Notes under the pieces: model-generated | The model's input: the letters and a program-made list of their open reading frames with translations, nothing else | Databases searched by the model: none | What the model was told of the DNA's origin: nothing | Part shown: in pieces, positions 1 to 64,000 of the stretch | Layout of the letters: every line of letters begins with the position of its first letter | How positions within the stretch are numbered: position 1 is the stretch's first letter | Assembly (NCBI GenBank): GCA_017654735.1 | Contig: JADPYG010000091.1 | Coordinates: forward strand, 62,001-126,000 | DNA length: 64,000 nt | Source: Vishniacozyma victoriae | Lineage: Eukaryota; Basidiomycota; Tremellomycetes; Tremellales; Bulleribasidiaceae | Direction: 5' to 3' | Program-made: the position numbers and the translations under genes

Positions 1-225
1 CTTGCCAGGATCACTGGTCACCAAGAAGAGAACTGATTTCGACTGGTGATGCGATACAGTATTCCCGTGCCCGGACAGCTGACCGACTACTTATCTGAGA
101 TTCGACCTGATCCGGAGCGTTCTTTAGATATGCCTGCTTGAACCTCTTCGGATGCTATTTTTTGGATCCTTCCCCTTGTATTAAGAAAGCTGTACATTCA
201 CGCTTCGTCGCTTTTCTATCTACAC

Positions 226-916
226 CTACTTCACCTTATCGATCCTCACCACAGTTCCGAAAGCATCCGCCAACTCCTTCAGAACGGTCTCGACCAATTC
301 AGCAGCCTTGACACCCGGAATATCCCTATCCCCAATAGCTTCCTTGACGAGTACAACATCATATCCCCGCTCAGCAGCCTGCCTGGCAGTGGTACTGACA
401 CAAACATGTGCCATGTAGCCGACTAACGCGACTTGTTTCCGCCCAGTCTTCTCGATCGTTTCTTGAAGGTTGGTACCGGTGAATGAACCTGGGTGGCCTT
501 TGGAAATGACGGTCTCGGAATCTAGGGGTTTAAGGACGTCAAAGATTTCCGATAGGGGAGTGCCTTCGGTGAAGACTGGTGCGCCGGTGGGGGTCTTGTG
601 CCAGATGTGGATGATGGGAGCTTTTGCGGCTCGGTAGGTGTCGAGAAGGGATTTAATCGCGGATCGAGTGGATTCGATATCGACAGTCTTGAGCTGGCCA
701 TCGGCGTATCTAACGAATTAGCTGGTGATTCCCACTTCCATTGCCTCTCATTCCTGCCTTATGTCCACATAAGACGCTCTGTCGTTCCATCTCCACGCTG
801 GCAGGAATCCAGGTGGTGACTCACTCATTTTGAGCATCAATGATGACCAGTACACTGTCAGAAGTACTGAGGGTACTGGCTGGAGCACCGAGCATCTCAC
901 GGAAAGATTGAGTCAT
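226..916 (-). CDS. Isochorismatase-family cysteine hydrolase
   Basis: A two-exon gene (825-916 and 226-709 joined by a GTGAGT...TTAG intron) encodes about 191 residues, the usual family length. Exon 1 carries the catalytic Asp in IDAQNEY. Exon 2 carries the Lys region ISKGHPGSFTGT and the nucleophile Cys in MAHVCVSTTARQAAERGY. This is the Asp-Lys-Cys triad of the isochorismatase/nicotinamidase superfamily, which hydrolyses amides or vinyl ethers. The substrate cannot be read from sequence. There is no signal peptide, so it is probably cytosolic. It is transcribed away from two FAD oxidase genes on the same strand. A joint role in degrading a small aromatic or N-heterocyclic compound is possible but is inference only. 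Confidence 0.85.
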
Positions 917-1507
917 GTTGTTCGATACGGATAGAATAGGATAGGCTAAGATATGAATGAGAGGGGTAAGATATTGAATGAAGTGTATCAACTGATGGTA
1001 ATATAGTTGTCAAGGGTTGAGTCTCCAACGGAAACATGACCAATCTACCCGTCGGGTAACGCGGTGCCGAGTCGGTTGGTAATGACCCGGATCATATGCC
1101 TGACTCTTGGCGCGCTGAAAATGGTCTTGAGATCTTGACAAGCGTGGGTGCACCCACCACATGCTCACCTTGTAGCCATGAACAACATGGCTTCCATCGG
1201 AAGCGACTATCAAAAGATTGATAATCAGATAGAGATTGATCAGAATAATCGATCAGGTGATCAATCCCAATGAAAAGGTTCGACCGGCGGAAGTGGACGA
1301 GCGGCTCCGGCGGAAGCATATCAGTCAGCTGATGAGTCAAGGATCTTGATCATCAAAATTAGTCTCAGTAATATAATTCGACCGGCGGGGTGGTATGAGC
1401 AGCTTCGGCGGAAATGTACAGTCAGCTGATGATTAAGGCATTAGCTCTCAGGCGATAGGATAGACATGCTATACGTGTGCATGATGAAGACAAACAGAAT
1501 AAATTGG
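917..1507. promoter_or_regulatory. Intergenic region with a two-copy CGGCGG-rich repeat
   Basis: This lies between the start of the isochorismatase gene and the end of the first FAD oxidase gene. I see no gene in it. Two imperfect copies of a roughly 63-65 bp unit lie at 1279-1343 and 1377-1439. Both have TTCGACCGGCGG near the left end, a second CGGCGG in the middle and GTCAGCTGATGA near the right end. CGG-type repeats suit Zn2Cys6 regulators; that role is inferred. Confidence 0.5.
1279..1439. repeat. Imperfect tandem repeat, two copies, about 98 bp period
   Basis: Copy 1 (1279-1343) and copy 2 (1377-1439) align over their whole length with scattered substitutions. They share TTCGACCGGCGG, CGGCGGAA and GTCAGCTGATGA in the same order and spacing. 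The following spacer (AATTAGTCTCAG against CATTAGCTCTCAG) also resembles itself, so the duplicated unit may be longer than the core. Confidence 0.7.
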
Positions 1508-3286
1508 TCAAGCCAAGGGCTGGATAGGGAACCATTTGCCAAACACGAGTTCTGGGCTGATTTTCAGTCTCTGAGCTCTGACGAGGAGTGAAGTCGGGGA
1601 CTTACTCGTATTTCTCCTTGATGGTCTGGAGTTTTCGGTAATTCGCTCCGAATAGCTTCCTAACCTTATCATCGCCAAGCACTGATTCTCCCTCTGAATA
1701 ATCAGGTTCACGTCCATGATTTACTGCGCCATTCAGCAACATACCAAAATTCCCGTAAGCGGGCTGCGTCTCGATCTGATCACCTTGAATAGCCCTTCTA
1801 GTTCCTGTCACGCTCTTCCTGACGTCGTCGATATTCACCTTGTTCATATCCTCTTTGGACCAGCTGGCCATAATTATGACGTTGTTCTGTGGACCTCGAC
1901 TCGAAAAGGCCATCTCGCTATTGCGAATCTTCCGGACCTTTTTGGTGCACTGTAGTTCGAAGCCCACGAAATGCCTAGCTTGAGGGACCTTGGTTCGGAA
2001 CTCGGCTTGAGCATTGAGGATGTCCTTGAACATCTGAGCAGTGATATCGACAACGGCTGCTCCAGTGCTATAATAGGCTTTGCCAGATGGCACAATCTTA
2101 TTGATCTCCCCATTGACTTCCATGTACGTCCTTTCCGCGGTCATGTCCATTACCGGACCTGCTCATTGGCCTAGATCTGCGTGGTCGAAAAGTACTGACC
2201 AACGTCGAGGAACGGTCGAAATTGCCTTTTACCTTCCTCCCCCGGACCGAGGTGGACACAGTTGACCAACAGCAACTAGAGCACATGAGCGCTCCGCCCC
2301 GCTTTTGTTGGGCGCAACTTACTTGTGAGCCATCTTCCGGACTTTGGGTAAGGGCGATGAGTGCAGTGTCGTCGACCGACATGACATCATTTTTCCATTT
2401 GACACTGGCTTGGGCCAGCGCATCAAGTTTGTCCGGAGTATAAAACAGGAAACCGGACCAGCAAACAGGAGGAATAGGATGGAGGGCAAACTGGAATTTG
2501 GTGACAATACCGAAATTGGATCCTCCGCCTCGAATCGCGAAAAACAGCTTGCTCGTCAGGCATTGCGTCAAATCATCGGGAAGATGCAGAAAGTGAAGGG
2601 CTGTTGTCTTACGTCTTGGTTCTCGCCCTCGCTCGCTTTTAGAATTCGTCCATCCGCGACCACAATTGTTGCACCGATTAAATTATCGATAGTCAAGCCA
2701 TATCGACCAGTCAGATAGCCATAGCCACCACCTACAGTCAGGCTGGCCGGTGAGCACTCCATCGGACTGCGTCATACACGCACCCTGCGACGCCAGTCTG
2801 ACCATCAGCCCTGCAAGATGAGGGGAATCATGCTTACTTCATTAACGGTACCTGCCACTGTAGCTAGACCCAGGGGACACGTAGCGTTGTCGACGTCCCT
2901 CCACAGTGCTCCCCCCTCTACATACGCTGTCTTTGTCTCCTGATCAACGGTGACCTTGTTGAGATACTTTGAAAGGTCGATTACCATACCTCCATCGGTA
3001 GAGGATGCCCCGGAAGGATTGTGTCCACCTCCTTTACTTTAGCAGAGATATCGGTGCAATCACATGTACCTTTGACTGCAATCTCGACTTGAGCATGTAC
3101 TGCAAATTTCAAAGTTGCAGAGACATCCTCATCATTCTTGACAGACGCCACCAACCCAGCTCGTCTTTCCGCAAGGATTGACCAGCGCTTGAGGTCATCT
3201 TGGTAATTGCTGTCTCTTGGAAGAACCAAGTCGCCCTCGAAGACCGACTTGAACTCGCGAAAAGCTGTGGATTGAGTGAAGCACAT
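1508..3286 (-). CDS. FAD-linked oxidase, BBE-like (tandem copy 1)
   Basis: This is a multi-exon gene of roughly 460 residues from the FAD_binding_4/BBE superfamily (berberine-bridge-enzyme-like, glucooligosaccharide and 6-hydroxynicotine oxidases). Splicing gives the flavin-attachment motif GGGHNPSG, whose His would carry 8-alpha-linked FAD. Next come [19 protein letters not shown] and [13 protein letters not shown], then the C-terminal BBE signature [21 protein letters not shown]. The position that holds the second flavin-linking Cys in bicovalent members reads T-G-V-A-G, so the flavin is probably monocovalent. The start at 3286 is chosen because the residues there align with the start of the paralogue at 5698; an upstream ATG at 3361 is less likely. 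There is no clear signal peptide. All junctions I checked keep frame. The substrate is unknown. Confidence 0.85.
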
Positions 3287-3907
3287 TGTGAAGACGAAAG
3301 CAAGAGAGCGAAGGTATCTTGTTTGGTAGACTAGACAATGCGACCTATATGGCCAGAACATCGTTGAAAGTCGAACTCCAAGGCGTCGTGGCTAGGTTCT
3401 AGACACAGATCCAGAAAGAGGGGTCTTCAGAAAGATCCCTCTACACGAGCATGTTGCGGGAGACACGAACAGATACGTTTCTGAGGTTGTATGCGCTCTC
3501 GCTCTTCTGGGCCTAGATAGAGGGCTTCATCGAGACGTGGAGATCTTCGTTTCAATTTCGGCTATCGTCTCGACTCCAAAGCTATGCACATGAGCTCAAG
3601 AGATCTCGATCGAGGAGATCTCTTTCGGACATGAGATACCCGGATGGCGTCCAGAGAAAGCGGTAGTACGTACTGCTCTCAGAGTTAAAAAGAGCGTTCA
3701 CCTTGACAGGTACAACAATCGTGCCTCGTACGCTTGAAATTCGGGTCAGTCATCGAGGTTTTACGCCTACAAAATACCTGTGCATTTTTCTGTCATTTTG
3801 TTCGATAGCAGACAGAGCAAGCAGATGAATTCATGCAAAGCTGCAACATCATGAGGTAGCGGTAGATGGTTCCAACACGTGAGACAGGACGCGATTTAAG
3901 CCAAGGG
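3287..3907. promoter_or_regulatory. Promoter region of FAD oxidase copy 1
   Basis: No gene seen. It holds a 9-nt inverted repeat (AGAGATCTC at 3599-3607, GAGATCTCT at 3615-3623, 7-nt loop). It also holds a block at about 3664-3747 that reappears upstream of the paralogue at about 6129-6214. Confidence 0.55.
3664..3747. promoter_or_regulatory. Conserved promoter block shared with 6129-6214
   Basis: Aligned pieces in the same order are TAGTACGTAC(T/C)GCT, AG(A/G)GTT(A/G)AAA, CAGGTACA(A/G)CA, and CCT followed by TACGCTT(G/A)AAA. The first piece is palindromic (AGTACGTACT) and here extends to AGCGGTAGTACGTACTGCT at 3659-3677. The block lies about 380-460 bp upstream of its gene, a distance like that of the paralogue's block. 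Confidence 0.55.
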
Positions 3908-5698
3908 CTAAATAGGGAACCACTTGCCAAAGACGAGATCCGGGCTGTATATTAGCTTCAAGAGATCATCCAAAGATATCAACAGGGCACCCACTCGTAC
4001 TTTGCTTTGATTATCTGGAGGTTTCGGTAGTTGACTCCGTAGAGCTTTCTGACCTTCTCGTCGCTGATAACCTCTCCACCGTCTTTATAGTCAGTGGACC
4101 GCCCATTCTCAGATCGTGACAATAAAAGAAACCCACCATGATTCCCATACGAGGGTTCTACCTTGACCTGATCCCCTTGAATGGCTCCAATAATCTTTTT
4201 CACTCTCTCCCTAATCTCTCCCAGATTGACTTTATCCATATCCTCCGCTAGCCAGCTTACATTGATGATCACATTACTTTGTGGTCCCCTACATGCAAAC
4301 GCCATTGCATCGTTAGGTACCTCGAGGATCTTGTTGGTATTGTAAATTTCGAATCCGACCATTGATTTAGCTTGGGGGATGTCGACTTTGAATTGAGCCT
4401 GAATAGATAAAATATCTTGCAGTACTTTCGGAGTGATTTTGGTTATAGTGGCTCCGGTACTGAAATAGGCTTTGCCCCTTGGTACTGCATGGTTAAGTTG
4501 TTGGTTGACCTCGAGGTACGGTTTTTCGGTCGTCATGTCCATGAATGGTCCTACTGATCAGACATTGTCATATGATATGTGACTTACCAACATCATAGAA
4601 GAGCTGACATTGCTTCTTACCAAGATCTCCAGGCCCGAGGTGTACGCAAGTGAGGATAATCACCTGTATCATCAGCCAAATTCAGTATCGTAGAAAGAAG
4701 ACATACCTGCGATCCATCCTTTGGACTTTGAGTAAGTCCCATGAGAATCATATCGTCGACTGTCATGACCTCTTCCTTCCACTTTGCACAAGCCTGAACT
4801 AGCGCCTTAACCTTATCCACCGTAAAGAATAAGCCGCCAGACCAGCAGACGGATGGGATGGGGTGGAGGGCGAACTGAAAGTTGGTAACGATACCGAAGT
4901 TTGAGCCTCCGCCGCGGATCGCAAAGAAGAGCTAGCTTGTCAGCTGTAACCTTGCGAGATTACACCAAACATATGTCACATGTGTCGTCAGGTGTTGGGG
5001 GCGAATAATGAACTTACATCTTGATTTTCGTCTTTATTGACCTGTAAGACTTGTCCATCCGCAATCACCACCGTTGCCCCACTAAGGTTATCGATGGTCA
5101 AGCCATGTCGTCCCGTAAGGAAGCCATATCCACCTCCAACTGTCAAGCTAATTATCAGTATATCGCCAGGGAGTTTGGGCGTACCCTCCAACACCGGTCT
5201 GACTATCAGCTTTATAATCACAAAGAAGGAGTATCACTAACCTCGCTGACGGTACCTCCGACAGTAGCTAGCCCATACGGACATGTCGCAGCATCAACAT
5301 CCGACCATAGTGAGCCTCCTCCGACATAAGCTATCCTGACATGTTGATCGACGGTGACCTTGTTGAGATATCTCGATAGATCGATTACGACTCCTGCAGC
5401 GGTAGAGGACGCGCCCGATGGGTTATGTCCACCTCCTAGTCCAGTCAGCTCATCTATCAGACTGGAGTAGACGGGACTTACCCTTGATAGCGATCTCAAG
5501 CTTGGCCTCTACAGCAAACTTGACAGCAGCAGACACATCCCCCTCATCCCTCACAAAAGCAACAACCCCCGCGGGCCTCTCTGCTAGTACAGACCATCGG
5601 TTCAGGCTTTCTTTGTACCTGTCGTCTGTCGGGAGGATTAGATCACCCTTGAAGATCGACTTGAGCTGAATATAAGCTTCAGATTCGGTGAATGCCAT
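3908..5698 (-). CDS. FAD-linked oxidase, BBE-like (tandem copy 2)
   Basis: This is the paralogue of the gene at 1508-3286, in the same orientation and with matching intron positions, so it arose by tandem duplication. It starts [16 protein letters not shown] and ends with an exon reading [12 protein letters not shown] at 3908. Splicing gives [11 protein letters not shown] (flavin His), then [20 protein letters not shown], a tiny exon lying between two introns near 5170-5230. [15 protein letters not shown] and [13 protein letters not shown] follow. The length is about 465 residues. As in copy 1, the bicovalent Cys is absent, which suggests His-only FAD linkage. It probably oxidises an alcohol, sugar or alkaloid-type substrate with O2; the substrate cannot be assigned. 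Confidence 0.87.
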
Positions 5699-6128
5699 TC
5701 TGAAGTTAAAGTGGTAAAGCAGTAAGAAATACGATTAGTACTGGACACTGGGCCATCAGGTATCTCGGTCGAGAGCCTTCAAAGAACGTCTAAGGGTAGA
5801 GGATCCAGGAGTCAAAGGACACCTTGATCGCGAGATTGAGTGTTGCACACAACCAAGTGTGTTGAAGGACGGAGTGGAGGCTAGAGTAGCTAGAAAGAAC
5901 CCTTCAAAGTTGATTCTCCATATTTGCTCCCGGAGTAGTTCCGCCGGAGGAAGATGACGCGTTTCCGTAGATCCTTAATGTCATGTCGGCTTTTCCTCCG
6001 AAAGCCGAATGTCATGAACACAGCGACATCTGCATGTATGACGTGAGTTGTAGATCTACAGACCAGATATGCCGTCAACTTCAGACAGGACAGGACCGGT
6101 TAAGGTCAAGAGGCAGTTCTGTAAGTTC

Positions 6129-6214
6129 TAGTACGTACCGCTATTAGGGTTGAAACCAGAGAAACCATATGGTCAGGTACAGCATCCGTTCCTAGTTTAC
6201 GCTTAAAAAATCGG
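6129..6214. promoter_or_regulatory. Conserved promoter block shared with 3664-3747
   Basis: It contains CTAGTACGTACCGCT (6128-6142), then AGGGTTGAAA, CAGGTACAGCA and TACGCTTAAAA. The order and spacing match the block upstream of FAD oxidase copy 1. It lies between two divergent genes and could serve either. Confidence 0.55.
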
Positions 6215-6452
6215 TTCAAGGCGGGTAAAGGCGATACACCTACTCAACTCTACCATACTACACTCCGCTCTGCACATCCGCCAGCATCCAACGAGTACGA
6301 GTCCGAGTCCGACGGAGTATGTGTAAGACCGAAGGATGAAGATGCATACATGTGTCAAAGGTATGGCGGTGTACCGGCCATCGCCTCATTCAACCCCCTT
6401 TCCAACTTGTGTTCAGGGGATGCCGTACAGTATCGCCGAAGCCTCCTTTGAG

Positions 6453-6462
6453 TATATATAAA
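6453..6462 (+). promoter_or_regulatory. TATA box of the GMC-lectin gene
   Basis: TATATATAAA lies 69-78 bp upstream of the ATG at 6531, in the expected orientation. Confidence 0.7.
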
Positions 6463-6530
6463 GACTAGCTAAGGTCTTCTTGTTGACGCTCAATTCTTTA
6501 TTCCTTCTATCCACTACCCGATAATCAACG

Positions 6531-9458
6531 ATGTGGACGACTACAATCCTCATTGCTTTGGTGCCATTCACTCTCGCCGCCCCTGCGGTCGAAAAGCGAG
6601 ATACAACCCAGATCTTCGATGGAGCTCAAGTGGGAGGAAAGACATACGACTATGTGATCGCCGGAGGTGGACTGGCAGGTATCGTGACTGCTGCAAGGTT
6701 GTCGGAGGATTCTAGCAAGACGGTGCTGGTGTTGGAAGCGGGGTATAGCGAGGAGGACAGGGAGGATGTTACTAGTATGTCTGCTAATTCTGCTTCGAGA
6801 TCAGGCTGACGGCAAGATACCGGTCGATACCAGAGTACCTTCGGAGTGAGCCGTCATCATTTATAGTCCTGGAACAGTGGCTGATGAGAGACTTTCCTCG
6901 ACTGGCAATATCAAACCGTACCCCAATCATCAGCCAACAACCAAGCTCAGACCATCCGAGCAGGACGAGCCCTCGGTGGAAGTACAACTATCAATGGAAT
7001 GGCTTGGAGTAAGCCTCACAACTTCCAGGTATTTTCCTCCTTCTAGGTATTCCAGCTGTGCTCTGGGTATACTGACGAATAGATCGATGCTCTCGAACAG
7101 GTCGGTAACACGGGTGTTAACTGGAACTCTCTCCAGACCTATGTGAGTCCAACTACCATGTATCGATATGCGTGGGAAGCTGACGAGAAGATGAAACGAG
7201 CAGAGAACTTCCAGGCTCCTTCCTCGTCTCAAGCTCCTGCAGGTGTGACTTACAACCCAAGTTGCCACGCTGCCAACGGTCCTATCGGAATTCAATATGA
7301 TCCAAACTCGTACGTCCTCCTCACGTTTTTTTTTCAACCGCCCTGCTGACGATCAGATCTCCTCAACAGCTTGAACGAGATTTCAACACTACCGCCAAGA
7401 ACATTGGTCTACCTTACGCAACCGATTTGACCTGTGGGAACCCTGCCGGTCTTGCACCTATTGCCAACACCCGATCTGGAAATCTCAGGATCGATGCTTG
7501 TAAGCATTTCCTACATGTCACGACAAAGCTGATGCCCAGACCGAGGATACTTGTACCAAAAGTCCCGACCCAACCTTACCAGTATATCATCTCTGCACTC
7601 TCATTTATTTATGCTGATTCCAGTCTTATCTGGAGCTACCGTCGGAAAAGCCGTTCTCTCCTCCGGCTCCTCACCAAGAGCGACAGGAGTTGAATTCCGA
7701 GATCAGTCCGGTACCACATACACCGCAAACGCTCGACGAGAAGTTATCATCGCTACCGGATCGATCAAGACTCCAGTGATTCTTCAACAATCTGGTATCG
7801 GTCCAGCCTCTGTTCTCTCTGCTGCTGGCGTTACTCAACGGGTCGATTTGCCGGTCGGGATGAATTTGATCGATCAGACTACTACCAGTACCAGCGGGTC
7901 TTTAAGGAATTCAAGGGGTGGTGGACAACCTATTACGTTCCCCAGGTTCCAGGTGAGTTTTCTTCCATACTTCGAATGCTGGTCATTGACTAGTAGGACT
8001 TGTTCAAAGGCGGTGAAGCCGACACGATGAGATCAATGCTTCAAAACGATTTGGGATCATACGTCCAGGATGCTATTAGTGCTGGTGCTGCGTCTAGTGC
8101 CGCTGGGTTACAGAAAGTGTTGGAGATTCAGAGGGATTGGATTTTGAACAAGGCGGCTGGGATCTCGGAGAACTTTGATTACTCTTATGGTACGTCCCCG
8201 GATCCACTCCACCACCCACAAACTATTTTTGTTTCCCTCTACCATACTTCACTACTTGATTATATACCGCCAACTCGTCCGATCTCGTACTGGGCTGACA
8301 TCTAGGCTCCACCATCGGTTATGACTCTTGGTACCTACTCCCCTTCGGCCGAGGTTCAGTCAAGATCAACAACAACAACGCCTACTCTCCCTCTTTCACC
8401 ATCGATCCCCGATTCTTCTCGAACCGATTCGACGCCCTAGCTCAAGCCGCTACTACCCGATTCACCCGAACTCTCAACCAAGCTTCACCCCTATCATCCG
8501 ACGTCACTGGCGAGTCATCTCCAGGTAGTGCTGTAGCTCAGGGAGGATCTCTTGATAGTTGGTTGAACTGGGTCAAAGGCAATTACCGATCTAATTGGCA
8601 CCCTATTGGAACTGCTGCTATGATGTCTCGAGATCTTGGAGGTGTTGTGGATTCGAGGAATAGGGTTTATGGAGTTAGTGGATTAAGAGTTGTTGATGGG
8701 TCGATTCTACCTTTCCAGGTATCTTCACATTTGATGTCTGTTCTCTATGGATTGGTACGTTCCTCCTATCCTTTCATGCCCAAAAGCTAATCATCAGGCT
8801 GAACGAGCTGCCGATGTGATCAAGCAAGATAATGCCGGTCCCGCTTCTTCATCATCGTCTTCGGCCTCTTCCACTTCTTCCACCTCTTCCAGGACTTCAT
8901 CTTCCTCTTCGTCAACATCTTCAACTCCTGCTACAACCGGCCGAGCGATCAATCCCAACAACGACAAGACTAAATGTTTGCAGGTCAGGGGTACACCCGC
9001 CAACGATGCTCGTGTTGAGTGAGTCGTCCTCTCTCATAAACTCATCGTGAGCTGATGGGTAGGATAAGCGATTGTAACAACTCTGCGAACCAGCGATGGA
9101 CTCTAGTCAAGGGATCAACCACCGTCAAACTAGCAGGCTCGAATTTTTGCCTAGACGCAGGGGGATCTCCTGGTAACGGAGCCCAAGCTAAAGTCTACAC
9201 CGTATGTCAACCCTCCCTGGAAGCAATCGGAGCTGATGGGTAGTGTTATGCTGGTCTGGCTGCTCAGACTTGGTACTTTACCGATGATAATCGAATTGCC
9301 CTCCAGGGTCAGGGGCAATGCCTGGATCTCACCAGCGGGTCCAAGGCTAATGGGAATATCATGCAGACTTGGCAGGTAAGTTATTTCTGCTGAATTGCGA
9401 GGATCGAGCTCATTGACAGTGCTCTTCCGGAAACAATAATCAGGTCTGGACCGTGTAG
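6531..9458 (+). CDS. Secreted GMC oxidoreductase fused to a ricin-B lectin domain
   Basis: An N-terminal signal peptide ([17 protein letters not shown]) is followed by a Kex2-like EKR site. The GMC (CAZy AA3) FAD domain has [19 protein letters not shown] and VLVLEAG, then [12 protein letters not shown]. Near its C-terminus are [11 protein letters not shown] and [20 protein letters not shown]; these carry the two His positions of glucose-oxidase-like enzymes (HPxGT and SSH). A Ser/Thr-rich linker encoded at about 8840-8940 joins it to a roughly 130-residue beta-trefoil region with three QxW motifs (QRW, QTW, QVW), typical of CBM13/ricin-B lectins. Around ten introns all splice in frame. I infer an extracellular enzyme oxidising a sugar or aryl alcohol and producing H2O2, held on a glycan by its lectin. 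The substrate is unknown. Confidence 0.88.
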
Positions 9459-10049
9459 TTCAAGGGACAGTTTATATGGACAATATAGGTAGAAATGAGA
9501 AAATAGGACACTTTGCAAAAGACAATCATGCTCAGAGAAAATTTAGGAACTTTGTGTATTCGATTATAGTATACCAGTGAATGGATAGCACCAGGCTGCT
9601 TTCATGACCGATTGAAATACATCAGTCGATAGAGTTTGGAGCAGTGACGTCGGGATGTCGGCCATGAATTTGCCAAACGGAGTAAATTGACTAAATTGCT
9701 GACGTTTACATCTATCTCTCTTGGCAGTTCCCCCACTTCCATATCCAACCTTCTACTTCTATCGCTTGCTCCTCTTACCCTACCTACACTCTATCTTACA
9801 TGGAAACAACGTACTCCCTGACTGCCGCTCTCACGCCCGGACGGTTGGAGTGGAGCATTATCGCTTATCTAAGAATCAGATGACCAACTACGATAATCGC
9901 GTGATATGTGCAACTATCATCAACACCGACGAGCTCGATCCTAATATGATCAACTCTATATTCTCTCAACTTCCTGTAGGCATTACAGACTGGAGGACTC
10001 GCATAGCATCGTGAACGACCTGGATCAATAAACTAGAGACAGCAGCGCG
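9459..10049. other. Intergenic, no gene seen
   Basis: This contains the 3' end of the GMC-lectin gene and the promoter of the MFS gene. The small open frame at 9721-10014 shows no family resemblance and runs into the MFS leader. I see no other structure. Confidence 0.5.
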
Positions 10050-11884
10050 ATGACGGAAAAGGTGGACGATAAATCCCTACCCTCGCCAACCCATCCTACG
10101 GATCATGAAACCCTCTCTGGCGATACGTACTCAATCAACAAGGGTGAAGCAGCCATTGATGGAGTTGATCCGATCTATGCTGCGAAAGCTAGAGTCTTGA
10201 ATGGTGCGATACAGGAAATTGGAATGGGGAGGTATCAGTGGCAGTTGTTCTTTGTGATTGGATTTGGTTGGGCACAGGATAATCTATGGCCTATCGTACG
10301 TCCCTACTGGCCAGCGTGATGCATGGCCAGGCCAGGGTGATGCATATAGCTAACGATCAGGTCACGTATGCCGTTCACTGAAAGGTTCAAACGGTTTAGC
10401 TGATGATAGTTCGCTTATCCTCCCTGCTATCGCTGCCGAATTCTTGGTTGGCCGCCCACCCCTCCTCACCCTCGCCCAGAATATCGGTCTGTTAGCAGGA
10501 GCAATGTTCTGGGGATTCGGATGCGACATCTTCGGAAGAAAGTGGGGATTCAACTTGACATTGGGAATTACCGCTGTTTTTGGAATGTTGGCCGCCAGCT
10601 CTCCCAATTTCGTTGCTCTGGGATGCTTCGCTGCTCTCTGGAGCTTCGGAGTTGGCGGGAACTTGCCTGTAGGTGCGTCAATTGAGCTCCCAGACGTCTC
10701 TGACATCGTCTGCGACGAAGAGACGCGAAGAGATGGGCTAAAAAGTAGATTCGGCCATTTTTCTTGAATTTTTACCCGGATCCCACGCTTACCTCCTCAC
10801 TGTCCTCTCTGTCTTCTGGGCTTTCGCTCAGCTGTTCGCTACCCTCGTCGCCTGGCCTTTACTCGGAACAATGACCTGCGCAGCCGACGCCGTTACCTGC
10901 TCCCGATCCGAAAATATGGGCTGGCGGTATTTCGTCATCACAATGGGATGAGTCGCTCTCATCATGTTCTTCATCCGATTCGTCGCTTTCTCGATATTCG
11001 AATCGCCTAAATTCCATATGGGCAAGGGCAGGGATGAGATGGCGGTCAAGATTGTTCATGAGGTCGCCAGGCGGAATGGGAGGACTAGCGGATTGAGTAT
11101 TGAGGACTTGAGAGTATGTGATGGATTGCAAGGAGGTGTGGGAATGGAGACGGATAACGCTGCTGCAATCAAACGAAAGCTGGCTTCGTTGAAGGGTGAC
11201 CATGTCAAGGCGTTGTTCGCCACTAGGAAGCTTGCCTTTTCAACATCCATGATCATGGTCGTGTGGGCTTTCATCGGTTTGGCATTCCCCCTCTACGTAA
11301 GTCCTCCTGAACATGCTCGGACTGACAATAGAATGCCTTCCTTCCTAGTATCCTTCAATCTCGAGGACAGATCAACGGAGACGGATCGACGTACATCACC
11401 TACCGAAACTCGTGTATCATCGCTGTCCTGGGTGTTCCAGGGGCTATCCTCGGCGGTCTACTTGTCGAGCTCAAGCATATCGGTAGAAAAGGGACTTTAT
11501 CAGCTTCAACCCTCTTGACTGGTGTATTCATCCTCGCCTCCACCACGGCTCACACCTCGAACGCACTACTCGGATGGAATTGTGCATACTCGTTTTGCTC
11601 GAATGTCATGTATGCGGTGTTGTATGCTTATACCCCCGAGATTTTCCCCACAAAAGACAGAGGAACGGGTAACGCTCTTACTGCTACTGCCAATCGAGTC
11701 TTTGGGATCATGGGTACGTCTGTCTTATCGAGTCTAGTAAGGCTGACAGGTAGCACCGATCGTGGCGATGTTTGGAGATTTGGGTACTCCAGTACCGGTC
11801 TACGTCTCGGGAGCTTTGTTCGTGTTGGCCGCCATTGTAGTCATTATATTACCGTACGAGTCAAGGGGTAGGGCGAGTCTATAG
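10050..11884 (+). pseudogene. MFS transporter with an in-frame stop codon
   Basis: Splicing gives a full-length major facilitator of about 530 codons. It has DNLWPIVTSLILPAIAAEF, GDIFGRKWGFNL-type loop 2-3 residues (here CDIFGRKWGFNL), FESPKFHMGKGR in the central loop, and PEIFPTKDRGTGNA before the last helices. It resembles the SV2/metabolite-H+ symporter group. Frame is open throughout except for TGA at 10949-10951, where ENMGWRYFVITMG is followed by stop and then VALIMFFIRF. No plausible intron removes it: the only flanking GT/AG pair is 19 nt apart. The second exon is only 5 nt (10361-10365, GTCAC), supplying V-T of WPIVTS. Either this is a recent pseudogene, a readthrough case or a base error. 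The C-terminal half keeps clean coding quality, which favours a recent event. Confidence 0.7.
10361..10365 (+). other. 5-nt micro-exon in the MFS gene
   Basis: GTCAC, flanked by a CTAACGATCAG acceptor and a GTATG donor, with a 44-nt intron following (10366-10409). It supplies V-T in DNLWPIVTSLIL; skipping it breaks the frame. Confidence 0.7.
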
Positions 11885-12386
11885 AATAGACATGTCGGTG
11901 GGATTCCTGGTTCTGCGGTCATGCAACCCGTGTTCGGGTCATTATTGCCATCATTCCGCCGGTTGACGGTCCGTACAAACCTGCCGATCCCACTGCGCTT
12001 ATCATTCGGTGCTCTACCAGATACCCCACTCAAGCACATGATACGCGTACCGGGCTGCTGGTCAACCTACCGCCGACAACCGGACTTACTCGGCGGTTTC
12101 CCCGCATTGGACGCATCTGCTCTTGCCCACTATCCTCCCAAAATAGCGATCCATTTCCCGAGTGGCTAAAATGCCACACCATGTGGAATAGATCTCCTGA
12201 TGGCCCCGCGGTCTAGCCTCTCTTGTATTTTAGGTCTTATCTGTCTATCTCGCCATGTTGTCCGAATAGGTTCCAGGCGTCGTAAGGTAACGGGTATAGG
12301 GGAATGGATGTAGTACAAATAGCCAGTCAGGTGTCTATCAATTCACATTTCTCACTCGATCTTAGACCTGCTCGAGATACAATACA
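11885..12386. other. Intergenic, no gene seen
   Basis: This contains the terminator region of the MFS gene and the promoter of the Atg22-like gene. CCGCCGACAACCGG and CTCGGCGG occur near 12070-12095 and could be Zn2Cys6-type sites. No gene is recognisable. Confidence 0.45.
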
Positions 12387-14573
12387 ATGGCGACTCACGC
12401 CCACCTTATGATTGATCCTATGGCGGATGGAACTCCGGTATTACCTGCTGCATTTGAGGACCATGAAATTACGACCGTCGAATCGAGGGCCAGCTACAGG
12501 AAAGAGAAAGATGATGTTGTTGGCGGGGAAGTGGAGGAAGTACCGAGATTAGAAGATAATGCTCAAGCACCTGAAGGACCGACTACTGGAAAGTACGAAG
12601 AGTGGGCATACGTGAGTCTCTATATCAGATGGAGATACCGGCTGACAAGTAGTACCTCTACTACAATGGTGACTCGGGAGTCGGACCAAATGGATACTCG
12701 TCAACACTTTTCCAGAGCTACCTCAATCAAGCTGGACGAGATTCAATCACCGGTGGACCTTGTACCGATGCCCAAGGAGTCTGCAACATCAAGTTCGCAG
12801 GAAACAGGCCTGTCTCATCCGCTATCCTCATCATCCAGGGAATCTCGTTTGCGATCATGACCCTGTTCTTCACCTCCATCGGATCATGTGCGGATTACGG
12901 AAATTGGAATAAATGGATCTTGATCGTCGCTACCGGTAAGTCTACTTAATCTTCATTTCCTGACAGGTAGTGACTTGTTGGGCTTCCCAATTCGGTTGGA
13001 TGGGCATCACCAATGCATCCCAATGGCAGTCTGCGATCGTAGTCTATCTCCTTGGATACATCTCGTACGGAGTCACACTTGTGTTTTACGCTTCGATCTT
13101 CCCTCGACTGGCCAGGAACACTCAAAGGACTAAAGACGCTAGGGCGAAGCTGGACAGCGGGGAGATAGACACGGAGACGTATGAGACAACGGAGATGCTA
13201 GAGAGGAACAGATTGAGTACCATCTCGACGGCACACTCGAATTGTACGTCGATTTTTCCATTTTCCTCTCTTTTCCCTCTTTTGGTCTTCTGATACGCCT
13301 CTCTCACCTTCATGTCCTCTTCGTCTCTCTTTGAACGCCATCTATCTCATGTATTCCGTCCTCTAGGACAGTGGACTGACGATCAGGGGGTTATATTATC
13401 ACTTTGGCGCTCAATCTTTCGATTTTGATCCCCCTCGCCGGCAACGCCCTTGTCAACCAATACACCCTCCTGCTCACCAATTTCTACTGGATTCTGCTTG
13501 GTCTCCCCTGGTTTTTCCTTCAGAAGAAGCGCCCCGGTCCCCCCATCCCTCAGGGAGAGCACTGGCTGACTGTGAGTCGAAATTTCGGTGTTTTTTCACA
13601 TTTTCCAGTTTTTTTAGTTTTCTTCTCCGTACCTTGCGGTATCAGTCCTGATGTTTAGCTCGGCTGGAAGCAGATCTTCAGCGCTCTCAAACAGTACAAG
13701 CGGCTCCCGTGAGTCATCATCCTGTCGCTTAACATGTCCAAAAAGCTGATTCGCAGATACACCTTCACCTACCTCGGAGCCTTTTTCCTCCTCGCCGACG
13801 GTCTCAACACTACCGGTTTCGTCATTGGTATCGTCCAGAATGAGCATATATCCTTCTCGTTCCTCGAGTCAACATACCTCGGTCTCTCACAAGCTGCCAC
13901 TTCGACTCTGTCGTGTTATGTGTTCTGGTACATTCAGAGGCATTTCAAGATCCAGACGAAATGGATGTTTGGAGTTACCAATGTCATCACTGTATTCATC
14001 CCTCTTTGGGGTATGGTACGTCCTCCCTTCTCCTCTTACATGATTAGAGCTGATATGTAGCTCGGTCTCTGGACTACCAAGATTGGGTTCCACAACACCT
14101 GGGAATTCTGGTTCTACAATGTTCTCTTCGGTCTCGGACAAGCTCCATACTACGCCTACGCTCAGGCTTTGATGAGTGACCTCTGCCCACCTGGGTACGA
14201 GGGAATGTTCTGTTCGTCCTCCCTGTCTGTCCTCGATCAACGCTGACCAGAAGTCGGATTGTACGGTATTTTCAACAGAGTCAGTTCCCTAGTCGGACCA
14301 AACATCTGCGCTGCCATCATCGCCAGGACGGGAAACACATGGCACGCTTTCATCTTCTTGTAAGCCCTTTCCTCGTTTGCAGATGGATAGATTCTGATAT
14401 CTAGGTTCATCAACTGCGTCTTCGCGTGTGTTATCATTTGGTTCTTTGTCGACGTCAAGAAAGGTCGAGCACAGGCTATTGCGTACTCCATTCAGGAACG
14501 AGGATTGACTGCGGAAGTGAGGACTGATCAAGTTGACGCTGTCAAGGGAGATGGGGAGAGGGTCAAAGCGTAA
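12387..14573 (+). CDS. Atg22-like vacuolar permease
   Basis: Spliced product is about 590 residues. After an acidic N-terminus comes EEWAYYLYYNGDSGVGPNGY, the start of the membrane part in basidiomycete Atg22/MFS_11 proteins. Helices follow, with GISFAIMTLFFTSIGSCADYGNWNKWILIV, then a long charged loop (TYETTEMLERNRLS), and six or more further helices including FEFWFYN-type WEFWFYNVLFGLGQAPYYAY and FGLYGIFNRVSSLVGP. Atg22 proteins export amino acids from the vacuole after autophagic breakdown; I infer the same here. There are about seven introns, all with CTGAC-type branch sites. The tandem placement after an MFS gene seems incidental. Confidence 0.8.
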
Positions 14574-17184
14574 GATGTGATCATTAGACGTCTTGGTAAG
14601 AAGGTTGTTTGCTTGCTATGTTGTCTGGGGAGGTTTTTGGATAAGTTCATGTATATATTTCTCAACGTAAACTGACCATGATCTCCAACTCGCTGATAAG
14701 TCTGATAAGTCTATGTCACAATAATTAACTCAACAGCTGCTCACCTTGTGGGTTGGCAATCGCAGGGATAAGCTGACCGAAATCTGCATACTCCTCACTC
14801 AACCGTTTCGTTCACCTCCACTTACCCATGACTCGACGCTAACTCCAGACGCAAAGTTGAAATTGTCTCCGGAATTGCCTCGATGGAAATGCCTCATGCA
14901 TGAAAGGAGAAACTACGCAGCGAATGCGGGTGGCGAGATCATACAGAGGACGAGTTCAAGGCATGTCGGCTTAGCTCAAAGCTCCACGATTATGGCGCAT
15001 ACATGGCACCAGTAGGTTCTACCAGTGCTTCCTTTAGGCCAGTGGGCGGCAATGCCGATTTCTTGGAGTTCCAGGATGAAAGGTGGTCGCGCGACAACGT
15101 CTCAGGATGGTAGTCCTTTGTTCAAGGGGAGTAGAACTTCCCAGAATAGGTCGGCTTTAATCTCCACCTTTGATTGTTGCATCGCGCGTGGGAGGCAAGG
15201 ACAGTCGGGCTGAAACAATCGAGTGACCGAACTCAAGGGATAAAAACCGGATGTACTCGGCGATAAGTGCATCCATTATTTGTCTCAGGCCTTCTCGTCC
15301 TGTGCGCTGTCCCTGAGCCCGCTCAACCTCAAATATAAAGCGTTTGTGGTCACACCCCCAAGCACTCAAACCACTCTTGTGAGCTCTCTCTTCAGTCTGC
15401 ACACACTGTGACGTCCGACCTTTGTGCGTACAAAGATGCAGAATATGATTTAGCGGCGTGCTCCGACAGACTCATCGAGCAGTATACTTCTGTCGTCCCT
15501 TGTTGCGTAGGAGCTGATCAAGATATACCTCGCCATCAATGCAGCAAATGAAGTGTCTACTTGACAAGGGGAAGGCAGTTTGTTACCTCACCAATTTGTC
15601 AATGACGTAAGTAAGCACATGACACTTCGTTCGCCCAGAGTACCTAGCCTGCCATGAGAAGCGACCGACGATCCACCTCAGTGAAGCTATGCCTTCGATA
15701 GCGTTGATTCCAAGTACATATCTCTACAATTTGCTATTCCTTACCGCTGCTCCTCATCGATAGGTTGAATAGCGAATCTCGCCTCATTTCCGCTGTCCAA
15801 CGGCAGCGACTTGAGTGTTGCTCGTCAGCCGACTCAACATGCACCTCACCAGCCGACGCGCCGCTGAGATTTCCATAGCGTCGGTTCTCTTATGCGGTCT
15901 CATCCATATACTGGGGCATTCCCAGGTAGCGGGATATATGCTTCTAGCGACTGGGTGTGTAGGGATGGAGATGACGGTGGGATCAGCTACAGGGTACATC
16001 GACGTCATCGGCCGAGATGGAAGGATCATCCCTCCGATCACTCTAGTGAGTTATGCGGACGACTCATCTTTCATAACTGGCAGACTGTAATTGTCCAGCG
16101 CCGCAATGCTGACTTTAGCAGATGACTTCACGTGCACAGTGGACCGGACCACGACAATGAACGATTGCCCGATGCAAGACATTAACAACCGAGTTCTCGA
16201 ATTCGATCCTATCTAGCTGCATTAGGGTACCTCCATGCATGCATGGCGAGCGGGCAGATGCGTCCGAGGGGTTGACTTTATTGAGCGATTTCCTCGAACG
16301 ACGGATATCTCCGATAGAGCTGTGCCTGAGGATCCAACCATGGAAAAGGGTGCTTCCATCAACGTCAACTCCCTCACCTACCCCTGTATCATGCATCGAA
16401 TCGTCGAGTTTGGTACCGAACCTAGTCCCCTGGACGTCCGTGCTCTTCGGTCTATACTATCCGACGATCGGACGTGTTTGACTCGGCGTACGGAGACCGG
16501 TCTATCACCCTTCACCCCTTCCTCAATCCTACGCTAGGAACTGCGGTCAAACGTCCTTTGTGCTAAACAACACCCCTTTCAGGTACGCAGTCATTAGATA
16601 CCTTTGGGACCTGAGTGCCGTGAGGTGACGATTGGATCGCTGCTTTGAGGTCACAGCTCCCGTGAATTCCCCTTTTATCGCGTTCCCAATATAATACACA
16701 AGTGCAACAAAAGGAGAGGTGAGTAGTACACGCGTCGTGTGACTGTCGAGCTTATCTTCAGCGAATCGAGCCGCGATATGACGCTCGGTATCTCGGACAA
16801 CGGAAACAACGCGAGGATCCCCTTTGACTCCATCCACACACACTATCCGTTTCATACTATTGTGCCTCGTTCCTCTCCGCCCCTGCGTGTCACCGCCTTT
16901 GACAATGTCATGTCGCCCTCTCGCCCTTCACCCACTTCAACCATATTCGTCACTCGATACAATTGATAAGGTACGAAAGGCAGATGATCCCCCTGGCCCT
17001 GGCAAGGTACAAGGCTCGGCGCAAACGTGCATGACGAGAGAGGTGACTATAATGGTAGTCGCGAAGGAATGGGAATTGCCCTAGTGCCTGTCCTGTAAAA
17101 GTCGCCTTTAACGCTCTTAAGCGTTGGACAACAACTTGGATATCTCGATCAGCCACCCGTTACACGCTGTTGGAGTAATCGATA
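14574..17184. other. 2.6 kb region without a confident gene
   Basis: No frame resembles a known family. The best candidate is 15815-16216. There an intron-like segment (GTGAGT...GCTGACTTTAG, about 16047-16120) joins an upstream frame to one reading DDFTCTVDRTTTMNDCPMQD and ending at TAG. Another uninterrupted stretch, about 16330-16570, reads in one frame DSAYGDRSITLHPFLNPTLG. These may be parts of a small lineage-specific or decayed gene. I could not build a complete model. Confidence 0.35.
15815..16216 (+). CDS. Possible small two-exon gene, unknown
   Basis: A well-formed intron (GTGAGT donor, TGCTGACTTTAG acceptor) separates two open frames. One joining gives a hydrophobic N-terminal segment (ASVLLCGLIHILG) but stops soon after the intron. 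Another joining gives a longer soluble second exon with two Cys. The choice of frame is undecided and the start is unclear, so treat this as a lead, not a gene. Confidence 0.2.
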
Positions 17185-18868
17185 ATGGACAACCCTGATC
17201 CAGGTCCTGTTACCGATCCAGTGGGTGATCGCAATCTTCGACCTCGACGAACTTCGACGACTCGAACTTTCTTTGATCCATCGCCTTCTGCAACTTCATC
17301 ACGACACTCCAGACCAGCACCTGCGCCCCAAGTCAACACACATTACTATACGAGGACTGCTAGTGGGAGCTTACCGCCCGGACAAGGATCCGAGTCGGTC
17401 AAGGATGTATCGGATTCGAGTAGTGAAGGGGGAAATGGGCTTCAAGAGGTGTCAAAGCTGGAAGTAAAGAGGGAGAAGAACAGGCTTAAACAAAGGAACC
17501 TACGTCGTGAGTGGCTTACTCCCATGATAGGGTAATGAGTTTTACTAACGTACAGAACGTCGAGCAAACCATATCAGTCAGCTGGAAGATCAAGTTCGAC
17601 ACCTCAAACGCGACTGCACCACCTTTCGCGATCACATCACTACCAAATCAACTATCGTCTCCGCCAACGATACCAAGTATCGATCATGGATTAATGGTCT
17701 GGAATCAGTCTTGATTAGGCAGGGATTAGGGGATGAAGTAGAAAGGTTGAGACAAGCCTGGGCTAGTGCAATCCAACCCATCCCACAATTCCCTCACAGC
17801 TCGTCCAAGCAGAATAAGGGGAGTAGGAAAGGGAAAGCTGTGGTGAAGCTGGAACCTTTGGATCTGGAAATGAATGGACCTTTGGGAGACCAAGTCAGTC
17901 GGATCGACACCTCACGACGGGGCTCATTGTCGACATTGGTACAAGCAGCCATCGCTGTCGATTCAACTCGCGTCACTCCATCACCGGGATATTCGATGAA
18001 ACCGCAAATCAACCAACCAGTCCCATACGCAGGATACGGCTACCAACAACCCACTTCCAATCAATACATGCGAGGACCACCCCCAAGTACCGTTACGCAT
18101 CCCAGCAGTTCGTCTACAGCGACGTCAAAAGTGTCCACCGTCTATCCAGGATCGATGGAAGCGCTACGTCAGCCACCTTCACCTTCACGCTATGATCGTC
18201 GAGCTCGAACCATTCCCACTTCTGCTCGACCTACTTGGCAGATGAATGAATCGAGACCTCAGCATCCGAACCTACCTCCACCCGAACCCGAAGATAGGAA
18301 ACGAAAACGATCTCTATCTGGCCCTACCCTCCATTCTGGCACCTTCCAATCCCTACCTCCCGTATTCGCATACTCGGCACCGAGCTCCGGTCAAGTTGAT
18401 CAATCACGTTCGATGATGCATCAAGGTGAACCACCTCAAGCCTCGCTACCACCTGCTACCCGCCCTAACTCTTCGCACCAAGTCGGTCAATCGGTACCAT
18501 CAGCCTGGAACACTCTCGCTCCATTCCGACTCCCAGGCATCAGTGCGCAACCTAGTACGCCTACAACTCAGGTCCAGCCGATCTCCTCGTCGATCATCAA
18601 CCCCTCTCCGCAGCATATCAAGATCTCGGATTTGTTGGTGGACAAGGCGGGTAGTGGTGGGGAAGATCGATATGCACCGATTGCGATGGAGGATAAGCCA
18701 AAGTCATTTAGCTGGCCTCTTCCCGCTCCTCGATCGGCCAATGGAGCGATGCCCATCAGCGACTTGCTCATGGACAGAAAGGACCCTCGGCCCCAAGCAG
18801 GACCATCGACCATCAATGATACCTCCAACCACCCATCCAACTCGAATCACAACCCCTACAACCATTAG
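17185..18868 (+). CDS. bZIP transcription factor
   Basis: Two exons, with an intron at 17507-17555, give about 544 residues. The intron falls inside the DNA-binding region: splicing yields KREKNRLKQRNLRQRRANH (about residues 96-114), a basic region with the N-x3-R-N-type spacing. ISQLEDQVRHLKRDC follows as a short zipper with Leu seven residues apart; the next heptad position is Phe, so the zipper is short and weak. Only the zone near residues 96-185 looks folded. The rest is Pro/Ser-rich and low complexity and contains repeated short modules (KISDLLVDKAG, PISDLLMDRKD) near the C-terminus, perhaps partner-binding. It is a nuclear regulator by family; targets are unknown. Confidence 0.82.
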
Positions 18869-19194
18869 ACGTATCATATGAGAATCAGCTGGAGGAGGAG
18901 TAATCGCTGCGGCCTGGGAGATGTGAGGCTGTTTGAGGGAGGCGTAATCGAATGTACACAGTAATAATCATTGGATGATAACACGAACTTATATAATATC
19001 CACTATCTCATCCGATCTGCTCAATCTACATAACACCATGCATTGCTATAATTCTGTCAATGCCTCATGTTGGGCCCGACCTATACAGAAGAGAGCACGC
19101 GGAATCCTGATCAACGTTGCATAACATTCACGTACTCTACTTGACTGATTATAAAGTCAAGACAGAAATCATCAAATTCCGATTAGATGTCCAG
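18869..19194. other. Convergent intergenic region, no gene seen
   Basis: This is the shared 3' region of the bZIP gene (+) and the OPT gene (-). It is AT-rich, as expected for polyadenylation signals. Nothing else is visible. Confidence 0.5.
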
Positions 19195-21924
19195 CTAGGC
19201 CGTCGGTGGACTAGGACAGTGGTCCGGGTACCCAGGTCGCTTATTACCCCACCAATTAGGGAAAGGTGCTCCAGCACCATTACCAGCTGCACCAAACACC
19301 GCGAACGACAAGATGAACATGACCAGCAGACTCCCTCCATCGAAAGCGGCAGTCACCAAGTAACTGTATTCCTTGAAGATCCTCGGTTTATAGACTCTGA
19401 GGTATGACTGAACGAAGATGGGTACAAGCAGACCAGATAACATGGTACAAGATTGAGGCGAGGTGGTGGCCAGGTACCCCGAAAAGACCAGGATGAGGGG
19501 TACGTTGATTGAGCTGAGTTGGAAAGTACCGATTCGAGGAAGGAAATGAGTGATTCCGGCATGTAAGAGGACAATGAGGACTCCAAGTCCAAGTCCGACG
19601 GGAATGATAAAGTAGTCACCATCGAGACGGAACATGTCTCGTGATAGAGCCCAAGTGGTAGCTGCTGTGTTCTGAGATTGGAAGAAGGCGCCCGACCAAG
19701 CGTAATTGCCATGAGTGTCGAAAAGAAGTTCTCGATGCGAAGTCACGATGGAGACGGAAACCACGTAATTGATGAATAGACCGACGATCGTACCGTATGT
19801 TTGGGTGAGGAACATGATTCGGGGTGGGATCTTCACTGCTTTATTAGCCAGAGTTGTATGGAAAGCTTGGAAGAGACATACAGTATTCACCCATTTTCAG
19901 ATCGCTTGCCATATTCAGACTTTGCGAAATCACACTGTGCGACCAAGACGAAAAGTAAAGGTTTGCGAGAGGTCTTCCGGGCAATACGGCCCCAGCCACT
20001 ATCTTCATGAGGGAGTTTGTTGCGATCCCAGAGCCATAGCGGGAGTAGAGGATCGTGGACTGCCATCAGCGGATGTTGTTGAGCTTGGAGAAAAGAGAAT
20101 CTGGAAAAAGGGAAAAATTCGAATTTCGCGACTTACAAAAGGCGCAACAAAAGCACCAGTCAGAAGAGCGATGATGTACGACCAGACTGGCATAGTGATA
20201 TTCTGGGTCGTGGTAACGATGATACCGAATACAAACGCAACAGTCAAAATGATAAAGTACCACCAGGTCGGGACTTCCTTGTACTTGACCAGCATGGCAA
20301 CGTGATGCCGGTCCTCGGAGACGCCCGTCTTGAAAGCTTTGATGGACGCCCAGACGTCTCTTCGCCAGAAGAGAACGACATGGGCGATGAGCGCTCCGAT
20401 CTGATGGATCAGCGGCGACGGGTCAAAGATGGGATTAAGCTCACGGCAGCATTTCCGACGGTTAAAGACCAAGCGTATGAGCCGGTCAATCGTGGTAGAC
20501 CGACCTTTTCCAATGCGGTCCGGTCAAGTATACCGTTGACGAAAACAGTGGAGGCGTTGTATCGTCCTCCATCGGCAGTTCGGAGATTAGAAGCCATGAA
20601 CGGCAAAGCTCGGGAGCCCCATAGATTACTGTAGTAAACACCGATGTAGGCGATCCAGCAGATGAACAAGCCAAAAGCGGCATTTAGCTACGAGATTAGC
20701 TTCAGCAATGATGCAGGATGTTTCAGCTTACATGGTATCCGATGGGCTGAGACGTCGCAGTCGAGGTGATGTATTGCCAATCGAACCTGAGAGTCAATGG
20801 CGAACTGTGAAGAATGATCGCAATACATACGAGAAATTGAGAATGCCCAAACCCTCGTTACTCAAACTACCGCCAAACAAGTTGGTGAGAAGAGCAGCTT
20901 TGCTACCGGTAGCTTTCTGAGATGCTAGACAAGGAATCGAGACCGAGTTCAGCCAAGGCATTATGTACGCCGGAAGGACCTGATACGCAGTCATACCCCC
21001 GAACGAGTACCAGAAGTATCGGATTCGCTTCGACGACCGGAAATCTTCCCAGTGTAGACTCTGTAGGGTCGTGACGAGAGGGATATTGGTCCAATAGACT
21101 GCTTCCGGTGCTAATATTTCAGCGTCAATCCTCGGTAACATTTAGGAGATGTACTTACCCCACACTGTGACAGGCCTAAGTAAACCAGTCAACCCGTATC
21201 CAAACAGCGAGATCGACAAAATTCCAAGTATGACGGTAGCTGCATTGAGTGGATTTCCTTCATAGAACAGCCGTTGTACCGTAAAGGGTGACGACACTAA
21301 GAGACCCTTGCGAAGCGCTTGAGGCGGTGATGGAAGCGATGGCGTGTTCCTTGAGACCAAAAGAGTGGGGATTAATGAATTTGATGAAGGTGATGTAAAG
21401 CGGTAATCTCGACTTGTCTGGGTTACTCGCTCTCCATCGAGCTGCGATCCTATCTCCACGGGGCAGAGGGATAGACCAAGCTTTACCGATGAAGAAGATG
21501 AATAGCACCATGAAGGCTCCCGAGACCGACGCATTTGTTGGTTTGAACTGCCAGTCAACAAGTACTCGTTCTGCGGAAAAGCGGAACTCACGTTGTAGAT
21601 CTGGTTCATAGCCGCTTGGAAACACGCGAACGCAGTGCCCAATATGACACTTCGAAAGGTGAGTACTGGATCCTCATCGTCTCTCAAGGAAAGGAGGTGC
21701 TTGCTCGCATCCGCACCAGTCCGAATGACAAAATCATCTCCAACATGTCCCTCTTTATCGAGCTGATCGATAGCAGTCTCACTGTCGGTCGGAGACCGGT
21801 CCTTGTCGCTCTTCTCGTCGATGTCACCATTATCAGAGATGCCACCGATATACGGTATGTCATGTGCGGTCGCGAGTCCAAGGGCGGAGATGCCCGAACC
21901 CTCCTGCTTCAATTCAGCGGACAT
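19195..21924 (-). CDS. Oligopeptide transporter, OPT family
   Basis: This is a multi-exon gene of roughly 780 residues. An acidic N-terminal tail (about 90 residues) leads into LTFRSVILGTAFACFQAAMNQIYN. KAWSIPLPRG and NPHSFGLKEHAIASITAS follow; the latter is the OPT hallmark (NPGPFxxKEH in other members). The C-terminal part has repeated membrane helices, with LGLGVLIVLLHAGITHFLP, and ends near PFPNWWGNKRPGYPDHCP. These carriers import small peptides, glutathione or metal-siderophore complexes with protons across the plasma membrane. The sequence does not say which. The start at 21924 is the first ATG of the long frame. Confidence 0.85.
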
Positions 21925-22522
21925 GTCGAAAGTTGATTGAAAGTGCGTACCGTCAATCTCTCATTCTCGAGCCCTTTTGTATGTTTCCAAAGATAGCAAT
22001 ATCCTTGACATCTCCGTATATGCAATCACCATTGCTGGTACATTATCTTGTGCGTTATCGAAGATGAATGATGATGGAATTCAACATCAGTTGATCGCAA
22101 TCGCGCCGAGCGTACCGAAATTCTTGGCAGGCACCATCACTTCATATGAGGCGACGCAACGTCGGGATTGCGCAACACCATCGGAACCACCACCCAATAC
22201 AACAAAGCCAAGCCAGCGAGCACGTCCCGTTCATGAGAAGCCGAGTGGGTTCTTCGCTTAGTTGATCCGCTGTTTCTCTTCAGATTCAGGCGTGATTTCG
22301 ACTACTTTACTGCTCAAAAGAGACCAAATCACACAATTAGAGTATTCTAAGCTAGAGCTGTGACCTCCTATCCGAGCCGTGTTGCAGCATACAAAAGCGT
22401 GAAGCACTGCACTCAATCAATCACAAGATGCATACTGGCCAACACACCAGATCCCGGAATGACGCGATATCGAAGCGGCGTACAGAAATCACGTGAGGTG
22501 ATACCGTCCAACATCTTATACT
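21925..22522. other. Intergenic between OPT and sugar transporter genes
   Basis: No independent gene is seen. On the minus strand a short open tail following an AG at about 22307 reads SSKVVEITPESEEKQRIN then stop. It could be an alternative last exon of the sugar transporter, but the stop at 22523 already gives a sensible end, so I leave it out of the gene. Confidence 0.4.
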
Positions 22523-24676
22523 TCACTTTCGAGTCTCCAGATGGTTGATATCAGTTACAATAACTGGCTTATCGGAAATCTCCAGCTCCAACTGCTCGTC
22601 TTCTCGAATAGCAGCGAACTCTAAAAACATCAGCTTCCACTCTACGGGATGCTGAGGTGACTTACGATCCGCCTTGGTGGACTTGAACCTCCATGCCGGG
22701 ACTTTGTTCATAAACAGTATATCCAATTCCCCATACGATCGACCTCTGCGAGTATCGTCAGTCACCTGATTGATTAAGGAAGGTATTGGACTCACTTCGC
22801 TTCAGGTAGTCGGAAAAGGCAATAGATGACCGAGCAGAGAGCTGTACTTCCCCAGACTAAGCCCGACTTCGGGCCAAGGTTCCAAGCAAGAGGCGCTATA
22901 ATGTCAGCTTGATAATCAAGAGCGCGGAAAAGTAACTCACAAAGCATTCTAGGGTTGAGGATACCAGCCACGATATTTATGGCTTTGTAAGAAGCACGAG
23001 CCAGGACAATTGTCTTCTGCCTTAGCCTTGTGGACGAGATTTCTCCAATGATGGTGTACGTGGATGGACCGATAGTACAATTGTATATGAAGTTGAGTAC
23101 GATGAGCAATGATCCCATGGCCATGGTTGTCTCGGTGGTTCGGTGGAACCCTAGCGCAGCGACGACGTAAAGAGTCTGATCATCAGCTAGCGTAGTTCAA
23201 CGGACACTCAGACATACCACACACATGCAGACCATACCGCTCGTGAAGATGGTTCGTCGACCCAAGAAGGACATCAGAATCCAGGAGACAGCGGTACCGA
23301 TGATGAACATCGAATTGAGGACCATGTTGAGGGAGAAGGAAAGCTGAGTGTTGACACCGGCTTGTTGAAGGAATTGGACACCTTGACCGACGAGCGACTG
23401 TCCACTCAGGATCTATGATTTAGCATGAGCCATGCCGAAATTGCTGAATTACTGACCTGCATAGTGAAGGTCATCATGGCAATCTCGGTCCTTCTTCGAT
23501 TGATACCCTTGAAGCACTCGATGTAGCTCGTCCCCTCGGACACCTCCCTCTCCATTTCCGTCGTGTGGATTATGTAAGCAACCGAATCATCGACCTCAGA
23601 GTCGGAGAACAAAGCAGGATTAGTGAGACGTCGGACGGCGATCTTCGCATCTTCGATTCTCCCCTTTCGTACCATCCACCAAGGAGAGGGAGGACAGAAG
23701 TAAGCGATGGCGAACAGAGGAGGCAACCAAATCCACTGAAGGACGAACGGGATCCGCCATGACCAATCTGTCTGTATCCTCAAGAGGGCTTTGACCACAC
23801 CTGATGAGAGTAGAATACCGATACCCCAGCACATATTTATATAGGCGGTCAAATATCCTCTGAGCCGGATTGGACAGACCTCGGCAGCATATCCGACGGT
23901 ACTGCTCATTAGCAACAACTTTGAGTATGTATCCTTGAGTTCTACAGAGTTTGAAAGACACCCCAGGGCTGTATCGTCAGCGATCTATCCCCAGAGTATT
24001 GTGGTGCAGCTTACGAGACCGCAAAGTACTTGAGCGGCCACCAAAGTACCTAAATTCTGCGCTGAAAATTAGCCATGCACCCAGATAGAGGTACCTCGAC
24101 TCACCGAAAACGGACAAGAAGATAAATCCGGCCAAAGCTACCGTGGATACCATCATGACGATCTTAGGTCCGTACTTGTCTGCCGCCCAACCATTGATCT
24201 ATCATTCAGCTGTGTGCACATGCTTCCGAACTCACAATCAGACCAATGATACCACCAGCAGAAGCACCGTTACTGAGACCGGACTGCCAAGGAGCAGGAA
24301 TGGCATATCCGATGGCATTGCTAGTGGTGGGGACACCGAATCGTCGCAGGAAAGCGGCTTTGAAGTCAGTTTAGGGGAATTCACATTGGTGATCATGGAT
24401 ACTCACGATGACCGTAGAAAGATCCGAGTACTGTTACATCGTATCCCTCCATGATGAGACTATTCTTCATCAGCTTCTTTTCAGCTTAAATGCCAGAAAG
24501 GCTTACGCTGCACTAAGAGCCATACTCCAGAAGACAGCTTTCTTGTGGATGAGGAAGGCTTCCCAGATGGTCTGCTGATGTTCCTGGGCATCTGCTTTGG
24601 CAGCTGCGGATAGACCTTTGATGTCGACAGCATCATCGTCCAGATGCTCCTGATTATGCTTGAGGATGGTCGTCAT
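22523..24676 (-). CDS. MFS sugar transporter, alpha-glucoside type
   Basis: Spliced length is about 530 residues. The soluble N-terminus is followed by LIMEGYDVTVLGSFYGH, which matches fungal maltose/alpha-glucoside permeases. GWAADKYGPKIVMM is the loop 2-3 signature. GYAAEVCPIRLRGYLTAYINMCWGIG and FCPPSPWWMVRKGR (the PESPRW-like motif) are in the middle, and YTIIGEISSTRLRQKTIVLAR is in the C-terminal half. It is a plasma-membrane proton symporter by family. About nine introns. The start at 24676 is the first ATG and gives a typical cytosolic tail. Confidence 0.87.
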
Positions 24677-25674
24677 GTTGGCAGAATGAAGGTGACAAGG
24701 AAGACAAGACCATCCGGTGCCGGCCGCCCTATGGATTTATGTTTTCGGCCAGCATGGTCTTCGCGATGCATTTTCGGTGTATTCCGGGGCATTGACGGGA
24801 CTCCTGTACTAAGATGAAGGGGTCGAGAGTGGTTCCATGATTAGAACGTTCTTGGTTCCCAAGCCCGACTCGGTATATAGCGGTGCCGTACCCCCACTTT
24901 CGCAATCGAGCTTCGGCGAACCGGCAGAGGGTGTATCAAGGTTTCATTTGTTATGCTCCGTAATAATGGCGTATCAAAGAACCGTGGCGGATGGGAGAAG
25001 CCCGGCTCTTTCAGAGTTGACCCATGTGCTGCCTCGATGTCGCTGTAGTCGGGGGCTTGGCGACCGGGCCGGCGACGTTTGTGGATGAACACGGTTATAA
25101 ACGGTTTCGAGGTGGATATAAGTGATTATATACTAAGTGCAGGCAAATGTTGCGTGACGCGCCTAATTTCTGGTGACGCAGTTTGGCGATTCTGCTCTGT
25201 TCTTCTCGGTCAACACTACGTCAGTCTCGGCGATGAGACAGGCTGCGAGTCAAAGGCTTTGATGTGACTTGGCGTATGCCGTGTCCACGATGCACGGATG
25301 TCGGACTCATCGAGCCTTCTTGGAGACGTTCGGCATTTCAAACCTCTCTAGATGCTATCCAAGAAACAGTCTGGATCAAGAGGATCATCGGAGAAACTTG
25401 GAGGACTCCATACACCATAGGGTGCTCACCGGCGATGGCCCAATGCGCATCACGATAGACTCTTCAGCAACGAGCAAGATGCCGATCGGACCGGGAGATG
25501 GAGGTACGTTTCAGGCTTGAGTCAAAGCCTACTTGTAACAGTATCGGCACTCCATTCAGTGTGACATCGTCACAAGGTGACCGTGGGAAGAAGGTTTGAG
25601 GGGAGTGAAGTGGGGTCCGATGGAGAGATGATAGGATAAAAGCAGACTCGCTTCATACCACGTCTCTCAACAAA
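24677..25674. other. 1 kb divergent promoter region, no gene seen
   Basis: It separates the sugar transporter (-) from the first small-family gene (+). Small frames at 24837-25088 and 25264-25520 overlap in several frames and show no family resemblance. A GGATAAAAG element at about 25634-25642 lies some 33-41 bp before the next start and may act as a TATA box. Confidence 0.45.
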
Positions 25675-26400
25675 ATGCCAACTTCACCCACCAAAACTGC
25701 CAACACGACTTTAGGCCGAGCTTCCAAACGAGTGTCGTCCGCGTTCAGAAGCGCTTTCGGACCCTACCGCCAGACCGATGAACAAACACAAGCTACACTT
25801 GACACCATGCGTGGGTGGCTTGAAGACGACAACGTGAATATGGAAGACCTCCTAGTGAGTCCTTCGAGCATGCTGCGTTAGATAGTTACTGGCTGACCAA
25901 CTCAGTATGGCATCCTCGGAGAAGGTGTCTATCGAGAGATCTTTCCACCGGCCGCGTATTGCGTTGAAGGCAGTGCGCCACTCTTTGCCCATTATCGAAA
26001 CGAGATCGGTGGGAACACCTTAGACTCGCTCCTGTATACGATTGATCCCACCCACAACAATAGCGTCACCGGTGATCCTAGCCCGTCTCGCTTGGAACTT
26101 TGGGACCGAGTGTCCCAGGCGAGGAACAGGCAGAGATCCTTGCTGCAGACTACTGGCGCCTCGATGATGTATAGTATGTCAAATGCTGGCAACAACTGTC
26201 CACCTCCATCCATCTTTGACAAACTCGACAGTGCGACCGATGCCAAGGTCAACCGTCAGATCGCTAGGAATCTGTCGAGGCTAATCGAACTCACAGTGGA
26301 GGAGCAGGATATCTGGCACGATGATGAGAAGGCACAGGAGAACGGGCCGGACAGGGCAACCGTGTTAGATTTAGCCTTCTCCTCCTGTGACAGGCTCTGA
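25675..26400 (+). CDS. Small-family protein A (W-x3-G exon-1 family)
   Basis: Two exons with a 51-nt phase-0 intron (25855-25905) encode about 224 residues. Exon 1 ends TMRGWLEDDNVNMEDLL and exon 2 begins YGILGEGVYREI. I do not recognise the family. It has no signal peptide or membrane segment; it is helix-rich, with an acidic C-terminal part (LIELTVEEQDIWHDDEKAQ). It is the first of five small genes in a row on this strand. All share a short exon 1 that ends at a phase-0 intron, usually just after a Trp- or Gly-containing helix. Confidence 0.65.
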
Positions 26401-26647
26401 TCCACCACATATATGTCATTGTTCTCCTTTGTGTCCTTGAATGCTAAACTATGACAATGTGCACTTGGCGACGACAGGCCAGTGGAGTAGACAGTGAATG
26501 GATGCCAGGCTCCACTCGACTTGATTCCGCCCTTTTCCGTCATTCTTCACATCGACGACGCTGACTATGTACACTCACTCGGATCTCACCACGATACCCC
26601 GTCCTTTTCTATCCTTGACTTTCCGTTAGATAACACCATACGCTACC

Positions 26648-27243
26648 ATGCTTTCCTCGATTGCCGGCTCTATTGCCAGTTTGCTCGGTCCGAGCGAAGG
26701 CGACAGGATACAAAGAACCCTCAGCGTTCTAGACGCAGCCCCGGAGGATGTTCCGACGGCCAAGCTGATGGTAAGTAAGAGCTACCTGCCCGATACGTGC
26801 TTGAGCATTGATGATAGATATCCATTGTAGACACTTTTGTCGCCCGCAAAGCACGTCGACCTCGCTCCGGACTGCCCGCTGACGTTGATTTACATTGTGT
26901 CACTCATGCCATACTTGGTGATATCACCCTGTAAGACCTCAAGGTCAGCTTGAATCCCGACAAGAACGAGAGATACACCGGCACGGCGAACTACGAGCGA
27001 AGGAGACTGTTCCAGATTCTCAAACAGAGAATAGATGATATCGAGCTTGCGGCTACAGTGGATATCGACCGAATGCAGTATCTCACAAACTCTCAAGGAT
27101 TGGCGCTTCCGAGAACGAGTTCGATCAGGGGTAGTCTTGATGATTTGACGCAGCCTGCGCAGACCGCGGAGCTAGCTCTTGTCCTAGAAAGCCTGGTATC
27201 TCGAACCACGACCGACATGAAGAGCTTCATGAACCACAGTTGA
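26648..27243 (+). pseudogene. Small-family protein B, interrupted by TAA
   Basis: Exon 1 ends VLDAAPEDVPTAKLM at a 47-nt intron (26771-26817). Joining to ISIVDTFVARKARRPRSGLP keeps the frame and resembles the second exon of neighbour D (M then SIIL). The frame then meets TAA at 26932-26934 after HAILGDITL, yet continues open for about 100 codons (DLKVSLNPDKNERYTGTANY onward) to TGA at 27243. The only GT/AG pair that would remove the stop is 18 nt apart, too short for splicing. I read this as a family member broken by a single nonsense change; a base error is the alternative. Confidence 0.45.
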
Positions 27244-27865
27244 TCCGAGATTCTTCGCCAGTAATCAGCTGTATATATTCGTCATGCGAACTGTAGCCAC
27301 CTCATGGAGATGTGTACAGTATATTGTTCCGGTGTTGTGTAGTGTGTTCGATACCCAATTGACATAAACCGTCCATCATTTGTCTCCTCAGTATGATCCG
27401 CTCGCCAGGACCCCTCGACAGCCGAATGCTTATCGGTCAGGGTCAGCTCTTAGCCTGAGCTGGCTACATTGGTTTATCCCTTTCGAGCACTAGCTATCCC
27501 CTGGCGACTCGCTGGCACTGGCTTAAAGGTTCATTTCTTGCACCCGCCCTACAGTATCAACCGCAAAACTTGGATGGGGTACAAGAAGGCGGGCATTCTC
27601 CCAACGAGGGCACCGTCATCTCCCGTACAATCACAAACAAGGACCTGTTGTACACAACGAGCCTGTTCGTAGGCTACAAGAAGGCTAGAGGGTTTGACTT
27701 GTAGCTTTTGAAGGAGTGGTCCGTCATTGGAGCCTATTCTCGATTCCTCCCTTTCATATTTCCAACTCGATGCAGAATGGCCTGGTCTCCTTGCGGTCTC
27801 GCAAAGCTAGATTAGATGATCAAAGCACATATAAATCGATCCCTCACGATTAAAACCCGCTAAAC
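27244..27865. other. Intergenic, promoter of small-family gene C
   Basis: No gene seen. A TATA box (TATAAAT, 27830-27836) lies 30 bp before the start of gene C. Confidence 0.5.
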
Positions 27866-28456
27866 ATGTCATTACCCACCCCAAGTCTCGACGCGAGGCC
27901 CAAGTGCCACCCATGCGGACTTCCGTCAGAAGTCGCAACCCTGACTTCTCTCCTTGCGCTTGACAAACGAGGCTCACTAAGGGAGAGCATCGTGAGTACT
28001 CGCTATCTTATCCTTTCCTTCTTTCTGGATTGACCTCTACAGCTCGATGCTGTGAGTCGACCCTACGAGCTATACCCTCAGCAATTCGAGCCATCTGAGC
28101 AAGGGGCCGACTCGAGACTATCGCATCACAGCCTCATCTCGGCTTTGATCACCGCCGTCCCTTGCCCTGAGACTGAACACCGATTCAACGCTCAGCAAAA
28201 GGTGGTCCAAAAAGATGACCACGTCAAAGCTTGGCATGAAGCGCTCAGACTCGCTTTGGACACTGAGAATGAGGATATGATACAAAATGCCGAGGACGAA
28301 CTCGATTTGGCGGTTGACGAATCTGCGAATGCGTGGACCGCCCTTGCGCGATGTACACTCGAGGACCTCAGGGCATGGCGTAACAAGCTAAAAAGGCTCG
28401 AAGATGGATTGAATAGGGGTGAGAACAGAGAGACAAAGGTGTCAATATGGAAGTGA
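27866..28456 (+). CDS. Small-family protein C (paralogue of D)
   Basis: Two exons with a 51-nt intron (27992-28042, phase 0) encode about 179 residues. Exon 1 ends SLLALDKRGSLRESI. Exon 2 contains CPETEHRFNAQQKVVQKD, EALRLALDTENEDMIQNAED and CTLEDLRAWRNKLKRLEDGL. The same elements occur in the same order and spacing in the gene at 29037 (CPETQRR, EAIKLAKEAGDS, TTLEDCEEWESQLEELE), so the two are paralogues. It is predicted to be an acidic helical, coiled-coil-prone cytosolic protein. Function unknown. Confidence 0.65.
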
Positions 28457-29036
28457 AGGAGCTCAAGCTCCCCGGTTGTTTCACTTACCAGTGGGAGCAG
28501 GTCGATGATCGCGCAGACTCCATAGGTCAATATTCCTCCGCCATGTAATTCTGTCAACTGCGGGTGCGCAATGTAGCTGGTCCATGACAAGTCGCAGCCT
28601 CACCACTACCCGGATATACAATAAGATGGGAGAGGAAAGATGGCGCTGTCAATTGAAGCGTGTCTGTGATGGTGTCTACTGAGACCAGTTCCTTGCTTCG
28701 CGACTTTACAATCAAAGCCAGCCTCACATAGCTGAGGTGATGAATGAATCAGCTAATGTCCTCCGGTGACCATTCAGGTGTACACAGTACGTCATGACCT
28801 AAGATCGAGCCTGTGTCATTCGGATATCGCGGTTGAGCCTATTTGGGACATTGACAGATGCTATAGAAGCCCGGTGGGGCAGACTTCCTAACCTAACCTA
28901 AATTCCCACCTCACTCCTTTGGATGGGGTTTCTTCCATCATCACCTGACCTTCAAATTTGAGCTACTTCATTCCTGATTGATTGCTGAGTATCGTATACT
29001 GCTTATCACACTCCTTAATACTGTCAAGGGGTCATA
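28457..29036. other. Intergenic, no gene seen
   Basis: This lies between the paralogues C and D. A run of CCTAACCTAACCTAA occurs near 28888-28902. No gene is visible. Confidence 0.45.
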
Positions 29037-29595
29037 ATGTCTACCGCTAGCCACTCCAGAACTGCTCAGACGAAGGGCGAGCGGGAGCTGGCAACTCTGA
29101 AGTCGCTCGAAATACTGACCAATGCAGGCTTGCTCCAGGATGGCATGGTAAGTAGCAGACCTGAATCGCAAAATGGCTAAATGTAAACAGTCGATCATAC
29201 TCAGGGCTCATCATTCACTCCAGGAAGAACCATCGAGACTCTCCGCCTACGTCGATAGCCTCAATATCTCTCACGACGATCTCAAGACAGCGCTTACCGC
29301 GTTTCATCCTTGTCCGGAAACACAACGACGATCCGATGCAGGACGAGAGGCGGTCGACCGAGACATCCAATTAACGGAATGCAATGAGGCCATTAAGTTG
29401 GCTAAAGAAGCAGGTGACTCTGTCGGGGAGGAGGTGTTAAGGAGAAACAGGAAAGTATTTCTCACGAGATCAGCGGTGTCGTGGACGAAGCTGGTAAGAA
29501 CTACTTTGGAAGATTGCGAAGAGTGGGAAAGCCAGCTGGAGGAACTGGAGGTGATGCAAAGTGGTAGTGATAGCGAAGACGGCAATGACTCATAG
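29037..29595 (+). CDS. Small-family protein D (paralogue of C)
   Basis: Two exons with a 43-nt phase-0 intron (29148-29190) encode about 171 residues. Exon 1 ends LEILTNAGLLQDGM; exon 2 begins SIILRAHHSLQEE. The conserved features shared with C are CPETQRRSDAGREAVDRD, EAIKLAKEAGDS and TTLEDCEEWESQLEEL. The C-terminus is a short acidic tail (SGSDSEDGNDS). It has no targeting signal. Function unknown. Confidence 0.65.
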
Positions 29596-30003
29596 ATCTG
29601 AGAGTCTACATATCCAAATGTATAAAGCAGGTTTATTGAACCTCATCAATGACTTGTCAGCGGCTCGTCAGTTATCCTCTACCCAATTTTAAGAGGATTC
29701 CGCGTACAAGGTCACGGATCCTGATTTAGCATGCTGTGCGCCTCCAGCTCTTTGTACAGCCAGGGGTGCACAGAATCCTAGGCTAGTGTGGATACACTCA
29801 AAGGACCGCCTTCCTCCGAAATCCATGTGAAAAGGTAGAAACACAGTTGAGAAGTCTTTTCGGCTTTTCCCACACCACCGGACTATTTACCATTGATTGC
29901 TCGGGCGGAAGGCTGTTTGTCCTCCACCAACGAGAGACATGTAGGTGTATAAGTAAAATGTCCATACATGATCGGTTTAACACCAATCACTCTCATATAC
30001 ACC
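29596..30003. other. Intergenic, promoter of small-family gene E
   Basis: No gene seen. TATAAG at 29948-29953 lies about 51 bp before the next start. Confidence 0.45.
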
Positions 30004-30648
30004 ATGCTCAAGAACGTTTCCAAGATCGCTTCCGAGCTCTCCAAAGCCGAGTCAATCCCGCATACCAGACAGGTCCTCAGGCAATGGAAAGACGCCGGTA
30101 CCCTCGGGTCTAATTTGGTGAGTCTTCTGCTTCAATGCAACTTAGACATCTGTTGGCAGCTGATATTCCAGAGCCGAACTCTACGAAATGAATTCGGAAA
30201 ACAACCAACCTCGCCCACACCCCACACAGATGTCCCTGCTCTTTCCGAGCTCAAGATCTTGGAGCCAAAGGCTGACGATACCGAACTATCACTCCAAGAT
30301 ATCAAAAGCTTCCTCGGCCCGGTATCAGTCTGGGACAAGCATTACAGCCAAGCTGCCCACACATGGATCCCTACCGAGAACACTTTTGGTGAGAATTACG
30401 AGAGGTCAGTCAAGAATCTTGATCCTATTCCACTCCAGAGCTTTTTGCGAAAGTTTGACAAGGGATGGATTGAGCGCCAATCACAAGCGAGTCAGGGGGG
30501 TCAGAAGTCGAGGTCAGGAGCAGCCACATCCAAGGAGCCGTCGCCGACTGACCAGGATTGGGATGTGTTGGCGGAACAGCTTGTGAGGCAAATCTCCACT
30601 AATCTCGACAATGAGGTGGAAGCATCAAAGATCTCGACTGTAGCCTAA
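30004..30648 (+). CDS. Small-family protein E
   Basis: Two exons with a 54-nt phase-0 intron (30118-30171) encode about 196 residues. Exon 1 ends LRQWKDAGTLGSNL, the clearest W-x3-G form of the shared motif. Exon 2 starts SRTLRNEFGK and has SLQDIKSFLGPVSVWDKHY, then LRKFDKGWIERQSQ and a C-terminal helix WDVLAEQLVRQISTNLDNE. I recognise no domain. It is the last of the five-gene array. Confidence 0.65.
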   Translation: MLKNVSKIASELSKAESIPHTRQVLRQWKDAGTLGSNLVSLLLQCNLDICWQLIFQSRTLRNEFGKQPTSPTPHTDVPALSELKILEPKADDTELSLQDIKSFLGPVSVWDKHYSQAAHTWIPTENTFGENYERSVKNLDPIPLQSFLRKFDKGWIERQSQASQGGQKSRSGAATSKEPSPTDQDWDVLAEQLVRQISTNLDNEVEASKISTVA

Positions 30649-30855
30649 TCTACTCATGAGATCTCCATTCCACCAATCGTTGTATACCGTTGGAGTCATG
30701 ACGGCGATAAGTTGGCGATGAATATATGCATCATTCGATTCACTTGATCTTACAATTTGTGCATCAAAGAACCTGTACCTGAATCAACACTACGCGACTG
30801 ACTTTGCGCTAAACAGTCTCGTCAACACATATAATCTATATATTCAATAAGTAGC

Positions 30856-33547
30856 ATGGCAGAAGTCCCTCCTACTCCACTTCTACCGACAAAGATGGGA
30901 GGCTGGGATCTGGAGAATGAATCTCTTTTGATCGATCAAGGACCGATATTCGGGGATGAATCAATGATGGAGATGACCTTTGAGATGAGTCGGATTGAGG
31001 ATACGCAAGAGGACCGAGATTACTGGAAGACGACGGAAGGAGGAGACGAGTCAACAGAGACCATCAGGATGTCTGAAATGGAAAGGAAGAGGGGGACATC
31101 AGTGGAAGACCAGGAGGATTGGGAAGTCGAGGTTGCGAGGGAGGCGGGAGGGAATCTGGATCGTTTGGAACGGACCCTCTTCGCTATTGAGGAGGACAAG
31201 GACGCTGCCTACCATACGATTGATCAGGATGATTACTACGGTGACTTTCCCCCATCGCCATTTCTCGATAGGTCTCTCCGGAAGTTGAGACGTACTGCAG
31301 AACCCGCTCAGTCGATCACGCTACCCGAGGCAGACGTACAATCACCACTTCGACCCAGTATCGATATCTCGTTCAATCAAGCCGATCTGCAATCTCCAGT
31401 GTTTTCGTCTTTGTCATTGGAAGCGATTGTTCCGGAGGATATCACCTTCACTGCTCGTGGAGACAAGCCGACGTTGGCAGAGGAGGAATGGAGTCTGTCC
31501 CTGGAGTCGATACGATCACGGGAAGTCAGCTTAATGGTGGATGGCAGAGAACATGAAGGGCACTTAGAAGGACAAGAGACTGGAAATGGGAATACTACTG
31601 CTAAGCGCTTGGCTAGCTCGCCACGCCACTCGCAAGAGAAGAAGAAACGTACGTCCTGAAATGTCTACATCATTCGTCCTAGGCTGACGATATAGCTAAA
31701 CACCGATCAACAAGCCAGGATGACTACTACTCCCGCCGGCTCTCGCGTTCAGCCTCTACGACCTCTACGTCTTTCACATCACCCGTCCTCAATAACGTCG
31801 ATCTACCCAGCTCAGTGCCTCTGGGCCGTTCCTCTTCGATCAGCCAAAACGCAGCGGCTGGCCCCTCGAGAAGAATCTTGGCACCGGAGTCTCATAGGGA
31901 AGGGGCAGCAAGTCCGCCTATACGTGGCTCGGTAAGTGTTTGCCTTTCATGTAATGATGGAGAAAACAGCTGACACGATAGATTCCGGCACTTACAAACC
32001 CCATAGGAGACGAGGAAGAAGACACACATCCCCCTCGACCTAGTTTACTCTCTCGATTAATCGCTCGATCCAGTGTCCTACATCCCGCCTTGACTACCTC
32101 GGACCGCAATTCACCCTCCGAAACGACTTCAGACGTCCCTTCGACACGTGACCTATCCTCTTCGGGTGATACATGTGCCTCGGGGTCTATATCTGCGGAA
32201 ATCCCTTCAATCGTCCATGAACCTGACGACGTTGAAGACGTCGAAACCGCTCGATCTCGACGTGTATCTGGCGCATCATCAGTACATCCAATATGGGATG
32301 GCTACGACGGCGAGCTAGAAGATCGATCAATCCAATTCCTCGATGGCAGCTTGCTAAGTCGCTCAACAGCACGCGGATCCATGGGTCCCGACGGCGAATC
32401 ATTGGACCTCTCCATGGGGAATATGTCGGCAGCAAGCGAAGTATCGGTCACTTCAAGACACTTGAGCTCTAGTTTACCCATGGATTCGCACTTGGATCAG
32501 TCGACTTATTCACATGTATCTCGCCATGTGAACCATTCTACGACAGATTCAGGACATAATTCACCTGTCTCCTCAGGCATATCTCATTCTCTGAAGAACT
32601 CTGGTCGCCTCCAGATTTCCCATCGCGGCGAAGCTATCCACAACGAGACTGCATTATCTTCAAAGGGCTCGCAGTCACCACATACAAGTACTACCATCAA
32701 GACTCATGATGGGAGCTCGTTACGCCGTTCAACTTCACAGCGGGTCATTGGATTCTTCTCGGATCTTCTCCGATCGTCTACTTCCAGCCGGTCGGGGTCG
32801 GATCAGATTCAGACACCTACTTGCAGTCTTTCTGCATCATCATCAAGAGAAGAGGAAATGGACGGGGACGAGCTATGCGTAGAGGACATGGAGGAGCAGG
32901 ACGATTTTGAGGAACAGGGATATGAGCAGGATGGAAGATCGAGTCGTAGGGATTTAGGCGAGAGTCGTGCACAGTAAGTTTTGAGCTCTAGATCGTCTGC
33001 TGTTGAATTACCGCTGATTGCCAGGTACTCGGCTGATCGCAACCATGGCACCTATATGCCCCCTCCTCCTCGATATATTCCCCTGACCCGACCGAACAAA
33101 GCCCCCGTCTCCCATACAGCCTCACGAGCCGCCAATCCCGTCCGTCGTCCCCGCCCTATCCCTTCGACAGCAAAATCAGCCGGCACCTCATCTTTCGCCT
33201 CTGCTGCCCTCGCTCGCCTTCCTCCACCCGGAAAGGGATGTTCTTCAGCAGGAGAGAGGACCGTGGTGAAACCTCTTGAGAGAGCTACGAATCTACAGGC
33301 TAGACGGGCACTATTTGAGAAGTCGAAAAACCAACCCGTATTTCCCGCCGTTCCAGGAAAGGAGACTCTCCAACGTCTGAACCCTGATAAAGGCATTTCA
33401 TATCGCCTTGAGGAGAAAAGGAGAATGAGGGAAGTCGAAGAGCGGAAAAAGAGGTTGGAAGAGGAGAGAGCGTATAGGGAGAAAAGGAAGGAGACTGTTG
33501 TCAAGGCCAGACCTGTTCCGGACATGTATCGCCGGAAGCTACATTGA
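30856..33547 (+). CDS. TPX2-like spindle/microtubule protein (tentative)
   Basis: Four exons (introns near 31650-31694, 31933-31981 and 32976-33024) encode about 848 residues. Most of it is disordered, acidic and Ser-rich. Near the C-terminus, LEEKRRMREVEERKKRLEEE is a charged helix followed by KARPVPDMYRRKL. This helix plus KAxPxPxxYR pattern is the signature of the TPX2 C-terminal family, proteins that bind microtubules and spindle kinases. N-terminal matches are not visible, so the assignment rests on about 60 residues. A TATA-like element (TATAAT, about 30830) precedes the start. Confidence 0.55.
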
Positions 33548-33915
33548 CCAGAAAATTGTCTTTGTCGCCACAAAAATATACCCACTTATTGCTTGTACCC
33601 ATTATGCAGCCTGCTGTCACTGCACAGACTCACACTTCGAGCATGACGCCGACTATGGTCGGTTGATGAACCCTCGTCGGGGGCTTAGCTAATGCTGGTC
33701 GGTCAAACAACGGGTGCCTAAGGAGGAGGAGGCAGTTCGTGAGGCGACATTAGCTCTCGGATTGGACGATACTCACAATATTACAATGAGATGCCAGAGA
33801 CACGATACATATAGCGGAACCCTAGATGTTCTTTTTACTTCTATACCTACAGAGCCTTCTCTTTTTCAATCGGTACCCCGAGACCCTGCTTGACTTGTCT
33901 TCCAGACACCCTTTC
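33548..33915. other. Convergent intergenic region, no gene seen
   Basis: This is the shared 3' region of the TPX2-like gene and the MFS permease on the opposite strand. Nothing else is recognisable. Confidence 0.45.
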
Positions 33916-35649
33916 TTAATATGCGTACAACAACCTTGTGGAAGGATCGTTTCTCCTCATTGTTTTGTTCACTCGCTGTAGCCAGAAGCGCATGACGAAT
34001 GAGCAAACAATGACAGCTGCGACGAAGCCTGCGTTTGCCGACATTGCCGTGAGACATCGAGGCCCGTCCGATTTGGGGTAAAGATAAGGGGTAAAGATGA
34101 AGGATGTCATGGCGATGCAATTCATGATCGATAGAGCACCAGCTTTCTTCTCGGGTGTTTGTCCACATGTGGCGGCTACCCATCCGATGATGATCGAGTT
34201 AGCCCTGTAACATAAGCCCAAAGATACGGTAATGAGGAAGATGCTCACGAGTAGGCGCCAGTGGCGAACAGGAACAGCGAGACAAATCGAACGCCGGTGT
34301 TGAGAGAGGCGGCGGCCATGATGAAACCGACAAGAGCCACGGTCATACCGCCAACAATGTGCCACGACTTTTCGTTTCTTCGTCCGGAGGACCAGGCCAG
34401 AGCTACGCTGAAGATTCCAGCGCAAATGTAAGGCGGGGCCGTAATTACTAAAGTAATGGTCGTACTGTATCCCAGAGTCTTAACCACAGTAGGGAAGAAC
34501 GAATTGAAGCCACAGGCACAGAGGTGAAGTAGTTGGAGAAGAGTGAGGAACCAAAGTTTCGAATCTTTGGCGGCTTGTTTGAGACCGACCCAAGCACCTT
34601 TGCTTTCCTCTAGACCGACCGTGTCGCGCTCCATTCGAGAGTGGGCAAGCTGTTGCTCTTCAGGCTTCAGCCATCGCGTAGTGAGAGGATGATCGGGAAG
34701 CGCCCAGAGGGCGATGATGGCGATACCGAATGTGACTACACCGAGGATGATGAACAGCCATCGCCACCCGGCGATGCCATGTGCTCCACCTAACGTGGCG
34801 AACGTTGCCGCACTGATGAGTCCAGCTACGGCGGTAGCAATGATGTTGGCGCCTGAAGTCAGCTGGCTCATCCAAGATATCACCATATATGGCGAGGGAC
34901 TCACTGTACAGGATCGACACTCTAGTAGCAATCTCTCGTCGTGTGTAGAAAAGTGAGAGCATATAGATTGCTCCAGGGTAGAAAGGTGCTTCGCAGAAGC
35001 CGAGGAGAACCCGGACGGCCAATGCACCATGGTAGTTCTGTACCGCAGCTGTAGCTGCAGAGACTCCTGCCCAAGCCCTGCTGGTCAGATTCCGGTGCAT
35101 AGCGCAATTTCAACTAAGTCACTCACATCATCCAGCAGGACATCCATAAGGACGGTCGAACCTTTTTGGTGGACATGAGCATATTGGAGGGAATCTGTAA
35201 AAGTCAGAAGAAGGAAACCGGCTCGATATGCAAATACTTGCCTGAATCAAGGTGTAACCAGCATAAAGCACGGAGACACAGACGTTGAACTGGTTACCGA
35301 CGAGTCCCAAGTCTTTCTCGAAACCATCAAGTCGGGCATTGGCGATAGCATTCTGATCGAGCTTGTTCATAAAGTACATGGCAAACACAATAGGCATGAT
35401 GTGCCAATCGAGTTTTCGAACGAGCTTGGTCTCTTCCGGGGTGTAGAGTGTATTGGTGCCAAAGTGATCGGCCTTGGCGACCGGATCTTGGGGCTTGAGA
35501 TCACTCTCGATATCATCATTGTGTTCGTACTCGGCCTTGGTGATGGAGTCGTGGTGGCTTGCCGTCTTTTCGAGCTTAATTCCCCCAGGCGAGGGATTAA
35601 TGACATTGGTCGCAGCCGAGGCCACGTGTGGGTTGTCGAGTCGCGACAT
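33916..35649 (-). CDS. MFS permease, anion:cation symporter (Dal5/Tna1-like)
   Basis: Spliced length is about 510 residues. A soluble N-terminus leads to VRKLDWHIMPIVFAMYFMNKLDQNAIANAR, the first helix region of the ACS family. LLGFCEAPFYPGAIYMLSLFYTRREIATRVS is the conserved helix 4-5 region. ANSIIIGWVAATCGQTPEKKAGALS is in the C-terminal half. These permeases import organic anions such as allantoate, nicotinate, vitamins or sugar acids. It is divergent from a DapA-type aldolase gene, with 515 bp between the starts. This suggests uptake of the aldolase pathway's substrate, for example a sugar acid; that link is inference. Confidence 0.83.
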
Positions 35650-36164
35650 AGTTGATTATTCGTGATTTGCGAGGCAGTGGTTTCCAGAACTCGAAAGTGG
35701 GATGAGAAGATCAGATCAGCAGTCATGTATGACTCTTATACCTCGATGGATCAGTGGAAGGCCCCAACAATTGGCTTGAGGACCCGTGGAGGTAAGAATG
35801 CGCGGCAGTATGGAGGCGAGCGTAAGCAGCCTGGCCATCTCCACGGATGCATGCTTCCGAGGATGCAGTACAGCCGCGAAGCGAGAACACATTCCATCGG
35901 ACCGAACTTCGACCATCTCCGTATGTTCTACATCGTCAAATACTACTTTCTGTCACTCATGCGGGTGCATGCTTCCATGGAGCACCGAGTCGACAGAGTG
36001 AGTTGAATGGCTCGGGAGCATGCTTCCGATGTGGAGGTGGTCCACTACTACATATATAGCTTCGTGACTAGACACTTTTTCTTGCATTCACTCAACGCAC
36101 ACACTCTCACATCCCCCTCACTTCAAACCCAACACCAACAACCCCTCCAAACACACATTTCACA
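35650..36164. promoter_or_regulatory. Divergent promoter with three GCATGCTTCC elements
   Basis: It lies between the MFS permease (-) and the aldolase (+). GCATGCTTCC occurs at 35849-35858, 35967-35976 and 36018-36027, all in the same orientation. TATATA at 36053-36058 lies about 107 bp before the aldolase start. The three repeats look like regulator-binding sites for the gene pair. Confidence 0.65.
35849..36027 (+). promoter_or_regulatory. Three copies of GCATGCTTCC
   Basis: Exact 10-mers at 35849-35858, 35967-35976 and 36018-36027. Two of them are followed by CGA(G/T). The GCATGC core is palindromic. Confidence 0.65.
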
Positions 36165-37296
36165 ATGGCTATCTCCAACGGGAACGGTAACTCCAACGGT
36201 TCCTCATCCTTCACCAACCCTCGAGGTGGTGTAGGCTTCGACATGGCTGGTATCACTCCTGCTCCTGTGAGTCTTGCATCTTCACGTCATCTTTGAGTCG
36301 CTGACTCTCAGGTTACTCCCTTCAACGAAGATGGATCCGTCGACTACGAGGCAATCCAGCGAATTGGATCTTGGCTCGCTTCCGTCGAGGGTGTCAAGGG
36401 ACTTGTCGTCCTCGGTCACGCCGGTGAAGGTACCTTCCTCACCGAAGAGGAGCAGGTCGATGTCATCAAGGCCTTCGTCAAGGCTGTCGACAACACCATT
36501 CCCATCATTGCAGGTATCACTCGAGAGGGTGATTACGTTGCCGGACTCGAGGCCAAGAGGGCCAAGGACGCTGGTGCCGCTGCTGGTCTTCTTTACCCGT
36601 GAGCTTGGTTATATGGTGACAGGACTTGTGGCTAACCCTTTAGATCTCACGGATGGCTTCGATTCGGCTATCAGACTGGCGCCCCCCAGGCTCGATACAA
36701 GTCTATCTACGAGGCATCTGGTCTACCTTTGATCCTCTTCCAGTACCCTGCCGAGACCAAGGCGACCTACGATCTTCAGACCCAACTCGACATCTTGGCT
36801 CAGCCCGGTGTCTTTGCCAGTAAGTCTGATGACACATCACCATTGAGATTGTAGCTGACATGTCATAGTGAAGAACGGTGTCCGGAACATGCGAAGATGG
36901 GACCGAGAGATCCCTGTTATCAAGCAAGAACGACCCGACATCTACGTTCTCACCTGTCACGACGAATATCTCCTCCACACTTCCTTCGATGTCGACGGTA
37001 TGCTCATCGGATACGGATGTATCGCTCCGGAAGCACTCTTCGAGCTGCTCAACGCTGGTAAAGCACAGGATTACAAGAAGGCTCGAGCCGTCCACGACAA
37101 GCTCCTACCAGTCACTGCGGCCGTCTACCACCGAGGATCACACATGGAGGGCACTGTCGCACTAAAATGGGCTTTGGTCGCTCGAGGAGTTCTTAACCAC
37201 GCAACCGTCCGAGGTACCCTTCTACCCCTCCAGAAGGGTGCCGACCAGGAGATCTTTGCCGCCATCAAGTCGGCTGGTATCCCTAAAGTACAGTAG
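36165..37296 (+). CDS. DapA-family aldolase (DHDPS/2-keto-3-deoxy-acid aldolase type)
   Basis: Four exons encode about 329 residues. The fold markers are DMAGITPAPVTPFNEDGSVD, VLGHAGEGTFLTEEEQ (the GxxGE-x3-L-x2-EE motif), AGITREG, LILFQYPAET (conserved Tyr) and VFAMKNGVRN, whose Lys is at the Schiff-base position. These (beta/alpha)8 enzymes cleave or form 2-oxo acids: dihydrodipicolinate synthase, keto-deoxy sugar-acid aldolases, sialate lyase. Since fungi make lysine by the aminoadipate route, a catabolic aldolase is more likely than DHDPS. The neighbouring anion permease and the Zn2Cys6 regulator support that reading but do not prove it. Confidence 0.8.
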
Positions 37297-37744
37297 ATTA
37301 GGTTGAAGGTTGTCATATCATGTATCGCTTTTTGTGCACAAAATTGGGTGACTCGCATTTGGATGCTGTATGAATGGTCCCACGAATGGTCTCATGCTGG
37401 AAACTTATGTTCCAGTCTATCATGCAATTCTCTATCCGTGAACGGTAGCCTTGTTCCGTCATCAACGTAAAGCCAAGACAGGGGGGATACGGTATGTTGG
37501 AAGCAAAGCTGGCGATCTTAGGCGGGTCGAAAACGAGATCGCCGGAAACGCTATTTCGCAAGCCGCAGAGCGTGGGAACGCACACTATCATGCCACCGAG
37601 CGGTAGACGCCACTTTTGTTAGCAAAGGAGAAGTCTGGACTCGGAACATCACAGGCAAAACCTTCGTCGTGACACAAGCAGCGTAAGATGCTTTCATTCG
37701 CTACAACATACTGCTTTTACAAGACCGGTTGTGCCTTAGGTCCT
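37297..37744. other. Convergent intergenic region, no gene seen
   Basis: This is the 3' region of the aldolase gene and of the Zn2Cys6 gene on the other strand. I see no gene. Confidence 0.45.
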
Positions 37745-40627
37745 TCATTGTTTCGAGTTCCACCGCCAAAGATCGAGACCATCCGATCCTGCTGATCCAT
37801 CTGGTCTCCGTTCGCCCATCTCATTCGCATTCAGCCCACCAAAGAAATCCCACGAAAAGTCACTTGCGTTCATGCCGGAGATCTCAGTTCCAAAGTCACC
37901 GGAAGGTCCCACTGTTTCAAGTCCGCTTGCGTCTATACCCGCTAATCCAGATTGTCTCCTGCTTTGCGCAGGAAAGTTTGGTTCGTAGCCGAAATTGAAC
38001 ATGTCTGTGAAAAGTGTTTCATCGAGTTGCTGATCCGCGCTGGAGGAATTTCCAGGAAGAAGGGAAGAACTCTGGGTATTGAGAAGTTGTTCTAGCGAGA
38101 ATGTCTGCGAGTCCGATACATCGTTGAGGATTGGTAACAATGACCATGAATTGGTAGCGGTGTCGGGACCGCATCGAGTGTTGACGGACGGCACATTGGT
38201 CTGATTGGTAAGAGATGCATCCTGCGCTGAGAATAGACCATTTATTGGCGAGCTTGAGGAGCCAGCGACCATCACCCGGGAGAACCCTTCGACACCAGAG
38301 GCATTCGGTCCTGGAAATCCATCTTCCAAGCCTGAGGTCCAATTCGATATGAGAGCGCTCATGTTCCCGTGATTATTGGCGGTGATCTGATTCAAGTCAT
38401 CGATAGTGGACTCATAGCCTCTTCTTGGCGAAGGCGGTCTACTCGGGTCGTCGGCTGGGCCAATACCAACGATATCTGCAAATTGAATTGAAACATTGAT
38501 GAGGATGCGATAAGTAGGGGCAAGGCGACTTTGCTTGGCCAAATTTAATGCAGTAGAAACCAGGCCTCGATCCGAGACGTGCCTTGGATTACCAGAGTCG
38601 ACCAATAATGGCAGAGAGAGCATCAGGCAGGCGTGATGTATATAATAGTAGTCGTACCACAACTCGCCTTCGAGTAAGCCGTGATTGGCAAGATCGGCCA
38701 GCACAGTCAGGCATTGCCTCGCCCCGATCAGCGAGGTCTGAGCAAGCGTGTTTATCGCAATCGGTAAAGTATTGGCAGAATCAGGAAGCGGAGTCGACTG
38801 GTGATCCAGCTCGTGGTCGACAGAGCATAGTAGATATGGCCGGCCAAGGACTGAGCGCAAATGATTATACGTGGCATGAAGTAGGTGTACCGAACGCCGA
38901 TGTCTGGACGTAGCGAATGGAGCAAAAGATTGCAGATGTAGAGGCAAAGATTGCTCCCATCTCAACAAAACTTGATCTAGCTGATTCGCCATATCGGTCG
39001 TTTCGGCCAGACGGGTCGGAGACGCAAAGTGCGTCGAATTCGATGCGATAAAGCGCTTAATCTGAGCAGATATATCCCCAAGTTTGACAGCATATTGTAG
39101 ATAACCATGTGGTGTATCGCCTCCATTTGAAAAGTCTTCGTCTGGATAACGAGCACTGACGTCGATAGTGGACGTGGCGCTCGGTCTTCCTAGAATAAAG
39201 CTCAGGCTTTGTTCGAAGAGATTGAGACTCCACCAAGTCGTCCGACGCGTATTACGAGTAATGTAGTCAAAGTTGGCCGTCTCTCCGTCGCGTTGTATCC
39301 CAAGGGCAATCGCCATTCGTGAGGCATGTCCCAAAAGCATCCAAGCGGTATTTCGTTCACCGGCGTTATGCTGATATAATCCAAGTAGAGCCAGAGCGTG
39401 GACATTGGCGAGTGTTGCCGTGAGTACCACTCGCTGCAGACCTTCGCGGACGACTATCGTGAGGTAGCGTCTTTGTATCGCTGCAGCCTCTGTGAGATTG
39501 TCGCGTTCCAGAGATTGGGCGCCGAGGACAAAGACCATGTACAGCACACATGTCCATCCTGATTCCGGCATCCCCGATGCGGCGACGGATTGTGTGGGTG
39601 ACCACAGATATTCGTACTGGACCCGAAAGGTGTTTCGGTCAAAAAGCTGAAAGTTTAGATGCACTCGATCAAAGAAGCTATCCACGAGTCGATCAGCGAG
39701 TCGTCGAGGCGGAAGAAGATCGTTATGCTCGATCGCCGATGTAGATCCCAGTACACTTCTAGGTGTAGTGCGGTCTTGTGGAGAAGGATTGGTATCCGTC
39801 TCGGAACGACAGGTCACGTTGAATGCATCCCTGATAGACGGACTCGATTCCTCAAGCTCCGCAGCCATGACTGGATGACCGGGTATTCTTGCCTCTAGAG
39901 CTGTGGTTCGCGCTGCCGAAGTGAATTCGTGAGCTCTTTGCTGGCGTCTATAACCGGGACGGTCGAGTGGAGGGGTATGGGTACTGAATTTTTTTACTAG
40001 GTACCGAATAGTATTTGCGAATTGATAAGAGCTGGCTGGCCCTACGTAGTGATAACCCCCACGGGGCGCTGGTATTAATGCTCCTTCTGGTATATGTAGC
40101 CTGTGTACCGCAGCGAATAGATTGCCGTCCTCTAATGATAATGTGCCCGTTTGCGATCCTGACGTAGAGCTTTCCGCCTCGTAAACTGGTAAATTTGCTC
40201 CTGCTCCTTCTATCTCGAATCCTGACATGTCCAATCCATGACCTCTCGCAAGACTCCGTATTCCTTCAATCGAGTCGACGTTTTCGTCGGGATACAACTT
40301 CTTTATCAGAGTGTCAAGTAGTCGATACCGGAGTTGTAATTGATCGTAGCTAGCGTAGACTCGCTGTTTGCGGGGTAGTGTTGCTTCGCAAGCTAGTGAT
40401 AGCTGAGCACAGGCGGCACAAGCATCTCCATTTCCAGGAATCCGGATACACCGGATTTTACGTGTTTTGCAGCGGTCACATGACACCGAAACGCGTTGAC
40501 GGTGGGCGTCGGATACTCGACGTTTGCCTTTCTTCGAGGGAGGCGGCTGCATACTTGGCGATGCAGATGATGGTCGGGCGTGGGAAATCATGTGGAGTAT
40601 GAAGATTGGACATGACGGACTGACCAA
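37745..40627 (-). CDS. Zn2Cys6 fungal transcription factor, intronless
   Basis: A single uninterrupted frame of 960 codons. The binuclear zinc cluster at about residues 50-80 has spacing C-x2-C-x6-C-x9-C-x2-C-x6-C (CDRCKTRKIRC then CAACAQLSLAC). A basic stretch (KKGKRRVSDAHRQR) precedes it. A middle-homology (fungal_trans) region at about 305-640 has RLADRLVDSFFDRVHLNFQL and LLGHASRMAIALGIQRDGE. The C-terminal 250 residues are low complexity. ATGs at residues 1, 13 and 26 are all possible starts; the later ones remove a hydrophobic stretch. It lies next to the aldolase/permease pair and may regulate it, which is inferred from position only. Confidence 0.85.
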   Translation of the reverse strand: MVSPSCPIFILHMISHARPSSASPSMQPPPSKKGKRRVSDAHRQRVSVSCDRCKTRKIRCIRIPGNGDACAACAQLSLACEATLPRKQRVYASYDQLQLRYRLLDTLIKKLYPDENVDSIEGIRSLARGHGLDMSGFEIEGAGANLPVYEAESSTSGSQTGTLSLEDGNLFAAVHRLHIPEGALIPAPRGGYHYVGPASSYQFANTIRYLVKKFSTHTPPLDRPGYRRQQRAHEFTSAARTTALEARIPGHPVMAAELEESSPSIRDAFNVTCRSETDTNPSPQDRTTPRSVLGSTSAIEHNDLLPPRRLADRLVDSFFDRVHLNFQLFDRNTFRVQYEYLWSPTQSVAASGMPESGWTCVLYMVFVLGAQSLERDNLTEAAAIQRRYLTIVVREGLQRVVLTATLANVHALALLGLYQHNAGERNTAWMLLGHASRMAIALGIQRDGETANFDYITRNTRRTTWWSLNLFEQSLSFILGRPSATSTIDVSARYPDEDFSNGGDTPHGYLQYAVKLGDISAQIKRFIASNSTHFASPTRLAETTDMANQLDQVLLRWEQSLPLHLQSFAPFATSRHRRSVHLLHATYNHLRSVLGRPYLLCSVDHELDHQSTPLPDSANTLPIAINTLAQTSLIGARQCLTVLADLANHGLLEGELWYDYYYIHHACLMLSLPLLVDSGNPRHVSDRGLVSTALNLAKQSRLAPTYRILINVSIQFADIVGIGPADDPSRPPSPRRGYESTIDDLNQITANNHGNMSALISNWTSGLEDGFPGPNASGVEGFSRVMVAGSSSSPINGLFSAQDASLTNQTNVPSVNTRCGPDTATNSWSLLPILNDVSDSQTFSLEQLLNTQSSSLLPGNSSSADQQLDETLFTDMFNFGYEPNFPAQSRRQSGLAGIDASGLETVGPSGDFGTEISGMNASDFSWDFFGGLNANEMGERRPDGSAGSDGLDLWRWNSKQ

Positions 40628-41373
40628 GTTAAATCACCCAAGTTACTGGAGATCACGGATACCTGCTTCCGTCTCGGAACAGTTTCGGCAAATCTTCTGG
40701 ACCTGCGGGGCTCAACGCCGCCGTAGTGGCCCATCAGGGAGCTGATAGCTGGGACACCATGATGCCTCTGGTTCTGTTTCTGGTCGCGCAATGAAAGCCG
40801 AAGCAGTTGGTAGTTCTGCTGCAAGCGATGGGGCGTAAGCGGCGCAGCAGTCTCGCTAGATTTGTCATAATGCGACGAACTCAGTAACGGGTCGAAGGCT
40901 CCTTCTTCTCTTTCGCGATCTTCAAGATGGTACCGCTTCGTGATTATAGGAGGGATTAGGCAGTAATCCATAAACTACTGACGTCGACGGCCGTGCGTAA
41001 CGTCTCCGTTCTCCAGCAATTGGAGACTACTGGCGGAAGCAGTTGTTCATCCCTGAATCATGCTTGCATAGGCGGAGTGGTGTATCTGCTCGGTAAACAG
41101 AATGTAAGCAATGACGCCAAGCTATCTTCAGGATCTGTTTGGGTTATAGTATAACTTAACCTTAAGTTACCCAATGCGCCAATCCGTTGTCGAAGTTTGT
41201 CGGCAAAGTCCCCCTATCTCGCCTGAGGATGTGTTGGGCTGAGCGTCCGGCTGGAGTTCACCAATCCAGGGTAATTGCCGAATTCTGACACCTCGGCATG
41301 AGTTCACACCATGGCAGGGCTGAGTTCCATATCGTCTCTCGTCGTTGTTGACTACGTCTACGACGCTGAAGAC
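40628..41373. promoter_or_regulatory. Divergent promoter with an 18-nt palindrome
   Basis: It separates the Zn2Cys6 gene (-) from the secreted protein gene (+). TAACTTAACCTTAAGTTA at 41152-41169 is an 8-nt-arm inverted repeat around a 2-nt centre. No gene is visible. Confidence 0.5.
41152..41169. promoter_or_regulatory. 18-nt palindrome
   Basis: TAACTTAA-CC-TTAAGTTA. It lies about 205 bp before the secreted-protein start; GGGT and ACCC flank it, extending a weaker inverted repeat. Confidence 0.5.
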
Positions 41374-43691
41374 ATGGTGTACATACTGGGACTACTACTG
41401 GCTGCAAGCCTGGTGTCCGCACAAGATCAGGTTGTATTCGGTCCAAGAAATGACGAGAAGCTCGAAAACAAATGGGACTGTACCCTTCGAGGCTGGGTCC
41501 GCGCTCCCGACCTCGCTCCTTCTCAATCGTTCCCCGGTGAAGCTCGATTGGCGGCAAATGGGAGTGCATGTGGGGATATCGAAGCATGGTCAGTAGGGCT
41601 GAGGATGAAAGAGCGGGCCATTGTTAAACTGAAGTGAGTAATGTTTTCAATCCATGACCCTTAGCCTGTTCTGCAGTATAGTAGTAAAACAGAGTGTACA
41701 GCGTTGATGCGCAGAAATCGCTCAGCAAACTTCCCTGTCAAGCCTACTCGCAAGCCTTTTAATATGACTGCTCGAGCTACTGTCTCGACCGACTACAATG
41801 ATATCTTTCGGGCATCGGACAGAATACGTTACGACACTGACGATGACGAATACAGGACAGCGCGGCTAGCTTATGGTGTGTTTCAATTGGGAGATAGAGC
41901 TGATGACAAGATGAGGCCATCAGCAACAGAAAACTATGGGACGTGGAAGGTGTTGAGCGACGGGTTTTCGATATCGGTCACGACCTTCCGTTTGGAGTCT
42001 CGACCGAAAGATCTGACTTTGACATGGTTGAATCATTCTACGTGAATGTTCCAAACACCAACGTAGATTACACTCTAGTCTTTCGTATAAGGACTAAACC
42101 TGATAACAGTTTCCACCAATCGAAGACAGAACACTATCGGGCCAAGTACAGGGCTCAGACGATCAGGTAAGCGATAGCATATTGATAGCATACAGTTACA
42201 GGTTCATATCCTACATGGGCTGATGACTTAGTTGCTCAATGCGGAAACGCTTTTCGAGTTTTACTTGAATGTGACACTTAGCAACGGGACCATAATGGAC
42301 ATCCCTGCTGGTCGAGCAGGCTTCGTCCCGCGCATGACGGATTTGCCAGATCCAGAGTGGCCTCGTGAAGTGGTGCTCAGTAACCCGAGGTTAAACAGTT
42401 CTGATGAAGTCGACGGGAAAGTCCCGGCAATGTCGATGTCTTGGGAACCAAAAGTTCCCGATTGTGTAAGGCGCTCAGACACCTTGTAACCGCCGGCTCG
42501 CCGAGCTGATGATAAAGGATGAGCAAAACCGTGTCGACTTTGATATGGTCGTTACTCCGACCCCGTCTATGGCGACTGCTGGTAAGATGAGAGATATATG
42601 AGGCAGCATGGCATAGCTGATGAAAAAGGTCAAAACATCACCCTTTATATCGTACTCAATCGGCGAGGTAACGGAACAGAACACCCATCGGTCCTGAATG
42701 TCAATGTTCACAGCAGCAAAGAATTAGATTGGGCAAAGACGCGGCTTGGCTCCGATGCAGCCTATCAAGACCTTCTCAACGACAAAAGCCATCGGCATGT
42801 AGCCCTTTCCCGGCAGAATGGGTTCATGTCGACTAAAAGGCTCGCCATCAAACCGATGGATGTCCTCGAGAAGGATCGTGAGCAGAGAGAGAAAAGCAAA
42901 TACGGCAGCTCTTACTCGTACGGCCAGAACAGGCATCCTTTGCATGAAGGCCAGGGTCGATACGACTTTGAAGACTTGGAAGAGGCGGAGCTGGACCAAT
43001 ACCGTTTCCAGATTGAGCTACACGTGTGAGTGTTGGTCCGTGCGAGATCGGTATCGGCAGTGCTTACGATAGGCCGTATAACCTGTTACCTACATTCAAT
43101 GCCACTTTCCAGTCATTCCGTCCCCGAATAAGCTTTCAGCTTCACACCGTCTTCCTCTGCGTTTTAGACGATAATGAGGCAGAAGAAGGGGGAATGTCCG
43201 ACGGGTCTGTCGCCCGGGACATAGGTTGGATCGAAGCCGTACTTCCACCAAGCATCAATCGATCGCGGCGCAACGATATAACTCAACGCGGCCTCTCGCA
43301 TACTTCGCATATCGACTTTGATCTGATTTTGCCTGCGACAACAGGTCAGGAAAACGGCGACGACGTTGTGGTGTCGTACTCTAACGCTTTGGCGCGTGCG
43401 CCTGTCATTACGCTTGACAAGCCCATGCACATCGAGTATCCACTGGTGGATTACGAGATCAGGAAGGAAAATAAGGTGGAACTTCTCCGATCTCGCTACA
43501 AGAACGATCCAAGAATGGGGAGGACGTATCCCAAGGGTGATTACAATTATGGTGGAGCACACCGGCACGCCGCGAAGATGTGGCAAGCAAAAGAACTTGC
43601 TGCGAGTCAGCTGGAGTTTCAGGGACAAGCGGAATATGCGAGCAGAGACATCGACATTCAAGAAGGCTCTGTCATGAAGGAAATGCTCTGA
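41374..43691 (+). CDS. Secreted protein of unknown family
   Basis: The start at 41374 begins a clear signal peptide (MVYILGLLLAASLVSAQ); an in-frame upstream ATG at 41311 would bury it. The protein is about 640-700 residues. It has several N-glycosylation sequons (NVTLSNGT, NITLY, NATF) and no membrane segment I trust. Introns include one of only 35 nt near 41879-41913, which is needed to stay in frame. One junction near 42168-42282 is uncertain: the donor is clear, but two acceptors are possible, and only the longer intron keeps phase with the downstream frame. The end reads QEGSVMKEML. I recognise no domain; it probably acts in the cell wall or outside the cell. Confidence 0.6.
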
Positions 43692-44143
43692 AAGACAATA
43701 TATTGGTAGTTTTAACTTTGTATGTGGAGTAGTCTGGTTGTTTCGGACCGTATTATGGAGCACTGCTTCCAAGTATTATAGATCGTCTGCCAAGTTTCAC
43801 TCTGGCTGATATCGATGCCACTCCTTTGCTGAATCACCCTCTTAATGCTGCACGTGGTCGTCCATATAATGAAAGAGGTCCCATGTCATCGAGACATTTC
43901 GATAATCGTAGGGGCTATTGTGAAGGGTGTCTTCAACGTGGTAACTGTGATTCGAGCAGTGCTGTGTAGATCTTATAATTTCCGTGAAAGCACCTTGACT
44001 CCTCCGTTGGAGTAAGGCCGGATTGACCGAAGTAATCCCGAAAGTGGGGTAACTTGAGCTTCCAATTAGGTCATGTTGTGTTTCCACCCATTCATCATCC
44101 ACAGCACCCGATAGCTACTGAACCTCGCTTAGATCATCACAGG
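43692..44143. other. Intergenic, no gene seen
   Basis: This contains the 3' region of the secreted protein gene and the promoter of the dehydrogenase gene. Nothing else is visible. Confidence 0.45.
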
Positions 44144-45910
44144 ATGTCAGTATCAATCAAAAACTCTCAAATGATCCTCAATGTGGGTGTAGTAGGATGT
44201 GGAGAAGTAGCTCAAATCGTTCATGTACGTCAGCTGTCACCCCCAATTCCACTCATGCGATAAAGATGTTGAGGGAGACTTATGCTAGTTACCAAATATT
44301 ATGCTTGCTCCCCATATGTACCGCTTGGTTGCACTTTGTGATGTCTCGCCGGAGTTGCTTGGGCATTGTGGAGAGAAATTTCATGTTCCGGAAGAGCATC
44401 GTTATGGGGATCTGTACGTTTTTCCTCCTCCGCCCGAGTCCTTCATTTCACCTCTTCCCCTTACTCCGTCTCTTTCTCTCTCATGATCTCACCAAGATCA
44501 ATGATGTGGTTAACGACGATGATAGAGGTGGTCAATGTATACTGACAAACAGGGAAACAATGTTATCAAATACTCCCCTCGATTTAATCTTAATCCTCTC
44601 CCCCTCAGAACTCCACGTCCCCCAAGCTCTCCTATGCTTAAAATACAAGAAACACATATTCATAGAAAAACCACTCGCCAACACTTTATCCGAAGTTGAT
44701 GAACTTGAAAAAGCTAGGATAGGATCAGGGATGATTGTGTTTGTTGGGTATATGCGACGGTATGCGGCTGCTGTTGAACTTGTCAAACAGAGGTTGGAGG
44801 GGAAGGGTATTAAGTATGTTAGAGTTAGGGAATTGATTGGGAGTGTGAGTTCTCTTCCTACTTCCCTGCTTCTCTTCTCTTGGTGGCATCTTCCAGGATG
44901 AATAGACTGAATGGGGCTCGGCCTGATATGCTCTCACCGACGTCATGTGAAATACTGATAAACAGAACGAACATTTCACAACCCAATCAACAACCTACCC
45001 ACTCTACCCCACCTCCCAGCCTCGCCCTACCTCCCCATCATTGGGCGAAATCCGAAAAGCAGCAATGATCGAGAACTTCGGCCAACATCTCGGTACCGAC
45101 CCCAAAACAATCCCCAGTTGGGGAATCTTGACAAACCTCGCTTCGCATAGTATCAGTATGATGAGGAAATTGATTGGGAGTCCTATTAGTGTTGGGTATG
45201 CTGATCGATCTGGAGGATTAGGATCCCGTTCGGATAGTGATGGGAAAGAAGGAGAAGGGGTTGGATGGTGGAATGTGATTTTCGATTATGACGGGTTTAA
45301 AGCTCATTATGAGGTATGTGTCCATCTTCCCTATTGTGCTACTTCTCGCTTCTACCTCTCCGCCTTCCTCTCTTGCTCTCTCTTCTTCCTATTCGTGTCC
45401 TCGTCCTTCTCTTTCTAGGGGGATGGAGTCGAGTCTCTCCTCTCTTCACCCTTTCTGTTAGAGGCGAATGACAAGCGCCCGGAATTATCAGCTGATGAGT
45501 AGATGGGAATCGATCAGGTTCCGTTGTTTGATGCTCATATCGAGATTTATACCGATGACGAGAGGATCAAGATCCAATATGATACGTACGTCCATCCTCA
45601 TCCCCTCCTCACCTTCATATACTTCTCCACCCGATCTTCACCTCAATCTAGATGAGTGACGACCAGCCCGCCGGCGCTGACAATTAGACCATACATCAAA
45701 GGACTCCCCATAACCATCACCACTCAATCCCGCCTCCCTTCCGGCGAGTACTCTTCCCGAACGATCCGACCGACATATGAGGATCCATATACTCTTGAGT
45801 TTAGGGAGTTGTATGCTTGTATCGTTGAGGGGAAGGAGGTGAGGACCAGTGTTGCGGATGCTAGGCGGGATACCGAGTTGGCTATTGAGATTATCAAGGC
45901 GTTGAAGTAG
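44144..45910 (+). CDS. Gfo/Idh/MocA-family NAD(P)-dependent oxidoreductase
   Basis: About 400 residues in five or six exons. The N-terminal Rossmann fold begins LNVGVVGCGEVAQIVH (GxGxxA-type), followed by MYRLVALCDVS. LDLILILSPSELHVPQAL leads to KHIFIEKPLANTLSEVDEL, the family's EKP motif with the catalytic Lys. The second domain has GILTNLASHSISMMRKLIG, whose H is the usual second catalytic residue, and ends with TYEDPYTLEFRELYACIVEG. Members oxidise or reduce sugars, inositols and related compounds; the substrate is not evident. Introns are short, with GCTGA branch sites. Confidence 0.82.
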
Positions 45911-46082
45911 TTTCCTTTTGGCTCGTGGTATTTGATGAGATGTCGATACATCTGTAACTGTAATGAGCATTGTCAGTAGAACCATTAAGAGGCAGAAACG
46001 ACGGTCACAACCGCATTGAAGGCACGCCTGCGGCTGCCATGACTCTAATCCAGTATGTCATACATGCATCATCCCCCGACGC

Positions 46083-47131
46083 TTATCGCATAACGATACC
46101 ATCGAACCTCTGCTTGAACCAAGAAACAGTGTGCTCAGGTCGGACCTTGTGCTGAGCTCCAACCTTGGCAGTAGCCCTCTTCCTCCTGGCGACCCTCATA
46201 CCTGGTCGTCCCATGACGACGTAGAAGTCCATACCGAAAATACCGATTCCTGGGTCGTACTTGATACCGAGATCAATGTGCTCCTCGATACCGAAACCGA
46301 AGTTTCCAGTGGCGGAGAAGTTTCTACACATCAGCGACCGACGAAGGTGGAGTGGTACGAGACGACCGCAAGGTTGAAGATGGGTGAGAGTGGTGATGGA
46401 TACAAGGGGACGGGAGTGGATGGGTGGACCTGGGTGTAATCAAGAGTACGGTAGGTGATGACGACCCATCCTAGGATAGGAGACGCGATCAATCTTTCCT
46501 GCCTGCTTGATTTCCCAGAATCCAACACCATGTCCCTTCCGAAAACCTCCAAGATCCACACAGCACACCTCACCCATCTCGCCTGCCTTAACGGCAGTCT
46601 CGATGACTAAACTTACCTCTTCCTCAACTCGTACTCCTTGACCTTCAAAGCTCGCTCCAAAACCTCCTCAGCCTTGGGTCCTCGGATGGTGGCGTGAACG
46701 GCAATCTTTTCGTTCCTTCGGATAGAGAAAGATCGGACAGTGTATCGTGCCTTGGAGGTAACGGGGGTTTGACCAGTGAGTTGTTCTAGAACCTTGGATG
46801 CTCGAGTAAGTCGATCACCAGACTCTCCGACGGCGATGTCTACTTCATCAGCTTCCTATTCCCTTTTGCTCCTATATGGTATCTACTGACTGATGACCAA
46901 CTTCTCGATTCGGAGCTCCTTCATGGGGTTGACGGCGGTGGTTTTGTCGGCCTGAGGGTTAGTTGCCTGCATTGTGTTGTCCGTATTCTGTCTCCCAAAC
47001 TGATCCTCCTTGTCCATGTCGACATCCATCAAAATTTCCAGTTACTCCTTGTCCATCCTTTATCCTTTGATATCCCAACATCGCGACTCCAATCCTTTGA
47101 CCCAGTGAAGATGAGAGCATAGACATACCAT
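46083..47131 (-). CDS. RPL11: 60S ribosomal protein L11 (uL5)
   Basis: The spliced product begins [21 protein letters not shown] and continues [40 protein letters not shown] and [20 protein letters not shown], ending [12 protein letters not shown]. This is uL5 along its whole length. The first coding exon is just the ATG (47129-47131). It is followed by a GTATGT...TGCAG intron of about 160 nt, a common layout for fungal ribosomal-protein genes. An ATG at 46972 inside that acceptor would add M-Q only if the intron were retained. A second intron interrupts VINIAVG and a third of about 278 nt lies after ELRKR. The protein binds 5S rRNA in the large subunit. Confidence 0.93.
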
Positions 47132-47549
47132 TGTGACGATTCCTGTTACTGTTAGCTTATGTATAAAGTATAGATGTATAAGGTATATTACTTACTTGAC
47201 CTTTTGTTAGTGGAATAGACTAGGGATGCACTCAAACAGACACGCAGAGACCTGACCATACAGCTCCGCCGGAGAAATCAAATGCAAGAGGGAATTACCG
47301 GGGTGCGATAGATGTGGCAGAGTTCATCCCGCATGTTTTGGTCGGCTTTGCTCTTATCGCCGACAATATCGCTGCCCTGGCTCTGGCGGTTTGATGTGCC
47401 TGAGGCGGCTATCTCCGATGCATCTCGGCGCGGATCAACCCTCAATTAGAACAAAGGAGATTGGGACAAAGGAGTCCAATATGTGGATATCAAGTTGAAG
47501 CATAGCATTCAACAAGGTTGTACATGATCTCTGCATCACACACCGTACC
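47132..47549. promoter_or_regulatory. Divergent promoter of RPL11 and the TPR gene
   Basis: No gene seen. A CTCCGCCGGAG palindrome occurs near 47265-47275. No snoRNA or other RNA could be supported. Confidence 0.45.
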
Positions 47550-49277
47550 ATGGTCGCATCACCATCATCCGAATATCCGTACACTCTAGGTCGAGCAAGC
47601 AGCCGAAAGATCACTACTACCAGCGCCGAAGCTCAAAAATGGTTCGATTACGGCTTGATATGGTGTTACGCATTTCATCACGAGGAAGCTGTACGATGCT
47701 TTGAACAATGTACTTACCACGATCCGGATGCTGTGATGGGATATTGGGGGGTTGCATATGCTTTAGGGGGAGACTACAATCATCAGTGGAAGCTATTTGG
47801 GATTGGAGAGATTGATACGGTCTTGCCGAAGATACAGGAGGCTGTGAGTAAAGGGAATAAAGCAAAGGGAGCATCAAAGTTGGAGAGGGGATTGATGTAT
47901 GCTTTAGATTCTAGGATGCCGGAGAGTGAGGAAGATAGGGATTATCCAGCTTGGGATAAGCGATATATGGATGCCATGAGGGGAGTGTATGAGGAAAACC
48001 CGAACGACTTGGATATCGCCGCGTTATACGCTGAATCAATGATGATACAAACCCCATGGAATCTTTGGAATCTATATACCGGTGAACCCAACCCCGAATC
48101 ATACACTCTTGAAATCGAACGTGTCCTAGAAAAGGCTTTACAAGATCCCGAATCAGATACCCACGCCGGTCTACTTCATTTCTACATCCACCTAGAAGAG
48201 ATGTCGCAGCATCCCGAGAAAGCTGTTGTTGCAGGTGATAAACTATTACACCTGATTCCCGATGGTGGTCACTCTACACATATGCCTTCACACCTCGATA
48301 TCTTGATTGGCGATTATCGACGAGCCATCACATCCAATGCATTAGCGATAGAAGCGGATGCGAAATATATCAAGATCCACGGACTCGATGGTTTCTTTAC
48401 GACATACGCACTACATAATTACAATTCCCTCATCTACGCTGCAATGTTCAATGGTCAATCAAAGGTCGCTCTCAAGTACGTTACCGAGATGGAACGACTC
48501 CTAGCGAGTGATTGGTGTCATTCGGTCCATGGAGATTTCATGGAATCGGCTGGAGCTACCCGTGTACATGTATTGATTCGGTTCGGAATGTGGACTGACC
48601 TCCTCGAAATACCATTACCTTCAGATCGGGTAACGTATTGCGTGACAACCGCATTCGTACATTATGGTAAAGGCATAGCCCATGCCGCTCTCAACCAAAT
48701 CGACAAAGCGCTCGAACAGCAATCCCTCTACCTCAATGCTCTCACGCGAATTCCCGCAACACGGTTGGTGTTCCCAAATAAAGCCTCCGACGTATTCAAG
48801 GTGGGAACAGCAATGTTATCAGGTGAAATCGAGTATCGCCAGGGCAACTACGACCTCGCCTTCGCCCATTTGAGGGAATCGATAGTCACCTACGACGGTC
48901 TACTATACTCCGAACCATGGGGATGGATGCAACCCACTCGACACACTTACGCCGCTTTGAAACTCGAACGGGGAGAAGTGAAAGAAGCAATGGAAATATA
49001 CGCAGAAGATCTAGGTCTAAGTGGGAAATTAGCAAGAAGTTTCTGGCATCCGAAAAATGTTTGGGCATTGCATGGATATTATGAGTGTTTGAAGCGATTG
49101 GGGATGGATGGTGGAGGAGAAGGGAGGTGGGTCAAGGGGGAATTGGAGCTGGCGTTGGTGGTTGCGGATATTGAGATTGAGAGTAGTTGTTTCTGCAGGA
49201 TGGATGTTAAGAAGGACAAGAAAGGGGTGGAAGATGCTGTGACGGAGAAGGAGGGGGAGCGTTGCTGCGCGAAGTAA
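47550..49277 (+). CDS. TPR-repeat protein (TTC38-like), intronless
   Basis: A single 575-codon frame without introns. Tetratricopeptide-like helical pairs occur throughout: WFDYGLIWCYAFHHEEAVRC, then YWGVAYALGGDYNHQWK (resembling the GPNYNKPW motif of bacterial homologues), DIAALYAESMMIQTPWNLW, LHFYIHLEEMSQHPEKAV, and IEYRQGNYDLAFAHLRESIV near residue 430. A Cys-containing, charged C-terminus follows. Such proteins are scaffolds of unknown partner. The lack of introns, when nearly all neighbours have several, would fit acquisition from bacteria or retroposition; I cannot decide which. Confidence 0.72.
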   Translation: MVASPSSEYPYTLGRASSRKITTTSAEAQKWFDYGLIWCYAFHHEEAVRCFEQCTYHDPDAVMGYWGVAYALGGDYNHQWKLFGIGEIDTVLPKIQEAVSKGNKAKGASKLERGLMYALDSRMPESEEDRDYPAWDKRYMDAMRGVYEENPNDLDIAALYAESMMIQTPWNLWNLYTGEPNPESYTLEIERVLEKALQDPESDTHAGLLHFYIHLEEMSQHPEKAVVAGDKLLHLIPDGGHSTHMPSHLDILIGDYRRAITSNALAIEADAKYIKIHGLDGFFTTYALHNYNSLIYAAMFNGQSKVALKYVTEMERLLASDWCHSVHGDFMESAGATRVHVLIRFGMWTDLLEIPLPSDRVTYCVTTAFVHYGKGIAHAALNQIDKALEQQSLYLNALTRIPATRLVFPNKASDVFKVGTAMLSGEIEYRQGNYDLAFAHLRESIVTYDGLLYSEPWGWMQPTRHTYAALKLERGEVKEAMEIYAEDLGLSGKLARSFWHPKNVWALHGYYECLKRLGMDGGGEGRWVKGELELALVVADIEIESSCFCRMDVKKDKKGVEDAVTEKEGERCCAK

Positions 49278-49812
49278 TGAACGCGATGATAACGATAACG
49301 ACCGAGTGTATTTTCATGAACGACTTGATCTACTACCTTCTCCGGGCGGACGAGACGGCAGGCGGGCGCGAGCGGATTTTGACCGAATTCTGATCCTTTC
49401 ATTATTGACTCCCAGACCTAACCTTTCAGTTGAAGAAGGCGAGTGGTGTATCAAGGACGACCTTTCACGCTTCACGGACATGAGGCAAAGGAGAGCATCC
49501 TTCTTTTCCTTTGAGATGTTCTGGGCCTCGGTCCAGGCTCACGAAGGATCGAAAAAGGACCGGCGTGTCGTATTTGACCATTCCATTCATAATTACCTTC
49601 CTCTTTGTCGGGGGGTTTCAAGCCAAGGACCCAGCCGTTCCCTTTGTCCAAGATGAGACTCTTGCTACTTTGAGTAACCACTGATGTCTCAAAGGATATC
49701 TAGGAGCTTACAAATCCGCCTTCCGACTGAGAAGTATAAGACAGTAGACAGTACAGTATACGCTGATTGATTGTCTGTATTAATCACATATTTATTCCCC
49801 AACTTGCCAATC
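49278..49812. other. Intergenic, no gene seen
   Basis: The frame at 49306-49656 has no family resemblance. I see nothing else. Confidence 0.45.
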
Positions 49813-50679
49813 ATGTCCCCAAACCCATCAGAAACGCCAGTCAGGCCTGAGCTACCTCCTCCTGAAGACTTGATCGCGGGATCGGTGCGGTGGCAGTCTA
49901 TCTGCGACAAGTCGTGCGAACAGTCTGATGGGAAGTGCACAGGCAGACTGAATTCCGTCGCGGCCGGTCAGCATGGTCAGTTGAGAGACCCTCAGACCAG
50001 TCTTGGAGAATATGTAAGTCGTTTGAATGGGAGGCGGGCGGGCTCATGATCGCTGCTGGCTGGAGGCTTGGTGGATGGTGCAGTCGTTGACCGACAGAGC
50101 AGAATCTTTATGCCAGTCGTCAGAGTCGCTGAGTCGATATATCTCGGCGGGCCCGTTTCGGAGTACAATCAAGACAACGCCGGCAAGTCCATCGATCAAT
50201 TGGTGCTCTCCCTTCATCACAACGAGTCCTACTTGAATACTCTTGAGGAAGGGGAGAGATCCGTAGGGTTGACGAAATGGAACGATAAGTTGGTGCAGGG
50301 CTACACGAAGCTGTACAGTGAAGCCACATGTCACGCCACCGAGGCAAAGCGCAACTGGAAGTATGTGGAATCGCTGAGAACAGAAGCCCAGTTGGCTTTG
50401 TCGAAAGGCAGTCACAGCGAGGCTGCTGAGATTGAGAAAAGGGCGGATGTACGTGTTGTGGACATGGAGAAGGAGGCAAAGGACTTTATGGACCGTCATC
50501 TCTTCTCTCTTATGGAGCATTGCAAGACGCTTCACAGTGTATACCGAAAGAAAACCCCCAAAGGTCCTGAACCTCGTGATTGGAACACCTCGCAAGCAGG
50601 CCAAGAACTAAAAAAGGCCAGGCGAGCAGCCAGGCATGCACAATCGCAGCCATCTTCGAAGAACGATGAGACGGTCTGA
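49813..50679 (+). CDS. Small-family protein F (probable member)
   Basis: Exon 1 starts MSPNPSETPVRPELPPPED, like gene H (MSPNPVATT), and ends LRDPQTSLGEY. A phase-0 intron at 50014-50097 ends CGACAG; joining to SRIFMPVVRVAESIYLGG gives one frame of about 260 residues. The helical middle (EAQLALSKGSHSEAAEIEKR) lines up in spacing with C and D (EAIKLAKEAGDS and following). It is charged, coiled-coil-prone and has no signal peptide. It lacks the Trp of the exon-1 motif, so membership is probable rather than sure. Confidence 0.55.
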
Positions 50680-51685
50680 CCGTTCAGGGCTCAGAAGCGG
50701 TGTGGGGACACGCAGGTCTGTCAACTACTGGGAGGACAGGGGGGTGATTTCAGTACTTCGTCAATAGGATAGCTAGACTATAGCTATTGACAAGGTGACA
50801 CAGGTACATATCAGGAAGGATATATTACGGAGGCTGGGCTTCCACTGTGACTATTGGACAGGATTGTGTATATTTTGGGTGGTGTTTGTAGTCGATGAAA
50901 ATCTCTGTTCAGCGTTGATAATACATGAAGATGAGCTCAGACCCCTGCGTGCCCTAGTAGCTCTGGGTCCTAGTGTATGAGTCTCGAATTCAAGTCAGTG
51001 CTTGGTAGCTATCAAGCTACTAACGTCTCAGCCGAGATTCCGCTGGCTCGCAATCCGCTGAAGTCAAGAGGGAATCCGAATCCTTGGTCAACCCTCCCTG
51101 GTGCACTTCACTACGCTTACTAACCTTTCATACAATTGTAAGTACAACGACATTAGCAAGCTACTGCAAATACTCAACTACGCATCTCGGATTCCCTTCC
51201 AATTGAAAGATCGGTAGATAGTATTGTGTGATTCCCAATCGTGAATCTCGCAGTCGGATATCACAGGCTGGGAGAAGAGGTCTGCTAACTTACCATCATC
51301 CCTTGTACAAAATGACCGAGGTCATATAAGGAGATGACGAGCTTGACACGCTGACAAGAGACTTCCGTTGATGGGTCTCCCAGCTAAGCCGCCCGGGGAG
51401 GAAGAGAGAAGGAGTGATATCCTTTGACCAGACTATGTCGTAGTCATCAAGGGAATGCAGAGGTAATACTGGCCGCAGCAAGGCCCAGGTCTTCATCCTT
51501 AGTCATTCAAGCGGAGCTGAACCTTGAAACGAGGTCCGGCATCCATCCCTTCATAAGCCGCCCGCTTGATTACAAACCCGCTCAGGCCTCGACCAAATAT
51601 ACATATGGACATAGGTGCAGGAATAGTTCCCTCTGCACGACCCATTTCTGCCCCCTTGACCACTATCTAGACATATCATCAACAA
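50680..51685. other. 1 kb intergenic region, no gene seen
   Basis: No frame of interest beyond short chance frames. Nothing recognisable. Confidence 0.45.
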
Positions 51686-52802
51686 ATGGACGACAGTCGT
51701 CTTTCACGGGATGGTGATCTACCCCCTCCCACTGGGTTACGACGAAGCTCAAATGTGAAGCGGTTCCGCCGACTTTTGTCTCCCGGCCAGGCCCTGCCTA
51801 ATTCGTCAACATATGGAGCGGATCCACCTGGCTCATCACAAGGCGAAGCCCCACTACATCCCTCTCTGTTCATGGACGATTCTTTCTCTGCTTCACCTAT
51901 CAGCAAAAGCCCCGTGTGTCACATCACTGGTACTCCCGAATCCCCCACATTCCTCACTCAGATTGTGGGCATCCCAAATCTCCACGAACTCAGGCAATTG
52001 GAAAGGGCAGTCTGTGGAATAGATTTCGAGCCTTTCACCGAAGACGGCAAGCACTGCGTCACCCGCAAGGCGCGAACATTTCTCTATCAGTGGACAGCTG
52101 ATCCAATAGAGTCTAGGGTGAGTTCTGTTCACCTCAAGTATCTGCTTTGGCAATATACTACACCTTTGTCGATTTTATCACTGACGGTTGTTCAGAAAAG
52201 CCTGCATGATGCTTTTCTCAAAGCCGGAACTGAGCTTCATAATGCCCGATGCTTGAGCCAGGATGCGCAAGACTCTATCAATCCCTTTCTGCACAGTATA
52301 CTAATCCCGTACCATGGCGCAAAACACAGAACGACCTGTGATCCCAGCAGTAAATCCGCAGTTGAAGAATTCAAGACAAGATACACAGAATACACAAATC
52401 ACCTCAGGAAACCAGGTGAACGGGGAGCCAGGGGTCTTCAATGGACTCAAGTCCACAAAAAGAACACTGAGACTTTATGCGATAGTATTGGTGGCATGAT
52501 CAAATGTCTGACCCCCTCTGATGCAGTCACCAACCCAGACACCCAGTCAATCCAGCTACCTCCTCAATCATTCTACAATCACAGCATGTTGGCGCCACCA
52601 GACACCGTGACCGGGTTTGATAAAACAAATGCAGGTATGTAGTAGATCATTTGAGATCGTCGCCGACGGATCATTGACTCATTCAGCCGGTTCTCAAGAC
52701 TCCGACAGCTACGAGATCTCTCCAATTGAACAGCCCTGGACGCCTGTACATGGACGTTTGTCCCCACCATCCCCTCAATCAGATCACACTACTGAAGAGT
52801 AA
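51686..52802 (+). CDS. Small-family protein G (long N-terminus)
   Basis: Three exons with introns at 52118-52195 and about 52635-52687 encode about 328 residues. The first exon is longer than in its relatives, with a Pro/Ser-rich, disordered front. It still ends with the motif, FLYQWTADPIESR, at a phase-0 intron. Exon 2 starts KSLHDAFLKAGTELHNARC and has SINPFLHSILIPYHGAKHR, in register with the SxxxLxxxL stretch of C, D and F. The last exon is short and Pro/Ser-rich. Unknown function. Confidence 0.6.
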
Positions 52803-53240
52803 TTACTTGTTCCCGACACGTGTATGGTGATATGGTCTCATGTTGCTTTCTCTGATGTATAAATCTTTTGTGCTGATGGGTGTTGTATGACACAGATATA
52901 AGAGTACCCTAGATCAGACAATTGATTTGAGCGCCACCTCAATGGTGGCAAGAAACATCGCTTTTGCCACCCCTGTCCGGTAATGTCTGCAGACTGAGTG
53001 ACCACACACTTCATGCCAATTTCCACTCACTGCCGAGTGCGAGAACATTCTCTATACACCGCAAGGGTGCTTGAGAGGGCAACAATTTGGTTTGTATGAG
53101 CGGCTGTTGTGACTCAGGTACAATAAAGAACGCCAGACCATCCAAATTTTAATTTCGTGGCCATCTGAATAGATGTGCTCCCGTATAATCAATCCCCTTC
53201 GTCAAGTTTCATATACTACACTACCAATCTGCATACAACA
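52803..53240. other. Convergent intergenic region, no gene seen
   Basis: This is the 3' region of genes G (+) and H (-). No gene is visible. Confidence 0.45.
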
Positions 53241-53909
53241 TCACTCAGTCGTCCCATAACCTCTTGACTGACTGAACGCCTCAGCTTCCGCTTGATCGAT
53301 CGCATCAATCCTGGTGTTGGCCGCTCTGACCGCTTGATCTCTGAGATTCCTCACTTTGAACCAATCCAGAGGCAAAAGCGATTTGTCATGCGGCACATAT
53401 CCTCTAGCCGCATAACCATGGGAGCCAGACCGGGCTGTCTCGTGAAGCCAGATCTTAGTGTCGATCCCATTGAGGCTTTGCTTCAGTGTCCCCGGATCAA
53501 CCGAGTGGTCGAGGACTTTGAGGATTCTTGCAATTGGGGCTGTTGTGGGTACAGACGGCTGGGGCCTGTAGTTTAAATTTGTCTCCAAATCTCGATTCAT
53601 CTTATCCTTGAAATGCTGATAGAGAGCGGCGTCCTGCGATCAGCTCATGGAGTATTATCGACTTGAGTCCACCTTGGCCGACCTTGCAACCAGACGTACA
53701 ATTGTTGCTTCGAGGTGGGATACCCCATGACGAGACCATTCTGTGAGCTCCTTCGCCACTGTGATATCATCAGGCCTCTTGATGAGTTTACCAAACAAGC
53801 GAGACAACCTGGACTGAGGTATGCCTTCGGCATACTCTTGTGACAGCAGAGGTGTGGTATCATTGTTGGATTGCGAAGCGTTGGTGGTGGCTACAGGATT
53901 TGGAGACAT
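53241..53909 (-). CDS. Small-family protein H
   Basis: Two exons with a 66-nt phase-0 intron (53634-53699) give about 200 residues. Exon 1 starts MSPNPVATTNASQSNND, has TTPLLSQEYAEG, and ends LTEWSRHGVSHLEATI. Exon 2 begins DAALYQHFKDKMNRD and includes ILKVLDHSVDPGTLKQSL and WFKVRNLRDQAVRAANTR. The frame is open upstream to 54383, but a TATA box at 53968-53975 lies about 60 bp before 53909 and the relatives have short N-termini, so 53909 is chosen. Unknown function. Confidence 0.62.
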
Positions 53910-54390
53910 GGTTGGCAGGCGTGAAACGGTTGGCGAGTCGATGCTTAGACCTGTGGAACTGACCTTGTTATATAAGTAATGGTGTTGTGACACAGAAGAC
54001 CGGCGAGTCCTCACTGGCTGGACCACTGCGCCTCTGGTTGCGGTCATCACGAAAGGAGGCTGACCGCGGCTCTCATCATATGCTACTGTTTCGGGCCTTG
54101 TGAGCAAATGACGCTCATTATAACTAACAATCGGTACGGGTGGCATCCTCAGCGGTCTTGCTATATTGCAAATTGCCTCAGAATCAGTACTGATGCCTCT
54201 CGTTAGAGAGCAGCCGGTTGAGTGCACAGGCACAACCCAAAGGTACTGACGCTTGTACACCTTACATTCTTGTAGGTCATCAAAGGATCGACTAAAAACT
54301 CGGCAGTAGGGAGGGACGTACCGACTATAATCTACACAGCTCCCCTTACAATGTGCCTTGTCATTGTACATTTGACCTCCCACTGTACCT
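53910..54390. promoter_or_regulatory. Divergent promoter of small-family genes H and I
   Basis: TTATATAA at 53968-53975 serves as a TATA box for H. The minus-strand frame here is open but looks non-coding (Tyr, Arg and Cys rich). No other feature is seen. Confidence 0.5.
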
Positions 54391-54648
54391 TCTATATCAT
54401 GTCCGAATCGCAGATGTCCCTACTGCTTCCCAAGGACACGACTTCGTTGCCAACCAAAAGAGGTTTGTCTTTCAGACGCCCTGGCTCTGTCTGTAGTGAG
54501 CTCCTGCGCCAAGCGGTTGGAAGGCACAAAACCACCGACGCATTGACCGAGATCTTTCAATGGCAACATGATGGACAAACACATGACCAGATTGTATGTA
54601 GGCTGGTTATGTCTGCTGGCCTCATATGCTGACGTGACACCAAAGTGA
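54391..54648 (+). pseudogene. Small-family member I, truncated
   Basis: Exon 1 encodes about 68 residues and ends IFQWQHDGQTHDQI, a good W-x3-G motif, at a 52-nt intron (54594-54645). The first codon after the acceptor is TGA (54646-54648), so the product ends there. Starting one base later, exon 2 would read DLIEAVWMLQASQ, like the D-initial second exons of H and J. A 1-nt gain at the junction would explain this. It is either a decayed member or a genuinely short protein. Confidence 0.4.
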
Positions 54649-54871
54649 CCTTATCGAAGCCGTGTGGATGCTTCAAGCATCGCAAGTAATGGTCATCGAA
54701 TCGTCCCCGTGATTGCTTGGAGATGTGCAGCAGGGCGAGGGCAGCTTGTTGCTTCGTGAGGATTCCAGCTCACGTTATCTCGTGCCTCGCCAAGACTTGC
54801 TGATCGCTTGACGTCACCGATCTCGATCAGAGTTGGACATTTCATACTGGTACCCGTTGTCATAATACATT

Positions 54872-55906
54872 ATGTCTGCAGCTACCATCGTAATCACAGG
54901 AGCCGTAAGAGAAGTCCAGCTACCAGTGATGATCGGCGACTGACAACAATAACAGAATCGAGGGGTCGGTCTCGGTATCGTCAACCTGATTTCCAAACAG
55001 CCAACGGCCTATACGGTTTACATCACCTCTCGATCCGGATCTGATCTGCCCAATCCCGCCTGCAAAAGCACCTTCCTACCCAGGAAGCTGGATATCTCCG
55101 ATCCTGCTTCAGTCGAGACCTTGGCGGCAGAAGTGAAGAAGGCACATCCCGATGGGATCGACGCGATCATCAATAACGCTGGAGTGAACTTGAACCCTGA
55201 GGGATACAGCCAAGAGACCATCCAGAACACATTGAAGATCAATTACTACGGCACAAAAGCGGTGAGTACATGGACCGAGAAGGAGCTGATAAGTTCAGAT
55301 GTGCGATCACTTCATCCCACTCGTCAAGAAAGGTGGCAGGGTGGTCAACGTCGCCAGTGTCGCTGGACACCTGAACGGATACTCGGCGGACGCGAAGAAG
55401 AGGATCCAAGAGGCTGCTTCTTCGACTTCGGCTGTGAAGGATCTCGTGACTGAATACGAGGTACGTTATCGACAGATTCCGCTTGATGCTTATCTGCAGT
55501 CTCTCGTTGGAAATAACCAGGAAGCCGACGCTGGTTTCAAGAAGGACGCGTACTGCGTCAGCAAGGCCTTTGTGGTTGCTTTGACCAAGGGATTAGCCGC
55601 TGAGAACTCTGGCCTTCAGATCAATTGGTGAGTCTGATTTGGGCGGGCAGGCAGACGGGTAACTGACATGTAGTTGCTGCCCAGGATGGGTTGATACCGA
55701 TATGGGACTACAGATGGGCAAGCCACCCAAATCTCTAGGTAAGCTGATACGGGCACGTTATGATGGATCGGCTGACATCACTACCAGAGGATGGAGGTCG
55801 GATCCCCCTCAGACTCGCAATTGGTGACATCGGGAAGTCGTCGGGAGAGTTCTGGGAGAATCAGAGTATCTCCAGCGCCGCCGATGGAAAGGTCAGCGTG
55901 TGGTAG
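54872..55906 (+). CDS. Short-chain dehydrogenase/reductase (carbonyl-reductase-like)
   Basis: About 275 residues in several exons. The start exon ends ITGA and splices to NRGVGLGIVNLISKQ, giving the TGxxxGxG cofactor motif. INNAGVNLNPEGYS is the NNAG motif. VVNVASVAGHLNGYS carries the catalytic Ser, DAYCVSKAFVVALTKGLA the YxxxK pair, and CCCPGWVDTDMGLQMGKPP the PG motif. It is NADPH-dependent by family and reduces carbonyl compounds; the substrate is unknown. It sits between small-family genes I and J on the same strand. Confidence 0.85.
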
Positions 55907-56800
55907 CGTTTGAATTCGCCATTGTTGTACCTTGGACATCGACAGCTATGAGTCTGTAATGCGAACGATCTACCGTTATCAATGTATCGATGCTCGTCCT
56001 GTTGCTTATTCACCGATTGAGATACATCTTGTCCATATTTCCGATGAAGCTGATTGGTAAAGAGGCAATCGCCATACAATGAGCTCGGTTGTTACGGACC
56101 GGAATGCTGATCGACTATACCCACTCAGAGTATCGCTGGGATCCCCATTCAAAGCTTCATACTGGCTGCGGACCATGACCAATCGACACCGCGAGTGAAG
56201 AAGGATTGAGAGAGCTAAAGAAAAAACACGATGCTCCATGAACGGCCAAGTGTGAGTGGTTCTTGAGTTCTGGGATAACCAATCTCAGAACAAGCAAGTC
56301 CACGGATGAGCCGGAGAACGAGAAAGTTGGCGACAGCTTTGTGAGTGACATCACCGGCGAAGAAGTAAGGTGCATTGAGAATAGACATGCCCCGCGAGAG
56401 CACCTATACCAACTCGGAAGTCATCCTGAGCATGATAGTGATCTAGACAATTTCTGCGTGGTAAACTAAGACAGCGGGGTGTATGTTCATGCAACTTTCC
56501 AAATCCCTCTTTCTAGCCTGTTGATATCGATGGTATAGGCTTACCACGGTAGTCTAGTCTATTCTTTCTGGCTGCTGCGGCCGATGAGGCTCGCGTCGTT
56601 CGGTGCCTTTGATCCCCCTCCCTTGCTTAACAGGGTCGAAGTAGAAGGCTCCCGCAAACTGGCCTCGGCGTTGCTCCTTTGACACTCATGCATATCTGAA
56701 AGGAAGCCGAGCAGTGATGGCAATGTGACATCGTTCTTGAAGACGTTCAAGCCTAATCATATCACCTACCTCCTGCTTCCAGGAGAACAGCGAATTTATC
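55907..56800. other. 0.9 kb intergenic region, no gene seen
   Basis: Short frames at 56263-56469 (+) and 56559-56750 (-) have no family match and no supporting introns. Promoter elements of gene J may lie here, but none is clear. Confidence 0.45.
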
Positions 56801-57380
56801 ATGTTCCCCTCTCAAGCCCCGTCCAGCACTGCGACTCCTACCGACAGTACGCCACTCTTGACCCGATACAAATCCATCCGTGGGATTACAGACCGCCGCT
56901 CTTTCTTAACTCGCATGACATCTCGTCAGCCGAATGCCTCTGAGATCTTTCTGGTCATGAGAGAATGGAGAGACGAAGCGGGTGGAGATTCTGTCCTCTC
57001 ACATGTCGTAAGCATACCCGGTCGCCCGTATTCATCGCTAATCGAGCCAGGACAGAGCTGCATCTAGATATCTCGATGGTAAAAACACCACCACGGCATG
57101 GGGTACGCCAAGTCCAAAGGACATCGAGCCTTCAATCACCAGAATGATTGAAGTTCTGAGGCATAACGGCAAAGACGAGGATGGAACCGAAGGACTGGAG
57201 CCAAGATTGATTCGACTAAGGGAAGCGATGTGTTACCACAAGCTGAACGCCAGAGACCTCTCCACCAGTCCCGACTACATGAAGAAGAAAACGAGGTTGG
57301 TGAATGATATCAGCAGTGCGATTGAAGGTTGGGTCGATGAGCATCGAGCCAGTGTCTTTGAAGATGACGAAGGAGCATGA
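56801..57380 (+). CDS. Small-family protein J
   Basis: Two exons with a 43-nt phase-0 intron (57008-57050) encode about 178 residues. Exon 1 has STPLLTRYKSIRG, like TTPLLSQEYAEG of H, and ends MREWRDEAGGDSVLSHV. Exon 2 begins DRAASRYLDGKN and contains SITRMIEVLRHNGKDEDG, RLIRLREAMCYHKLNARD and a C-terminal helix ISSAIEGWVDEHRAS. H and J are the most alike members of this cluster. Unknown function. Confidence 0.62.
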
Positions 57381-57610
57381 AAGAATGGAGGCAAACCTGA
57401 GCTGGCGAAGGCGGGAAGTTCAGAAAGGCCCAATTCGGTCTGATGATTCTGACGGTAAATTAGACGGTGAGAATTCTAAGCCCAGGCGTAAGATTGTTAG
57501 AAATCGACGTGAAAGATGCGAATATGACATGGTTCCGTTTGACACGACCGATCGACAAGTCTAAGTCTCCCCGACTTGGCTTGGTGACATTCATCATTCA
57601 GATCGCGCAC

Positions 57611-59055
57611 CTAGACAACAAGCATACCCTCGCCCAAACTCTCTGCCAATCTCCTAGACCGTCTAGCCACCTCCCCTCTCTCTCCCATGACCGTCAGCCT
57701 AACGCTGACCCCTTTGAACTCCTCTTTTTCGTCCAATTCGGGTGCGGGCGTAAGTTCATGTCGGCCAAATGCGTAATTCAAGATGTATGTCGTTGGTCCA
57801 GAGTTGGGAGGGGATGATAAGCGGACTATGCCTTTTACTATTCGATCAGCTCATGTTCAAAGTGATAGCATCTGACGATGACATGTCGACATACCACGGT
57901 ATATCTCGAATGACAATTTTGATAATGCCGTTTCTAGCGTTTCCTTCGCTAATGGTCCCACCTCCCCACCCTTCTCTACGACATCGTCACCAGCACACCC
58001 CTCACAGCTACTACCCGCCGCGTGATCATGTTTCTTCCTAGGTATCTCTCCACCCTTCCATATCGTCTTCGTCTCGACCTCATCACCATGCCATCCACTT
58101 CCTCCTGCTATCTTCTCCCAATCGACCCCTTCTTCTCCTTGTTTGCTGAACAATTGAGTATCGAGGCCGAAGACTAGGTCTGGCGTTATCGGAGATTCGG
58201 ATGATACTTTTATACGTGGAGTATCTTCGTTCAAAGTTGAGAGGTGGTCGTGGAGGGTATCCATTTCTGATTCGGAGCAAAGTTGGTGCTTGTTTAAAAG
58301 GAGAAGGTCGGTGTATTGAGCTTGTAGCTTGTCGTCAGCAAAAGCATAGGTACGCAAAAGCTGAAAGATGTGAGAGATAGCTCAGAAGGGGCTCACCTTT
58401 GCGGACGGACTTGTATCCTCATATCCTCTGAAATTGACGCAGTCAATGACAGTCACCACTCCATCCAGCTTGAACCCCTTAGGTTCTAGCTCTCGTATAC
58501 GCAGAGCCAGAGTTGCTGGAAATGCAGACCCACTGTGTAGATCAGCATCGTTCCGTGGCTGAGCGAAGGTAGATTCACCTCGACTCGATGATGATCCTAT
58601 CGGGGTTCATCTTTTCTTTGATCTCCTCTAAAGCATTCTCGACGAGGCCGACCATGGTACAGCACCTATACGTCAGTATTCGAATTTCAGTGAAGGTTAT
58701 CAACTCACAAGCATCCGTTGAGAATCTCGGATACACCAGAGATGTTCGACTGGGACGCCAGAAGCGAATCGACTATTAATAAGCTCCTGACTTCTCATTA
58801 CTCAGCTGGATGGCTACACACCTTCCACGTCCCCGTATTCATTCTTCACCAAGACACATTTGTAGTCCTTCGGTAGCTGTCCCAGTAGCCCAAGGATAGT
58901 ACTAGTCTTTCCCTACCTGATCAGCTATACCTACGCCAGAAGATTTGGGACGTACAGCACCTGGCTCTATCAGCTGAAGGCAGTCAAAGCAAATCAAGCA
59001 GCTTACCAAGAAACCCGGTGAAGCATGTCACTGGGATAGCTCTGTCCCCAGTCAT
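57611..59055 (-). CDS. CobW/G3E-family GTPase (zinc-chaperone type)
   Basis: About 390 residues in many exons. Splicing across a 5-nt micro-exon (58956-58960, GTGCT) completes Walker A as GFLGAGKTSTILGLLG. KCVLVKNEYGDVE, then LNGCLCCTMVGLVENALEE (the CxCC metal motif) and RIIIESSGSAFPATLALRIREL follow. LLLLNKHQLCSESEM is the NKxD-like guanine motif. A His/Cys stretch (KKHDHAAGSSCEGCAGDD) precedes the CobW C-terminal domain LSKLSFEIYRVKGIVRLSSP, ending at 57611. This is the fungal relative of ZNG1/CBWD-type proteins, which deliver zinc to client enzymes using GTP. The role is inferred from family. Confidence 0.82.
58956..58960 (-). other. 5-nt micro-exon in the CobW GTPase gene
   Basis: GTGCT on the minus strand, between a CCAG acceptor and a GTACGT donor. 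It completes G and adds A in GFLGAGKT. No other splice choice restores the Walker A motif. Confidence 0.75.
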
Positions 59056-59670
59056 TGTATGTACTCGTACTTGTGTCTGGTTGTATAGGATGAGAGGTCA
59101 TAGGAGGTGCGAAATAGATTCTACTTTATTATGACTAAGGAGACTCCACATCTTACAAGTTGTATCATCAATCAAACAACACTCCGGTCTGTTGTCTATG
59201 CAAGTAAGCATCATTACCATCATCAGCACTGGACCTCAATACCTGAGTATACCCCGCGCATACATCCGTGATCGTCGGCCTTTATTCATGTCGATCGTCC
59301 TTGAAGAGGCCGCATTGATATCGCGATGAAGTTTCTCGAACGGGTGTCTCTGATCTGACTTCCCCACTTATCGCGAAAAGATTCGAGGTCTGAATTAGAC
59401 AATGACCGACACCCTACGTCCGGGATCGGCCATGATCGACCGGAAGCATAGCCGCACCGACAAGTGCTCGCGAGATGTCGAGTATTGGTGAGACCGAAAC
59501 CAGATGAGTGAGAACTCGTATGTTTCAGAGTTCTTCGCCCGATTTCGTGGATTGTTGCAATGATCGGTAGGCAGATTGATATATAGCTTCGACCGAATGA
59601 CTGTACAATATTCACCCTTATCCACTACTCTTCCCGCCTCGTCGAATACATCAACGGAAATCGCCCTCAT
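59056..59670. promoter_or_regulatory. Divergent promoter of the CobW gene and the secreted Cys protein gene
   Basis: No gene seen. A TATATA element at 59578-59584 lies some 90 bp before the next start. Confidence 0.45.
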
Positions 59671-60695
59671 CATGTTCTCCAGGACCGTATTGACAATTCT
59701 CGCCTTGACCGGATCGCTCGTCGAAGCGGCCACTGTCTCTTCCCCAAGTGGTGTGATCTACAACTGTCCCAATATCGAGACGATTGAAGTTGCGTATGAT
59801 GCTTCATGTGAGTGATTTCTGTAATAGCGTATGAGACCAAGCTGATGGTAGGTCCCGCATACTCGAAGAACATGTTGTTACAGAATACTGGTGCAACTTC
59901 TAATGCCTACTATGGCGACAGTCCCGACAACTATCGTGTAGCTAGTGGAGACTACACTCTTCAGTGTATATATGGAGGTCAGGCAAGTTTAATCCTACTA
60001 CCATGTCTCGGCAAGAGACTGATCTTTGCAGAACGTGGAAGCTATCATGTGTCGCTACCGCAGGGGAAGTGGAGTAAGTTCTGACGAGCCATAAGCTTCA
60101 AAACGTAAGCTGACTCTCAGCAACCACTTACGAAAGACCCAAATTCCAATCCAGAATGTCCCGATGTCGGTCAGACCTTCCCTACGCCATTTCCTACTCC
60201 AACTCCTGCTATGAATACCCGGTCCATGACCAAGCGATATGATCGATGTAAGTCATTCATCTTCTCCAGATGAAAATCAGTCCTGATACCTAGCTCCGCA
60301 AATTAATTGTCCATGGGACTCGAACAATAACGATCACTTCACCTACAACGCCAATATTGGTACGGGAACCCGAGCTCGAAGTGGAACACCAATTTCGTAT
60401 CAGTGTAGCATTCAAGCAGGCCCAAACGCCACTACTTGCACATACAAAGCTGATGGGGTAAGTTCACTTCGACTTCTTGATGAGAACGACAACCGACTAA
60501 TTTCAGACTTTAGATGGAACCACCGGTAACTCGGCTGAATGTCCTAATCAACTATGTGCCGCTCAGAAAAGTGCGAGGCGGTCCTTGAAGCGAGGAGTAT
60601 ATGTTCAGGATAACCCCATTCACTCTAGGCAGGTTAAAGCTTCATCCTTGAGGGAAGCTGGCAAAAAGAGGATGCCAAAACCCTCGACAAAGTAG
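59671..60695 (+). CDS. Secreted Cys-containing protein with two repeats
   Basis: About 250 residues in six exons. The signal peptide is FSRTVLTILALTGSLVEA; an upstream in-frame ATG at 59596 is less likely to be used. Two units follow, each with three or four Cys: NCPNIETIEVAYDASCPAYS ... YTLQCIYGGQNVEAIMCRYR, and NCPWDSNNNDHFTYN ... ISYQCSIQAGPNATTCTYKA. They share the C-x20-ish-Y-x-C-x8-C-x-Y layout. Kex2-like KR sites separate and end them (TKRYDR, LKRG). One intron (about 59981-60033) uses a GC donor (CAG/GCAAGT). Such small secreted proteins are common in basidiomycetes; function unknown. Confidence 0.7.
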
Positions 60696-61370
60696 ACGAG
60701 TGTGATAGCCATTATAAATGATCAGGACATTGGTTACGTGATGTTGGACACTGCTTTTACTTTGTTCCGGGTTCTGTATGCAATCATAGAATAAATAATA
60801 CGGAAGACTCGCTCACGTATATATGCACTGACGACAGTCTCCCTTTTCACGGATCCAGTGAAAAGAAGTAGGTTAAGAGACCGAGTGAGATGAGGCAACA
60901 TCGCTCAACCACCTTGATGTGCTCTGATACACTTCATGAACCTCCTTTACCCCCATAGCGTCCTCCTGACATCTTCTTCGAGCTCTGCGGTCATATAGCC
61001 TGAGCATTCAATCCAATGCACAAGACATAGAGCCGGCTATAAGGAAATCCATCCTTTCAAATATGTCTGTGGCTATCTGCAGTATGGCTTTTCATACCTG
61101 TTCAGGGTTTGTAAAACAGGTCTATCAGGACGCTGGTCAACTAGGTGTTTACGCCAGAGCGGTCTCCGAAAAAGGTGGCCAGTTTCCCACGCCCTTCATG
61201 TTTTCGCCTTCTATGATAGACGTTTCATTGAGAGAACAATTGTACCTGATCGTCATGCCGCGGATCACAACAGCTTCCGCGGGATGAGGTTTGATCGTGC
61301 CCCTTGTTTGTTGTATATAATCAACCCATTATGAACCATTGCGCATGGCGCTTTCTCAACGAAATATACA
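60696..61370. promoter_or_regulatory. Promoter region of the ABC transporter gene
   Basis: The frame at 61063-61287 has no family match. A TATA box (TATATAA, 61314-61320) lies about 50 bp before the start at 61371. No gene is seen. Confidence 0.5.
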
Positions 61371-63727
61371 ATGAAAGTTAGCACACCACCACCACCAATT
61401 GAAATGATGCCGTCTCGGAACCCGACCGATTCTGGACTGTTATGGTCAAACGTCTGTTACGATTTACCGATCAAACAACCGTTCTTATCCAAGCTTCGCT
61501 CATCCGGGAGGAACAAGCTTGCCGATACATCCGATCAAGCTGAGAAGGCATCAGATATCGATACCGGCAGACCCGTCGCCGAAAGGCGCATCTTGCATGG
61601 CCTATCTGGTCGTGTTCGGCGGGGGGAGTTCGTTGGTATCCTGGGTGCATCCGGAGCCGGCAAGACCACTTTGCTCAATGCTCTGAGCGGACGAATGGGG
61701 GCGACCGGTAAACTAAGCGGTCATGTCACATTTGACGCCAAAAAGCGGGAAGCCTCTACATGGAAGCGAGTGGTCGGATATGTGCAGCAAGACGATGCCC
61801 TACTCCCTCGATTGACTGTGCGCGAGACTATCGAAATGTCTTCAAGGCTTCGACTTCCCGACAAGACTTTCAGTGCGGCAGAGAAACAGGCAAGAGCAGA
61901 GGAAGTGATTGACATGCTTCGATTGGAGGACTGTGCCAATAGTCGGATAGGAAACGAGGCCGTTCGAGGGGTCAGCGGAGGTGAAAGGAAACGGACCAGC
62001 ATCGGCATCGTAAGCGGCACAAGCCATTAATCGAAAAAAAACTAATCAATTGGCGAAAGCTGATAGATCCAGGAACTGGTTAGCGATGTATCCATGCTAT
62101 TCCTCGACGAACCTACCTCGGGCCTCGATGCCTACGCTGCCATGCTCCTCGTCGACAACGTCTCCCGAATCACTAAAGATCGAAACCTCGCAACTCTGAT
62201 GACAGTTCACCAACCTTCTTGGGCGATGTTCACTCAGCTCGACCGCGTCATTCTGATGGCCAAGGGAGGTGTCTATTACGAAGGTCCGCCACGGGAGGCT
62301 GTTCCCTGGTTCAGTTCCTTGGGATACGATGTCCCCGAAGGTGTCAATCCGGCTGATCACTTCATCTCAATTGCCGAGGACGAGGGTTCAGAAGGCAGCA
62401 AGGAGAGAGTAAAGCACTTGCTCGAAAGTTGGACAGAGGCAAAACACGAATCGACCAGTAGTCTGTTGTCAACATCACAAGCTGCCGGCGACATGGTGGA
62501 CGGCGCCAAGGCCAAGGGAGAGCCGAAGCAGCAATACCCGACCACTGCGGCGAAAGAGTTCGGGATATTGCTCACCAGATGGTGGTGGGAGCAGGTCAGT
62601 TCTTCACTCATTCCAAGCTGCTGTATTATTGGAGTCTCGCCAGAATCGATCCAGCGGTTCAGCTGACGATTTGCAGGTGCGGGACACTCAGACCCTCTAC
62701 GCGAGCATCGGCCAAACAGTGATACTTCTTCTCCTCATCGGTGAGTCGCTGGTGTTGAGCGTTATCTGTGTTCTGTATTCACTCGCCAGGTTTTGGGTTC
62801 TTCAGACTCGGCAATACGCAAGACGACGTCTTGCCCAAGATCGGTGTGCTATTCTTCATCCCCATCAATGCGTCCTTCAGGTATGTTTCAAAGTCCCGAT
62901 ATCTTGGTCAGGGTCAAACGCGCTTACTCTGTTAGTGTGCTCGGTCCTCTTGTCACCGCTTTTCCTCTGCAACGCGCCCTTATGAAGCGCGAAAGAGCCT
63001 CTGGCCTATACCGTGCCAGTACATCTTTCTTCTCGAAAGTTGTTCTTGAGGTCCCAATGGCAATCGTCCAGAGATTGCTATACTACACTATTCTCTACTT
63101 TATGTGAGTTACACTACACCAGTACGTACCAGTCTTGTACTGATCCTGTAGGGTCGGTCTCAGGCTCAATGCTGCTGCCTTCTTCATCTATCTCGGAATC
63201 AACTGCCTGTATCTGGTCAACAGTGTTGGTATGTCCTCCGTTCTTTGGTTCAGATGTTCAAAGCCGACCACTTAGCTCTGGCCCTTGCAATCGGTGCTGC
63301 TAGCCCCACCATCCAGATCTCTCAAGTCTGGGCACCCTTGGCCAACGTCATCTTTTTACTCTTTGGGGGGACCTTCCTTCCAAGTCCACCGCCATGGTTC
63401 GTTTGGATCAAGTGGATATCGCCCATCACATACATTTTCTCTGCTACGATACAGAACGAGTTCGCAGGTCAACCGATTCAATGTAGGGCAGGTGGCGGTC
63501 AGTGCTATCAATCAGTGAGTAGCATACATTTTTGATCTCCTATCAAGTATACCTAAAACCGTAATGATGGCTGACTCCAGGGTGACGGTGTTATACAGGC
63601 ATACAATGCCGGAGCGTTCAACATTGGAGGATGCGCCGGTCTGCTTGTAGCCATCACAGCCGTCTTCTTTCTCATTGGGTATCTTGGCTTGAAGAGGTCT
63701 ACTGACCCTCGCTTCCGGATCGTTTGA
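61371..63727 (+). CDS. ABCG-family half transporter
   Basis: About 640 residues, one nucleotide-binding domain followed by one membrane domain, the half-size ABCG/WBC layout. Walker A is GILGASGAGKTTLLNALSGR (about residue 92), Q-loop YVQQDDALLPRLTVRET, signature VSGGERKRTSIGI, Walker B MLFLDEPTSGLD, switch His TVHQPS. The membrane part includes TLYASIGQTVILLLLIGFG, FPLQRALMKRERASGLYRAS and the NPxxF-like loop region before FLLFGGTFLPSPPPWFVWIK. The end reads STDPRFRIV. There are about seven introns. Such proteins export lipids, sterols or drugs as dimers; the cargo is not evident. Confidence 0.9.
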
Positions 63728-64000
63728 GCTGGATCCATCGGAGGAGTATACGAGGTTGATTGTCGGGGCCTTGTTGGGAATTGCTTCAGGGATGATAGAT
63801 GGCCACATCGACAAGCTGATATATCCGCGATCTTTTTATGATGGTAGGAAGGCCAGACAGTCTGGGAGAATACATCGTGTCTGTTGTAATTGCAGTGTGA
63901 TATGAAATTATAGTCTAGCAGTCCCGTGTCACGAAATTATATCGAAGTCGTTCGATACAGTATGTTTCAGGTTTGATCGTCCCTTGAACGATGATGCACT
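63728..64000. other. 3' flanking region, no gene seen
   Basis: AT-rich sequence after the ABC transporter; nothing recognisable before the window ends. Confidence 0.4.

Follow-up and report, generated by a model that had tools for sequence, protein, structure and literature searches.

The window, a 64,000-nucleotide stretch of a Vishniacozyma victoriae contig, carries ten small genes in two clusters, designated A to J and lying on the forward strand except for H. In the first cluster, exon 1 of A (25675..25854) holds the block TLDTMRGWLEDDN within its last 20 codons and is followed, behind a 51-nt phase-0 intron that contains in-frame stops, by exon 2 (25906..26400; block TLDSLLYTIDP). B comprises exon 1 (26648..26770; block TLSVLDAAPEDVP, lacking the Trp) and exon 2 (26818..27243), which in this genome is interrupted by an in-frame TAA that is absent at that place in nine relatives. 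C has exon 1 at 27866..27991 (block TLTSLLALDKRGS) and exon 2 at 28043..28456, the latter modelled as a short helix, a VPCPET turn and a helical hairpin. D (exon 1, 29037..29147, block TLKSLEILTNAGL; exon 2, 29191..29595) is a paralog of C, 36% identical in exon 2 by genome search. E consists of exon 1 (30004..30117; block TRQVLRQWKDAGT), of which two relatives keep 38/38 and 36/38 residues, a 54-nt intron (30118..30171) whose 3' end is not shared by four relatives that are more distant, and exon 2 (30172..30648; block SLQDIKSFLGP).

The second cluster opens with F, whose exon 1 (49813..50013) has the weakest exon-1 block of the set and whose exon 2 (50098..50679; block SIDQLVLSLHH) lies behind an 84-nt intron. 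G has three exons: exon 1 (51686..52117; block ARTFLYQWTADPI), exon 2 (52196..52634; block SINPFLHSILI), reached across a 78-nt intron (52118..52195), and exon 3 (52687..52802), behind a second intron of 52 nt. H, on the reverse strand, comprises exon 1 (53700..53909; block VAKELTEWSRHGV) and exon 2 (53241..53633; block PIARILKVLDH). Exon 1 of I (54399..54593; block ALTEIFQWQHDGQ) has no convincing exon 2, and J completes the cluster with exon 1 at 56801..57007 (block IFLVMREWRDEAG) and exon 2 at 57051..57380 (block SITRMIEVLRH). The start codons first proposed for these genes hold for nine of them; that of I is at 54399, not 54391.

All ten genes share the predicted layout, with a GT donor in phase 0 at the end of exon 1. 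Introns of 43-84 nt lead into an open exon 2 in eight genes (A, C-H and J); the exceptions are B, with the internal stop in its exon 2, and I, where acceptors up to 130 nt away yield only short second exons of at most about 33 residues, none convincing. Removal of the intron is required by stops within it in A, C, F and H, and by a length that is not a multiple of three in B, D and J. The introns of E and G are in frame and stop-free, making the reading frame compatible with either splicing state. Judged from reading frames, the intron behind the exon-1 block thus appears to be shared: required by the frame in seven of the nine genes with an exon 2, compatible with it in E and G, and represented in I by the donor alone. 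A model of B in which a second intron skipped the stop was dropped once relatives revealed the true frame; it was in this rejected form that B entered the Pfam and relatives searches and the hydropathy and codon runs.

By eye, a block of the form T-L-x-x-L-x-x-W/h-x-x-x-G can be assigned to all ten first exons, 16-23 codons before the exon end, with the Trp in six of the ten genes as originally reported. A leave-one-out scan returned the same place in nine genes and was off by one residue in F. Taken alone, the exon-1 block scored no better than chance in B, F, H and J (leave-one-out, p 0.28-0.51). An 11-residue block similar to the SxxxLxxxL stretch first seen in a few second exons could be placed by eye in all nine, 26-39 residues past the junction. 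When both blocks were scored together in position-limited leave-one-out tests, eight of nine genes exceeded all 187 decoys, which partly overlap, J was reached by six of them, and the shuffle p was at most 0.045 in 9/9, the blocks having been set by eye before the jackknife. With the known pairs reduced to one member each, the family sum was reached by 0/150 decoy sets in each of four subsets. A free block search aligned the Trp in A, E, G, H and J and departed from the by-eye register of exon 2 in several members, A, C and F among them; when the exon-2 block was compared with other windows of the same exons, 5/60 controls reached it in one subset and 0/60 in the other. Overall, the leave-one-out and decoy tests favour a single family.

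Profile comparisons divide this kinship into grades. Of the 45 pairs of profiles compared, two emerge as clear paralogs: C-D (E 9.5e-17 over 150 columns) and A-B (E 9.8e-5 over 106 columns). The merged AB and CD profiles reached a local score of 22.4, matched by 0/60 block shuffles and 0/60 reversed-rotated controls, and their global alignment (4-186 against 1-159) was matched by 1/60 and 0/60, so that AB appears, with good confidence, to be joined to CD. Six of the 15 merged-profile pairs (AB-F, CD-G, CD-F, HJI-G, HJI-F and E-G) did not exceed both reversed controls locally. Block shuffles reached the local score in 24/60 cases for CD-E, 17/60 for AB-E, 4/60 for HJI-E and 3/60 for AB-HJI, and all four pairs failed globally. 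G-F passed the shuffle test, but the match is not collinear because the start of G pairs with the C-terminal part of F. Identity between paralogs is about 18-36%. The original proposal of one gene family therefore stands clearly for the two pairs and well for their union, while the kinship of the remaining members, suggested by the exon-1 block, the intron and the exon-2 block in E-H and J, is held with moderate confidence.

A reading that we think less probable than common descent is that two clear pairs, A/B and C/D, perhaps joined, sit among several unrelated lineage-specific genes whose likeness reflects small size, helicity and a short first exon. The weak or non-collinear scores between most other subgroup profiles speak for it, as do the failure of B, F, H and J in the exon-1 test, the unstable exon-2 register of the free search and the mixed internal control. 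Against it stand the two-block test, the absence of any matching decoy set in the four reduced subsets, and an intron identical in place and phase. Weighing these, we consider it fairly likely that all members belong to one family.

Public sequence data yielded 59 related proteins, 59-99% identical over the aligned part, with relatives for all nine genes searched; A-H and J are therefore genes. Every relative could be assigned to a single, clearly best partner (A 9, B 9, C 10, D 9, E 9, F 1, G 2, H 9 and J 1), in searches that were queried with the window genes, so that genes confined to other species could not appear. Six sets of relatives, each defined by an equal-sized longest contig, hold window neighbours only: A-B-C, B-C-D-E, C-D twice, D-E and G-H. 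Because paralogs are far more diverged from one another than each gene is from its relatives, the duplications look old, and conservation of the proteins suggests purifying selection on the members.

Fast birth-and-death evolution in recognition, conflict or host adaptation, as first proposed, is not supported by this pattern, and we regard it as improbable. The broken members that had been noted do exist, B through its stop and I through its missing exon 2, and they fit some decay; in addition, a contig end carrying telomere-like TAACCCCC units lies at a distance of about 88-119 kb from the clusters. Yet all nine genes with relatives have one-to-one counterparts, neighbour sets are kept, and the many more copies in this genome that had been named as a possible support did not appear in protein searches of it, which very distant copies would escape. 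A weak genome match of G on C12 (E 0.53) ran antisense to a frame that we take by eye to be helicase-like and was dropped as chance. Across 256 kb of the contig, the exon-1 Trp pattern occurs at 11 places, five of them A, E, G, H and J and six elsewhere. When these 256 kb were scanned with the family blocks, the eight genes other than B and I, on which the model had been trained, scored 33.6-42.3, another frame of H 16.2 and the best other place 11.2; B is missing because the stop cuts its exon 2. Fungal lineage-specific tandem gene families are typically clustered, lack known domains and contain strongly diverged paralogs. A-J resemble them in all three respects and differ in having one-to-one relatives, conserved neighbours, starts that are not signal-peptide-like and old copies. 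The family is probably conserved, its members kept one by one beside the same neighbours, and not fast-changing.

In line with the lack of a recognised domain and of a signal peptide noted at first, no Pfam family reached its cut-off for nine spliced proteins (B as the rejected model), and by hydropathy the maximum 19-residue mean was 0.08-1.12 in 10/10 proteins (B again as the rejected model), with no segment resembling a membrane span or a signal peptide. Exon 2 of C has a weak likeness to two Pfam families of unknown function, DUF7260 (E 0.0008; 5/20 C/D sequences at E <=0.1; best E among relatives 0.00028) and DUF1090 (E 0.0061; 8/20 at E <=0.1; best E among relatives 0.00013). Full-length C and its exon 2 stay below the cut-offs of both, at 18.5 and 19.3 bits against 27 for DUF7260 and 16.1 and 17 bits against 24.4 for DUF1090, and neither was listed for the other eight spliced proteins. 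BDI_1685-like_C matched 7/20 C/D sequences (best E 0.00055). Profile searches of solved-structure sequences gave nothing convincing, the best match being E 0.0078 for C/D (48 residues of a repressor) and 0.72 for A/B. Searches of the window for tRNAs, and for Rfam families at gathering score, were negative, and no described family fitted among the literature matches listed, which include parts of PMC11185503.

For C/D, AlphaFold predicts a long helical hairpin preceded by a short helix and a Pro turn (helices 28-38, 45-74 and 77-128; mean pLDDT 75.1, with 55/137 residues at >=90). Confidence is low for the A/B model (mean pLDDT 55.8), which has helices 38-45, 59-92 and 113-147 in the same order as in C/D and additional low-confidence helices at 3-11, 19-33 and 51-54. 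Modelling covered these two pairs. The predicted C/D hairpin resembles PspA, Vipp1 and ESCRT-III in its long antiparallel helices, and Vipp1/PspA chains fill the first eight rows of the Foldseek PDB results, but the score is not significant and such a hairpin is a common arrangement; we consider membrane-remodelling hairpins of the ESCRT-III/PspA type very improbable. That the genes are functionless open reading frames is scarcely credible: codon usage sets the exons only weakly apart from non-coding DNA (z 0.2-4.7 across 19 exons, too weak for calling short exons), but relatives with constrained residues already largely refute it.

Our overall explanation, to which we give slightly less than an even chance, is that the two clusters represent one old tandem family of this fungal lineage that diverged early and whose members have been kept singly. 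Each gene would encode a small soluble protein in which exon 1 supplies a variable tail and then a short terminal amphipathic helix (hxxhxxWxxxG). The phase-0 intron behind that helix would be inherited from the ancestor, and exon 2 would form a short helix, a turn containing Pro or His, and two long helices packed as an antiparallel hairpin. Tandem duplication would have been followed by early divergence, leaving A/B and C/D as the clearest pairs and every member now retained. More tentatively, the hairpin may be a binding or oligomerisation surface, each member serving inside the cell as an adaptor for a partner of its own, with the exon-1 helix docking either on the hairpin or on this partner.

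In some members the intron itself could serve as a switch, with E and G yielding both spliced and unspliced proteins, an idea that we consider unlikely. In G, comparison with the relative P0049 shows 22/26 intron codons kept, against 105/144 for exon 1 and 117/148 for exon 2; the intron reading is at least as well kept as the exons, as if translated. If such a switch operates, keeping the intron would separate the Trp helix from the hairpin by a moderately hydrophobic stretch, altering partner or membrane binding, and an old family intron would have become a regulated protein-coding insert (exitron).

A single old family at this locus would add a protein family that has no Pfam match above cut-off and is easier to recognise from gene anatomy than from sequence. 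It would also indicate that strongly diverged cluster neighbours in fungi can be old and stable rather than fast-evolving, and that aligning intron positions may offer a practical route to joining orphan genes that sequence searches keep apart.

In all ten small genes of the two clusters (A–E and F–J, with H on the minus strand), exon 1 could be located and is followed by a GT donor in phase 0, bearing out the conserved phase-0 intron of the original prediction; the intron itself could be given for nine genes, I being the exception. As the introns of A (51 nt), C (51 nt), F (84 nt) and H (66 nt) contain in-frame stops, and those of B (47 nt), D (43 nt) and J (43 nt) are not a multiple of three in length, exons 1 and 2 of these genes can form one protein only with the intron removed. 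The introns of E (54 nt) and intron 1 of G (52118–52195, 78 nt) are in frame and stop-free. The acceptor of D was placed at 29190, because similarity to matching proteins from public sequence data (here called relatives) starts at 29191; the six codons before it are variable except for a MAE..Q frame, which would represent the branch site and acceptor.

Searching 5.8 billion publicly available genomic and metagenomic proteins with C alone and with two alignments, each mixing the exon 2s of four genes (E ≤10), returned 59 matches (10, 28 and 21, respectively). Each had one clear best partner (A 9, B 9, C 10, D 9, E 9, F 1, G 2, H 9, J 1), with 59–99% identity over the aligned part. Judged from these relatives, found for every one of the nine searched, A–H and J are genes. 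The short contigs of the relatives (569–18,063 bases as tabulated) suggest metagenomes as their source, presumably with related fungi as the organisms. Most relatives start inside exon 2 or slightly upstream of it, which is what a gene caller ignorant of introns would produce.

The two stop-free introns can also be read through. For intron 1 of G, this gives 22 of 26 residues identical in its relative P0049, where exon 1 scores 105 of 144 and exon 2 scores 117 of 148; 22 or more identities also occur in 93 of 293 windows of equal length, and the comparison involves a single relative, which was picked up on account of its open frame. Being in frame, stop-free and on a par with the exons in conservation in that relative, the stretch could conceivably be a translated, optionally spliced insert, a possible exitron for which the evidence is thin. 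Read-through of the E intron matches at 15 and 16 of 18 residues in two close relatives, and is exceeded in both by exon 1 (38/38 and 36/38) and exon 2 (141/154 and 147/156). The similarity of four more distant relatives ends just upstream of the E acceptor, a loss that supports a real intron.

Whether the ten genes form one family, as predicted, was addressed by profiles and by short blocks. Among 45 profile pairs, C-D (E = 9.5e-17, 150 columns) and A-B (E = 9.8e-5, 106 columns) were clear. B-H (E = 0.015, 28 columns) pairs exon 2 with exon 1 and is not collinear; A-C (E = 0.023, 47 columns in the C-terminal helix) and H-I (E = 0.023, 35 columns) follow, and H-J (E = 0.06), lower in the ranking, spans 94 collinear columns. 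After merging (AB, CD and HJI, with E, G and F kept single), the local score exceeded both reversed controls in 9 of 15 pairs and failed to do so in AB-F, CD-G, CD-F, HJI-G, HJI-F and E-G. Six merged pairs, each compared with 60 block shuffles and 60 reversed-rotated controls, all scored locally above every reversed-rotated control, and their local scores were reached by 0 (AB-CD), 1 (G-F), 3 (AB-HJI), 4 (HJI-E), 17 (AB-E) and 24 (CD-E) of the 60 shuffles. Globally, AB-CD was reached by 1/60 shuffles and 0/60 reversed-rotated controls and G-F by 0/60 of either; HJI-E, AB-HJI, CD-E and AB-E failed against the same 60 + 60 controls. The G-F match aligns the start of G to the C-terminal portion of F and is not collinear; HJI-E keeps a collinear order from the exon-1 block onward.

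The exon-1 block, placed by eye, is an ungapped T-L-x-x-L-x-x-W-x-x-x-G lying 16–23 codons before the end of exon 1; the exon-2 block, likewise placed, is the 11-residue [ST][LI]xxhhxxhx[PH], beginning 26–39 residues into exon 2, with D as first residue in gene D and P in H. With the exon-1 block alone, leave-one-out scores were reached by 1 of 199 decoys (control sequences) for E and I, 4 for D, 5 for A and G, 9 for C, 35 for H, 46 for B, 56 for J and 114 for F; a decoy among the high scorers is probably H read in another frame. With both blocks and position limits (I excluded, exon 2 of B taken from its relative P0055), eight of nine genes scored above all 187 partly overlapping decoys, J was reached by 6, and shuffle p was ≤0.045 in all nine; the scan picked a shifted block in exon 2 of D and G and exon 1 of F. 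A free search over all nine, aided by the known pairs and settling on a register other than that placed by eye, gave a sum reached by 0/120 decoy sets (exon 1, 1; exon 2, 0). With one member per known pair, the sum was reached by 0/150 decoy sets in each of four subsets, the exon-1 block alone being reached by 0, 2, 1 and 0 sets and the exon-2 block alone by 8, 2, 8 and 5. The first subset aligned the Trp of A, E, G, H and J and placed C and F elsewhere; the by-eye exon-2 register was retained in part of the members only. When windows elsewhere in these exons served as controls, the exon-2 block was reached by 5/60 in one subset and by 0/60 in the other. On these sequence comparisons we consider a common origin of A–J likely, with most of the evidence in the exon-1 block and its intron.

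Two members appear damaged. Exon 2 of B (26818–27243), starting at 26818, carries an in-frame TAA in this genome; since all nine relatives are stop-free at that place, B may have become a pseudogene recently, or the stop may differ between strains. I (54399–54593) retains exon 1, in which the Trp block is good, and a donor, and adjoins a short-chain dehydrogenase gene. No convincing exon 2 was found for it, second exons within 130 nt of the donor reaching only about 33 residues, and I looks like a remnant.

The window covers bases 62001–126000 of contig C14 (538,138 bases) in a genome of 11.58 Mb and 17 contigs. Degenerate telomere-like TAACCCCC units at C14 1–110, together with the telomeric motif TAAC(4,5) that PMC11185503 gives for Cryptococcus and Kwoniella, place the clusters about 88–119 kb, and the window 62–126 kb, from a likely chromosome end. 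A Pfam scan of 30 long frames in the window identified MFS, OPT, sugar and ABC transporters, a Zn-cluster transcription factor (37748–40633), GMC and other oxidoreductases and, inside the second cluster, the short-chain dehydrogenase; none of these neighbours points to a partner of A–J. Transporters and oxidoreductases (MFS, OPT, sugar, ABC; GMC oxidoreductase, DHDPS, GFO/IDH/MocA) are abundant around the clusters (7533–62663).

Fast birth-and-death evolution had been suggested, and many more copies in this genome had been named as something that would support a family. Ten protein queries of the genome returned none beyond A–J, a search that would probably detect close copies (C-D-like) and not more distant ones. 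C found D and D found C (36%), a relative of B found A at E 0.7, a relative of G had one match on contig C12 that was set aside as chance, and the others matched only themselves. Six sets of relatives share an identical size of longest contig, taken to mean the same contig; each contains only window neighbours (A-B-C; B-C-D-E; C-D, twice; D-E; G-H). Judged by these neighbour-only sets, the array looks stable and seems to predate the separation of these species, an argument against fast birth-and-death.

A DxTPLL stretch occurs close to the N-terminus of both H (53700–53909) and J (56801–57007); we take it to resemble an acidic dileucine sorting signal. The A–J proteins are small, soluble by hydropathy, helical by prediction and conserved and, as originally noted, have no known domain; the most economical reading of this combination is that they would serve as a binding or oligomerisation module.
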